Positions 1 through 64,000 of a stretch of DNA of 64,000 bases are shown piece after piece. The DNA is from Amphiura filiformis. Lineage: Eukaryota; Echinodermata; Ophiuroidea; Amphilepidida; Amphiuridae. A program made the translations under genes and the position numbers. The stretch is taken from NCBI RefSeq assembly GCF_039555335.1, contig NC_092636.1:59771991-59835990 (forward strand), read 5' to 3'. The notes under the pieces are model-generated. The model did not search any database and was not told the DNA's origin. It worked only from the letters and a program-made list of their open reading frames with translations. The first letter of the stretch is position 1; each line of letters opens with the position of its first letter.

Positions 1-487
1 TACTAACTGGCAAGACCTGTTCCAGAGATTCTACTGCATTTGACAAAGAGTCTCCAGGACGTCGTTGACTATTGCCACAGGAGAAGGTGTTTGTTAAAGT
101 ACGGGTAGCTGCATCATAGCGTACAATGTCATGAGAATCTTGTACAAAACACCATATGCTACCACTTGTGTAGCAAAGCCCTCTCACATCATTACTAGCA
201 ACACCTTCCTCATCATGCTCATCTGTCAATACGGGGATCACTATGGGATCGAACAACCCATCGGACAGATTGAAGACGCGAAGATTATTTCCGCAACTGA
301 TCCAAATTTCGTTTCTGTCCTTTACTGGCGTGATACATTGGCATGGGGCTGGCTCGACGCTGATTGTTATCGTGTTGAGATGATTCCATTTCGAAATTGG
401 TTCATCTGTTAAGGTTTGACGCTTGAAGATAGCGACTTTGCCATCATTCATACCAACGAAGAGAATACCATACTTATGGCCAGGTAG
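1..487 (-). CDS. LRRK-A exon: WD40 part 3, runs off left edge
   Basis: At least 487 bp after acceptor atcag|, phase 0. It codes YGILFVGMNDGKVAIFK, matching the start of the last gene B exon (KYLFVGQENGTVSIFK), then CQCITPVKDRNEIWISCG and IWCFVQDSHDIVRYD, typical WD40-like blades of the LRRK C-terminus. The stop codon lies outside the window. Confidence 0.92.
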
Positions 488-3400
488 CTGATGTGGTATC
501 TGTATATATATAGCATGAACAAAACAATCATATAGTAGTTAAATAAACGGTTCCAAAAAAAAAGTAGGTCTCCTCTAAGACATTTTGGTATAATCCAAAA
601 AAAAACCCAAAAAACAAACAAAAACAAAAAACTACCGGTACTTGATCAAATCAATTTTCTTGTTTTAATGTTTGGAACATAGTAGACCGATTAGTTCTGC
701 ATCAAGTTTGCTGTTTTTTGTTGCTACTTTTAAAAATCTTCATTGAGAAATACAACCATTTTTGGCCAAAAAAGTTGCTGCATTTGTCTACAAAGATTTG
801 AACAACAATGATTTTTCTTCAACCAACATTCGGCCTTACCAATGCACTTCCATGTTTCTCCGTACACTTATGATAATATATTGAGGAAGGTTCAGACGAA
901 AGCCTTGTCTGGTTGAGAAGAACAAGTTTGCCTGCTACTAGGTTGTACGTCTTGATAATCAGTTCCTGGAAGAAACAGGCAAGTGGAATTCTAATTTAGC
1001 CATTTATCTAAAACAAAATCTACAGTGTACTTCTTAACATTAATATATTGATCTTATTTACATGAAATGAGTCAAGGAAGCCAATAATCGCATTTATATA
1101 TCCATAGATCTTCCAGTTCTTGAGTTATGACAATATATATTTATATCAACACGAACGTTTTGGGCGTTTCACCCGTCCCTTGAAAGATCATGCACATGGG
1201 GCGGAAATGTCACCTCTTATATCAAGCCTTAGGATCTCCTGTATAGAACACACACCATTTCTGTTGTGTGTCAGCTTTATTTATCTCAATATTTGAGTGA
1301 AAAAAAACCCGCTAGGTAGTGCTCCTCTCCGATCCACCTTGAACAAAGCGTAGCGTAAATGATAATATTGAGCTGCAGGCCATGACATTGATTCTTAATC
1401 TATGACGATGATGGTAACAGTGATGAGAATCGACGAAAGGTAAGTTCACAGAGAACATATCCACTTAATAACCCGTTGTCTCTCCTGGTGTATTGAAGTT
1501 AAGTTACTCCTCGCAATCATGTAATAGACTACACTTTGTATGGCCCTTCAAGTTTCAGGGCTCCGTTAAGAAGTATAAATGCGCTAGGGGTATAATTACT
1601 ATTAGATCTGTCAAAAACATATCCATCGCGTACATATCATATAGCATACTCAGCGTAAGACTCAGCCTACTCGATAATGTTATACAAGGGGTCTTTTTAT
1701 CTTTTCAGTTTCCGTAAGTCTTTTGTTCAGATACACAGCAAAAAATAAGGAGTAAAGTGCTACCGACTAAAGTATGTTGATTAAAAAATAGACCAATTAT
1801 TTACTCATCAACGAGTAAAAGACGATATTTGACACAACTCTTTAAAAGAAAAAAAAATGGTCAATGGAAAGAAGTAAAATATTTTAATCGCCACATTGTA
1901 TTTTACTCAAATCGCGTAGTAAATTCAACACGCGGAGTAAGTTTAATTCGACGACGTATTAAAATTCATGTCCATCATGGCGTATAAAAGCGGAGCCGGG
2001 ATGCGGGTGCAGTGTCTGCTGGTGGAATGGAGTTTGTCAGCAGTACAACCAATGTTTGAAGGTACTAATTTCATTACTATTATTCATAACTTTATGTCCA
2101 TATACCTGTTACACAATTTAGAAATCTTATTGTATGATTTGAACCGGATATAGACAGGTTTTTAAGTTAGTTAAGCTTATCAGTAATTGTCATCGGCTCA
2201 CCATGCTAGCTGTGTATTTGCGATCGTAACTAATGTACTAGTCTGAGCAACCTCGAAGTACATACGCTGATGTGGACCAGGCCCGGGGACCAGGGGCGTA
2301 GGGTAACTTGGGGCAAATTGGGACACAGGGTAATTTGGGACAGTGATTTCGGAAATACTTTTATACCTTAAAATAGTCACATTTTGCCCTTTTTTGCAAC
2401 AAAATAACTTTGATATAATGTCTATTTATATTTCAAACCGTTTAAAAGTACCATTCTTCATTAAACAGGAACTTCTGAGGGCCGTAAGCTTAACACATCA
2501 AAATAAGTATTCCATTTGTTTGTCATGTCTAAGCAGAGGTCACGACTTGTGGCTCAATATCTGAATCAATGGTCCGGATTAGTGTTTCTCAAATTAAAAA
2601 ATAACTTCTAAGCTACCCTTTCAATTAAATAAGACAAAATTGTACCTTTTTTCTTCGAAAATTATAAGAAAAGCTTTCTTTTAGAAATATGCCAAATTGG
2701 GGTAAAATGGGACGCCATTGATTTACTGTGTGCTAACTCAAACTGTCCCATTTTGCCCCAACAAAAAAGTCCCATAGTAAATCAATGGCGTCCCATTTTA
2801 CCCCAGCTGTCCCATTTTACCCCAGCCTCTGTTACAGAAAAATCTTGCAGTGGGGTAAAATGGGACGCCTTAAAGACACCTTAATAAAATAATGAAGCCG
2901 GAAGCCGACCGGCACCAATTTTTGTGAAACGTAAGTCTACTAGACTCTTGGCGATGTACATTTTGTTTTGTAGTGGTCACTTGTCGCAAGTTGCCGGGTA
3001 TTAGTATTATAGCCGAGTAAAATCTGGTGGGGCAAAATGGGACATTAGGTGGACCAATTTGCCCCACTTCCCCCTACATGTAGCAAGCGGATAGGGTGGA
3101 CAAAGTCCATGGGCCCCAAGCAAAAGCGAAAATGAAGTGGATAGGGATCAGGGCTGATAAAGGAGATGTTTAGAAGGCCTCACACTACTCCTTGTCCATA
3201 TGCCCCAAAGCTCTTGCTACGTCCCTGATCCTGATGTTGACTCGTGCCACATAACTTTTGTTGCAGTTATATGTAGTAGGAGAGTGAAACCATTGCAAAA
3301 TATCACTTGAAATTTTTTTCCATAGGCAGTTTTCTTTTTCAGTCCATTTATAATATTGATCTATATTTTACTTACAGATCAGATGTGACTTTGGGATTTT

Positions 3401-6400
3401 TGTGCTGCCCTACCTCTTTCCAGGAAAGGTATTGAAGAAAGATGCACGAACGTCAGTCAACAGGTATATTTCTATCAATAATGTTGCATTTAACTTGCCA
3501 ATTTCTTTGTGCATTTCAGAATACATGTAGTTCATTGAATGTGTAGTTCATGAAACCTCAAATGCCAAGGGGAAAACCTCCTATATAACCCCTTATCCTC
3601 ACCGACAGGTGTTGGCTATCGTGAACTTTGAATAATCAACCGCGAATCTTATAATTATCTTGTTTACCATTTCTGTAAATTCTTGTCTCCTAAAGTTTGT
3701 GTCCCCTTGAAAATAGCATTGCCCGCTATCACAGGAATAATAATATAATAATTATAAAGATATTTTAAATATTTGCAAAATCGCATGAAAGTAGAAATGC
3801 CAATGCAATGGGTGATTACAATGTAAATTACATGTAAATATGTCATATTTGCTTTAATATTTCAAGAATTTCAGCAAGAGTTTTCATTTTTGGTTATATA
3901 CCATCTGACCAATTATAGACAGTTTAAAAATAAGACATGCATAAATTTACTTATTTGTGTTTTAAACCTTCCATCTGCTTCATCACTTTCGAGTACCAAA
4001 CAAATTTTGATTTATGGTTGATACAATGAAAAGGTGGTGGATTTTCTATTTTAAGGCAGCTTTATTTCACTTGAATAGTCCCAATCCATGAAATTAATGT
4101 CCTTTATTACATTTTCTTTTTATTTTACATGTTTCAGGAAGGCACAGCTTTGGACTGGTTCCTCGCCAACTTTACTGGACGCACGCTGCCATTTATATAC
4201 TTGTGAAGCAAGTTGAATCCAGAACTGTGTTTTTATATAAATGGATAGGCAAGCTTTTTCAATGCGCAACAGTGATGAAAGTTGTAGAACTTGTGGACAA
4301 GATATACCAAATCCTTCACACACAATGACTTAGCATATCCAGTACAGGCTGATCACTGCTATTTGGCAGTTCCTGGACACTATATCAGCTACTAAAGAAC
4401 CTGGTAACATTAGACAATTCTTGAGTGTTAAAACATAATGAAGTGAAGACTTAATTTCTGTCCCATTTAAAACACTCAGCATCTATAACATTAATTTTCA
4501 AATGACTTTTTCACATCAAAAGTTTTGGGAGAGGTGGCAGGCTTCTATTCTATGTTTGCTCACATTGGGTAATGAGACAATAAACATGCTATATTGTGAT
4601 TTATTTGATACCTATTTTGAAAATAAAACCAGGAAAAATGCAGAATATTATATTTAATTTTGTATTCTTTTCATTCTAAATACTGCTTTGTTCCAGCTGC
4701 AGATGGAGCCTCAATACAACTCGAAAGTGTTTTTTGCTTAATATTTGTTGAGTAAAATACGTTTCATGTTGCTCAAAATGTTGAGTAACACTTTACTATT
4801 CATCATTTTGCAAATCTTTTCACTTAAGTTTTACTCAAATAATGAGTAATCGTTTTAATCAACACTTGCGTAAACCTTTACTCAAGGTTAAACGAGTAAA
4901 TGTTTCCTTGTTTCAGAGCAAAAAGGAGCTACTCAATATTGGGTAAAATTTAATCAACAAACGTTGAGCAAATATTACTCCATAGTCAATGAGTAAAATT
5001 TACTCTCATCTTTGAGTAAAAAAGGAGCTACTCAATATTGAGTAAATTTTACTCAACAAAAGTTGAGCAAATATTACTCCAAGTGAAAGAGTAAATTTTA
5101 CTCTCATCTTTGAGTAAAAAAGGGAGCTACTCAATATTGAGTAAAGTTTAATCAACATGTGCTGAGTAAACAATTAATCAACCGAAGCTGAGTAAAAATT
5201 ACTCAAAATTCGACTAGCTCCCTTTTTACTATCGTGATGAGTAATATTTTACTCAATATTGAGCTTTTATTTTTTGCTGTGTACGAAAACGCAAGGGATT
5301 CAGTAAGTTACTGTAATCTGACTTCATTGTTAACTCTGAAGTACCAATCAGCTTATTTCAATAGAGGTGATTGCTTATGTCAATAAAACCGGGAGAGAAA
5401 ACATTACGTTAACACCAGTGTTTTTAATGGTCTAGCGCCCTCTCGTCTTTACATTGGTAAATTGATCTACATTATTTTGACAAAATGCATGCCAATCCGA
5501 ATGACAAAGTCCACTTTTTTCTGTAAAAACGTTGCAAATAAGGTCCGCTTATGAGCCTGTCGAGCCCCAAAGCACTTGTGCATGGTCACAGTGTCGCCCT
5601 TCCATCAATGTCTATTTCTATTCCCTATTTTGCTTCCTCCTCCCCCCCCCCCCATGATCAGTCTCCCCACTCCCTCCCGGTCCATACTCTCTCCTCTCGA
5701 GTGCTTCTTTTTCTAGTCTTTCCGTCTCTCCCTCTCCTCTCTTTCTTCCTCACCCCTCCCACTCTCACTTGTTCAGTCTCAAGTATTTCCCTCCCTCCCT
5801 CCCTCCCTCTCCCTCTCCATCCCTTGCGAAATTTATCAGTATGATCCATGACTGAAAATAAGCTCTGCAAAAATAAGCATTTAAAATAAACCCGAGCCTT
5901 GCATAATAGACCCAACCAATTACCAGATTAGCTTGCCATTGGTACGAATGAATAGAATACATTATCTTTGCTCCAATGCAATTCTTTTGTATTGCATTTC
6001 AATATAAAACATGATTCCCAAATCACCACTTGTACGCGCCTCATTGGGAGGTATTTGACCATTTTAGACGCTCGTTTCATCGCCAATATGAAAGACTTTT
6101 GCTTATAACTTGGCAAATGGTTAGTATATATTTCAATGCATGACTATTTTTAAGAGCCACTTACGTCTAGGCGTAAGTGCATATACACCAAACACAAGTC
6201 AATTGAAGCCGTACAATTTACCGCGAATTTAGGACCGTAAAATTTAGACTCTTCTTTTGTCTAGATTAGCACCCAACCGCACATCTCAAGGTTTTATGTA
6301 AAAAATCAATATAACTTACCAAAACGAAAACTGAAATTCACGAGCTTCAAATTTTCAGTAACTAACAAAAGGCTAGAATAAAAGATTGGTTACACCTGGG

Positions 6401-9400
6401 AGACTACCACTTCAGAATAACAATGACTTACAAAAACTTTTACAGATACGGAAACAGAAACTGAAAAGATAAAACGACGGAAGATGTACAATGGGCACGA
6501 ATTAGTCGAAAGACCTATAGTATCATCTACATACCGCCGTCCCAACGACGTGTGTCCTTTCAAATGCGAATGCGCATAGTACATGTCCAATTTCTTCTTG
6601 GTCTGCAATCTTGATAACTTTGCCGTTTATGTCTCCTGTAGCCACATCACGTTCTATAACCTGGCCATCGTGGTTCCAGATATACACCAAGTACTTGTCA
6701 TCCGTATCATTCTATTGGAGTGGAGTGACATCATAATGAAAATAGAATATTATGTCAATAATAAAAACGTAGTGATTGATTCACTTAAAACTAGCAAAGA
6801 ACCAATGCCATCCAAGAAAGACAAATGAAATGGATTGGCCACACACTTAGCCTCCCTAAGGATGATCCACTTAATATAATGCTTCATATCAACCAACAAA
6901 GGACCAGCGCATAAGAGGGCAGCAAAGCCCAAGAGTACGAAGAGAAACCTATGTTGGACGACGCCCTACTTTTACGAAACCAGAAAGACGGTCCAAGATA
7001 TAAGTTAATTGAGAAAGGTCGCGTCCTACTGCTTCATAGCGGACCGATATAAAGAGAATAATAAGAATAGTATCAAATAAAGAATATAATGCAAGAATAA
7101 AGGACTGTGAATTGGTACCTGAAAAGATGAATATAGTAAAATAATATGGGAATGCTATTAGGTGAATCTTGTATAATCTCAATGGTAGAATCAACAAAGT
7201 AAAAGTAATGTAGACGTACCTGATCATCACAGTTTGTGTACAAAACCGCAGTTGGGTCGCTCTGCAGCGCAAGACCTCTTCGAAGACATGTGGAACTGAG
7301 GTCTTGCAAGGTATCTAGCACCGCTTTCTCACTCGGTCTATCATCAGGATTCACTCTCCAGCAGTCCTTCATTAAGCTTTCCATATTAGGCAACTGCGGT
7401 CGCATGGAGTAGTTGAAATACTTAAAATCCGGTCTGGAACCTGCTGTGACTTGCGATACAGTATTGAGATACGATGTGTGTAGAAATGGTGTTGTGCCAC
7501 TTATCAAGTGATATAGGACCATGGCGTACGAAAACCAATCGACCTGGGTGAGTTGGGAAGTGGTGAAAAATCATGAAAATAAAAGAAAGAAGACAGTGTG
7601 TTTAAGTTAAAGTAGTATGATAACGGGTTTTCTGGTGTTTATATTTAAATAAAATATTTGATGTACTAGCGAAGACGTTTTTTGGCCTAGATGGGAGCAG
7701 AGTTAAATGTGCGACATAATATTTAGAAATAGATACGGTACCTTTTCGTCAAAAGCGAGGCCTTTAATGATCTCCGGTGCACAAAACTCATTTCGGCCAA
7801 CGTCTCCACGAACTCCTGCTACATCCATTTCATGCGATATTCCATAATCAGCCAACTTGATATTGATTGGAGACCGAATTTCAGTGGAGAACAGCAACAC
7901 ATTGTTGGTCTTGATATCTGCGTGAATAACACCTACACTATGGAGATAGCTTATCACCGAAGCTAATTGGTATGCAATCTTGAATGATAACTTTCGCGGG
8001 AGAACGGATTCATGGACAACCTCGCCTACAACAAATTCTCGAATTCGTTGCTTGTATACGTCATTTATATAAGATGCCAAATCTCCAGAAGGAGCAAGCT
8101 CCATAGCGAATGCAAGTCGCTGAACCGATACCCCAACCAACTCAAGAACGCACGGGTGGCTGAGTTTGGCCATCATGCGTACTTCATACCGTAGTCTTGG
8201 AAAGGCACCCATAATCGAATGCAAGGCCGTTTGAATTCCTGAACCGGATTGCGACGAAGTCGAAGATGTTGGAGAAGGCACGCTGCCTGCTTCATCTCCA
8301 ATCAATAAGTCAGAGGAAGATGTTGACGACGGTGAGGATGACGAGGACTGACTTTGCGGTTGATGTTGTAACCATCTGCGGAGCAGGGTTTTCACGGCAA
8401 CATGTTGCCCACCATACTGCGCGGTGTAAACTTCACCAAAACTACCTTTGCCGATTCTGACCGGATCCAATATCAGCTCTTCGTCGTTCAGGTGCTCTAC
8501 GGTAAGATCTGCCAAGAACAAATCAGGAGCAATCGCTGCCGTTGGAACAGTATCACTTGGATGCTTCGGGCAGACAACGAATTTCCGACCTTTAATGGAC
8601 GTTGCCCTGATCAACTCTTCCAAGGTGAAAAGGTGGTACTTTGTGTCTTCGGGGATCTGTTGACGACTTTCTTCGGAAGTGTTAGTTTGGAAATTCTGAA
8701 CGCAGATTGGACATGGGATGTATCGTATAACGCGTGGCCTACCGTCCAGTCTATTTTTGGTTAGACCTGCAGAAAACAACCACAACAAACTAACGTCATT
8801 TTTTGAGTCCGTTATACTACTGGCGAATTTAATACTTTCATGATTATTGGATTACAAAATAGGAATTAGTGCAATGAAAATTATTAATCTCATTTTATAT
8901 CCATTATTGCTTATGGAGCAATAATCGATATAAAATGTGATTAACAATGAGATTGACACCTGAGTTTATCCGATTCAACTGCGCTGAAGTTAAAGCTTCG
9001 TGGTTGATGTAAAAGTCAAGGATTTAAATCTTTTCAACATTGATAATTATTAAACATAAGCATCGCATGGGCTGCAACTAGGCGTGTTTGGTAAACTAAG
9101 AACACCGCTGTTTTAGATGTATTATAAGTTGCACAACATTCGGTCATTTATCATGAGCGGACAGAGGAATTATGACGATGTAAATATCAGTATCGTTATC
9201 GTATTATCGCAAAATGTTTAAATAAATTACTACTAATGTTGTTTCTGCAGTTTGCGAGCAAAATCTAACGTCTCATTTACCTGGATACCATTCTTTCATC
9301 AACTTTTCAATGTGGTCGACGATAAATCCCAATGGAGAAAACAAGTTGTCCTTGCTCAGTAAAGTGATACGCAAACTGGGATCATTGAAAATCTGCATAG

Positions 9401-12400
9401 GCTCGATCTTAATTTCACCATCGTCATGGCGGATGAATAGTCCTTCTTGACTAACGCAAGGCAGAATGTGTTCTAGTTGAATCCTGGAAAGAAAAAAAAA
9501 CCCAGTATTATAAAGGGACAATATGATTTTGTCAACATCGTAACCTACCTTCTAGTATGTTATTGTAACATATTGTCGTGGTAGCAGGGTTTAAAGGCCT
9601 GAAGTGTTTATTTGCGAAGTCGATACTATTCTGTCAAGTCTAGTAAACACACAATAAGAGTGGATGGGGAACAACCTAAGTCCAACTGACTGGGGATGGA
9701 GATCACAAGATGGAATTCTTGTTCAAGTAGAAACAGAACTCGCTGTTGCACCAGACACATTGCTCAACATGGTATCATGTAGATGCAAACAATATGCAAC
9801 AACATGACATGCAGCTGCAAGAAACTTGAGACTCTTCTGTACATTTATGTGCAGCAAAGGCTGTGGTCAGTCTTGCAGCAACACAGCACCTGTACCAGTT
9901 GGGGACAATGAGGAGGAGACCCAACCAACATTGCAGAACATTAATGCAGAAGACACAGTGCAAGTTGATTAAGTATACCATTTGATTGCATTACATCACG
10001 TGGATACCGATGTGAACATTGGCTTAAGTAATCTTGGCATGTCATGTTGTTACGGCCATCTTGTTGGAGGCAAATAGAAAATAATGGTAACTATTGTATT
10101 GTACACATGGTAAAAGCACTGAATCAATATTGTAAAATAATGATGGTAATAATATAGTGAATTTGGATGATGTGCATTATAAGTCTGCTTACAAATCATG
10201 AGTTTTGAACTTTCTCCAATGCCAATTAACACATCTTAAACACTTCTTAGGCGGTCATTTTGGACGCCATCTTGTATTTTGGCTTTATATCTAGGTATTG
10301 AAATCCTTCGAGTACATTTTGAATATATCCATTGTACCTCAAACCTATGTGAGATATTTTGTATATGTATTTAACAAGTCTGGTTGAAAACTAATTTTAC
10401 TTACTAAAATGGCTGCCATTTTGGCCGCCATATTGGAATTTGGCTACTTAGGATCATTGAAACCTCTTGCAAATGTTTTTAAAACATTCCTTGTACCTCA
10501 AAATATATATTTAGATGCTTTGTTTGTGATTTTAACATGTCTGGGTGCAAAGTTATGATAAAAACTGAAAATGGCGGCCACTTTGGACGTCATCTTGGAT
10601 TTTGGCTACTTAGGATCATTGAAACCTCTTGCAAATGTTTTTAAAACATTCCTTGTACCTCAAAACATATATATTGATGCTTTGTTTGTGATTTTAACAT
10701 GTCTGGGGGCAAAATTATGATAAAAACTGAAAATGGCGGCCATTTTGGACGCCATCTTGGATTTTGAAGGAAGCACAAGGGGGATTCTCGGGGACTTTTG
10801 AAATTTGATTCTATACATATTCCTGGACCTATCCTGAAAAAATCAGCTTGTTATGAGAAATGTTAACCTTTTTATGATATATGAGCTAATACTATAATTG
10901 GCCTACAAGTATTTTGGCTTGAATCAATGCTTATTGTAGACTGAGAGCGAATGCGATTTGACTTCGCTCATGTTCAGAGCCCAGATGCATCATCAATAAA
11001 GTTGTTTTCATAAAATCATGACCTACACTCTCTGAGATGTGCTCGGCCAAGAAAAGTGAGAGAAACGATTTTCGTCAAGAAAGAGACCAGCCCACCCTTA
11101 ATAGGGACGGGGGCCGAGAACTTTCCAAAATCTATGACACTTTGCTTCTAGAAACACCTGACACAAGGTCAAAAAAGGACATTGTCAACAGGAAGTAAAT
11201 GTTATACATCAGTCATTCACCAGTATCACACCGCTGATGACGGAGTATGGTTACTCTGAAATTATTCGGACAAAAACGTGAGTGTTGTTGACTAGTTTTA
11301 AACTTTTCTTTGATGTCTACTACCAACACGTATAAATCTCTACACTCTCGTTATGTCTTAGGGTTTGGATTAGAATTAAGGTTAGCATATAGTTGGGGTG
11401 GCGAACACTACAATGCTCAAGATGAAACGGGTTGCGTGATAAATTCAATCATTTACCTGAATTGATTCAAATCATGCTGTTTAATAGAGACCAGCAGTCG
11501 TGCCACAAGACGACTCCAGAAACCTGGTGGTGTGTAAGCCATCTGGTACCACCTCATCAGTTTGTTTTTGTATGGGTTTTCTCCAATAGTCTCAATCCAA
11601 GGGCGTCCATAAGGAAGGGCAGACGGTATAATGTACTTACGAGGTTCAATTACGGATTCTGGGCTAGTAAAAATAAACAAAGTGTTACGTATGTTACTGT
11701 TTCGATGGTATTGTAAGAAAGACAAACTCTCGAAAGATTTTGTACACCATCACACCAAACTACAATGCAACTGATCAATAAGAAAGACAAAGATACAAAC
11801 ATATTCCAATAGCAATAAATACAGTGACTATGGTGAAAAAGTTATACTTTATATTATAATACACACTATATTAAGAAATTGTTTAAACGTTGTCGTGAGT
11901 CTCAGGTTTAAAGACGACAACGAATGCCTAAAATTGAACGCCATGTCGATCCTGGTTTCAGCTATACTTACTCACCAAGATTTGATTGTGGACAACACAA
12001 TTTCAAATCTAGCCAGTAGCTGTAAATACTCCTTGAAATTGTGTTCTCCAAATCCGGATGCTAGGGAGAGTCGTCTGAGTTGTGATTCTGTGACAATTCC
12101 CTGGTGTTCGTTGATATCGTTGTTCTTGAGTCGGACTACTTTTACCAATGTGTTTGATAACCAAACAGGGTCCAGGAAATAGAGTCTTGTAAGCTTATAC
12201 GAATAGTCTTGTATATGGATCAAAGTTCCGCAATGTTGAAGGTATTCCACGACTAACAAATAAAAAGCAAAAAGTCTTTAATTTTATTTTAGTTCCCCAA
12301 ATGCAACTATTGATAGAACTAAAGAAATGTTTGTCTGTATTCAAGTATCAAGATTGTAATTTGGGATTACCTTCTTCAACGTCTTTCGTAGTCTCAATGA

Positions 12401-15400
12401 AATTCCCTGGCATTTGTTCAATAGTGGCTGCCAGTTCGGCTTCAGTTAGGAATGGTTTGGTGTTTACTACTACACCGTCTTGTAAGATGCTTCTTTGGCG
12501 CTCCCTGAGTCTCACATACGACAGCTGCTCTTTCAGGTCTACGAACGATCTCGGGACCTGGAAAATGTTTTCAAATTATCAATGCTAACAATAAGTATCG
12601 AACCTTTGCTATAATCATCTTACGTCAGGGGGAGTGGGAGTCATAAGAGGGAATCCGATTTGTTTTGGACGTCTTTGACATGTGAGGGGTGAATTTTTTT
12701 TTAAAACGTGAACTATGCAGGGAATGTTAAGTTTTAAATGGAGAAAAAGGGGGTAAACAAGGGACCCAGCAAACACAAAACGTTTTCGACATAATTCGCA
12801 AAAGGTTATTAAAGGTTGTCAGAAAACGTTTAAATGTCGGGTTATATTAAGGGTATATTAAGAGTATAAAACGTTTTCATAACCTTAAAAAACATTTTTT
12901 GATTATCTACTGCTCAGCAAACAAAAATGTTTTACAGAAAACATTTAAATGTCGGGTTATATAAAGGGTATAAAAACGTTTTAATAACATTCCAAAAACA
13001 TTCTTGAAAACTTGATACAAAACATTCTCAACAGAATGTTACTTTGGGGTTAAAAAAATATTTTGCGAAAAATGTTTTTGGAATGTTATTAAAAACGTTT
13101 TTATACCCTTTATATAACCCAACATTTAAATGTTATTAAAAGGTTTTAAAAAACATTTTAAGAACATTTCTGTGTTTGCTGGGTTCAAATATTTTAACAT
13201 AATGATATTTAAGTGTGGACACAATATTTGGCAAAAATGTTTGCAAAAATAGTTTACAATAACATTTTTTGAAAACATTTAAAAATATTGTTGTAGTGTG
13301 TTTTCATACAAAACGTTTTAAAGCGTTATCATGACCTTTACATAACCCGACATTTTAATGTTATTAAAACGTTTTTACCTAAACCAAAAGCCAAAATATA
13401 ACTTATTTAAAATGTTCTTAAAATGTTCTTGTGTTTGCTGGGGAGGAATTCAAAAATTGTGAGCAGACGCGAAGGGGAACGCGAAGTTGTCGATTTTTTG
13501 GGGGGTTTTGGCCAAAACTCCCACTCCCTGGCGTAAATATTGAATAGTACCTTACATTATTGACTTCACCTTAAGCTCATCTTTATATCATTATATCGAC
13601 GATCTATTGGTAATGCCTTTAAATACTCCTCAGAAATATATTTGAATGACAAGAGCCTGATACTAAGCAACAACATCATCATTAACTCAGATAGAAACAT
13701 CTTATTATTTTTGTATTCAGTTCATAGGAAGACTCACATAGCAAGACGCAACTTAAAAATCACAACTTGCCAAGTGAACAAGCATATTTACCTCTCTGCC
13801 CAACATAAGATACCTACGGTGACCCTTCGTATATGTCATAGTAGTTGCATGATTATATATCAATCGCTTCAGATCCATAATTCCCTCTGAACTCGCTGGC
13901 CTGGCGTCAACTTCAACAAACGTGAAATCGGTGTCTTGAAACTTGCGCGCGAAAGCTGCAATAGATTCTGTTACGATTTGTTGTCTGTTGTGTTTGTATC
14001 TGTCGATATGGGTTCCTACTGCTATGATTGGACTTAAAGGTGCCCTTGCCTGAATGAAATAAAATGCACGTGTGTGTCAAAGGAAATCATCTCACAAGAA
14101 TTCATCATGTTCATACAATGCTAAAAATTCACATACATGTAAAATGAACTGAATAATGCACACCCGCGTTCCGGTTACTCACGTAATTATTGAAGCGACA
14201 TGTTGCAGTAGATTCATAATACGGATTCCTTTACTTTAAGCAGCCAATTATCAAGAAGTTTAAACTAATCTAGAAAGCAATTTATTTGGTTACCGCCCAG
14301 TTACATTCATTTGTTAAGCTTACCTTGATGTTCAAAACATGGGATTCAAGTTTTTTCATGCTTTCATCGTCACGCTTGGTCATATCCCAAACCAGTAAGT
14401 AGATAGAGTGTGGCGTCAAGAAAGCTTGATGAATGACAAGAAAATCATCACTGCCCTTCAAATCCCAGATTGTGAACTGAATATCCTTTTGTTTGATTTA
14501 GAAATAAAATAGATTTCAGTGAAGTCATGATCTGAATGTATATACAAATTGACCACCTATCGTCATGATTTCTGTATACAGACGAATAACAGATTACTAT
14601 AGACCGTTCTTATATATTCCGTGAAGTCTTGTACTGCTAACATCGCCCTCTATAGTTAATATAATACAAAGGGACAAGCTATAGTTACTCTGGATTCGTC
14701 AATATGAGGAAATCACAACAATATGTTACGTTATGCTATGGGTTCACAACCTTCTTTGGAACGCGACTACATTAATTTCCTTAATGTTCAACCGCTCGCG
14801 ACCTGATGTAAAATTTGTTTCACATGCCCTTTTTATTTATTTTATTTATTTATTTATTTTAAGCTTTTCCCTGGGTAGTCTCGCAGCCTCAATTGTTGAG
14901 CTGGCACAACACCTATACGAACCTGGTTTCCCCATCTTTTATTCTTTGAAGGCGAATGAAAGACTCTCGAGTTTAGCGGTTTTGGGGATTTTATAGCTCT
15001 ACATGACGTTCAACGGAAGAGAATATGCCCCGCTAACACCACAACGTTGTAAAACTACAACTTATCGACGTTGTGACAAGGTTATATGACGTTGTGTTTT
15101 ACGTTGTAGGCCCTACAGCTTCAGTCCTAGAGCTACTCAGTATGTCAAGACAATAAAACAACTACACATATCAAGGAAAGTTACAGGCCCCTTGAAAACA
15201 AAGAACGGAGTGCTGACTTACAACATTATTTTCTGCAAATGCATGTACTAGACTACTTTTGATTACCACATTCCTGTCAAAGTTCAGAGAGGTTTTTGAG
15301 ATAACGTTTACTCCCAAATCTGATTGTGGCCACTCGCTGCCTGTCAAGCTGCACAGTAACTCAGTTTTGCCAGTTTGCTGCAAAAGAAGGTAAACATGTA

Positions 15401-18400
15401 TAAGGATCGTGTAATTCAAACTTGACCTACACGTTTCTTTTATTACCGAATGTCCGACCAAGATAAAGTTCATTTCTCGGCCAACACCAACACTAACATA
15501 AATACAACACAAACAACACTACCACTATTAAACACCAACACAATTAACACCAAACACCATTACCACCACCACCACCACCACCACCACCACCATTACCACC
15601 ACTACCACCATCACCACCGACAACAACAACAATAACAACAGCAACACCACTACACGTTACCGAAGGTCCGACCAAGATGACTTTCATTTCTCGGCATTCT
15701 TCGTATCGCAGGAACCTCTTCCGAAGTGTTTGTTTGACTAACTGTGTCTTGTCTTCCACATTGCGTTGGGTCGATTGCCGAAACAGCTTTGAAAGCTCCG
15801 ATGGCTTTTTGATTTGAATCGGATCAAATTTCAACTTGACCAAATCTCGAAGTGCAGCTATCTGATCTGGTAAACATGTTATACATGGGTTCCTGTACCA
15901 AATAATAAATGATTATCTGCCTATTATTATGGATGTTACAATGTGACGTCATACAACAGACTAGGCATGTTGGCCTGTGCTTTTAAACCAGGCCCCAAAT
16001 TAGGCTATTGAACAGCATAACGATAGACAAGTTCATTGCCTTTTTTTAAATAAATACTACGCTCTATAGCTGCAATTATTGGGAAGTTTTAGAAAAGCAG
16101 TACAAAACGTTCAAATATGCAACATTTTCTAGACCATGCAAGCGGATTGTAAGGTTTAGAAATTGGGAAAGGAGGGGCACAGATTTTTTTTGGCAGGCCG
16201 AGAGAGGGGCAAGTAATTCAAGTGCACTTTTGCAGACCGTTTGCAAATTGTACCCCGACTCATAAGTATTGCACATATTTTAGAAGACTCACCCTCGAAT
16301 GTCAAGGTACTGAAGATGTCGCATTTGACAAATAGAGTCGGGAACATCGTGCAGGTCATTGTAGCCTAAATTCAGTGCCTTCAATATTGTACCAAAATAG
16401 TCTGGAAATGACAGCTCTACAGGCTCGATGTACTCCCTATGAAATAAAAATAAAATTAGAATTTTATTAATTATACGTACTTTTGTGTTATATCAAAAAG
16501 TCTTGAAAATATGTAATAAGGATAAGGGTGTGCGGCCACATTTGCAACTTCTTCTCTACGAATAAACCCTTTTTTCAGTTTCGCAATGACCTGCAATTGC
16601 GAAGTAATTTAGATAATCACTCACATGGCAAGCTATATACTTATTTTTTATTCCAAAATTTCAAAAGCGAATAAAACCAGGCCTAGAGCCCTTTTATCTT
16701 TTTGGTATAAACTTGTTGCCTAAAGACTTCAAAAATGTTAAGCCTCAATTTTGTCAAGTTACCAAAATTTTGCTCAATAGGCAATCAATATATGTGATGC
16801 GATCAAGCAAAATCAGTCGGAACTCGGAAATGCTAAATTTTCAATTTCTTATCAGATAGTAAACAGCATTTACAAAGCTGGATTTTGCAGAAAATCCCAT
16901 TGAAATTGAACAACTAGTTCTAAAGATATGAGCAATTAAAGAGTTTCCAAAACAACAGGAGACAAAAGGAAATATTTCCTTTCTTTGACTAAATCTCAAA
17001 ATCAATATTTCCGAGTTCCGACTGATTTTGCTTGATCGGATCACATATATGTGACTGTACAGCACGAATGAGCCGTAAATGTCCTCAATTGTATTCTGAG
17101 TTACAGTGTAAAATGGGCATGAAGGTCGTATTCATAGGTATTTCTATTTGGTGCTACGTGTATCTCATTAAATGAGGTACACGTAGCACCAAATTGAGGT
17201 ACCTATGAATACGACCTTCATGCCCATTTTACACTGTAACTCAGAATACATTTGAGGACATTTACGGCTCATTCGTGCTGTACGGTCACATATATTTAAT
17301 CATATATGTATATGGTCTAAAAAAATTATTTGATTGGCGTAACCCGGCCGACCCTAAAAGTAGACCCGACCCGGACCTTTTTTTTAAATTTTTTTTTATT
17401 AAAAAATTAATAAATAATATAAAAAAAATTGAAAATAAATAAATTTTCAAAACAAAGAAGAAAAAAAGTTCCAAATCATTTATCGAACGAAATTTACAGC
17501 TTAACACGGCTGTGTACTCTAGACATTGTTTCTTTCGCGAAATTGAGTTTTTTTGATATGTTTGTACATTGTTATGTTTTTTATGAATACAAGGAATGAA
17601 AATCCAGATTTGTAAACTCCAACTGCAATATTTTAAAGATTTTATTTCACTATTCCACTCGTGTTTGAAATTGAAAAGGAAAGAAAATCTTTGTTGTACC
17701 AGCAGGGTACACGCGCGCAACAACGCATCGCGTTGCGTATCGCGCAATTTGTTAACGCACAAATACGCTACGCATAGGCGACGCTTATCTGCATGCGCGG
17801 CGCATCTTATGGAAAAGCACTGATTTCACACAAACCTAGTGGTCAAATGGCTCCGTTTTAGCTGATAAAATGTGGGTTTTTCAAGTTCTTTCCCCGATTT
17901 AAATATCAAGTTATGAATGGATTTCGCTCAAACTTCTCAAGGGGCCGTGGATTTACCCGATGTTCATGTAATGTAAGGTAGAAAAACGAAAACTGCCGCA
18001 TTCTCCTGTGAGATTCGATGAAAGTGCAAAATGTGACCACTTTAAACTTCAACGGCCATTATTTCAATGTTCATTTTCTCGGTAAAATGACTATCTAGGT
18101 ACACGATAACTCAATAAATACAGCATCTATATGTAAGCAAATATGATCATCGTAAGAAGCATGATCGACTCGAGAAACGGTTTTCCCATTTTTTTATATT
18201 TTGGTCTATTTCCGATTTTAGGCATCATTTTGTGCAAATCGGCGTTTGTGAATTTTAAAAAGTTCATTTTGATGCCTTATATGGTCAATATCTCAAAAAA
18301 TAAGGCCAATATCAAAAAACTAAAAAAATCTTTTTTGGAATGAAGCCTCAAGATTAAAATAAAATATTTTGGAAAGAGTGTTTTTTTGTTATGATGTACC

Positions 18401-21400
18401 AAACAAATATTGCCAAAAACTCACTTTTTTGTGATTTTTTTCATAACTGTTGTTTTTACACCAAATCTATATTTATATTAAGATTCATTGATGTCTTGCC
18501 TTTATAAAAATGTATACTTTTATATGTCTTGCGCGAATAATTACAAAGTTATTGCACTTTGAAAGAAGAAGAAGAAAAAAAAAGAAATCCCGACCTACCT
18601 ACCCTCATTTTTTATGTTACGCCAATCAAACAATTTTTTGTAGACCTAAGTGACTGTTTGATACACGAAAATCACCACTTCAGACGTTTCTGTTTCAAAT
18701 TAGATCCCTTTAATAAGACCCATTCCAAATCAATTCCGAAAGACCCTCTCTTCGATAGTGGCCGCCAAACACCCTTACCAATACTCTATTAAAGATCCAG
18801 GATACCGTGCGATTTTCTTGGCCTTCCATACGACTAGATGATTGGCTGAAAGGTCCAACTTTGCCAAAGAAAACGTTTTCCACGTGTCCTTGTCAGGTAG
18901 CCGTCGAATACCCGTGTTGCTTAGGTCCAGATTTTCCAGCATGGTTAGCTGACAAATTGTGTGCGGGATTTTTCTGAGGTTATTGCTATTCAGATTGAGA
19001 ATTCTCAATGATTGACGCCAGTAAACGTGAATACTTGGTATCTCTGATATCTGGTTATGTGACAAATCCAGGATCTCCTGCGAGTGAAATATAATATTTA
19101 ACTAGACTTAGCTGTGGTCTAAGACCACGAACACAGCCGTGTTGTGACCCCTTAATGACCTTTGACCCAAAAATATATGAAAGCCCCATAGACATTGGCT
19201 AATGTCAATGCACATTTGCACGTGGCATCACTATGCCATGTTATTTTGGGCAGAAGGGGCATTTTGAAGGTTTTTCGTCTCAGACCGGAAGTGGCCCCTT
19301 GATGACCATTGACCCAAAATGAAAAAAAAACAAACACATATACACTGGGTAACCACAATTCATATATGAACATACCGTTACTGTCCTTTGTTTTTCTTAG
19401 CTAATAAAAATTTTTGAAGGTATTTCGTTTTATACCGGAAGTGACCCCTTAATGACCTTTGACCCCAAATCTGTGTACACCCCATACACACTGGCTAACA
19501 CCAATGCATGTGTGCAAGTGGCGTCACTGTCCTACGTAATTTGTGGAAGAAGATGCATTTTATAAGTATTTCGTTTTATAACGGAAGTGGCCCCTTAATG
19601 ACCTTTGACCCCAAATTAAAAAATACCACATATACACTGGGCAACCACAATATATGTGTGCATATACCGCTGCTGTCCTACGTTTTTCTTAGCTAATAAA
19701 ATTTTTTGAAGATATTTCGTTTTATACCGGAAGTTACCCCTTAATGACCTTTGACCCCAAATCTGTGTACACCCCATAGACACTAGGTAAGTACAATACA
19801 TGTGGGCAAGTGGCGTCACTGTCCTACGTAATTTGTGGGAGAAGATGCATTTTAAAGGTTATTTCGTTTTATACCGGAAGTGACCCCTTAATGACCTTTG
19901 ACCCCATATAAAAAAATATCACATATACACTAGGTAACTGCAACTTATATGTGAACATACAGTTACTGCCCTATATTTTGTTTAGCTAATAAAAAATTTT
20001 GAAGGTATTTCGTTTTATACCGGAAGTGACCCCTTAATGACCTTTGACCCCAAATCTGTGTACATCACATAGACACTGGTTATTAACAATTCATGTGTGC
20101 AAGTGGCGTCGCTGTCATACGTAAGTTGTGGGAGAAGATGCATTTTTAGTTGAAATCATGTTTTTGACCCCTATGACCCCTGCGTGACCTTTGACCCCAC
20201 AAGTTTCATGTGACATGTAGGGGCACGGTCAATGATCATTGTGACCAAGTTAGGTCAAAATCGATGTAAGCGTGTGAGTGCTAGAGCAAATGTAATGGTT
20301 GACAGAAGAAGAAAGAAAGAACCTGTAAAGAAAAAGACACAGCCGTGACTAACGTCACGGCTGTGTAAAGATCATAATAGTTGTTATCCCCATACTGTTT
20401 GATTTTAATCGTAATAATTTAAGGGATCTAAAATGAGCGTTTATTGCATTTCGACAGTATTTTTTGTGGGACATGAGAGCACCTCAGACCTATCGAATTG
20501 CATTCTGAACACGAAGCATGTCTTTCTGATATCAAATAATTTTCATTTTTTGAAAATCACAATATAATACAAATTTTATGACAAATTATAAAAAATTGAT
20601 ATTTTTCAAATTTTGATATATAACAGTCCTCGAAGTAAATTATATAAATCTAATGATATATTCTTAAAGTGTATGTAGCAGGAGGAAAAGCCGACGGTCA
20701 ATTGAAAATTTTACCTTTCATATTGAAGATATGGATTTTTTCCCCAAAAGACCTAAATTTTTTTGGTGTTTTGGGAAAAAAAATCCATATCTTCTATACG
20801 AAAGGTCAAAATTTTCAATTTATCGTCGGCTTTTCATCCCACCTACATACACTTTAAGTATAAATCATCAAATTTATAAAGTTTACTTCAAGTACTGTTA
20901 AATATCAAAATATCAATTTTTAATGATTTGCCATAAAATGTGTATTAAATTGCGAATTTCAAAAAATCAAAATTATTTGATATCAGAATGACATTCTTCG
21001 TATTCAGAATGCAATTCGATATGTCTGATGTGCTCTAATGTCCCAAAATAAATACTGTCCAAACGTTCATACCCCAGCCCTTAAAGAAACCAAAACAGTT
21101 TATGATGGTATGGTTTAGGACGGATGATGATGATGATGTTGTTGATGGACAACAACAAAGACAACGATGAAGATAACGGCGATGTCATGACGTCACTGCT
21201 GCTGCTGCTGATGATGATAACACAGACGATGAGGGCAAAAATTCTAAAACAACAACGATAATAGCACAAACCATTGGACAATGCCATGGCTTCTTCATTT
21301 GTTCTAGATGGTTGTTTGACACTTCAAGACGCTTCAATCTGCTTGCCACCGATAACCTTTCAGGTAAACATGTCAGCTCATTAAATGATAGGTTGAGTTC

Positions 21401-24400
21401 CTGTAGCCTTGTACACTTCCACTGCGGTTGTTCTTCACCTAATCAAAAAATCGAAATATTAAACAATTAATTAGGGATAATACCAGCTTCATCTTATTTC
21501 ACCATAAGTGGGCAAAACATACCTTCCGCTTCAGTGACTCCAATGGCTGCAATTTTGTTTCTGGCCAGTGACAGCATCTGCAGTTGTGGCATCATAAAAA
21601 CGTCGTTGGATATATATGTTAGTCTGTTGCTGGTCACTTTGAGATATATGAGACTGTAAAAGCAAGAAAATAACCAATTTGTTGTTTGTGGCTTTCATGT
21701 TATTCTTATGTGCCGTTATTCGTGCACTGTGTAAAGAATACTTTGATGTCTTAGTTGTATTATACGACTAAAATCAATACTTGTAAGGTAATTGCACGTT
21801 ATGTGAAAAACACAAGGCACTTGAAAGATTGTTGTTTATCACTGCGGCCCAAGGTCACCCCCCCCAAAAAAAAAAAAAACCACACATTTTCAACATATTC
21901 AGGGACTTCCAGCTAAGAATCGCACATCCAGGTAAGAATCGCACATCAAAGACATACTGCAACAATACATTGCAAGGACGGGACAACTGGCAGTTAGTTC
22001 TTTGTCCAGGTAAATTCAAAGCTTGCTTAATTTTGCTACGAAAGCAAACTAATAAGAATCGAACTCGCACTGATTGAGTTATCCTAAATTATATTTGCTA
22101 AAGCAAGCACACATACGAAGCTATACAATGAAATGCATATAAATGTAAATGAGAGGACGGGGGATGAGCATATGTTTGCACGTACTGAGATTGATACTTA
22201 CCCAGATTGATCCGGTTCGGTTTGTTCTGAATTCGGTAGTTTTGTAATCTTGTTGTTAGACAAATCTAAATATTCCAGCCACGGAATTCCCCAAAGTAGC
22301 ATTTCTGGAATTGCTTCTAGATCGTTTTGTTTAAGATCAATGTGTACTAAGTGAGTATTGTATCTCGGCCGTTGCAACCAAGTTTCGTCAAATGATGGTA
22401 GTTTCCTGTTGTTCCAATGCGCACAAAGCCGCTGGAAAGTGATATATTGTTTACGTGTTAAAAAAGTAAAGAGAAAAGTTGTTTTTCTACAAGAATGGAT
22501 TCTCAAGAACGTCACGAAGGAAAGGGGTGAAATCATAAAGACAGTCACTCAGAAACGTTAGTGTCCACAGTCAGTACTATCTACGCCCGGTAAAGTATTT
22601 ATTTTCCGTTGACTGACCCATTGTAATGAGCCGGATAGCCGTCGGCCTAGCTGCTTTGGCCATTGGCCTCGCTATTCGAGCTTCCCGAGTCACGCTCCTT
22701 TATCAGGTTTATAATAATCGCAAATTGAACATTTCCAGTTAATATTTGTTTATATTTTCTGGAACTAGTGCGTAAATCCTTCGCTCTAAAAGAGTAAATT
22801 AAAGTATCCCTAAAAACCGCCCTTAGTAACTGAATAAGGATTGGCTAAGGTGTGACCAATCAGTTTAAAAGTAGACTATAGCCTACTCATTGATTGTAAA
22901 CTAATTAGGTTAGAGTACCTCTTCGTCCTCCTCATCGCTAGCTACCCAAACCTCAAGTATGTGTGGCATAGTTTGTCCCATAAGCTGGATTACTTCGTCT
23001 GAAAGCTGTTGAATACAATGCTCTGGAACTCGCACAGCATATCCTGAGACGAAAGTTACGACACCACGGTACAAAACAACAATTAAATTAATTAAATTGA
23101 TACAACACCCTCCTGAACAACATATCCAAAAAGGGCACAGGGGGAAAATGTTAATTTGCATATTTTCAAAATGGCCGCTAATGCAGGCCTCAAATTAAAT
23201 TGGGGGAATGTGGATAAAAATCATATATTATTGCATTGTATTCATTATTAGGATTCAGAAAAAGTATAGTTTGGCCTATCTCCGATGTATAGTTCTTGTG
23301 TTATAGGCATGAAGGTCAAATGTCAAATTTTGGTCTTCATCATCAAAAAAAAAAATAAAAAATAAAAAATTACACGTAAAATCGCCTGCTTCTGCAGATC
23401 GGGAACAAAGGGAAAAAATTCCAGTAAACATGCAAATAACATCTTTTTCAAATTAAAATTTTTGATTTTGTCCTCATTTTGCTGAAGGGGGTGCTAAAAC
23501 TCAAATTTCGCAACATGGACTCTCATGCTCATCGGCAAAGATCTCAGACCAAAAACAATGGGTTTTCATGCCTTTCTTTCACTTCATTGACATTAGTAAA
23601 TAAATATATGATATTTATTTCAAAATTGTAAATTAAAATACCACATCAAATGCCCCATTGTTTAAAATTGCCCATCTTAGAGCACCGACCAGATGGTTCA
23701 TGATTCAACTCAATTCAGTCACCTTTGCTACATAAAGACACGAAAGTGGCCCAAGCTGTTTTAGGACTCCTTTACACAATTGGCCATATCTTTGCTTGTA
23801 TAGACCACCGATTTTATTGAACCAAAGCTTATGTAGTAGCTTATGAAATTACTTGGACGACCATTAAATGAAGCAATATTATAAGTGGCATGTTAGCCTA
23901 ATACTATTTTCTAAATTGTATAAATATTTTTGCTACAACCTGTATATATGTATATAAAAATAATACATGCATGTGTGTTGGTGGGTCTGTGGGGTGTATT
24001 ATGATTATTATGTTTCCAAGAAAAAAGAAAAGAAAATACATAATACAAACCATTTGCTAGTAAACCATTGTTTCTCGCAAAATTAGACCATGGTTTTTGT
24101 TTACGACATAGATTGTTGAGATGGCCTAGCCAGAACTGGGTGAGCTCTTTGTGTAGTCCTTTGCAAGCTTTCACCAAACACCCTATTACCGTAAGACCAG
24201 ATACTAGAGCATCTGTGAACGAATCACAAGTATAATATTCGACTTTTATTGAATATAATATGTGTAATGCATATAATCATTTCAACGCAATCAACAAAAG
24301 TAGTCTATGTTACCTTTCATACTTCATATCTCGACTCTTTTATTACACTTTCTGACGGGCACACTTACCATGTAAAACCCGTAGTACGTAATGCAACATT

Positions 24401-25601
24401 TGATTTATCAACAAGCTGCTGGTAATTGGGACAAATAAAGTACTATTTTTGATGAAATTATAAGACAAAAATGATGGAAATTATCACTTCCTTGGTGCTC
24501 ACCATATCTTACTTTATATTAGACCAGGTATGGGAGGTGCGTCGAGAGTGATAATATCTATAATACCATCAGCAGAATTAAAGCAGTTAATATTAAAGTA
24601 TATACTATTATCAGGATCAGAAAGATCATTTGGATAGGTCGCATACTGATCGAGGAATTCATGACTGGCACTGAAAGATGAAATAGACGACACATAAAAG
24701 GGCAAAGATAAATAGAAAATAGAAACTACATGGGAATGCTAGAGGAAAACATCCGTATGTGGAATTCAAAAGAAAAGAGACGAGGAATGATTAGAGAAGT
24801 TATGACCTAGGCTACCGTATTCTGTTCTTGCAAAGCGTATACAATGTAGAGGGCTTTGAGCAAGTGCAAAATACGCTATATATAAATGATTCATTAGACA
24901 GACACTATTAAGAAAACATCTATAACTATTACTGACACTTTTGTCGTTGTATTATTTTATTGAAATTTGCTAAATGGTATCTTCTCATGATTCCGTACAG
25001 TTACAAAGCCTTACCTTCATTCCATGAAATCAATTTATCCACAATCTCAGCATGACCATGCGATGTAGCAATTTCCAGAGACGAACCCTTTATATAGAAG
25101 ATTAAAATGAAGCCTATTTATGTGAACATTCAAGGATAGTATCGCTTCTCCTTCTCCTCTCCCCTTTAATTTCATTACCCAATTCCCCTTCGTTCCAGTC
25201 TCATCACATTCCTTTCCACTCATGCAATTTCACGCTTTTCCATTCCATTTTCATTATTCCCCTTACATTTCCACAAAGTATACTTCAAAATACGTAACAA
25301 TCTCTTGTACTGGTAGAATATTATCATCACTAATAAGTGAAATGTAATCGTTATACCTTTTGTACGCGAACGGATGGATCAGCCCCAAGAAAGAGTAGCC
25401 ATACCACGGTCTCTAAATCGCCCCTTTCGCACGCTGCCGGAAGTAATTCTTTGGCTCTTTCAGGTTGTCTGCTGCCATCATCGGTTGAGAATAGTCCGTG
25501 TCTTACTTCTGGAGTCAGTAATCCTAGCTTCCCCACAAATCCTTCTGGAGAGAAGTTGTCAGGATCTTGGATGTACTGAAGTAGCTGGTCAGCTGCTGAT
25601 T
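1..25601 (-). CDS. LRRK: LRRK-like ROCO kinase, gene A (21 exons seen, 3' end off window)
   Basis: A large multidomain GTPase/kinase of the LRRK family, reading right to left. In order it codes an ankyrin segment, about 13 LRRs, a Roc GTPase (P-loop GPS-QTGKT, DxxG as WDLKG, G4 as GTHID), a COR domain, a kinase (IGKGSFGEV loop, VAVK lysine, HAD catalytic loop, DYG, APE) and the start of a WD40 domain. All 21 exons have AG/GT borders and their phases fit end to end, about 5.2 kb of coding sequence. LRRKs act as dimers in which Roc-COR controls the kinase, and they are linked to Rab and vesicle traffic in other animals; this role is inferred by family. The ANK-LRR start resembles LRRK1 more than LRRK2. 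The first coding exon is not identified, because the 25601 exon starts inside a codon. The gene looks intact over the part seen. Confidence 0.93.
840..965 (-). CDS. LRRK-A exon: WD40 part 2
   Basis: 126 bp, acceptor ttccag|, donor gtaagg, phase 0 both ends. It codes ELIIKTYNLVAGKLVL and a Ser-rich turn. It takes the place of gene B exon 53316-53456 (IDIYVYNEGHGQRW). Similarity is modest, so it is placed mainly by phase and order. Confidence 0.75.
1732..1960. repeat. Left-end copy of the agtaaa repeat family
   Basis: It starts tacacagcaaaaaataagga and carries scattered gagtaa and actcat motifs, as in the block at 4728-5282. The right end is not clear. Confidence 0.5.
2299..3076. mobile_element. 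Non-autonomous inverted-repeat element (MITE-like)
   Basis: The left end TAGGGTAACTTGGGGCAAAT and the right end, read in reverse, TAGGGGGAAGTGGGGCAAAT pair over about 23 bases. Inside is a second inverted repeat (2698-2735 with 2769-2805) around ccattgatttac. No transposase is seen. Confidence 0.65.
4728..5282. repeat. agtaaa/tttact repeat block with ~96-bp tandem units
   Basis: Repeats of ggagctactcaatattgagt spaced about 96-105 bp (about 4923, 5027, 5125), joined by stretches of gagtaaa and tttactc. The right end ttttttgctgtgta is the reverse of tacacagcaaaaaa at 1732, so both blocks belong to one family. Confidence 0.7.
5640..5825. repeat. Pyrimidine-rich low-complexity tract
   Basis: C/T-rich runs such as ccctccctccctccctccct on the plus strand. 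The open frames across it are composition artefacts. Confidence 0.85.
6535..6711 (-). CDS. LRRK-A exon: WD40 part 1
   Basis: 177 bp, acceptor caatag|, donor gtatgt, phase 0 both ends. It codes LVYIWNHDGQVIERDV and HVLCAFAFERTHVVG. It lines up with gene B exon 52638-52799 (CIFQWQGDGE..., THVLGIM). Confidence 0.85.
7220..7543 (-). CDS. LRRK-A exon: kinase C-lobe
   Basis: 324 bp, acceptor acccag|, donor gtacgt, phase 0 both ends. It codes VDWFSYAMVLYHLISG, then CWRVNPDDRPS, the usual alphaF and CW-x6-RP end of a kinase, and leads into WD40 with VLYTNCDDQ. Counterpart in gene B: 51734-52064. Confidence 0.94.
7742..8766 (-). CDS. LRRK-A exon: kinase domain, main part
   Basis: 1025 bp, acceptor ctgcag|, donor gtaccg. 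It starts with a Cys pair stretch (IPCPICVQ), then the kinase: IGKGSFGEVYTAQYGG loop, VAVKTL with the beta3 Lys, a Ser/Gln/Pro-rich insert of about 50 residues, YEVRMMAKLSHP with the alphaC Glu, VIHADIKTNN catalytic loop, LADYGIS and CAPEII. The DYG triplet is the LRRK signature. The loop is HAD, not HRD, so this is a non-RD kinase; all metal- and phosphate-binding residues are kept, so activity is likely. Confidence 0.95.
8884..8946. repeat. Short hairpin in intron 5' of the kinase exon of LRRK-A
   Basis: aatctcattttatatc pairs with gatataaaatgtgatt around a loop with a second arm attattgctt/gagcaataat. Confidence 0.6.
9281..9483 (-). CDS. LRRK-A exon: COR C-terminal half, part 2
   Basis: 203 bp, acceptor tccag|, donor gtaaat. 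It codes GLFIRHDDGEIKIEPM and HIEKLMKEWYPG. Gene B exon 50017-50231 carries IFIRHSDGEIRVEPM and HIENLIDEWYPG with identical border phases. Confidence 0.93.
10260..10770. repeat. ~162-bp tandem repeat, three units
   Basis: Units contain ttggacgccatcttg, ggctacttaggatcattg and gattttaacatgtctggg. Starts of the ggct... motif lie near 10280, 10442 and 10603. The last two units are very similar. Confidence 0.85.
11457..11663 (-). CDS. LRRK-A exon: COR C-terminal half, part 1
   Basis: 207 bp, acceptor actag|, donor gtaaat. It codes PSALPY, then RWYQMAYTPPGFWSRLVARL, matching RWYKMPDVPAGFWSRLVSRI in gene B exon 48295-48498. Confidence 0.92.
11976..12252 (-). CDS. LRRK-A exon: COR core
   Basis: 277 bp, acceptor gttag|, donor gtgagt. 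It codes YLQHCGTLIHIQDYSYKL and RLYFLDPVWLSNTLVKV, the hallmark COR stretch (L.FLDP.WL). Counterpart in gene B: 46699-46981, with the same phases. Confidence 0.94.
12371..12557 (-). CDS. LRRK-A exon: Roc-COR junction
   Basis: 187 bp, acceptor tccag|, donor gtaatc, phase 0 in and one base over. It starts VPRSFVDLKEQL, like the human LRRK2 COR start (VGQLIPDCYVELEK), and ends in an acidic helix. Counterpart in gene B: 46400-46559. Confidence 0.9.
12765..13442. mobile_element. Inverted-repeat element, CAGCAAACACA family, copy 1
   Basis: The ends cccagcaaacac and gtgtttgctggg are perfect inverted repeats. The inside is made of aacgttttaa and tttaaatgtcgggttata repeats. A reverse-oriented copy sits in gene B at 47313-47974, and a broken one near 58745-58870. 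No coding sequence. Confidence 0.8.
13792..14049 (-). CDS. LRRK-A exon: Roc G4, end of GTPase
   Basis: 258 bp, acceptor attcag|, donor gtaaat, phase 0 both ends. It codes SPIIAVGTHID, the G4 motif that reads guanine (THxD in LRRKs), and a helical end of Roc (GIMDLKRLIY). Counterpart in gene B: 45781-46065. Confidence 0.92.
14324..14485 (-). CDS. LRRK-A exon: Roc G3 region
   Basis: 162 bp, phase 0 both ends, donor gtaagc. It codes DIQFTIWDLKG (G3 DxxG), then IYLLVWDMTK, as in LRRK Roc domains. The histidine of the usual STHPHF stretch is kept as VIHQAF. Confidence 0.93.
15222..15377 (-). CDS. LRRK-A exon: second half of Roc P-loop, switch I region
   Basis: 156 bp, acceptor ctgcag|, donor gtaagt, phase 0 both ends. 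It starts QTGKTELL, completing the Walker A motif G-x4-GKT, and continues through the switch I region (SDLGVNV). It is 15 codons longer than the gene B counterpart 36638-36748. Confidence 0.9.
15443..15480 (-). repeat. Copy of the P-loop exon end with a second splice donor
   Basis: 38 bp, 34 identical to 15657-15694, which is the end of the gene A exon that codes the start of the P-loop, plus its donor. The copy would code MNFILVGHS followed by gtaata. It lies in the intron between the two P-loop exons, beyond a CAC-rich microsatellite. No acceptor is seen before it. Confidence 0.8.
15558..15650. repeat. CAC/CAA-rich microsatellite in the P-loop intron
   Basis: Runs of accacc and acaaca between the P-loop exon and the duplicated piece of it. 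Read on the minus strand it gives Gly runs that are not taken as coding. Confidence 0.9.
15661..15892 (-). CDS. LRRK-A exon: LRR end and first half of Roc P-loop
   Basis: 232 bp, acceptor gtacag|, donor gtaacg, ending in phase 0. It codes the end of the LRR block, a basic helix and the beta1 strand plus start of the P-loop (MKVILVGPS). The P-loop is split by an intron at the same place as in gene B. A partial copy of this exon end lies in the next intron (15443-15480). Confidence 0.9.
16293..16436 (-). CDS. LRRK-A exon: last canonical LRRs
   Basis: 144 bp, acceptor catag|, donor gtgagt, phase 2 in and 2 out. It codes LKALNLGYNDLHDVP and LQYLDIRG. Counterpart in gene B: 35767-35958. Confidence 0.9.
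16789..17050. mobile_element. Small inverted-repeat element (MITE-like)
   Basis: tatatgtgatgcgatcaagc at the left pairs with gcttgatcggatcacatata at the right. The arm continues through aaaatcagtcggaactcgga, about 45 bp per side. The interior is non-coding. Confidence 0.8.
17048..17294. mobile_element. Near-perfect long hairpin element
   Basis: The arms of about 115 bp run from atatgtgactgtacagcacg to its reverse at the right end, meeting at a small loop near tctcattaaatgaggt. It abuts the previous element. The end gagccgtaaat recurs at 40890 and 42865. Confidence 0.88.
17314..18646. mobile_element. Inverted-repeat element of 1.3 kb
   Basis: Left ggtctaaaaaaattatttga-ttggcgtaac pairs with right gttacgccaa-tcaaacaattttttgtagacc. 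The arms then share cccgacc-type runs. No transposase frame is seen. Confidence 0.7.
18806..19077 (-). CDS. LRRK-A exon: four LRRs
   Basis: 272 bp, acceptor tcgcag|, donor gtatcc, phase 0 to 2. It codes four LRRs (EILDLSHNQISEIP, LRILNLNSNNLRKIP, LENLDLSNTGIRRLP, LAKLDLSANHL). The last three match gene B exon 35111-35314. Confidence 0.92.
19092..20365. repeat. ~148-bp tandem array with terminal hairpin
   Basis: The motif ccttaatgacctttgacccc recurs about every 145-150 bp from 19146 to 20180, with alternate units more alike (about 295 bp). The array is bordered at the left by cacagccgtg and ends at the right with acacagccgtgactaacgtc followed by acggctgtgt, a hairpin. It sits in a gene A intron. 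Confidence 0.8.
20418..21084. mobile_element. Palindromic element of ~670 bp
   Basis: Almost the whole length is an inverted repeat: ttaaggg at both ends, gacagtat/atactgtc, gatatcaaataat/attatttgatatc, gtatgtag/ctacatac, with a centre in aaaaaaatccatatcttc. TTAA is present at each end. A half copy is at 58878-58990. Confidence 0.85.
21110..21240. repeat. GAT/GCT-rich microsatellite
   Basis: Runs of gatgatgat and ctgctgctg directly beyond the weak donor of the 21272-21438 exon of gene A. Confidence 0.85.
21272..21438 (-). CDS. LRRK-A exon: LRRs, absent from gene B
   Basis: 167 bp, acceptor gattag|, donor gtttgt (a weak GT site), ending in phase 0. It codes LQELNLSFNELTCLP and LKRLEVSNNHLEQM. 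A GAT/ATC-rich microsatellite follows directly in the intron, and the frame would read through into it if the weak donor were not used. Confidence 0.85.
21523..21653 (-). CDS. LRRK-A exon: LRRs, absent from gene B
   Basis: 131 bp, acceptor ttacag|, donor gtatgt. It codes LRRs LIYLKVTSNRLTYI and LQMLSLARNKIAAI. Gene B has no counterpart: its exon order passes straight from the equivalent of the preceding exon to part of the exon at 18806-19077. Confidence 0.88.
22202..22431 (-). CDS. LRRK-A exon: first LRRs
   Basis: 230 bp after cttccag-type acceptor ccag|, donor gtaagt, phase 0 to 2. It codes two LRRs (HLVHIDLKQNDLEAIP, LEYLDLSNNKITKLP). It matches the gene B exon 33345-33577 residue for residue in layout (W..RPRY.T.LV.I.L), with the same phases. 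Confidence 0.92.
22919..23043 (-). CDS. LRRK-A exon: ANK-LRR linker
   Basis: 125 bp. The first two bases complete the Gly codon begun in the previous exon, and it ends in phase 0 before gtactc. It codes a linker with the acidic end ASDEEDEE. No motif was recognised in it. It is placed in the gene by phase and by the run of open reading frame. Confidence 0.7.
23630..23952. mobile_element. Right part of a TA-type element (same family as 31074-32163)
   Basis: gccccattgttta-aaattg, gagcaccgacc, ttcagtcacctttg and ggccatatctttgcttgta match 31870-32020 in order. It ends ttgctacaacctgta, against attgttacaccctgta there. Confidence 0.7.
25015..25087 (-). CDS. LRRK-A exon: ankyrin segment 2
   Basis: 73 bp, phase 0 in, one base over at the end, donor gtaag. 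It codes GSSLEIATSHGHAEIVDKL, which completes an ankyrin repeat started in the preceding exon. No matching second ankyrin exon is seen for gene B or C in the window. Confidence 0.85.
25357..25601 (-). CDS. LRRK-A exon: ankyrin segment 1
   Basis: 245 bp, bounded by ttatag| and |gtata. It starts with two bases completing a codon and ends in phase 0. It codes an acidic lead-in followed by an ankyrin helix pair (ELLPAACERGDLETVVWLL, then GADPSV). A near copy is the gene C exon at 59910-60154, of the same length and borders. Confidence 0.88.
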
Positions 25602-28600
25602 CTATAACATTAATAAATACATATTCTTGGTAAAGTAAAAAATTAAAAATAAACCCGCTAAAAAATCCATGGATTTATATATAGCGATATTACATCTGGT
25701 CACTGTGCTTTACAGAAACGAGCTAACCACTATGGCAGTAGACCATAGTATGCCTTTTTGTGAAAACTCAGAATAGTTATTAGCACTTATAGAATTTGAT
25801 ACATATTACATTCTATGTTAGCAATCCAATGATAATATCCTAATCCTAACGCTAATTATAACCATATAACCTAAACCTAAAAAAGCTACAAAATGTAGAT
25901 ATTCGAATCAGTTCACTTCCTCAGCAACAAATACCCTGGATTAGATCATGTCTGTATTAAGATTGTGAAACTGACTGCGAGGTATGCACATGGATATGGC
26001 TCTCTGTACACGGGACTGGCGGCTTAACGTCCCCTCCTAAATCTTGCCGTTTTCGATCACAAAATGAGAGCAACTAGTCTTTCCAAAATGTGAAAACATT
26101 TGTGTTAATTTCGTTGACATGCTTTTTACAAAATGCATATACATTTATCTCTTTTGAACAATGTAATTTAGTAATGTTAACATAATCAATTTAGTTATAG
26201 TGCATTGATTATAATATTATTCAGCTATATACCTACCTAGGTCTTCCTCCATTTATGCTATCCAGCATTATATTGATGATTAATAACTGAACTTCTTTGA
26301 ATTCACCTTCTTTCCCCTATGTCGATATCTCGAATGTCACACTTATTGTTTTTGATTTTGAAGGTCAAATTAGACAGAAAAACAATGCAATTAAATCACG
26401 AGATCTCCGAAAACTCCCCAGCGACCCCCGCTCTTCTGGGAAGATCGATGTTGTATTTACTAATAAGCATTGTTTAAACACTCTAGCAGGTAGAACAGTT
26501 AAATGTTGCACCTAACGAAATATGATTAAGATAATATCGTAATCAGTGTGTTTTGCATCACGAGTTGATCAAATGATTTGTCTGTCAGAACTTCATACCA
26601 GGGAATAACCTTTGATTGCTGATCAATTTCAGTCTTTGTATTCATATAACCTTTTAGCCTGTTCACAGACGTTATGAATGATTATCGGAGCTGTGTTACT
26701 ACAGGAGACAATAAAGCGCCGCTATGCACCCATGATGCTTGGATATCTCCAAAAGAGGTAAGCTTTAACCAAAACAACAACAACCAGAAATAGCAAAATC
26801 AACAACAGGAAGTAAAAGGTAAGGTAATTGAAATATAAAAAGAAAACGTAAAACATGGGGGTGGGGTTTGTCTGAGAAGTATCAGGTCCCGGTATGCGGT
26901 CAAAAGGGGAACCGGGAGGGGGGCAGGTTTTGGAGGATGTTGTGTCAAATTAAGCATGACCATTTTTAATTTTTTTTGGATGGAGAGGGGGGGGGGGGTG
27001 AAATGAGGCTAAAATTTCGATTTTGAAGCCATTTTTAAACGTCACCACGGTCAAGGTCAGGTCACATATTGAGATGGGTTTGTGTATGTGATGTGTGTTT
27101 GGGTCTATACGTCACATTAGTGGGTATAAGATCCATTTGCCCCTCCCCTCAAAATGTGGGTGATAGCGGATATTTGTAATGAGTGAATTTTGTTTACAAC
27201 TTAGGAAACAAGTTATGTAATGAAAGATCAAGCACAATTATCAATAATATTATCATCGTATCCAATGTTTTCAAAAATGCTGATTATATTTAACTGATCA
27301 TTTGAGGAGTGTTGTATGATACTCTAGGCTGCAGTTGCCTACAACGAGCGATTGGTTTTAATCCAATGAGCTGGTTTGACCTTCCCAAAATAACAACACA
27401 CAGCCCAGCTTATTGGTAAAATCACATTCAACAACTCTTCCTATACTTGTGTACAGGAGCCAACCGTTGTTAATCCGTGATTAATCCACACTTTTGCTGT
27501 ACGCGTATACGCGAACGCCAGCGCACATTCGCGTGAGCGCGTAAAATTCGTCATGTCTGGAATCTGTGTGCGTATGTGTGTATCTGTAACAAAATGTCCT
27601 ACATAGTATTCGTTTTTATTGTTATATAAGAAGGCAATATTTTACCCCGTGTGGAGCTCATATTTTGACTTTGACAATTTTGCTAATAACTCCAGACTGA
27701 TAAGTCGTAGATAGGTCAAAGTATATTTTTTAATCTTTATGACCACAGGAATATTTTTAAATAGGTTTTAACCAAAATTTTCCGCGTAAACGTTGACTCT
27801 GGATATCTCGGAATTTCCAACAACTCAGATTGTTAGATTCTTATTCTCAACAACTCAGATATCAACATAAAAGCAAAAATGTTAGTCATACCTAAATTTA
27901 AACACAATCAAGTTCTGTGCGATGAGGAGAAACTCTCGTCCAGTGAGATTTTACAGAACAACAAAATAGCTTAGTGTTTTTGAAGTACAACACATTTTGA
28001 AAGAGTAGTCAAATGTTCATTCAAAGTTGGATCCTGCTCGTTTTTCATACAATCTAATATCCAGGCCTAAATGAGGATTAAATATGAATCCGGTTCCAAT
28101 TGCTTGTTTTAAGTCTTTTCTGTATTTCTGTAAACATGGTAAATAGCATGCCACTTTTCACTTTTCTAAAAAATATGATACTTGCCCGAAAGGTATTGGG
28201 AGATTCCTTTTTACAGGTGTGCACTCTAGAGATCAAACGTGTACATGTTATATCATAAAATTGGATACTGGTAAACTTACAGAGACTGCTTTGTTTCCAA
28301 TTTAATGTATCTTGACTATGCAAACAAGCTAGTTAACATGGTATCATTTTCAGCATTTTTGACATCTACTGCTGACAGCAATGACACATTACAGTTAACT
28401 AGCTCAATGCATTACCACATTTGTTTCACTTTCTGTATCATTTGCAACTGCTTTAGGCTCATACATTGATTGATTGAAAATTGTGCACTCACCCACATGT
28501 TGTGCTCCTCCAATTCTCAATTACCGTTGGTGCATCCAGCTCTTCCCTAATTAGCGACTCCAGTCCACATCTTCCCCAGCCATCAAGATACTCCCACAAA

Positions 28601-28929
28601 AAAAAAAAAAAAGAGAAATATTATTACATCTAAGAGAATATAATGTGAATCAAATTAATAAAACCAAATTTGGGTGAAACAGCCTCTACAGACAATTTAA
28701 ACTGACTGAAATCTTCCACCAACTGCCTAAACCAGGAATGTTTCTGTTTTTAAGAACCGCGAAAGCCAGGTGACCACATTGTGCTCAATAATCATGATTA
28801 TGGTCAGTGTTTCGATTTTGGCCACAAAACGCCAAATTACTTACCAATCTGTGAAATTACCCTGTAGCTGTGTCTGGTTGTCTGACGAAGCAAGGCTGCT
28901 TAACATTTAGCACTGGGTGTCGATGGTTA

Positions 28930-29115
28930 CATAAACAAGCAATCAGGTGAAGCATTGGTTGCACAGCAAGCAACCAACCTGGTTGCAGTCCAACAGGCAA
29001 TCAGGTAACCATGGATGCAAAACAAGCAACCAAACCTGGTTGCACAACAAGCAACCAGGTGAGGCACGGTTGCACAACAAGCAACCAGCCTGGTTGCAAT
29101 ACAAGCAACCAGGGG
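28930..29115. repeat. Minisatellite around GGTTGCACAACAAGCAACCA
   Basis: About nine imperfect copies of acaagcaaccagg / ggttgcac, direct and inverted. Frames across it are not taken as genes. Confidence 0.85.
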
Positions 29116-29571
29116 CACTGCCCCTGCCTCTGATCCTACTTCCGTCGATCAGAAAATGTTAGTTTATATAACCATGTACCCCAAATCTGCCTGACAGGAT
29201 CATGAACCTGGTGGTGAACAAAATAAGAAAGACAAACGATTTGCATGGGCAAAAAGGATGGTCTAGTTGATAACCTCAATTAATATTGCCCTAAGTGTAA
29301 ACTTGTGTATGACTATCATATTATATACTTTGACCTATCTACGACTTATCAGTCAACATTTGGTCACAATCAACTGCCTAAAAATGAATTCAGTATTTTG
29401 GAAGTATCGGATAAAGATTGCCGTTTTATTCAGTTTTATTGCTGATATCAACAGAAATCACCGATCTTTTTGTAAGGCTGGCTGTCAATGATTAACTGAC
29501 ATCCTTCATGAAATAATCGGGGAAATAATCATATGAATTATACGATTTTTAGCTTGTTTTCGTTGTTGAAA

Positions 29572-29842
29572 GGGATTCAATCATGTTTCACCGTTGTTCA
29601 TCACCGATTAGCAACTCGCGTCCGGCGCGTCTGCTTTAGCTGCCCTCGCGAAGTAAACCACGCAGACGACGCGGACGCATCGCATCGTTGTTCATCACCG
29701 ATTAGCAACTCGCGTCCGGCGCGTCTGCGTGGTTTACTTCGCTCGGGCAGCTAAAGCTGCCCTCGCGAAGTAAACCACGCAGACGACGCGGACGCATCGT
29801 TGTTAATCGGTGATGAACAACGGTGAAACATGATTGAATCCC
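29572..29842. repeat. CpG-rich palindrome with internal duplication
   Basis: gggattcaatcatgtttcac at the left pairs with its reverse at the right. Inside, caccgattagcaactcgcgt occurs twice, and gtaaaccacgcagacgacgc twice in direct order, each with inverted partners. It is far richer in CG than its surroundings. Confidence 0.9.
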
Positions 29843-30143
29843 TAAATTGCTCATCGCTAACAACTGAAGGTTTATTTGTTACACCATAATGTAGCTCAGA
29901 CTTGATTGACAAGCTTGAAATCTAAAAATAGCCGGGAAAGTACCTGGCAATGGTATTGATACGTATTTGAACATCAAAACAGTAAACAGACCTTGTCCTT
30001 GAAAGGAACTCGTGACTTCTTTGGTCCATAATATATTGATCAAGGCCCATAATTGATTGATTAATAATAAATGATGTACAATATTCATGGCCAGCGGTGT
30101 CCAATTACTATAATCAAAGAAATCAAATAAAAAAATTAAAGGG

Positions 30144-32194
30144 AGTCTCCGGCAATCATGACATTATGTCTTTTATGTTAGAAAAATATTTATCAAGCAC
30201 GAATCACATGGTTTTATTTAAAACAAACTCATAGTGACCATAAGAACGAATAAGCACAGTCGGCTCTCAACACACGATACACACCGACACCGGCTGGCTA
30301 ATAATTACTTACACCAGAGATACTAAAATCAATACCCGGGATCGATACACGTGAATGTGCTATGCACGATTTTGATATTCAGACGAAAATCTTTGGATAC
30401 CGGGGTAGAAAATGATGAATATCTCCCGTAAATGATTTCGTCTAAAGAAACCAGATGTGGTTCCTTGCACTTGAATATATGTGTTGAATAGATATGATAG
30501 TCGTTAGCTTGCGTCTTGAGAAAGAAGCTTGCGTCTTGAACTCAAAAACTGACAATAATTCTGATTTTATATGTGCCGAATTATATAGCGCAGTGTATAG
30601 GCCAATCGTTGGTAGTCTAAAAGCATATGACCTATGGCGTACCATGCTCGACTCACACACAGCGAGGTCAGTCACCGGGCAATTGTCAGTAGCCTTAGTC
30701 AGATGTCCTTCGGCCCATTATGCGTCTCAAAACTATTAAACAGGTCGTAACAAAATGGCCATGCGTGGCGGTGGATTCAACCTACCATGGCGATTTCTGC
30801 CATGAAGATATCGGGGCGATGACACTGTGCGATATTCAAAATTCGCGCGCCAAAATTGTCTAAGTGCAATGACGTAATGGTTATTTGTGCTCAATTGTCG
30901 TCAGCCTTCATTGTATTAGTGGGACGTCATTGCACTCGAAAATTTCGTCGCCCGGGAAATTTGAATATCGCGTGTTGAGACGCGGATGTTTTTATTCGGT
31001 TTTTTTGGTCACTATGAGTTTATTTTAAATAAAACTACGTGATTCGTGCTTGATAATCATTTTTTTACATATACAGGGTGTAACAATAAGATTTGTACAA
31101 TTGCATTTTGACTTCTCAGGAAAAAACTAAAAGAGTTACGGCAAAAATGTAATATGCAATAGAATTAGTGATATCTGGGCTAAAAGAACACGCTTAGTTG
31201 GTTTCTTTACTAGCTTGGGTTCAAAAGTTATGTCCGATTAATTAAATCGTCCAGAAAACGTGTTGGGCCACTTTTGCCATGTTAGCGTATATCAAGTTTG
31301 AACCGCGTTGATTGTGTTTATCGTGCATTGAACATCAAAGAACTGACACAGTGTTTCTTCATATAATTAACATGAACTTAATAATAATATGATATTTCTT
31401 TAAAATCTATAAATGAAGTCATGAAATCTCTTTCGAATTATCTTATAAATAAAGTAATTTCTCATATCCCTGAGATATCATTGGTAAAACTGAGAACAGT
31501 TTTTGCACCCATAAGTACAAAACAATAAAAATTTGAAATTAAGTTCAGCTGGGCTGGGCGACCACTTTTGCCAGCATTTCTGTCAACAAATTTTACATAC
31601 TTCTCATAGTTATATGTAATTGTATGCCTTGAAGGAAGATGTGAGTTTGGAAAATGAGCTATAAACAATGGTTTTTGCTTGACTCCATGTGCTACCGAAT
31701 GTCACAACCATAAAAATACGCTCTTCCAACGTGAATTGCGGTTGAAGGTGGTGAGCTGCAGCCACGATTTCTAGTAAATGAGGTTGTTATGTTAGTGCTT
31801 AGTTGTGACTTTCAAAAACTCAAGGAGATATTCTATATATTATGTAATCATTTCTACCACTTCGAATACCCCATTGTTTAAATTGACCTATCATAAGAGC
31901 ACCGTCCAACTGGTCCATGGTTTAACTCTATTCAGTCACTTTTGTAACACTTAGACGAAAGTTAAGTGGCCCAAGCGGTTTTAAGACTTGGTTACATAAT
32001 TGGCTATATCTTCACTTGTACACCTACGATTTTATTGAAACAAAGCTTATCTGGTGGCTAAAGAAATTATCTTGATAGACATATTAATATCAAACCAAAA
32101 AAGAGGCGGCATACTTGTGTCATTCTATTTTCAAAATTGTACAAATTTTATTGTTACACCCTGTAAGGCATAATGTTGTGATTGCCGGAGACTT
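30144..32194. mobile_element. Inverted-repeat element, interrupted in its right arm
   Basis: The left arm agtctccggcaatcatgaca through gcacgaatcacatgg to actcatagtgacca pairs with the right arm, from tggtcactatgagt (31007) to gattgccggagact (32194). The right arm is split by the element at 31074-32163. Arms about 97 bp. No transposase seen. Confidence 0.85.
31074..32163. mobile_element. TA-type (mariner-like) non-autonomous element
   Basis: The ends cagggtgtaacaataag and attgttacaccctg are inverted repeats (about 28 bp with atttgtacaatt), with TA on both sides (31072-31073, 32164-32165). Removing it restores the arm of the outer element. Second family member at 23630-23952. Confidence 0.85.
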
Positions 32195-32733
32195 TCTTTA
32201 AGACTTTGCGTCTAACGTCATCTGTCTATCAAACTCGGGCACGATTTGTTTATAAGTGTCGTGATGATCGGTAAAACATCGTACCTTATGGTTATTGTTA
32301 CACCTTCAAATATACAATTGCAAACCGTCTCAAAAGTTAAGTCTCAGTTAAATATGAAACTTTCTTTCCTGAAGGCACCACGTGAACAATGCCTAGAAAA
32401 GTTGCTTTTTGCCTAGTTTCGCCATTTACTGCGATTCCATTTCTCAGATCGGCACCAGATGAACCAACCTTCCTTTTCGGCGCTATTAACCAATCAAGGT
32501 TCGTTGGGAGTTTGATTGACAATGACGTCAGTCGCAAACTAGTCTTTTTAATTCTGTCTCAGATTATAAATAGTGTTGATATACTGTCAAAGCTGCTAAT
32601 ACTGCTGTCCATGTTGGCCAAATTAGACCTCCAATTTGACAAACAAGTTATGAATTAGCTTGAATTAAAAGAAACAATGTCGTATTCTATGTCTTGAGAT
32701 CAAATTCTAAAAAGCTGGTAAATTAAAATATAG

Positions 32734-32872
32734 AAAAAATATTATGGTATCTGTTGTAGGGGCTGATGCGTCTATTATAGAGATGGCCGGCATCAAAGAA
32801 AATACCACTGGATGCATGGGAGGTTGCACAGATAAGAGACTCCAAGACTGGATAAGGGAAGATGAACACAAT
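32734..32872 (+). CDS. Possible 5' exon of LRRK-B
   Basis: An open stretch after aatatag| that ends at a good donor (|gttagt) in phase 0, which is what the next exon needs. It could start at ATG 32744. It codes GADASIIEMAGIKENTT and RLQDWIREDEHN, with an acidic end like the linker exon of gene A (22919-23043). There is no clear homology, so this is a weak call. Confidence 0.35.
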
Positions 32873-33344
32873 GTTAGTATGATAACTTTCATAGCAGATT
32901 TTCTAACATTTCAGATTTTTTTCGAACAAACGTGATTCTAAGAAATGTCGCACGGTGTAAGCTGCCGTCATCTTACGTTTGGATAAAAAGTTATCGCAGG
33001 ATATTAACATGTTTATAGGTGTCATCACGTATTCATCAAAAACAAGGGGTCGTTTTGGCACCTTTAAAATGAGGTGCTTTGACAGTTAATATAACTGTGA
33101 TGACGATTTTGATATTGCTTTTAACAACTGTACATTGCATATCAACATCAACGGCTGACAATGATAACTTGCGAATACAACAAAGCAATGTTGGAGAATT
33201 TTGCAACATATGAAACATAAACAATAGTTTTTTTGCCTATATCGTTACTTATAAATATCCAATTTGGTTCTGTAAATAACATATTATTTAATTTAGAAGC
33301 TTGTGATGATTTGATATAATTCTTTTATTCATTGACTCTGTCAG

Positions 33345-33577
33345 AAATTGACTGCAGATTGGAAAAACAAAAATATTGTTCACCTGTATTCAAAGTGGCT
33401 TGATCATCCGAGATATTCTACCGATCTGGTTCAGATAAACCTATCTCATAATGGCCTCCAGGTTATTCCAGAAGTGTTGATTTGGGGTCTCCCAGCATTG
33501 CGATCTTTGAACCTATCCAACAATAAGCTTACCACATTGCCGTTGCCAAGTTCTCCAGATCAAATCCAATTTTCGAA
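33345..33577 (+). CDS. LRRK-B exon: first LRRs
   Basis: 233 bp, acceptor gtcag|, donor gtaagt, phase 0 to 2. It codes HPRYSTDLVQINLSHNGL and LRSLNLSNNKLTTLP, the direct match of gene A exon 22202-22431. Confidence 0.92.
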
Positions 33578-36500
33578 GTAAGTATAACCAACATTGTTTC
33601 ACGCGATCAACGCAAAATGTTTCTAAATTTAATGACCACATACGTCTAGTGTAATCCCATTTTTGTATTTGTGATAATAATGATATGAAATATATCTTAA
33701 AATTTTATTCTATAGCTATTGTTTTTCATTTAGAACAACCGTTAAACTCCTCCTCCTTCTTCTTCGGCCGCCGTCACTTCTGACGATTGGCTACCATCTG
33801 GCTGCATCTCCTTCTTCCAAGCTGTTATGTACTGAGCTAGACGCTTGGCTTGCACTAGGTTCATTGCTATTAGTGTTAAACCATTCTTTCCTCTGTCATC
33901 CTCTCGTCCTTTTCCCTTCAACTTTTCTTTCTATTGCTTGCAGTGTTAATGCATTGCCACTTCCTCTGAGGATATGACCAAGGTATATAGGTTAACTTTC
34001 TTGTTACCAACTCTCCGAGCAGCTGTCTCTTCACACCAAGTTTCTGTTTGTTCTTTTCTCCTTCCAACTGATGTTTAGCATTCTTCTCCAGAAACACATT
34101 TCAGCAGCAAGCACCCCGGTTCTCATCTGCTTTAGTCATAGTCCAGCCCTCCAAGCCATAGAGGAGTACACTCCATACCATTATCTTGATCAGTTTCATT
34201 TCAGTTCTGTTGCAAGGTTTCGATCATTCCACAGATCCTGAAGTTCAATCATTCTTCCTTTGGCCATTCCAATCCTGGCTTTGATGTCTGCCGTGCAATT
34301 TGCATTGGATGTTTTCACCGAGCCGAGATACTTGAAGTAGTTGACATGTTCAACTTTTTCTCCATCTATTTTGATGTTGTTCTCTTTTCCTTCTGCCTCT
34401 GCAACAAGAAGTTTTGTTTTCTTCACATTGAGTTTGAGATTCATATCTTTGCCAGTTATATCTTTCGCTGTTGCCAATCTTTCTATGTCCTCTACTGATG
34501 TTTTAAGGAGTGTGGTGTCGTCTCCATATCGGAGATTAGAGATTAGTATGCCATCTACTTTGATGCTATAAGTCTGTATCCACATTATAAGCGTCCCTCA
34601 TCGCTTTCTCTGTGTTTGTCACGAAAAGATATGGTGACGCACTGCAGCCCTGTCTCACACCTTTAGTCATGCTGAACTCATCTATATTTTCACCATTCCA
34701 TCTGATCTTTTCTCTCTGGTTTACATACATATAGAATGATTCTATGGCTATTGTTTTTCCTTTAGACCAACCGTTAAACTATATCACTGCAATCTCGACA
34801 TATTAAACGTCATTGCAGGCGGCATAGGTCACGCGACACGTGACGTTCGAGGCTGGCGAAAATACAAGGCTGACAGCCCCATTCAAAATACACGGTTAGC
34901 ATTTATAAATTGAAAAATAACATACGTACAGTGTGGTACATTGTCGTACCCCAACGGTTTTAGAGTAAGATAATTTTGCTTTGACACCACATAACAAATT
35001 TAGAATTGTTTGTGAAGATTTCATGATTATGTGTTAATCCAATGGCGACGTCAAAAATTGCGATATCGCTTCCACCACCGCCAACTAATTGGTCTTTTCT
35101 CTTATTGCAGATTAGAAAGCTTAGACCTATCAAACAATCTTTTCGAAACGTTCCCTCCTGCCATCTGCCAATTGACGTCTTTGTCTAATCTTGTCATGAA
35201 GAACAACAGAATAAGTCAACTACCAGCGACACAGGATTGGTCTTTGTATCATCTGAGGAACCTCGATTTATCCCATAATTTGCTGAAGCATGAAAGCTTA
35301 CAGTACTACACAAGGTATAATGTTAAAATACATTTAAATCTCATGAATGACAGTCTGCTCAAATCTTGCAAAACTAATACTGAAACACAGAAAATCTAGG
35401 CTATTAAAAAAGCTACGGATTTAAACAGCGCAATTACACAAGATCATTGAGCTTTACAGGATATCGCTAACCACCATGACCACTATGGCCCAATACACAT
35501 CTTATAAACCATTTAGCATATAACTCAGGGAGAACCCTAGTCAGCCGAAATACGGTATATAATTACATTGCAGCCAGGATCAGCTACCCAAGTTTTATGA
35601 GGGTAGACCTGGATAATAATTAGTATTAAGTTCTTTGCTCGATTTAATTACCGATTGAGCTGACTGGCATGTGTGTCATTGAAAAAAAACCACACAACAA
35701 CAATAAAAAAACCCCCAAACAATGCAGGCATGTAACATACAGTATTCTTCTACTGCATTTTTTCAGACAAAATTCTACATCCAAACGGTGGTTTAGGAGA
35801 CAGGAGGACGACGAGCTGACAATAGCACTGACAGAAATCGAGTTCCCACAATGTGTATGTTCCAGTTTGATCTCACTCAACTTGAGTAATAATCCTATTA
35901 TGGACATACCGTGGTCGATATTTGAGATGAAACAATTGCAAGTTCTCAAACTAGATGGGTAAGAAATAAATTTGGTAAAACATTCATGTCTTTAAATATT
36001 TTTTCATACACGTACCAACATTTCATTTCATTATTTTTTGCTTTGTATGAACACTCAATGATTCGTAGAATATAACTTTCAAAATCATTTCTATACCTGC
36101 AATTCATGCACCTTTTTATTTATCTCAAAAAGGCAGATCAAGAAGCAGAAAAATAACCTAATTGAAGACCTATGCATCCTTTTATTTGTGTTATTGAAAT
36201 TTATGCAATTGTAGATTACCAAATTTGGAAAGACTTCCAAAAGAGCTTGGCAAACTGAACAATCTACACAGATTATCACTGGACGGAACAAATATATCGT
36301 ATCCACCAGAAGTCAAGGAACTCAGTGACGGGGTGCAATCTACAAGCAAGATCAACGTGATTAAACAGGTTTTATGGAATAAACTCTATGACTGTCGAAC
36401 GTCGAGAGTTATGAAGCTGATTATTATTGGTCCTGAGGTGTGTACAATAATCAATAAGATCACGTTAGAATCATAATGTTTCTACAGTACTTTTCAAAAT

Positions 36501-39500
36501 CGCGTTTATTTGGCACGTCAAATCACTGTGCGGAAACAGCTATCAAAGTAAAATTCTTTTACAGCAATGTTTTAAACATATTGCAAACATTGACGACGTA
36601 ACGGTTTTCCTATCTTAACTTTTGTTTAAATTACCAGAAAAGCGGCAAAACCCACCTAGTTACACGTTTAACAGACTCGGCATGGCCAATGGAGGATAAA
36701 GGTGTGAATATCCAAAACTGGTGTCTGGCATTCACCAAGAAGCAACGGGTAAGAAGTATTAAGAGTCTTGAAGGTTTACCGTTTACCATTTGATCACCTC
36801 CTGCTAATCTTTGTAATTAATTTTCTCATGGTGTTCCTGAACCAAGAAAGTCTACCATGCTGCAGTCTTTTGCTTTTCAAAGAATCTTTGTGCAATGTAT
36901 GGGTGTAGTGGTGGTGATCATTGGCGTGTGCAGGTTTTCAAAGGTCGGTGGGGGAGGGAGGGACGGGTCTCGTTCCTCGGACTGTTCTAAAATTTCAGCA
37001 GTAATAGCTAATTCCCCAATTTCCCCATCGGGTGTATTTAACCCGTCTGACTGACAAAAGGGGCACGTACATGCCCCGACCGCCTTGATCACGTCACTGG
37101 TGGTGGTGGTGGTTATGGTGTGTAGGGGTGGGTGTGTTGGGGGTATATAGGCCTATGTGTTTGTTTCATATGAAAAGGTTTGACTACAAAACGATTCTCT
37201 TATAAATGCATCTACGCACAGTTTCCACCTCGATACACCTGAGCACACAGATATTTCCAGCACAGCGAGTCTAGCCTACGCAGTCTGTGTTATACTACAC
37301 GGTTGAGTGCATAGCATCATAAGAGCTGTGTGAGATCTAGTGGAAAATAGTGATCTGTGATTGGTTTTTCTCAGAACCTCAAGTGTTCCCTTCATCCAAT
37401 CAGGATTTATTTTATATCGAACGAAAGCTAAGACCTCCCCCTAAAAACACTTTTCTCATTAGGTCAACAGATAACGAAATTCAATGTTATATAGCAAGGC
37501 GAATGTGGTAAATCTGTTGAAAACTACCTATCCAAGCACATTTTTCGACCAAATTGTAGCTTTTAAAAGTCAGAACCCCAAGTGATCCTTACAATATTTT
37601 TCACATTTTATGTCATTAAATGAAAGAGCACACTTATATTGTCCATATACTAGCCTCATGTCAATGAGCAATGGCCAATTCTCTTTAAATTGCAAATCTT
37701 GTGCAAAAAGTTTCGCATATTTTCGTCTGTTTTGTCATACGGTTGTAAATTCAATGAACTATGACTTTGCTAAAGATCTCTTACAAATTGATATGAATTG
37801 AATTTCTAATCTATTTTCTGAAAAGCATGCATAGGTTCCCAACCCCCTGTTCCCAAACCTCTAAAAAGGTTTCATTATACTCATATATCTTCAGTTCTCA
37901 GCATGGTCCCTTCGCAACACTCGCGCTCTGTGTAGAAACCGGTCTCAACAGTGTTGCGCGTACTACACAGCTTGTTCAACGAATGAGGTACCAATATTTC
38001 AAGACGTTATTTCATTAGCCAATCAGAACCCACTTTCCGTATTTCCGCACACACACTACATCGGCAAAAACAAGGGCGAAGGAACTTTGACAAAGGCCCA
38101 GAATAAATAGTATACTGTAGTGAATTGAAGGTACAATTTCGAATCCTGCTTAAATTTGCTGGATGTTGTACAAAATAAATATCATTATTCACTTTGATAC
38201 AGGTCGGGTCTCCAGGAGAAATTCAATTCACCGTATGGGATTTGAAAGGAGGATCGTCATATGCAACAGTCAACCAATGCATGTTAACCCACAGAGCTAT
38301 GTATATCCTTGTATGGGACCTAAGAAATGGCAAAGAAGAGATCAGTAAGCTGCAACAATGGATCCTTAATATAAAGGTAATTATTGAATGGCAACTTCAG
38401 ATGTAGATCTCAAGAACATTTAGTTTCAAAGCACTGTTGTATTACATGGGTAATAAGCCTGTAAATATGCTGCACAATATCCGATGTTTACAAAAAACAA
38501 AACAAAAGAAGAGAATAATCATTAAAATAACTTTTTCTAACCACGTTTTAATGAAGTTTGTATAATTTTCACAATAATAATTCTTTCGTTCATTAACGTG
38601 TTTATGTAATTGAAACCATAAATTGTCAAATACAGCCTGTCTCAAAAAAAATTGTGCAAGTGAAAAGCCCTCTTTGGCAATTAGAAAATACAGTTGTGAC
38701 ATAATGCTTACATCAATGTCACAGGCGTAGTCTTAGCTCTCATATGCCGTTTGTTCTGTTCAATTTGCTTGTTTCAATTTTGAGATATGTTTATTTAACA
38801 ACGAAAGGGTAAAATCACAATTGTGCCACTTTTACCATGTTTACTAGTGAAGAGAGCTGTACATGTAAATCAATGATAGCTGATGTTGATGCGTCTAATG
38901 CACTCCAGTGGCGTAGCCAGTGGGAGGTGGGGGTGGGGGGGGTGGGTGGTGAGGGGCAGGGGGCCGGTTCATGTAAGGCCGTCGGTAGACGGAAGGTGTT
39001 GGTGAAAAAAAATTGGGTTAACAATAGGCTATTATTCACCCAGGGTGACCGGAAAAAGGGGAGAATTATCACAAAAAAATGATGAAAAATTGTGAATGAA
39101 ATTGAATTTTACATAAAAATTGTGTGTTTTTATGTTGGTATCGCCTATTATCCTTTTTTTTCCCTTTGTTTGCTCTTCAGTTTTTCAAACCATGCAAAAA
39201 ATGTTTGGGTCAACAAATCACAACTTCCGTCGGCAAACAATATTTCCGTCGGTACATTTACAAGTTGTGCCCCCTCGGTTCAAAAATCCTGGCTACGCCA
39301 CTGATGCACTCCCCATTTCGGGGCGCATGCATTAGACGCATCAACATCAGCACGCGTGCATTATTTTGTCTAATATCTCTCCCAACAAGTAATACGCGTT
39401 CATTAACCTATAACATGTATAAGTGCGCAATATTTGTTTGTCTTTTAACATGTCTTAAGTGACTAAGAGAACAGTATTTACCACGATAAAATCATTGACA

Positions 39501-41422
39501 CGCACTTGCAGAACAGCAAAATCTGAAATCCATTTTTACAGCAGAATGTGAAATATTTATTTATTTTTAAATCTCTTTTAACTCTATTCACGCGGGTGTC
39601 AACTGCAGACGACAAGTTTCCAAAAAAAATTTAAAAGTCAAAAATTTCAGAAATGTGAATTTTCATGACCATATCCGGAATCAGCATGAAAAATGCATCA
39701 AAATGAGTACAAACAAGCCTAGTATTGGTTCATTGGTTCTTGAGATAGCTCTTGATATTTTGAGAAAATATCTCAAAAATTGGGACTTTTGATGTTGAAG
39801 CCTATGGCTAGCATGCAGAGCATTAAGTGGAAAAAGAGAATCATCATTCCTGCATCATGATAAAACAGTCAAAACAGTCAAAAAAAAATTTGTATTGTGT
39901 AATTTATGCATTCTTTTGATTTCACGAAGGAACTCTTGATAAACTAAATGCTATCACTGTTACATATGTTACATGTAAAGCCCCTTCCCTAGTAAAAGTG
40001 GCACAATTGTGATTTTACCCTTTCGTCTTTAACTAAACATATCTCGAGATTAAAACAAGCAAATTGAACAGAACAAACGGCATTTGAGAGCTCAGACTAC
40101 ACCCTTGACGTTAATGTAAGCATTGTTTCACAACGGTATTTTCTAATTGCCAGAGAGAGTGCTTTTCACTTGCACAATTTTTTTTGAGACAGGCTGTACA
40201 TGTTAATACATGTTAATTTCCAAATTGAAAAAAAAAATGATATGACATAAACACACGGAGCGTTTTCTTTATTGTTTTATTAGGATTATCATACTACTCA
40301 AGTTCCATAATACACCATTCGGCCAATGAACCTTTACTTTGCGCAAACAGATGTGATATCTATACTTTATAAAGATCAAATTCGGTTAATCATCAATCCA
40401 CGTCCCAATGATAAAACACAGATTGAAACCAAACTTTTTACCTATTCCAAAGGTTATTTAAACTTAAAGTGCTCGTGACTACCACAGCAAATCAAACTCA
40501 TGGTTTCTAAACAAAATCAGCATGAACCGCATGTAAAGTTGCCCAATGTTTTTCTCAACCATCGGTTTCTATAAGACAGGGAACTATCGGAAGTCGCTGG
40601 AGCCAATATTGCAATGTCACCAATTATTTTCTTCACCATTGGTTTCTATGGGACCGAAAATGGTCAAAAATCGCCGGGGTAATTTTCAAAAATCCTAATT
40701 GGGCTACCAAATCGTGTGTTTGGCAACCTTGAATAATTGTTGTGGTTCTCTTATACTGATGAACCCGAGTCAACTAAATAAACATGGTAAACCGTCGATT
40801 TGTATTATACCGTACCGACCAACGGACTGCAACATCTATTCATCTATTGTTTCCGATTAGAGCGCTGGAAAATGTTGCCAATTAATATTCGTGACCCGGC
40901 AGCACAACTGAGCCGTAAATTTCCTAAATTGTATTCTGAGTTACGGTGTAAAATGTGTACGAAGGTCGTATTCATCGGTAACTTAAGGGAGGTGTCATGA
41001 GCGAACCGTGGTTTGGATTCCAGAGGGAGGGTGTCTGTAAGAGGCACAGCCATCAGAAAATGAATAACTGAGATCGCGCGCCAAATAAACTTACTGCAGA
41101 AATTTTCCAAGTCTTTAAAGAAATAGGCATAGGTGGGAATCGAACCCGTCACCTTCCGGTTCTGAATCAACGGATAGTATCACTAAGCCAACTTTCTATC
41201 TGCACTAAAACCTGTGATATTAATTCTTGATAATGCTTAACGGAAAAAATCAATACTAATGTACGATGTCATTCAAAATCAAATAGAAATCCCACAACTA
41301 AAGTAGCAATCGATAAATCTGCTCACTCAATCATCAAATAATCAATCGAAAAATAAATAAATAAATAAATAAATGTGTCCGTTCTCTCGAGCCCCAAAAC
41401 GTCATTAAATAAATAAATAAAA

Positions 41423-41502
<80 letters not shown>

Positions 41503-43030
41503 ACAAAAAGAAATTATAAATTAGTTTTTCTAGGCCCTAACGTTGGAAAAATAAAGCAGCATAAGAAAAGTGACAGACGCACGGTTTCGAACAAGCGACG
41601 CCCAGAACAGCAACTTAGAAACCACAACGCCTTAGACCGCTAGGCCATAGAATCACACAGTTTCTTCGAAGTCAAAGAAATGTATTAACCTTTAACGTTA
41701 CGCAATATTGGCACATGACACGGGCACATGTCTGCGGGTAAAGATACTGCATGATCGAAAGGCGCATAAATAATCTAAGGGTCTATCCCTGAAGTTAATG
41801 GTCATTGACATGTAACCAATTCTTTGTATACCAGTGTATATACCAGCTACAGTCAACATATAAAAAGAAGTATATTGTTAGGCGTAGACGCAATCATCAA
41901 TGCGGGAAGTATAAAACCATAGTCGCCACTCGTGCACTTGTTTGAGTCCACGGGTATTCCGAAAACAGCCTTCAACCCTGAAATCAGAGGTCGGTTTTGG
42001 GTTGTTACATGCAAAATTATAAAAGGAGCAAGACCAGATATCAACGTTAAATCACGGTAAGCCTAAAATCGCATCGAAAACGCCAAAATGCAGTCACAAA
42101 ATGTATAATATTACTAAATCACTAAAACGAATTGTAACGTAGGTATGCAGAAAAGAGTTGTATTAGCAATAACAAAGTATGTGCAAAAAGATTTGTCTTT
42201 GGCATGTCGCTTTTTTAAAATATCACCAAAAATATCAAATTTTGGAAAAACGCCCCAAAATTTAAAACAAACAAGAACCTTCCAAAATAAATATATATTA
42301 ACACTCGGCGGCCAAGTCACTACCTGTCGCTGTGATTTGGGGTAACTCGTTGCTTCCCTTCTCCAGATACCTGTACTTCAAGGTCGCTCATACCCCACGC
42401 CTTAAGCTGGCCCGACATCTGTCTCATTTTGATAGTCAAAAACTAATCAATAATCCTATTGTTGAAGTGGATAATAAGCTGCTACCTTAGATGGCTATAG
42501 AACTTTTAATAGCTCTGGTCTTTGTTTGCTTTGGCTAAATCCTGTTCAAGGGGTGGGTTACCAGGCAGTGTATTTTGCACAGGTATGCATAACCAACAAT
42601 TAACAATGAGAGAACTTTCTTAAACCTCGTTGACTTGGGATGATTTGAAATGACCGCCAATTATGACTGTTTGATATTTATTGCCAGCAATGTGGAAAAA
42701 GAGACACATGTAAAAACGTAAAAGCTATAATTTTGTTGAAGAAGCAAAGTTTAACAAACCATAACCCCGCTTCTGGATATCGTTTGAAGTCAAATGATAT
42801 ACCATTTTTAAGTTTATGACGTTTATTTTTTAAACACGAAATAAAACAAAATTGACCGGGGGAGGAATTTACGGCTCATTCGCCGTGAACGGTCACATTC
42901 ATGAGAGTGTACTTTCACCGTCCAGAAATTGTTTTCTTTTCCTTCCTCTGCATACTATTTCTTAGGCCCACACTCTCTTTCCCTCTCTCCCTTTCACCCC
43001 TTCTCCATCTCTCCCACTTTCCCTCCCTCC

Positions 43031-43121
<91 letters not shown>

Positions 43122-43123
43122 TT

Positions 43124-43179
<56 letters not shown>

Positions 43180-46100
43180 TTGCCTTATGTACTGTCGGCT
43201 ATTCAATCACACCCGTGGGCTGTATGAGAACAAAAGGTACCTCTCGCTCAAGTTTGCGCTTTCACGCGCTTTCGTTTGATTATTGACCGCATTATTGACC
43301 GTAGCCTGCCTTGTAAAGCGTTAATACGCTGTCAGGTCAGTTACCGATTTAATGACGGAATCCCTTTGTCCTGAACAAAAGGTACCTCTCGATGAATAGC
43401 GTGTCGGCAAACCAAATCGGCACAAAGGAACACTGCGTTACGTAATCTATTGCACCTCCATGTAATACAAGCTCCTTGGTACCAACTGAAGCGGGCGAAG
43501 TTATTAGTTCACCATGTTGAAAAGTCGGTTTTCATCGCTACCCGCGCTCGGCAACTCGCAAGAGAAATCACACCACTAAAATCAAGTAACATAGTAGACG
43601 ATGTGAAAGCAATCATACTTGTTGACATTGGTAGCAGTTGCCCTGTCAAATTGAGAAAAATTCTTGTTCTGATGCAAAGTCGCAAATAAAGATTTATTCC
43701 AGGACTATTTGAGTTGATATTATTTTATTTTGGGGGAGTTCTGAGGCTTAGAGACACGAGTTTACTCAACAATATAAGTATCCAGGTTTGTGCAATTATG
43801 CTGTACACGATCTCACAATGTTAGCCTTCCGATCTTTGTCTATAAGAAAATACTCACTTGAACCAAACAATTGCTTTATAGGTGAAACAATTCCATTTGA
43901 ATAGCTGCTATTTTACACGGTAACGTATACAAGGGATTATATTTGTGGTGTGGACCCGTAAGGCACTGCACGGGTTGTAGAGGGATGGGTTGTAACAGCC
44001 TGGTCTGTATACAAAAGACAAATCACATGTTTGAAAAAAGTGGCACAATACAAAATTAATATAACCTGTAATGAACATAATTGGTATCTGTCTCTCACCT
44101 TTGTTTCCAATGGACATTTTATTGTGAAATGTCATTGTACAAGGAATACATTAAAAAACATTCCACATAGCCCCCGAATGAAAAGTATTTAATTATCTTT
44201 GTAATCACTCAAAAAGCATTTTGTGTGAATTTTATAGCCGAACTACAAGTGCTATTAAATTTTTATGAGCCTTTTTATTTTACATGTAAAGTCTATGGGG
44301 GTTACGATTAGAAATGGACGGCAATATTGAAAAACCCTCATTTTGGGCCATTTTAGACACTAAAATGCCCATAAAAAAGAGTAGCACTTAGTTCGGATGT
44401 AAAATTCACACACAATGCTACTTGAGTGAGTACAAACATAATTAAATACATTTCATTCGGGGGCTATAGCAAAAACAAAAAATGTCCTATACCTTAATGG
44501 TTATGGAACCAAGGTGCTCTGTCTAATTAAAACCCCGGGTTGAAATTATTAACTTCATTTTGGGTAAAAATCAAATGAAGCAACAGCACTCATGATTATA
44601 GTTACTATTGACATGTAAACTAACCCATATTCTAAAGCCTACTCTGCACCGTATCGCAAGCCAAGTGAATCTGCTTTACCTTTCACAAATTCACTCAATC
44701 TTCTCGCCCTATAATTGAGCTACATCGGTTTTTGCTAAACTCATAATGAGTGAATATGGGCGCTGGAAGTGGAGCCTTGGAAAACTATTCTTCAGGTGGC
44801 ATCTATTTATGAATAGGGAGTCGGATGCTGTATTATTTATAACTGTATTAAGACAAATCGGTACGAATTCACCCGTTACCATTACATACTGCAGTTACTG
44901 TCCGTTTTCCTATACACAATACACAGTGCTCTCACCATTGACGCGTGACCTCTACAAATGATGTATGTTGGAAGAATGGGCACTTGCCTAGTTAACATCA
45001 CTGTGTGAAAAATAACCAGCCAATATTTAACTTATTCTCCAAACTTCTAGCAAATTTATTTCTCTAACATGACCTAAAATTACAGCTAGGTTAGATGTTC
45101 AAAAATAGTCGCACTTTTGTAAAATATGAGTGAGGGCAAGGCATAGCTAGCCAACTCCCCGTGTTAATTGAATGGAGATTTGACCGAAAATATTGGTATC
45201 GGACCGCTCACTTCTGAAGGATGCCACAAAAAACGGTACAAGCTACATTTAAACTATTCTCTGGCAATCATCATGATGAGTTTCTTATATAGTATGCCGA
45301 AATTGGGTACTGTAGGTGATTGACAAAGGGTCGCACTTTTGTGTTTTAGGAAGGATATGTAAACGACAGATAACACCAAAAATATGAAGAAATTATTTCC
45401 AAACCGTGTTAAGTCAACAATCATTATGTTGCTCATTTTCAAGAATGCTGGTTAACAAAAAGCAGGCCATTGTCTCATTTCGTGAACAAAGGTCCACTAC
45501 CATTGTTTCCTTGCGTTTCCTTTATAATCGGTTACCCAACTGAAGCTATATTATAGCAGCTCATTGCTATATCGCACATATAAAACAGACACATGTGCAC
45601 AGCCAGAGAAGATCCGATTTAATCAGTTGAGCTGTTTCAATGAGTGTTATTTTGGTTTAATAGCTTTTAATGGGGGTTAAGTCCTGCAAAGGTCGAGGTG
45701 AATTCTACTGTAGACATGACTGCATCATGATGCGAAGTTCAAAAAGTTCTTTACCTATAGTTTCACCTTGTTACTTTCAGTCGCAATGCCGGGGCCTCAA
45801 ATCCCGCATCATCATTGCCGGGACCCACTTAGATAAGATACGCGGAAGACACAGAAGGAAAGTTAAAAACCACATAGGATTCTATTCCCAGCAGCTAATC
45901 GGCGACAAGTTCCCTGAACTGCGGGAAAATATGATTGACGTAGATGGAGAGGAGACGGGATTTGAAAGTATCGTCAATTTGAAGAGACTTTTATTTTGCA
46001 CTGCGTCAAATATAAAGTATCGGTCGAGGTTTAATGCGCTAGAACAGCCTTTTGCTGGGAGACAGGTACGTGTTGTTTCTAATCTTCCTTATTTCAGTCA

Positions 46101-49100
46101 TTTTGGTTAGTCGTGTAGCGTCATAGGGGTACCATGGTAGGGACACTTGCTCCCCAACTGCAGTGAAATGTTTGGAATGTTCTATTGTAAATAGCCAACA
46201 ACAGGTGTGCCCCCTTAATCCGGCTCTACCCTTAATCCGACTCGATGCCCCAATCGGATGAGTCACGCTACACTTTTGATTGTGGCTGTAATCAAAGAAA
46301 TATCAATGAGGGGTCAAAGACTCAAAGTAGCCGCGTGCAGAGTTGCATTTATAGGAATATGCCGCTAAGATGCTGATTAAGAGTGTTTTGTCTTTATAGA
46401 TACCTGGTGCGCATATGATTTTAATGGATCGTATTAACGACAAAGCAAAGATACATCAAGAGAATTCAACTCCACCTATTATGACAGAGGAAGAACTGAT
46501 AACCATCATAGGAACTATCCCCTCACATCGCATTGAGACACCGCGTGAAATTGATGAAGGTAACAGACGGTTTGCGCGTTCCCTAAAATACAACACTCCT
46601 GCCTTAAATTAAGATTACATGCATGTACCGTGCGAAATCGTAGGCATATTGCTAATTCATGTAAAAATGTGACACTCCTCGTTTGAATTTCTTGGTAGCT
46701 GTTCAATACCTTCAGGACTGTGGTAGAGTGCTTTGCGTAACCGACCATACCTACCGACTGACACGACTGTATTTCCTAGACCCTTCGTGGTTATGTGATG
46801 CCCTCATGGACGCGATGCATGTCAAGAACAGTTCTTACGAGCAAGAACTACCTGAGGGTATCGTAGCCACGGAGCGTCTGAAAGCCATCGGTAAACAGCA
46901 CGGATTTTCTGAGGACACCGTGGAAGACTATCTGCAGTTACTAGCTCGATTCGAAATCGCATTTCCACACTCGGAAGGAAGGTAAGCCTAAAATGGTACT
47001 CTCATTGCAAAATAGCGTGTCCTTAAGACACATATAATTGTGAGGTTTAGTTACGATGTGCTATTGTGCAGAAATTGAGTTGATCTGGGTCAAATGCGCA
47101 TATGCTGAATACGGAAATCGCGCCCCGTGCATGACAACCATTCAGCCCTCCGTCTGCAACCTGTTGTCTTGATCCCAACCGGTTTGTGCTCTTTCGTTTG
47201 TTTAGTGACGAAAGAGACCAAGCCGTTTGGGACCTAGACTACATACCCCTCGTCCCAAAAATTAATAAATGTCAATTAGCTTTTAGGGTACAATAAATCT
47301 GTAAGAGCTACCCTAGCAAACACAAAAACGTTTTAAAAACGTTTTAAATAAGTTATATTTTGGCTTTTGGTTTAGGTAAAAACGTTTTAATAACATTAAA
47401 ATGTCAGGTTATATAAAGGTCATGATAATGTTTTAAAACGTTTTTTATGAACACACACTACAACAATATTTTTAAATGTTTTCAAAAAATGTTATTGTAA
47501 ATTATTTTTGCAAACATTTTTGCCAAATATTGTGTCAATACTTAAATAACATTATGTTAAAATATTTGAACCCAGCAAACACAGAAATGTTCTTAAAATG
47601 TTTTTTTCAAAACCTTTTAATAACATTTAAATGTCGGGTTATATAAAGGTCATGAAAACGTTTTTAAAACGTTATTGAAAATATTTTGGGCAAACATTTT
47701 TCGTTTAGAATTGTTTGTATCAAGTTGTCAAGAATGTTTTTTGGAATGTTATTAAAACGTTTTTATACCCTTTATATAACCCGACATTTAAACGTTTTCT
47801 GTAAAACATTTTAGTTTGCTGAGCAGTAGATTATCAAAAAATGTTTTTTAAGGTTATGAAAACGTTTTATACTCTTATATTTTATACCCTTTATATAACC
47901 CGACATTTAAACATTTTCTGACAACCTTTTTAACCTTTTGCGAATGAGGTCGAAAACGTTTTGTGTTTGCTGGGACAAAGTTTAACATTGGACATAAATG
48001 CCCGACTTGGAGTTCAGGAAATTGATGTTCACATTTCATGAGTGTTTTTCACATATGATGGCTGGGTTACTGTTAAGCGTAACGTAGACCTATTAAGATA
48101 ATATATCAAATCTATAAATTATATTGAATCGTCTGAGGTACATTTCAACTTCCTTTAATATGTACAACAAAAGGCATGTGACGAATACCGTTTCACCCGT
48201 CTGAAGGTACAGACGTGTAAGAAAAACATTGTGATTGTGAAAAGCAATAACCCGTGACCTTGGATACCACTTTTTTCATTAACCATTTCCATAGACATCT
48301 GATTGTGTCCAAGCTGCCTTCCGCGTTGGTCATGGATCCCACATCCAGCTCAACCTGTTTTGACACCCTCTACCGATGGTATAAGATGCCCGATGTACCA
48401 GCTGGATTCTGGAGTAGACTTGTGTCACGGATAAGAAAAGATATCAAACGTATCAATGATGAGTACCGGAATCTAGAACACGCTCCATCTTTTCTCAGGT
48501 GATTTATGTAAAAACACGATGATCTAAAAATGGACTATCGCCGGAATTATCTCGGTCCCAGCCGATTGGTGTTCCTCCGTCACTAAACAACCGTCTGGCA
48601 ACAACCCGTGAAATGACGATCGCTGATTGGTTAATGAAATTCCAAATAAAACTGTTTCAAGTTCAATTGTAGTCTTGGTCCCAGCCGATTTGTGCTCCTT
48701 CGTCACTAAACAAACCGTCTGGCGACAACCTCATAGTACGTCTTTTCTGATTGGCTGAACATCAACGCCATAAATACTGGCGTTAAATTTTGCTGTCAAT
48801 CAACGCTGGGCTTCTGCGCATGCAGTGGTTGATGGACAGCTATGCGGTTACATAAATCCACACAATGTACGTGAGTACGCGCTGCAAGTTGCGTACATGA
48901 AAGGCGATATCGGCCGATCGGCGCCTCAGTGGCTGCTATTAGCTAGCGTACATTTTTCATTTGCGGTATCTACAAAGACTACAAATAGTGTCACTTACAC
49001 AAGTCACGTCCTATAGCCAATTGAAAACAGTTTTATTTGGAAATCCATTAACCAATCAGCGATTGTCATTTCAGGGTTGTCGCCAGACGGTTTGTTTAGT

Positions 49101-52100
49101 GACGGAGGAACACAAACCGGCTGGGACCGAGACAAGTTCAATTGGCTAGAGGACGTGACTTGTGCAAGTGACACTAAACATAATAGGCCCCGCACTATTT
49201 GTAGATACCGCAAACGCAAAATATACGCTAGCTTAGCAGCCACTGAGGCGCCAATCATTTAATATCGCCTTTCATGTCAGCGACTCGCAGCGAGTACTCA
49301 CGTACGTTGTGTGGAGAGCTGTGGATCTATGTAACCGAATAGCTGTCCATCAATATCTGTGTGTCCATTAACCGCTGCATGCGCTGAAGCCCAGCGCTGA
49401 TTGACAGCCAATTCTCAGTCTTAACATTTTATGATGACGATGATTGGCCAAAGAAAAGACGTACTATGAGGTTGTTGCCAGACGGTTTGTTTAGTGACAA
49501 AGGATCACAAATCGGCTGGGACCGAGACTGTCGCCGGAAAGACGACCAGACCTGCGCGTTTATGGAAATAAAATTAGAATAAATGTTGGTGACTTATAGT
49601 ATGCTACACGGTCTACACCTGAATTTGCAAAAAGTATAAATCCGCTACCGTGATGAAACAGAATCATTTTGCTTTAACAAGGTGCGCTACCGTAGTGTTG
49701 AACCGTGTGGATGGTTGGGGTGAGGTTAACGGATTGACAAAGCACAACACTTTTCTTGCGTGGATTTGAAACTTTTATGACCTCGAGCTGTATAGCTTTT
49801 GCGATTCGAAACCGTTACCGCATTAGCATTGTGCCTTGTGATCATTTTACTTGTCCTAACCCAATTCAAAATATAAAGTCTTGAGTATGACGCCGATAAC
49901 ATTCCGTTGTCGACAATGTTACTTCTGCTGCTAATGTTAGTGATGGTTGTGGCCATTAAACTGTGTTTAATTAATCTCAATCATTGTTTTATTTAAATCC
50001 ACACACTTTTATGTAGTCACGGTCCTCTGCACCTGAAGGAAGCTTATATAGCTGTAGCACAGCGTGACATATTCATCCGACACAGCGATGGAGAAATTAG
50101 GGTAGAACCGATGCGATTTCCAGACGGGTATTCGGGTATCCGGTTGACCGTACGTTGTCGACATAAAAGGTTTCGTCCTATGGGATATCTTGTCAGTCAC
50201 ATTGAAAATCTGATTGACGAATGGTATCCAGGTAAATCAAGTCATGTTGTTGTTTATGATATAATTACTGCAAAATACCTGGTCATGTTTCATAATGTGT
50301 ATTATTATTTTTATTATTATTAGTGTTCTCATTATTATTATCATCATTATTGTTATCATTATTTAAATATCATTTGTGTTATTATCACAGCTCTGAGAGA
50401 TGGCAATTCAATTCGCTGCCTGATACCCTGTACTGTTTGTATGACAATAACACCTAAAATGGACGTGGATAGTAACAACAACGAAATCGGTCAATGCCAC
50501 ATCTTTCCTCTCGGGAATCTAGCTGTTTCAGCAACTATTCGTAAAGCTTCAAGCGTAATATGCCAACATCACAAGGATATCCCCGTTCCACTGAAAGATC
50601 TCGTACCTGATCTTTTCCTTGACGATCTAGACATTCATCATTTGGATTATAGCAAATTGGAGAGCACTGATAAACTTGGTCAGGGTGGATTTGGCGTGGT
50701 ATTGTCGGCAAGATATCTAGGCCAACAGGTGGCGCTGAAGCGATTACTTACGAAAGTATACGATCGATCATCAGAAATATCAGAAGAAGAAGTGTATGCA
50801 GTTCTAGACTGCATTCCAAAATTACGCGTAGAGGTAGCCATGATGTGCCGTCTTCACCATCCATATATTCTAAAACTGATCGGAGTCTCCATACAAAATC
50901 TCAGCTTTATTATGGAGTTTGCCCCTTTAGGAGATCTACATTCGGAAGTAAATCGGCAATACCGATCGCGTAAATCGGACCATTTCTCTCGTACAATCGT
51001 CCACGGGACTCTTCTTCCCAAAGTGATAACCTACAAAATCTGCCGACAGATCATCATGGCGCTTGAATACATGCATGGAAAGAAGGTGATACACACAGAT
51101 ATAAAGACGGATAACGTGTTACTCTTTTCACTTGATCCAAGAGATCGGATCAACGTGAAGCTGGCTGATTATGGAATCGCACACAGCTTGGATGAAATAG
51201 GCGTAAGAGGATTTGGTGGGCTCCACGTGTTCTGTGCTCCGGAAATAATGGCGGGAAAAGCATTCAAAGAAAAGGCAAGACGAGTGATAACAAAAATAAA
51301 GCTGTATTCAAATAATTGATGCCCAATAATTGTCAGTGAATTTTGACAAGACTGTCCTGGTTTCTCTTCTTGTTTGACATTTCGCTTGTCCGACATTATA
51401 ATCACTTCTGTTGAGACAATCAACAACAAAGTCGAGTCGAGAACGAGTGGATTTTCGAACAAACAAGTCAACTAGACTTCCTTGTCAAAACAATGGTTAA
51501 GGTCGTTGCCTTTGAGGCAAAAGGGTCCCGGGTTCAAATTATGTAGGTCATTTCAAGTATATAGGTACTATCACTATGTGGTTACCATAAGTATTTAAAT
51601 ATTCATTTACACTCTGCGCGTAACAACAACATCCATATTCACATCCGCATACTATAAGGCTCTAAATGTGATCATGTGCACGGGAGGTCAAATTCGTTCA
51701 TTGCAAAATGCTTATTACCTTTATGTTCATCAGGTGGATATTTTCTCTTGGAATGCTGATCTACCATGTCATGAGCGGTGTTGTGCCATTCCACGAAATA
51801 CCAGACTGCGTCCAGGTCAGGCAGATCATATCTGCTGGCACTCGACCACATTTTAGCCACCGAAACTACAAAATGATACCACACTTCGACTACTTGAAAG
51901 ATGCTTTGGAATCATGTTGGCAAAACAGTCCCCACACTCGCCCATCAGCGTCGGAATTGCATGAGGTTATGAGACATCCAAGTTTCTTATGTTTGGAACA
52001 TGCAATGACAGCATCAGGAGATAGAGATGCAATCTTATATGCAAATTCATCACTCGAATATCAGGTAGGCTTATGTTCTTGATCTCAAGATATTTCTTTC

Positions 52101-54788
52101 TTTGTTAATTGAGAAGATAAACAGCTGGTTATATTCAAAGGTCTTTAGGCGACCTGGTACTACACTCTGATAAATTTTGTGACTAATTTTGCATTTTTCT
52201 CAAAAAATAACTACACACTGGTAACAAAAGTTATGTATGTACCTGAAAGATCAGTGTCTTTGAAAAGAGCAGTTGCAGACATACACAGGTGATGAGTACA
52301 TCCCGCTTATTGTGCGGGGCGATACATTCAAAGATAATGTGTACCCATTGCTATGGTAAGTAAACGGGTTACGTAACTAATTCTACGGCTAATTGGTCGT
52401 CATATTGCATCATCCTGACTTTTGAGGGCGTTTTTGCTATGATCGCAACCCCTACTCGTCGTATCCGCCAAAGTTATTTCACAGGATATACGGATTATAT
52501 GAATGAATGTATAAATAAATGAATGAATGAATGAATGAATGAATGAATGAATGAATGAATGAATGAATTAATAAACGAATAAAAAAAATTACGGCAATTT
52601 CTATGTACATTGCATCTATACATATTTTATTACTTAGACTGATGAAGACCATTGCATATTTCAATGGCAAGGAGATGGCGAAAGAAGATGCTTTACTAAG
52701 TATGAAACAGGCACAATGACGGAGAGGAGAGAAACATTTCCTGGGGATCGAGTTACTTGCGCCATGGCACATGCAAATACCCATGTCCTAGGAATAATGG
52801 TAGGAGCAAATTACGCATTTTCCGCAGAGATTTTCCGTATGTCGAACAAAGTTTTTTTTTTCATTCCATTGACATAATGTTTCTTATAAGATACATGGCA
52901 TTTTTGTTTTTAAGGACAGGCTTTTTATTGAAGTATTGATGGCCACATATTGTACAAATTTTAAGAAAATAAAATAGCTTAAAACTGAATGAAAACTCAA
53001 TGTCCACTTTCCTCATAAACCCAGATTTTAAATACCCTTTTAAAAAAAAAACCGCCCAAGAATTAAGAACGAGCACTTTGTTTTTCATAAAATTGGCAAG
53101 TTGTGGTATTCGAACATAGAGGTGTGTCGTGTTTCACTAATAAGAATTTGTCCTTTCTATTATAAAATTTATGCTTTAAGCTATAAAATAGCCGCTTGAA
53201 ATAAAGGTGCATCAATTTGCCATATGTTTCATCACCGAAAGCTTTTAATATCCAAGTCGAGTGATTTAGCATCTCAAATTGTTAGATATTGCAATTTGTA
53301 TGGCTTTTGATTTAGGACCAGTCAGGACGTAAAGCTATTGACATCTATGTATACAATGAAGGTCATGGGCAAAGATGGCGACTCTCTCACTCTGCAAGAC
53401 GCAAAGTAGGATATACAGTAAGCTCTCTATGCTGTAGTTTGGACACCAAGAACCAGGTAATGCATTTAAGACATAATATTGTATACCTTTAGGAAAACAT
53501 GGGATGCTGAGTTGATCCTGGGTGCGATGGTTACTTCTAGATGTTGGATGATTGAATACTGTGTCTTGCGTTTGCTCATTTTCTTCTGTGCCTAACAATT
53601 TGAAATTTGTTCGGCGCCTGACGAAATTTAATAATGAAATAATAAAACGAAAGAAAAAACCAACAGTTACCATTTTGCTTATAATTTTGCACACTGGGTC
53701 GAACCTGTATAACTCCAAGGTGTATATTCTTCTATTTCATTTGAAATCTGCCCTGTTCCTGTGGAAGTCCACAAAGAGAATTATGTTTTTCAAATGGAAT
53801 TGTTAAGGTTATTTATTTTGAAACTAATACTCCCCTTGTATATGGTTTTATCTATATCTTCCAAAGAGTGAGTATTTCAAAAGGAAGCTACCCAATTATC
53901 TATTCTATTTGAAATCCATACTCCCTCTTTGGAAGAAATTATCTATATCTTCCACAGGGGGAGTGTGGATTTAACTAAAATAGCCCATTTTATTCACTTC
54001 TACAGATCAAGTACTTATTTGTCGGTCAGGAGAATGGAACAGTTTCCATCTTCAAACCAACTTCAGTAGCTTTGTCATCCGCCAACGTGTTGTCATTTCA
54101 CCACGATCCGAAGATTCTGACGCTGAGCATCACTCCGCAAACCTGCGTTTGTATGAGTCCGTCAACCGATAACAGCCGTATGATTGTCGGTTGCGGTAAC
54201 AAACTGAAATTTATAACAACTAAAGAACTTCTTGTAGAATATGTTTCGATAACCGTGTCCAACAATGAAGATGACATCGTGGAGAGTATCGTAGTGCGGG
54301 ATGACGACATTTGGTGCTTTATATCAGAGTCATCTATGATTGGCTGCTACAGTATGGAACGTAAGGAGTTACGTACAGCAATAGACACTAGTGAGAATGT
54401 GTACGGAAGGTCATGCGCTTCACAGATTCACAACAATTGCGGCATGCCACCATTCTGTACTTCAAATGCTTTGACGGTTGGAGCGGTGTTAAAAGTAAAT
54501 GATACGCTTTGGATAGGCAGAAGCGATGGCAGTATACTGGTTATCAATATCGACAGAAACGTGTCTCCTGAAAAGGGCATCGGATATCCGCTAGCTGTTC
54601 TAACAACCGATTTGATGTCAAACCAAAGTCGACGGAATATTGGTGCAATACGCAAGCTGTATCTTAGTACGAAGAGTATTGTCGCATATGCAGATACAGC
54701 GGAGCGCAACGAGAGGCGGTTGGTTGTTTGGGAAAAGTGGGGCAACAAAGAATTCAAATATTTTCTTGATATGGATGACGTATTGTAA
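33345..54788 (+). CDS. LRRK: LRRK-like ROCO kinase, gene B (16 exons, stop codon seen)
   Basis: Paralogue of gene A on the other strand. In order it codes about 8 LRRs, Roc (P-loop GPE-KSGKT, G3 WDLKG, G4 GTHLD), COR, kinase (LGQGGFGVV, VALK, HTD, DYG, APE) and WD40, with stop TAA at 54786. Exons sum to about 1,528 codons. Exon phases match gene A nearly throughout. It lacks the equivalents of two LRR exons of A, and no ankyrin exon is seen upstream. The intron after the main kinase exon has a GC donor, and the exon at 51734 is two bases short of the frame expected from gene A. It may therefore be a damaged copy, an assembly error or a variant. By family it would be a dimeric Roc-COR controlled kinase. 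Its 5' end is uncertain. Confidence 0.9.
33708..34780 (-). mobile_element. LINE fragment (RTE/Jockey-like reverse transcriptase)
   Basis: Minus-strand frames carry KGVRQGCSASPYLF, then LRYGDDTTLL (the Y-x-DD active site), LKLNVKKTKLLV and FKYLGSVKTSNANC, followed by a broken C-terminal part. It is truncated at the 5' end, with several frame breaks in the tail. 41-bp direct repeats (33708-33748 and 34740-34780, 3 mismatches) flank it. It sits in the first intron of gene B. Confidence 0.85.
35111..35314 (+). CDS. LRRK-B exon: LRRs
   Basis: 204 bp, acceptor ttgcag|, donor gtataa. It codes LESLDLSNNLFETFP, LSNLVMKNNRISQLP and LRNLDLSHNLL, matching the last three of the four LRRs in gene A exon 18806-19077. 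The step from the previous exon skips four to five LRRs present in A. Confidence 0.92.
35767..35958 (+). CDS. LRRK-B exon: LRRs
   Basis: 192 bp, acceptor tttcag|, donor gtaaga, phase 2 in and out. It starts with a basic then acidic linker (KRWFRRQEDDE) and codes LISLNLSNNPIMDIP and LQVLKLDG. Counterpart of gene A exon 16293-16436. Confidence 0.9.
36215..36437 (+). CDS. LRRK-B exon: LRR end and first half of Roc P-loop
   Basis: 223 bp, acceptor tgtag|, donor gtgtgt, ending in phase 0. It codes LERLPKELGKLNNLHRLSL, then the beta strand MKLIIIGPE that opens the P-loop. The split point equals that of gene A exon 15661-15892. Confidence 0.92.
36638..36748 (+). CDS. LRRK-B exon: second half of Roc P-loop
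   Basis: 111 bp, acceptor ccag|, donor gtaaga, phase 0 both ends. It starts KSGKTHLVTRL, completing Walker A. At 37 codons it is shorter than the 52-codon counterpart in A, and the switch I stretch is reduced. Confidence 0.9.
37160..37800. repeat. Dispersed repeat, unoccupied copy
   Basis: ttctcttataaatgcatcta, cacagtttccacctcgatac, tcaagtgttcccttcatcca and gtcattaaatgaaagagcac recur in order at 56195-56730. The family is unknown. Confidence 0.75.
38203..38376 (+). CDS. LRRK-B exon: Roc G3 region
   Basis: 174 bp, acceptor tacag|, donor gtaatt, phase 0 both ends. It codes GEIQFTVWDLKGG (G3) and AMYILVWDLRNGKEEI. It is followed by the largest intron of the gene (about 7.4 kb), which is full of mobile elements. 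Confidence 0.93.
38632..40199. mobile_element. Element with ~205-bp terminal inverted repeats
   Basis: The left arm (38632-38836: tacagcctgtctcaaaaaaa through cacaattgtgccactttta) pairs with the right arm (39994-40199). TA at each edge. It contains a nested hAT-like insert. No transposase frame. It lies in the long intron of gene B. Confidence 0.9.
38906..39303. mobile_element. 398-bp hAT-like element nested in the previous one
   Basis: Ends cagtggcgtagccag and ctggctacgccactg. A perfect 8-bp target duplication atgcactc at 38898-38905 and 39304-39311. G-rich interior, no transposase. Confidence 0.93.
41125..41205 (-). repeat. tRNA-like sequence (SINE or tRNA pseudogene)
   Basis: Minus strand: ttggcttagtgatactatcc as an A-box-like D arm, then gacgggttcgattcccacc as a T arm with the B box. 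The acceptor stem does not pair well, so it is not called a working tRNA. Confidence 0.5.
41340..41505. repeat. (AAAT)n microsatellite
   Basis: About 35 units of aaat in two blocks. Confidence 0.95.
41577..41650 (-). repeat. tRNA-Leu/Ser-like sequence (degenerate)
   Basis: Minus strand: atggcctagcggtctaaggc, like the D arm of tRNA-Leu or tRNA-Ser, and cgcttgttcgaaaccg as the T arm. Stem pairing is poor. Confidence 0.5.
41860..42330 (-). repeat. Dispersed repeat, intact copy
   Basis: Minus-strand order ttggggcgtttttc, aaatttgatatttttggtga, gcgacatgccaaagacaaat, cataccta-cgtta, gactgcattttggcgttttc and gatatctggt matches 54868-55640. The family is unknown. Confidence 0.7.
43028..43181. repeat. 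(CTTT)n microsatellite
   Basis: About 38 ctttc-type units with one interruption. The long Phe/Leu/Ser frames over it are artefacts. Confidence 0.96.
43190..45780. other. Intron of LRRK-B, mostly unassigned
   Basis: Apart from the small element at 44168-44466 I see no exon, RNA gene or recognised repeat here. The short open frames lack homology or splice support. Confidence 0.5.
44168..44466. mobile_element. 300-bp inverted-repeat element (TA-type MITE)
   Basis: tagcccccgaatgaaaagta at the left pairs with the right end (catttcattcgggggcta). The arms of about 95 bp include gtgtgaattttatagccgaa. TA at both edges. Confidence 0.85.
45781..46065 (+). CDS. LRRK-B exon: Roc G4
   Basis: 285 bp, acceptor tttcag|, donor gtacgt, phase 0 both ends. 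It codes SRIIIAGTHLDKIRG, with the THxD base-recognition motif, and ends in NLKRLLFCTASN before a basic turn. Counterpart of gene A exon 13792-14049. Confidence 0.93.
46400..46559 (+). CDS. LRRK-B exon: Roc-COR junction
   Basis: 160 bp, acceptor tatag|, donor gtaaca, phase 0 in and one base over. It starts IPGAHMILMDRINDK and has TEEELITIIGTIP, matching gene A exon 12371-12557 (TEAELAATIEQMP). Confidence 0.9.
46699..46981 (+). CDS. LRRK-B exon: COR core
   Basis: 283 bp, acceptor ggtag|, donor gtaagc. It codes YLQDCGRVLCVTDHTYRL and RLYFLDPSWLCDALMD, the COR signature, and ends DYLQLLARFEIAFP like gene A exon 11976-12252. Confidence 0.95.
47313..47974. mobile_element. Inverted-repeat element, CAGCAAACACA family, copy 2
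   Basis: Ends ctagcaaacac and gtgtttgctggg. Read on the minus strand, its right end matches the start of copy 1 through gaaaacgtttaaatgtcggg (gaaaatg... in this copy). It lies in the gene B intron between the two COR exons. Confidence 0.8.
48295..48498 (+). CDS. LRRK-B exon: COR C-terminal half, part 1
   Basis: 204 bp, acceptor catag|, donor gtgatt. It codes PSALVMDP and RWYKMPDVPAGFWSRLVSRI, then a basic helix. A self-complementary 1-kb element starts about 40 bp after the exon. Confidence 0.93.
48538..49546. mobile_element. Self-complementary 1-kb element
   Basis: atcgccgga at both ends in inverted order, then ctcggtcccagccgattgg against its reverse. A second inner set of the same motif plus gtttagtgacg and ccgtctggcgacaacc gives nested inverted repeats. 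It fills most of a gene B intron. A related piece is at 47170-47245. Confidence 0.8.
50017..50231 (+). CDS. LRRK-B exon: COR C-terminal half, part 2
   Basis: 215 bp, acceptor tgtag|, donor gtaaat. It codes DIFIRHSDGEIRVEPM and GYLVSHIENLIDEWYPG. Same phases as gene A exon 9281-9483. Confidence 0.93.
50300..50375. repeat. ATT-rich microsatellite
   Basis: tattattatttttattatta and attattatcatcattatt just before the main kinase exon of gene B. Confidence 0.85.
50391..51274 (+). CDS. LRRK-B exon: kinase domain, main part
   Basis: 884 bp, acceptor tcacag|, phase 0 out. It codes a Cys pair lead-in (CLIPCTVC), then LGQGGFGVVLSARYLG, VALKRL with the beta3 Lys, a short acidic stretch in place of the long insert of gene A, LRVEVAMMCRLHHP with the alphaC Glu, VIHTDIKTDN catalytic loop, LADYGIA and CAPEIM. 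The exon ends AFKEK before gcaaga, a GC donor, where gene A has AFDEK before GT. The HRD Arg is Thr. Confidence 0.93.
51490..51545 (+). repeat. tRNA-derived SINE-like sequence in the kinase intron of LRRK-B
   Basis: atggttaaggtcgttgcctt (A box) and gtcccgggttcaaatt (B box) at the spacing of a tRNA. There is no clear acceptor stem. Confidence 0.5.
51734..52064 (+). CDS. LRRK-B exon: kinase C-lobe, frame disturbed near its start
   Basis: 331 bp after atcag|, donor gtaggc. The reading frame from about base 15 on gives GMLIYHVMSGVVPFH, then CWQNSPHTRPS, a good kinase end that joins the next exon in phase. The first bases read VDIFS in the frame set by the previous exon, then the frame slips: two bases are missing, at a CT-rich spot, against gene A exon 7220-7543. 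This may be a real mutation or a sequence error. Confidence 0.85.
52497..52572. repeat. (GAAT)n microsatellite
   Basis: About 17 units of gaat, in the intron before the first WD40 exon of gene B. Confidence 0.95.
52638..52799 (+). CDS. LRRK-B exon: WD40 part 1
   Basis: 162 bp, acceptor ttag|, donor gtagga, phase 0 both ends. It codes CIFQWQGDGERRCF and AMAHANTHVLGIM, the match of gene A exon 6535-6711. Confidence 0.87.
53316..53456 (+). CDS. LRRK-B exon: WD40 part 2
   Basis: 141 bp, acceptor tttag|, donor gtaatg, phase 0 both ends. It codes RKAIDIYVYNEGHGQRW and YTVSSLCCSLDTKNQ. It has the same place and phases as gene A exon 840-965. Confidence 0.85.
53805..53985. repeat. Small inverted/direct repeat around tatctatatcttcca
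   Basis: tatctatatcttcca occurs twice, with ggtagtg-free arms atactcccc / gggggagtgt inverted about it. It looks like a short MITE or SINE remnant before the last exon of gene B. Confidence 0.45.
54006..54788 (+). CDS. LRRK-B last exon: WD40 part 3 and stop
   Basis: 783 bp after tacag|, ending in TAA at 54786. It codes IKYLFVGQENGTVSIFK, MIVGCGNKLKFI, DDDIWCFISESSMIGCYS, DTLWIGRSDGSILVI and RRLVVWEKWGNKEF, successive blades of the LRRK WD40 domain. The protein ends DMDDVL. Mobile-element sequence begins within 100 bp of the stop. Confidence 0.93.
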   Translation: MKYLFVGQENGTVSIFKPTSVALSSANVLSFHHDPKILTLSITPQTCVCMSPSTDNSRMIVGCGNKLKFITTKELLVEYVSITVSNNEDDIVESIVVRDDDIWCFISESSMIGCYSMERKELRTAIDTSENVYGRSCASQIHNNCGMPPFCTSNALTVGAVLKVNDTLWIGRSDGSILVINIDRNVSPEKGIGYPLAVLTTDLMSNQSRRNIGAIRKLYLSTKSIVAYADTAERNERRLVVWEKWGNKEFKYFLDMDDVL

Positions 54789-54867
54789 GAACTACGACGT
54801 TTGCGCCCATTGCGATGCGACAGAGCGACAGGGGAAGCGACGAGTTGCCCCAAATCACAGCGCCAGG

Positions 54868-55640
54868 TAATGACCAGGCCACCGAGTGCGAATGTGTATT
54901 TATTTTGGAAGGTTCATGTTTGCTTTAAATTTTGGGGCGTTTTTCCCAAATTTGATATTTTTGGTGATATATAATAAAATAACAAACTGCAGAACAAACT
55001 TCAAAATGTCCAGCGAACATCAGTATCGGCTGATTTTCAGGAAACGCAAGTTTGACTCATCACTTCAGTTTCTATCAAACAAGACATTGTCTGCAAAATT
55101 CTCTCTCTTGTTTATAAAGCACTTTGCGGACAAGCTCCATCTGACATCATTGACATGTTTCAAGTTCGAGTTACGCAAAAGGCAGCTTAGATCATCATGC
55201 TCAGATGGTACCTCTCTTGTTGAGCCAAGAACTCAATGTGTTTCATTTGGTGACCGAACTTTTCTATGCTCCCAGATTGTGGAATAAACTATCAGGTCAA
55301 ATTTAAAAAAATACCTTTGAACAGTGTAAGAAGCTCCTGAGGAGCCACATATTTCAGGATGCTTATCAGCAGTAGTTTTTGAGCTAATGAATATGCACCG
55401 TTGAACATTCTGAAATGATTTTGGCGTTATGACACAAATGTGTTTGATTAATTGAAAGCGACATGCCAAAGACAAATCTTTGGGCACATACTTGATACAG
55501 CTTTTTTCCGCATACCTACGTTACCATTCGTTTTGGTGATTTACTAATATTATAAATGTGACTGCATTTTGGCGTTTTCAATGCGTTTTAAGCTTACCGT
55601 GAAATTAACGCTGATATCTGGTCATGCTCCTTTTAGAATT
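54868..55640 (+). repeat. Dispersed repeat copy split by a LINE fragment
   Basis: Same blocks as 41860-42330. The match breaks at about 54980 and resumes at about 55445 (gaaagcgacatgccaaagac). The material between is LINE-like. It starts within 80 bp of the gene B stop. Confidence 0.7.
54985..55440 (+). mobile_element. LINE 3' end fragment (CR1/L2/Jockey-like)
   Basis: Plus-strand frames contain SLVYKALCGQAPSDIIDMF and LVEPRTQCVSFGDRTF, the typical LINE C-terminal stretch ahead of APRLWN. Several frame changes; old and truncated at the 5' end. Confidence 0.65.
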
Positions 55641-56194
55641 TCTGTCTGATCGTCGTCTACTTTCACAATACATCAATATAACTGGCTCTAAAGGCGATGC
55701 TTTGAGAGCATTTAAAGGAGAATTCCGTAATCCTAGCATCCTCTTTTTGTGAGTTATGCATGATAATGGGTAATACACAGCTCCATAGGCCACTGTTGTA
55801 ATTTTAGAAATTAAAATTTGACGATATTTTTGCTAAACGAATTAACCTGAAAGAAATGTTTGGTACACAAACATTATGTAGCCAGAGGTATCCAGTGATA
55901 TAAAAATCTCAAGAAAAGTGGGGGATGAGGCTGTGGATCACGAAATGCCCTTTTAACTCCCAATGCTTTCATTGTTTATCACATAGAAAGGCACCTCGTT
56001 ATTCCGTCTCCGACTTTTTATATTAATCACCAATTAAAGTGAAAACTCCCATCCCTAATAATAGACATAACAATATCGATTATTATTATATTCTAATTAT
56101 TACATACTTCTCATATAAAGTGCACAATACTTTCACCATTTTGCAACAATATCTGGATCTGGGGATTCCCAGTATGTTGCAATAGTAAACAGAC

Positions 56195-56730
56195 ATATGG
56201 AAAGGTTTCTATACAAAAAAAGATTCTCTTATAAACCATCATGCGCACAGTTTCCACCTCGATACACCTGAGCACACATTTTCGTCCAAGAGCTCTCAAG
56301 CAAGCAGTGAATTGTCTCCGCACAGTCTTTGATTACGCTTCACGAAATCTCAAGTGTTCCCTTCATCCAATCATAATTTTCTATATCAAACGAAGCTAAC
56401 ACTTCCCCCTAAAAACACTAGGTCTTAGTGGCGTAGCGTGGGTCATAACATTGGGGGGCACCGACCATGATGGGGGGGGCACAAACCGTTGTTTGGCAAT
56501 TTTCAGATTGATGGGGGAAGCACGCTACGCCACTGCTAGGTCAACAGATAACGCAATTCAATGTAGGTTTTAAAAGTCAAAACCTCAAATGTTCCTTTAA
56601 TATTTTTCAAATTTTATGTCATTAAATGAAAAAGCACACTTATATTGTCTATATACTATTACTAGCGTCACAAGAATAAGCATGTGCCAATTCTCTTTGC
56701 TAAAGAGTGCTTACAAATTGATATGTTTTA
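56195..56730. repeat. Dispersed repeat, copy carrying a small hAT-like insertion
   Basis: Same order of blocks as 37160-37800. It is interrupted at 56426-56535 by an inverted-repeat insert, where the other copy reads straight through (attaggtcaacagataacg). Confidence 0.75.
56426..56535. mobile_element. 110-bp hAT-like MITE
   Basis: The ends tagtggcgtagcgtg and cacgctacgccactg are inverted repeats. It is flanked by ctaggtct and ctaggtca, an 8-bp target duplication with one change, as in hAT elements. Confidence 0.85.
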
Positions 56731-56757
56731 AGAAATGTCATAAGGGACCCGGGTAAG

Positions 56758-57544
56758 CAGGGCCGTTCCTAGTGATTTTGCCGTCCTAGGCAAAGCCTCT
56801 CCCTGCCGCCGCCCCACCAAAGTCAGTCAACATTAATAGGTAAATTTTCACGGGAAAATTTTCTGGACACGTGACCAATGCGTATCAATGTGAGTGTAAC
56901 CTCGAGCCTGATCTCTGACCCCGGCGGTGACCTCGCTATTCAAGTCTTAGTAATTTTGAATTGGAATAGTATTTTTGACCGCAATTTTGATAGAAATTTG
57001 TGCATTGCAAATTTATTGAATATTATGTTATCTTAATTTTTCACAATATCATCAAAACGTAATTTCAAAATATCTATCTACGGAAAAAATATTTATCTAC
57101 GGAAACTCTTACCATAACATTATTAACTTGCGACAAGTAACTTATTTTGCCTCAAAGGAAGAATTCTTCCTATTCAAATACATTGGAAGAACACCCGCTG
57201 TGCTCGGGGTCGCATTCCATAATGCTAATATGTCTGCGCCCATGGGTGTCACGTGTCCAGAAAATTTTCCCGTGAAAATTTACCTATTAATTCTGACTGA
57301 AAGTATACCAAAAGAGTGTTCAGTTTTTGACCTATTTGTATACTGCCCATGACCGTTTTCCTTCTTTTCTGTATTTTTATCCCACTTTTTGTTCTTCTCA
57401 TTTTTTTTTATCCGCCCTCATTTTTATTTCCCTTTTCTTTCTCCATTCCCGTTTTTTCTTTTTTCGCCCTATTGTTTTTGCGCCCCTCTGTGTTTGCCGC
57501 CCTAGGCGAACGCCTTACCTGGCCTAATGGTCGGAATGGCCCTG
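56758..57544. mobile_element. Inverted-repeat element with cagggccnttcc ends and a nested insert
   Basis: cagggccgttcc at the left and ggaatggccctg at the right, followed inward by gccgtcctaggc / gccgccctaggc. No clear target duplication. A second inverted pair (taaattttcacgggaaaatt and its reverse, about 56826-56880 and 57248-57300) marks an inner element. Confidence 0.65.
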
Positions 57545-58739
57545 ATAAGGAACTTCCTGATTATTACATGATTAGGGACTTCCCATCTCACATGAAATAT
57601 GTCGCAATACATACACTTCTCATTGTTTTTAAAAAGTGAACTTCGACTTCCGGGATCACATACATTCTTGCCCCCATGCCAGCGGTGGATGGCTTTGGTG
57701 GTACCCGTGCTTTTTCTCCTCACTGGTTCAGAAGTGCCTGACAACATGAGGCGTAATGACAGCTAATGACATCAGGGCACTAGCTTAATTGACTTGGCGT
57801 GAGCGGAAGTGAAATAGTCATATAATGTGAGAAATACGCTGGGTGATATGCATCATAGACCATCGAAACGATTTTATAGGTTATTTAAAGGTTATTTCCG
57901 CGGGGAATTCCGTTATTTTCTTTTGACATGCAATGCACAACTCGTGATACAAATCACACTGATTTGTATATTTACATTATTTATCCACATTTCATTTACA
58001 TTACGTTCACATGTGTATTCCTGCTTTAGCTGATAGGGTGCTAAAACAAACCCACTTGGTATAGGACATTGTGTTCTTTGAACAGCTGGGGTCGGTGCGG
58101 ATGTGGTGCGGATGCGGGGAGCTGTCGCCGATCTCATGATAGCCGGTCGGGTGATTTCGTGATATTAGGCCTATTAATCGTTCTTCAGTCTTATTGACGT
58201 TCAAAATCCAAAACAATTATCTGAAAGTATCACATTCGAGATATGGACACAGAAGGAAAAATGGTGGCGGGATTCAAAGAACTGTAGTTATCAATCATTA
58301 ATCTAGTGCTGATTGCTGTATAGTAAAGCATGGAGGAAAATATAGGTAGGTGGTTATACGTGTTTCGAAAGTTTTCGGTTTTAGTCAAATATAATTTAGT
58401 CTAGTGGCAATCGCCATGACCAGGCGCATGACCTTGCTCGAGAATATCAGGAGAAACTGTTTCTAGGTGATATTGACCTGCTGATTCTATTCTGACCCCC
58501 TGAATTTACATGAACTTGACCCTTTAATTGGACATGAAACGGAAACTGATTGCAAAAGTTAATGAAAGTTCAAATCAAAATCATGATTTCAAAAGTGTTA
58601 CGAACGGTTTCAATGACATATTGGTGAGAGGGGGAATATAAGAAGCACTCTTTTATTTTGGAGGGGAAAATTATCAAATGCGCCCAATTTGTGCAATTTT
58701 GGTGCATTAATCTCTGCTAAATGTCATTCAACCACTGAC

Positions 58740-58870
58740 CAACCGCATAGCATTATTCGCAAAAGGTTGCCAGAAAACGCTTAAATGTCTGGTTATAAGA
58801 GTATAAAATGTTTTTATAACATGTATTCAAAAACATTTTTTGAAAACTTACTGCATAATATCCTAATATA
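58740..58870. mobile_element. Fragment of the CAGCAAACACA family
   Basis: attcgcaaaaggtt, gccagaaaacgc and aatgtctggttataagagta follow the same order as in copy 1. The terminal motif is missing. Confidence 0.6.
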
Positions 58871-58877
58871 ATGTTAG

Positions 58878-58992
58878 TTAAGGGATCGGATAACAACGTT
58901 TACACAGTATTATTTGTGGGACATGAGAGACATCAGACACACCAAATTACATTCTGAGTACGAGGAATGTCCTGATGATATCAAATAATTTC
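58878..58992. mobile_element. Half copy of the palindromic element
   Basis: ttaagggatcggataac, gtgggacatgagagacatca and gatatcaaataattt follow the left arm of 20418-21084, then stop. Confidence 0.7.
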
Positions 58993-59909
58993 AGGCGGCG
59001 GATGACATGATCGAGCCGGCAACTTGTGAAACCGCCCAATATAATCGGTTAGTTTTATTATCAAACCCCAACGGTTTTAGTTTGTATTTATATTATTTAT
59101 CAACATAGGCCTATTTGTTTGTGATATTTCAAGCGTTTTAAAATTTCAAAATAATCCCATTCAATTACACGGTTGACGATGAAAAAGTACTGAATTTAGA
59201 GAATGCAATGCGGCCACCACCTGAATAATTTGATCGATAAAACTTGTTGTACGTCATATAGGTACACTTTCTAATTCATCCAAACGAAACATTTTGTCGA
59301 AACAATATTTTTTTTTTTAACCATTTTAGCTTATTACATAGGCTACCACTACCGTTTTCATGTCTTTAATTTCGAACATTGTATACTTCTGTATTTGATG
59401 TGAACACTTTCATGGTTAATGAACCACAAACTTGGCACGACCTTCAACCTTGTAAATTTATTTCACTTTTTGTCACGTCTAGACTAACCGGCTTATTACG
59501 TATGAATTATTCAGTAATATTTTAAATTTACCATCTTGCAACTTAATCATCATCTGCTGGTCAGGTACATCCACCCTCCAGACTAGTTTGTAGCCGTTCC
59601 TTCGCACACACTTTATGGTTTGGGTTAGGCCAATTTTCCGGGTCGACTCAATGGACACACTGCAGCAAAGAAATCGAAACCTTCCAATTATATGAAGGCG
59701 CAGACCCAAGAATAACACAGGTTTCAGGGCTAGGGCTAGACTAGTTTTTAGTTATGATTGTTATTATAATTATGGTTAGCATTCGGGGTAGGAGTTAATT
59801 AGGGCGAGGTTAGGATTGCGGTTGTGGGTGGCGACCACTATTGTAAAGTTGCACATTACAGCCACTATATCAAGAAATCGTGGTTTTGATATTGTTTTAA
59901 ATATCATAG

Positions 59910-60154
59910 AATCAGCAGCTGACCAGCTACTTCAGTACATCCAAGATCCTGACAACTTCTCTCCAGAAGGATTTGTACAACAACTAGAGTTGTTGGCACC
60001 GGAAGTAATACAAGGACTATTCTCAACCGATAATGCCAACAGACGACCTGAAAGAGCCAAAGAATTGCTTCCGGCAGCGTGCGAAAGGGGCGACTTAGAG
60101 GCGGTGGTATGGCTACTAGTTATGGGAGCTGATCCATCCGTTATAGCACAAAAG
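59910..60154 (+). CDS. LRRK-C: single ankyrin exon of a third copy (partial)
   Basis: 245 bp, acceptor tcatag|, donor gtatta, with the same length, phases and borders as gene A exon 25357-25601. It codes ELLPAACERGDLEAVVWLL and GADPSV. The first 67 bases are identical to gene A, and the rest differs at scattered sites with the frame kept. No further exon of this copy is seen before 64000; retroelements fill the space. It may be the start of a third gene running off the right edge, or a stray exon duplicate. Confidence 0.8.
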
Positions 60155-60879
60155 GTATTAAGAATTCTATTTGTGTGTGCATGTGGTGTGTTGGATGTGA
60201 ATTAGGGTATAGGAAGGGGCGGAACAAGGGGTACAGGGGTGCCAGTAAGTCTTTCGTGCGATGGGGGAAAGGAATGTTTATTTCAAAATAAACAGGGCCT
60301 TTTCAAGTTCCTAGTTTTAGTTTTGGTCTTGGTTACCTGGATCCCATTGTCGTAGCTATGCTACTAGCGGAATATCGCTATTGTATCCTTCATCATCATC
60401 ACAAGCTTATTCCAATAAGATCCTTCATGAGCTGCATTTCTGATCTCTGCTTAGGAAAGAGTAATATCCCTCGCCGCTAGTACTCTTAATTTGTCTTCCC
60501 TGCCTCCTTTTGCCATGTTGCGGGTCATATAAAGCATAGATATATATATTTTTTTTTTTGAACAAGTTCATTAGGAATGTAGGATTCAACTGTAAATTTT
60601 GTTCATTTTGAACAATTCCTAAATAAAAACGAAGAATATCGGCTAGGGACTTGGCCACATTATAACCGATAGAGCCAGTAAAATCTACGATGGGTCGCAA
60701 CGGGGTTCCATCTTTGTGAATTTTGGGACTGCCATAAATTCTTGGAACATTTTCAGAGGTGGGATACAAGAATTGCTTGTCTGTCTTCTTGATTTTTTCC
60801 TCTTTTTCAAGTCTCTGCAAGATGGAAACTAACTCTCTTTTATGTTTTGCCGTTGGATCCCTGTCTAATATGACTTCAA

Positions 60880-62692
60880 CCTAATAACCACAAACAAGAG
60901 AACGCATCAACGTATTCTTAATGAAATCTCTGAGTGGACTACTTCAATGAACCTTAAGCTGAAACCAATTAAATGCAAGTCATTATCCATCGTGAGTGGC
61001 AAACCCACTCCAATTACTTTTAATCTTGGAGAAAATGATGTTAATACAATTCAAGATGATCCTCATAAATTCCTTGGATCTCATTTATCATTTTCTGGGA
61101 AACAGGGTGATGTGTTTGATCATGTCTTGGACCATTTTCGTACCCGGCTCGATCGTATTGACAACCTTCTTGTCAGAGGTGAATACAAGGTGAAGATCTA
61201 TAAAAATTACCTCCTTCACTCTTGCCGCTTCATTCTCACCGTCCATGACTTGACTAAAACACATCTCCTTGCTCTCGATTCAGTTGTTCATAAGTACATT
61301 AAAAACTGGTGTGGTCTTGCCAGACCCGCTGCCACCGAGGTTATTCATATTCCCCACCTGATGGATATCAAGTCAGTGTATCAACTTTACCTTGAATGTC
61401 ATGTTTCAGCTCATTTGTCTTCAAGAACAAAAGCCGACTCCAAGGTCAATGTTGCTCTTGACTCCCGCCTTGAAAGGGAGAAAAAGTGGGCTAAAAATTT
61501 TTCCATCACAACTTATTGTCAAAACGCTATTGATCATGTTGATAATTCGGACAGCAATGTGCCATACAAGAAGCTGAAGACTGACTTGACAAAATCCATC
61601 AAGGACGAGGTCACTGAGAGCTGGGTTAACCATTTAAAAAATCTTGTGGTCCAGGGCGACATGTTTCGTATTGCACTCTCAGAAAAATCTGATTATCTTT
61701 GGAAATCTTTTATTTACAATCTTCCTAAAGGCATCATGAAATTTATGTTGAATGCTTTCCTTGACACCCTTCCCACTAAAATAATCTGAGTCGCTGGGGA
61801 AAAAGTTAAATACCAAATGTAACTTATGTGGTCATCACGAGACCCTCCATCATGTCCTTAATCACTGTAAAATCATGCTTGATCAAGGTCGGTATACTTG
61901 GCGTCATAACTCTGTTCTCCGCATAATCATGGATACTCTCAAAGATATCAGTGACCAGTCCTGGAAATTCTACTGTGACTTAGATGGTGCCACTAAAATC
62001 GCTGGTACCACAATCCCTCCTGATATTCTTCCCACGCAGCAAAGACCAGATCTGGTTCTCGTTAACGAAAGCTCTAAATCCATCATCGTTATTGAGCTCA
62101 CCATTCCTTTCGAGCAGAACATCCACAAAACCCATGACTACAAACAAAATAAATATGCCGGTTTAATCGCTGATTTGCAAGAACAGGGTTATGACGCAAA
62201 GTTATTTTGTATTGAAATAGGCAGTAGAGGCCTCATCACAAGCGCCAACAAGTGTAACCTGAGTTCCATTTTCCCCTTAGTTTCAAAAAGCCAAAAACCA
62301 ATGAAACGGGTCTTTGATAAATGTTCAAAATCACTCAGTCAACGTGCAATCCTGTGTTCTTACTCAATTTTTTATTCAAAATATGACCATGACTGGTCGA
62401 TTTAAATCATAATGCCGTCTTTTAGACCATATTTTATCGTTTTGTGCAATTGTTTCGGGGCGGGTCCCTGTCAACATTTTTTATGCAATATTACTTCTAA
62501 TTTATAATATAATATTATTGTTGTATTCCTTTATAAACTGCATTTATGTGTTGTATTGTCCTGTTGTTTAATATGCCTGCGGATGTTTGAGCCTGGTCAT
62601 GTACCTTCTCAACCCTCCTGTCTGGCCTTAAATGTATTCTTTTCAATATATCTGTTTTATGTGTATTATGAATAAAATTGAAATGATGAAAC
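60880..62692 (+). mobile_element. 5'-truncated LINE with restriction-like endonuclease (R2/NeSL/Hero-type)
   Basis: The plus-strand frame from about 60888 gives the end of RT (WTTSMNLKLKPIKCKSL, HKFLGSHLSF) and a thumb-like region. After a one-base frame change near 61780 come a CCHC zinc knuckle (CNLCGHHETLHHVLNHC) and the endonuclease (RPDLVLVNES, IIVIELTIPFE, a PD-(D/E)xK fold). Coding ends at 62405, followed by a 290-bp 3' tail. The 5' half, with the RT core, is missing. It lies in the Penelope-like element. Confidence 0.85.
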
Positions 62693-63027
62693 TAACTAAG
62701 TCTTAGGGTCGCTAAGGAGGGCATCCATTTTTTCCTGATATTCCGTTTTGTCCATGACAACCGTGGCCCTGCCTTTGTCGGCCCCCAGGACCATGATAGA
62801 CTCCTCTTTTTGGAGTTGTTTAATTGCGATGCGCTCATCTTTATTGATGTTAGAGGGGGGCAATTTTGCCGATTTTAAAGTGCCAACAATCTCAGCACGT
62901 AATTGTGCCGCTTCCGGTTTGGTAAGCTTCCAACAAGCTTTCTCACAAGCTACAATATGTTCATCTACAATAGACGGCTGATAAAAGGATACAACCCATA
63001 AAAGGAAACAGCCAGATGTGATGAGTT

Positions 63028-63070
63028 GCCAGTCTGTTGAAGCCACTAGAGTAGTGGTGAAACGTCACTA
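63028..63070 (+). ncRNA. Hammerhead-ribozyme-like motif of the Penelope-like element
   Basis: CTGTTGA (63034-63040), a stem ccac/gtgg with loop tagagta, then GAAAC (63059-63063) and GTC. This is the order of a minimal hammerhead (CUGANGA, stem II, GAAA), with one core base differing. Penelope-like elements are known to carry such motifs. The stems I and III are short, so this is a motif call. Confidence 0.5.
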
Positions 63071-64000
63071 AAACGTGAGTCAAAAACTTCGTTTTTACTT
63101 AGGAATTGTTCAAAATGAACAAAATTTACAGAAGCATAGATATTGATTAGTTCATCTGATGGTTTCCGGAGGATGTGCCCGAGTCACTTCATCTATCGTT
63201 ATTGAGCAAGGTGTGAAAATGGCTGCTGATTGGTCATCTGGTACAGAGTTACATTGGATACCCTAGCATATTAATGGATCCCAGTTTTATTCTGTAGCAT
63301 TTGGTGGCATAGTTGATAGTCACAGCCATACAACAATATTGATAAGCAAGCTGTTCGGAAGATACTGATCTCGAGTTCAGTGGGAATGCTTCATATCCAG
63401 ATTCAGACAGGTTTCCAGAAGGCAGCCAATGCAGGAGCTCTGCTAATATAGCTTTCGCTGGAGGCTATCATTGATCCAAGGTGTCGTAAATCTTCAAATC
63501 CCCTAATTTCTTCACCATCCATCTTTGTATGAGGTGTAATAACCTCTGTTTTTCCCACTTCTTCCGACTGTGAGATTGTACCTGCAGCTGGGCGTCTACC
63601 TTGCTGCCAGATAACAGGGCAATGTCAAATGATCATTCAAAACTTTGGCAGGCTCCCTCCTAGATCTTCTTTGGTGAGTGAAAACCAATGTCATTCTTCA
63701 GCTTTTTTCAGCAGGAAGTCAATGACGATAACAGAGAGAATTGGGGCCAGTACATTTCCCTGAAGTATTCCTGTGGTAATATCACATTCTCAGTCAGAAG
63801 GCCGTCAACAAACAATGAACTTCAAGAGTGGTTGTTTAGCACTCTGATTGCCTTCACAGTCTTCTCTGGAATGCCATAATGTCTCAAAACACCGAACATC
63901 ATGTTGCTGTGGATGAAGTCGAAGATTTTTCGAAAATCGGTAAATGTTACAAATAGGAGTAACTGCTGGTTCCTGGCTCCTTCCATTATTCTTTTCAACA

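Follow-up and report, generated by a model that had tools for sequence, protein, structure and literature searches.

Autoinhibition of LRRK kinases, which belong to the ROCO family, matters for Parkinson's and bone disease. Reimer et al. 2023 (PMC10643122) divide metazoan LRRKs into four clades, of which LRRK1, LRRK2 and LRRK3 each have members among echinoderms, spiralians and cnidarians. LRRK1 is recognised there by two loops, a long one in WD40 (residues 1791-1907 of the human protein) and one in COR-B that exceeds 27 residues and whose Phe blocks the kinase. LRRK3s are described in the same paper as having no WD40 loop, a COR-B loop of 20-30 residues and a long alpha-C region like that of LRRK1. 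A preprint (PMC10659525) gives the sea anemone Nematostella four LRRK genes. With three clades in echinoderms and four genes in Nematostella, as these two sources report, the figure of one or two LRRK genes per animal from which an earlier note on this DNA had started is too low.

Here we analyse a window (the whole stretch of DNA under study, 64,000 nucleotides) that contains two LRRK-type genes, A and B. They are further members of a known family and their duplication is in itself unsurprising; the interest of the pair lies in its mixed regulatory features. LRRKs that do without the COR-B plug of LRRK1, one of them also without detectable ankyrin repeats, would be useful comparisons for the contacts that keep these kinases off.

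Two LRRK-type genes lie head to head

The window resembles animal DNA with interrupted genes, its GC content ranges from 36 to 42% in 4-kb steps, and its repeats look echinoderm-like. Matching pieces recur in the same order in two sets of stop-to-stop frames, one on the minus strand running from about 25.6 kb to the left edge and one on the plus strand between 33.3 and 54.8 kb, giving a collinear exon series (LRR-Roc-COR-kinase-WD40) common to both. The ordered chain of frame-to-frame matches between A and B scores 792, a value that takes in some transposon matches; 20 shufflings of the A frames gave 31.8-66.1. Gene A occupies the minus strand at about 95-25,611 and is cut by the left window edge; gene B occupies the plus strand at 33,345-54,788, with a start perhaps at 32,760. 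The two LRRK-type ROCO kinase genes are thus arranged 5' to 5'. Matches to RNA families at gathering scores were absent from the window, and relatives were found in none of 8 candidate stretches from viral contigs and in 1 of 51 from prokaryote genomes (a 30% match in a Prevotellaceae MAG).

Gene models were built with a small Viterbi model that used splice-site weights and took the matched pieces as anchors. The model of A has 21 exons and 1721 aa, ending at the window edge, and that of B has 15 exons and 1491 aa, with an irregular junction in the kinase; neither contains an in-frame stop, although the anchors were required to be stop-free, so that the absence of stops within them is no independent test. 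The exons of gene A are as follows.

25357..25611, minus strand: ankyrin exon 1, the 5'-most identified; open frame with splice sites, Pfam Ank weak and below cut-off
25015..25087, minus strand: ankyrin exon 2; gene model, and the third-best ankyrin-consensus match among window frames of at least 20 aa (weak, E 0.28)
22919..23043, minus strand: linker exon between ankyrin repeats and LRRs; gene model only, no homology anchor
18779..22431, minus strand: LRR exons 22202-22431, 21523-21653, 21272-21438 and 18779-19077; frame matches, model, Pfam
15661..16436, minus strand: the final two LRR exons, 16293-16436 and 15661-15892, of which the latter runs on into Roc; frame matches, model
13792..15377, minus strand: Roc GTPase exons 15222-15377, 14324-14485 and 13792-14049, with P-loop GPSQTGKT and a THxD motif; model, alignment, Pfam
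9281..12557, minus strand: COR-A and COR-B exons 12371-12557, 11976-12252, 11457-11663 and 9281-9483; model, alignment, Pfam
7220..8766, minus strand: kinase exons 7742-8766 and 7220-7543; Pfam Pkinase 1.4e-36, best PDB match human LRRK1
95..6711, minus strand: WD40 exons 6535-6711, 840-965 (unanchored) and 95-499; frame matches, model

The open frame of the last WD40 exon of A continues to base 2, where the window edge cuts it. Gene B is made up of these exons.

32760..32872, plus strand: tentative upstream exon; weakly similar to the linker exon of A (tblastn 16.2 bits, E 0.76, alone not significant), with compatible phases and with splice sites visible in the sequence
33345..36437, plus strand: LRR exons 33345-33577, 35111-35314, 35767-35958 and 36215-36437, the last leading into Roc; frame matches, model, Pfam
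36638..46065, plus strand: Roc exons 36638-36748, 38203-38376 and 45781-46065; model, alignment, Pfam
46400..50231, plus strand: COR exons 46400-46559, 46699-46981, 48295-48498 and 50017-50231; model, alignment, Pfam
50391..52064, plus strand: kinase exons 50391-51274 (alternatively ending at 51303) and 51734-52064, separated by the irregular junction; Pfam Pkinase
52638..54788, plus strand: WD40 exons 52638-52799 and 54006-54788, with a stop codon at the end; Pfam Beta-prop_LRRK2 4.8e-14, alignment to the LRRK1 C terminus

The domain content of both genes is that of ROCO kinases of the LRRK type: LRRs precede Roc, the kinase follows COR and WD40 follows the kinase. Pfam detects LRR, Roc, COR-A and Pkinase in each, with Roc (7.1e-14 in A, 6.5e-15 in B) followed directly by COR-A (1.1e-12 and 1.2e-12). 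COR-B is found at 2e-11 in A and at 5.2e-6, just below the cut-off, in B. The LRRK2-type beta-propeller is above the cut-off in B; the WD40 domain of A, truncated by the window edge, reaches 25.8 bits against a cut-off of 26.9. Roc P-loop and THxD motifs are present in both proteins, and both kinases keep the catalytic Lys, the alpha-C Glu, the Asp of HxD, the Asn and DYG. At 13 of the 14 donors common to A and B the outgoing intron phase is equal; the fourteenth, at the kinase junction of B, reads unlike that of A. Together, the chain score and the Pfam domains bear out the earlier note's description of two near-complete LRRK paralogues facing each other, and its claim of unequal LRR content agrees with the 11 motifs in A and 7 in B that one regular expression finds.

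The two genes are unequal at their 5' ends. Ankyrin is detected by Pfam in A alone, below the cut-off, and the spliced ankyrin-LRR piece of A matches the N-terminal region of human LRRK1 (E about 1e-8), with several designed ankyrin and LRR proteins ranking ahead. B must have further exons upstream, since its first sure exon begins at an acceptor and the frame of that exon is without a Met ahead of the repeats. A tblastn search with the ankyrin exons of A against 25,700-36,000 gave nothing significant for B, and the 131- and 167-base LRR exons of A matched only the known LRR exons of B in the same interval, with no exon of their own. A phmmer search with an ankyrin consensus over the window frames placed a third exon, C (described below), and the two ankyrin exons of A at ranks 1-3 (10.5, 9.3 and 9.2 bits, E 0.12-0.28), ahead of a chance-like fourth frame at 6.4 bits. 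Ankyrin repeats of B were thus not detected between 25.7 and 33.3 kb by tblastn or consensus phmmer; these searches are weakly sensitive, so the repeats are either absent or beyond detection. A codon-usage scan upstream of B peaked at 10.6, within a tandem repeat, then at 7.4 and lower, and on the opposite strand at 8.4, 7.8 and lower.

A and B pair with each other, apart from human LRRK1 and LRRK2

We compared A and B with human LRRK1 and LRRK2 over 731 ungapped Roc-COR-kinase columns, leaving out the junction of B. A and B are 40.1% identical; identity to LRRK1 is 33.2% for A and 32.8% for B, identity to LRRK2 is 30.8% and 27.8%, and the two human proteins share 31.5%. Trees of these four sequences (no LRRK3, LRRK4 or outgroup) were evaluated for the same columns under all three topologies, and the grouping of A with B came out ahead by 17.2 log units (AU p 0.996 versus 0.004 for each alternative). 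Among PDB entries the best match of both kinases is human LRRK1, at 149 bits for A and 145 for B, with LRRK2 next among the LRRKs at 84 and 75; the Roc-COR-kinase region of A, queried without its serine-rich insert, scores 435 bits with LRRK1 and 269 with LRRK2. As judged from these alignments, A and B are nearer each other than either is to human LRRK1 or LRRK2, and the AU test implies that the pair is not LRRK1 beside LRRK2.

In our view A and B are probably old LRRK kinase paralogues that arose by inverted local duplication and have since diverged. A linked pair with one gene from each of two old clades, such as LRRK1 next to LRRK3, would agree with the linkage of the genes and with their shared best match to LRRK1 among solved structures, but the topologies that place A or B beside LRRK1 are rejected (AU p 0.004 each), the LRRK1 COR-B segment is missing in both, and we regard such a pair as very improbable; the specific combination of LRRK1 with LRRK3 is rejected by the grouping of A with B. 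Still further from credible is the reading of B and C as haplotype or assembly copies of A. Exon C is indeed 86.9% identical to its counterpart in A and includes a 71-base identical run, yet the A-C match ends about at the exon borders with a dS of 0.31, and at 40.1% protein identity neither A nor B is a haplotype copy of the other. The haplotype misassembly that the earlier note had named as a possible refutation is accordingly excluded as a source of B, and its diverged, linked paralogues are upheld by the AU test.

A repeat common to A and B (alignment length 687, 89.7% identity) lies in different introns of the two genes. A recent exchange between A and B through this repeat was considered and set aside; because of the different introns, we read it as two insertions.

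Gene B has an irregular kinase junction

The two kinase exons of A join in phase 0 and read EK-VDWFS. At the equivalent place in B, GC stands in place of GT after AAAGAAAAG, and an acceptor precedes GTGGATATTTTC. The A-like join (51274 to 51734) gives EK-VDIFS and is then out of frame with the kinase-matching remainder (WIFSLGML); since this join leaves the frame, a reading as a GC-AG intron was rejected. An in-frame alternative uses a donor GT at 51,304 (exon to 51303) with a poor score of -4.1, adds 10 residues, and has no Asp at the position where A, LRRK1 and LRRK2 carry one. Taken as encoded, the kinase pieces of B match Pfam Pkinase at 2.1e-26 before the junction and at 4.3e-5, below the cut-off, after it. 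Such a junction would fit a lesion in the gene, a splice of an unusual kind or an indel introduced during assembly.

These observations bear on whether B is a recently broken gene, leaving only A to work. The frameshift of the A-like junction, the conserved Asp dropped by the in-frame alternative, and the failure to find a Met or ankyrin exons at the 5' end of B would all fit a pseudogene. Against this, every other exon of B is open with phases that match those of A, the C-terminal exon stays open for 260 codons to its stop, and an irregularity in one place can also come from unusual splicing, or from an indel introduced by sequencing or assembly. We therefore think a pseudogene rather unlikely, though the idea deserves to be kept in mind. 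Many disabling changes, which had been named beforehand as grounds for abandoning the cluster, are approached by this junction, but in one place rather than many.

Exon C is a close relative of the first ankyrin exon of A

59900..60154, plus strand: exon C, one ankyrin exon that has a donor site and is closely related to ankyrin exon 1 of A (86.9% DNA identity over 259 bases)

Exon C is 81% identical to the A exon in protein, and the DNA match ends about at the exon borders. Divergence between the two is dN 0.10 and dS 0.31, a synonymous excess with Fisher p 0.004 (rounded counts). At 71 bases, their longest stretch of unbroken identity is unusual (permutation p 0.002) and fits local constraint or gene conversion. 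When the second ankyrin exon of A was searched against 55,000-64,000, the best match lay on the wrong strand (E 0.023). Reverse-transcriptase-like frames follow C (RVT_1 E 2.4e-4, below the cut-off).

C is probably a younger copy of the ankyrin exon of A, either the 5' end of a third gene that runs past the window or a leftover. We give almost an even chance to the alternative that C lies outside any third gene, as a dead fragment or as an exon that gene conversion has overwritten with the sequence of A. The 3.8 kb beyond C contain retroelement-like frames and no plus-strand match to the second ankyrin exon of A, which together with the 71-base run would suit this alternative; the open frame, the retained donor site and the lower rate of nonsynonymous than synonymous change per site (Fisher p 0.004, rounded counts) speak against it. 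Of the third kinase locus proposed in the earlier note, the ankyrin exon stands, on its protein and DNA identity to A; the kinase locus does not follow from one exon in the window with a next-exon match on the wrong strand.

Regulatory features are mixed

The spacing from GFW to the WxxG-like site in COR-B is 57 residues in LRRK1, 28 in LRRK2, 30 in A and 42 in B, and the W of that site is replaced by Ser in A and Ala in B. Converted from these spacings to the scale of human residues 1046-1079, the COR-B loop would be about 19 residues in B and about 7 in A. The LRRK1 COR-B segment is missing from the alignment of A; in B it is gapped and weakly aligned, and an S-F pair lines up. To be placed with LRRK1, a protein would need a COR-B loop longer than 27 residues that carries the Phe and the phosphosites, and neither A nor B has one. 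B also lacks the long WD40 loop of that clade, having 31 residues inside one exon where human LRRK1 has residues 1791-1907; in A the window edge hides this region. From kinase Lys to alpha-C Glu the spacing is 36 in LRRK1, 13 in LRRK2, 68 in A, because of a 42-residue serine-rich insert, and 30 in B, so that the short alpha-C region of LRRK2 is found in neither. In the alignment, the GTPG that precedes APE in LRRK1 and LRRK2 is replaced by GRNE in A and GLHV in B.

On these measures A is LRRK2-like in COR-B length and LRRK1- or LRRK3-like in alpha-C. B is nearest to the published description of LRRK3.

Discussion

By homology, A and B would each work, or have worked, as a GTP-regulated Ser/Thr kinase like LRRK1 and LRRK2, with Roc-COR and contacts from the LRR and WD40 scaffold gating the kinase. 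The COR-B plug segment is missing in both, and B is also without the WD40 loop and detectable ankyrin repeats, which predicts weaker or different autoinhibition than in LRRK1; both would then be held off by contacts other than those of LRRK1. From the changed activation segment, where no GTPG precedes APE, different substrates or a low activity would be expected, and loss of that motif could leave the kinases with little or no activity. For B, all these predictions are conditional on its junction being no true lesion.

How far these features set the pair apart can be put in two ways. One would make A and B a subgroup of LRRKs specific to their lineage. Both would have lost the COR-B plug of LRRK1 and the GTPG, B would also have shed its WD40 loop, its ankyrin repeats and about four LRRs, duplication would still be going on (exon C), and autoinhibition would be relaxed and substrates changed; we hold this fuller proposal to be doubtful. 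The other would place A and B both in the published LRRK3 clade, leaving nothing lineage-specific but the younger exon C, and we judge its chances to be even. Going by the clade's published description (PMC10643122), the long alpha-C region of both proteins (68 and 30, against 13 in LRRK2) and, in B, the lack of a long WD40 loop and the intermediate COR-B spacing would be expected of LRRK3s, and A and B stand apart from LRRK1 and LRRK2 in the tree. The COR-B spacing of A (30) is nevertheless as short as that of LRRK2 (28), too short for the loop of 20-30 residues by which LRRK3s are described, and the likeness is to a published description, not to LRRK3 sequences.

The probable inverted pair of old paralogues can be set against three known systems. 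With human LRRK1 (PDB 8e04) it shares the ANK-LRR-Roc-COR-kinase-WD40 order (ANK in A only), a long alpha-C region and the best match of both kinases; it differs in identity (33.2% for A, 32.8% for B), in a COR-B autoinhibitory segment that is absent in A and unrecognisable in B, in the missing long WD40 loop of B, and in the activation-segment GTPG, missing in both. With human LRRK2 (PDB 6vno) it shares Roc-COR-kinase-WD40 and, in A, a COR-B spacing of 30 against 28; identity is lower (30.8% for A, 27.8% for B) and the alpha-C region is long in both proteins. With the metazoan LRRK3 clade, as described in PMC10643122, it shares a long alpha-C region, the absence of a long WD40 loop (in B) and a COR-B loop shorter than that of LRRK1, and it departs from that clade in the LRRK2-short COR-B loop of A.

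Repeats and inserts in and around the two genes

The head-to-head LRRK-type ROCO kinase genes, A (minus strand) and B (plus strand), carry two copies of one repeat that has internal inverted repeats (12,765-13,443 in A and 47,311-47,974 in B; 89.7% identity over an alignment length of 687). The two copies occupy non-equivalent introns, and a partial piece of the same repeat also lies near 58,761-58,854. Tandem repeats whose period is 146/293 bases fill 19,144-20,146 in an intron of A, and a CTTT microsatellite of 38 copies is found at 43,031-43,180.

On the minus strand, a reverse-transcriptase remnant (34,196-34,597; RVT_1 match at E 5e-4, under the cut-off) sits in the intron of B where, compared with A, two LRR exons are missing.

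The kinase domain of A contains a serine-rich insert of 42 residues (8,237-8,362), which lies between the kinase lysine and alpha-C and has no counterpart in B or in human LRRK1 or LRRK2.

Frames resembling retroelements occur on both strands of 60,425-63,131, together with a 45-base inverted repeat (arms 60,590-60,634 and 63,087-63,131). This stretch looks like one element inserted into another, part of it possibly Penelope-like.
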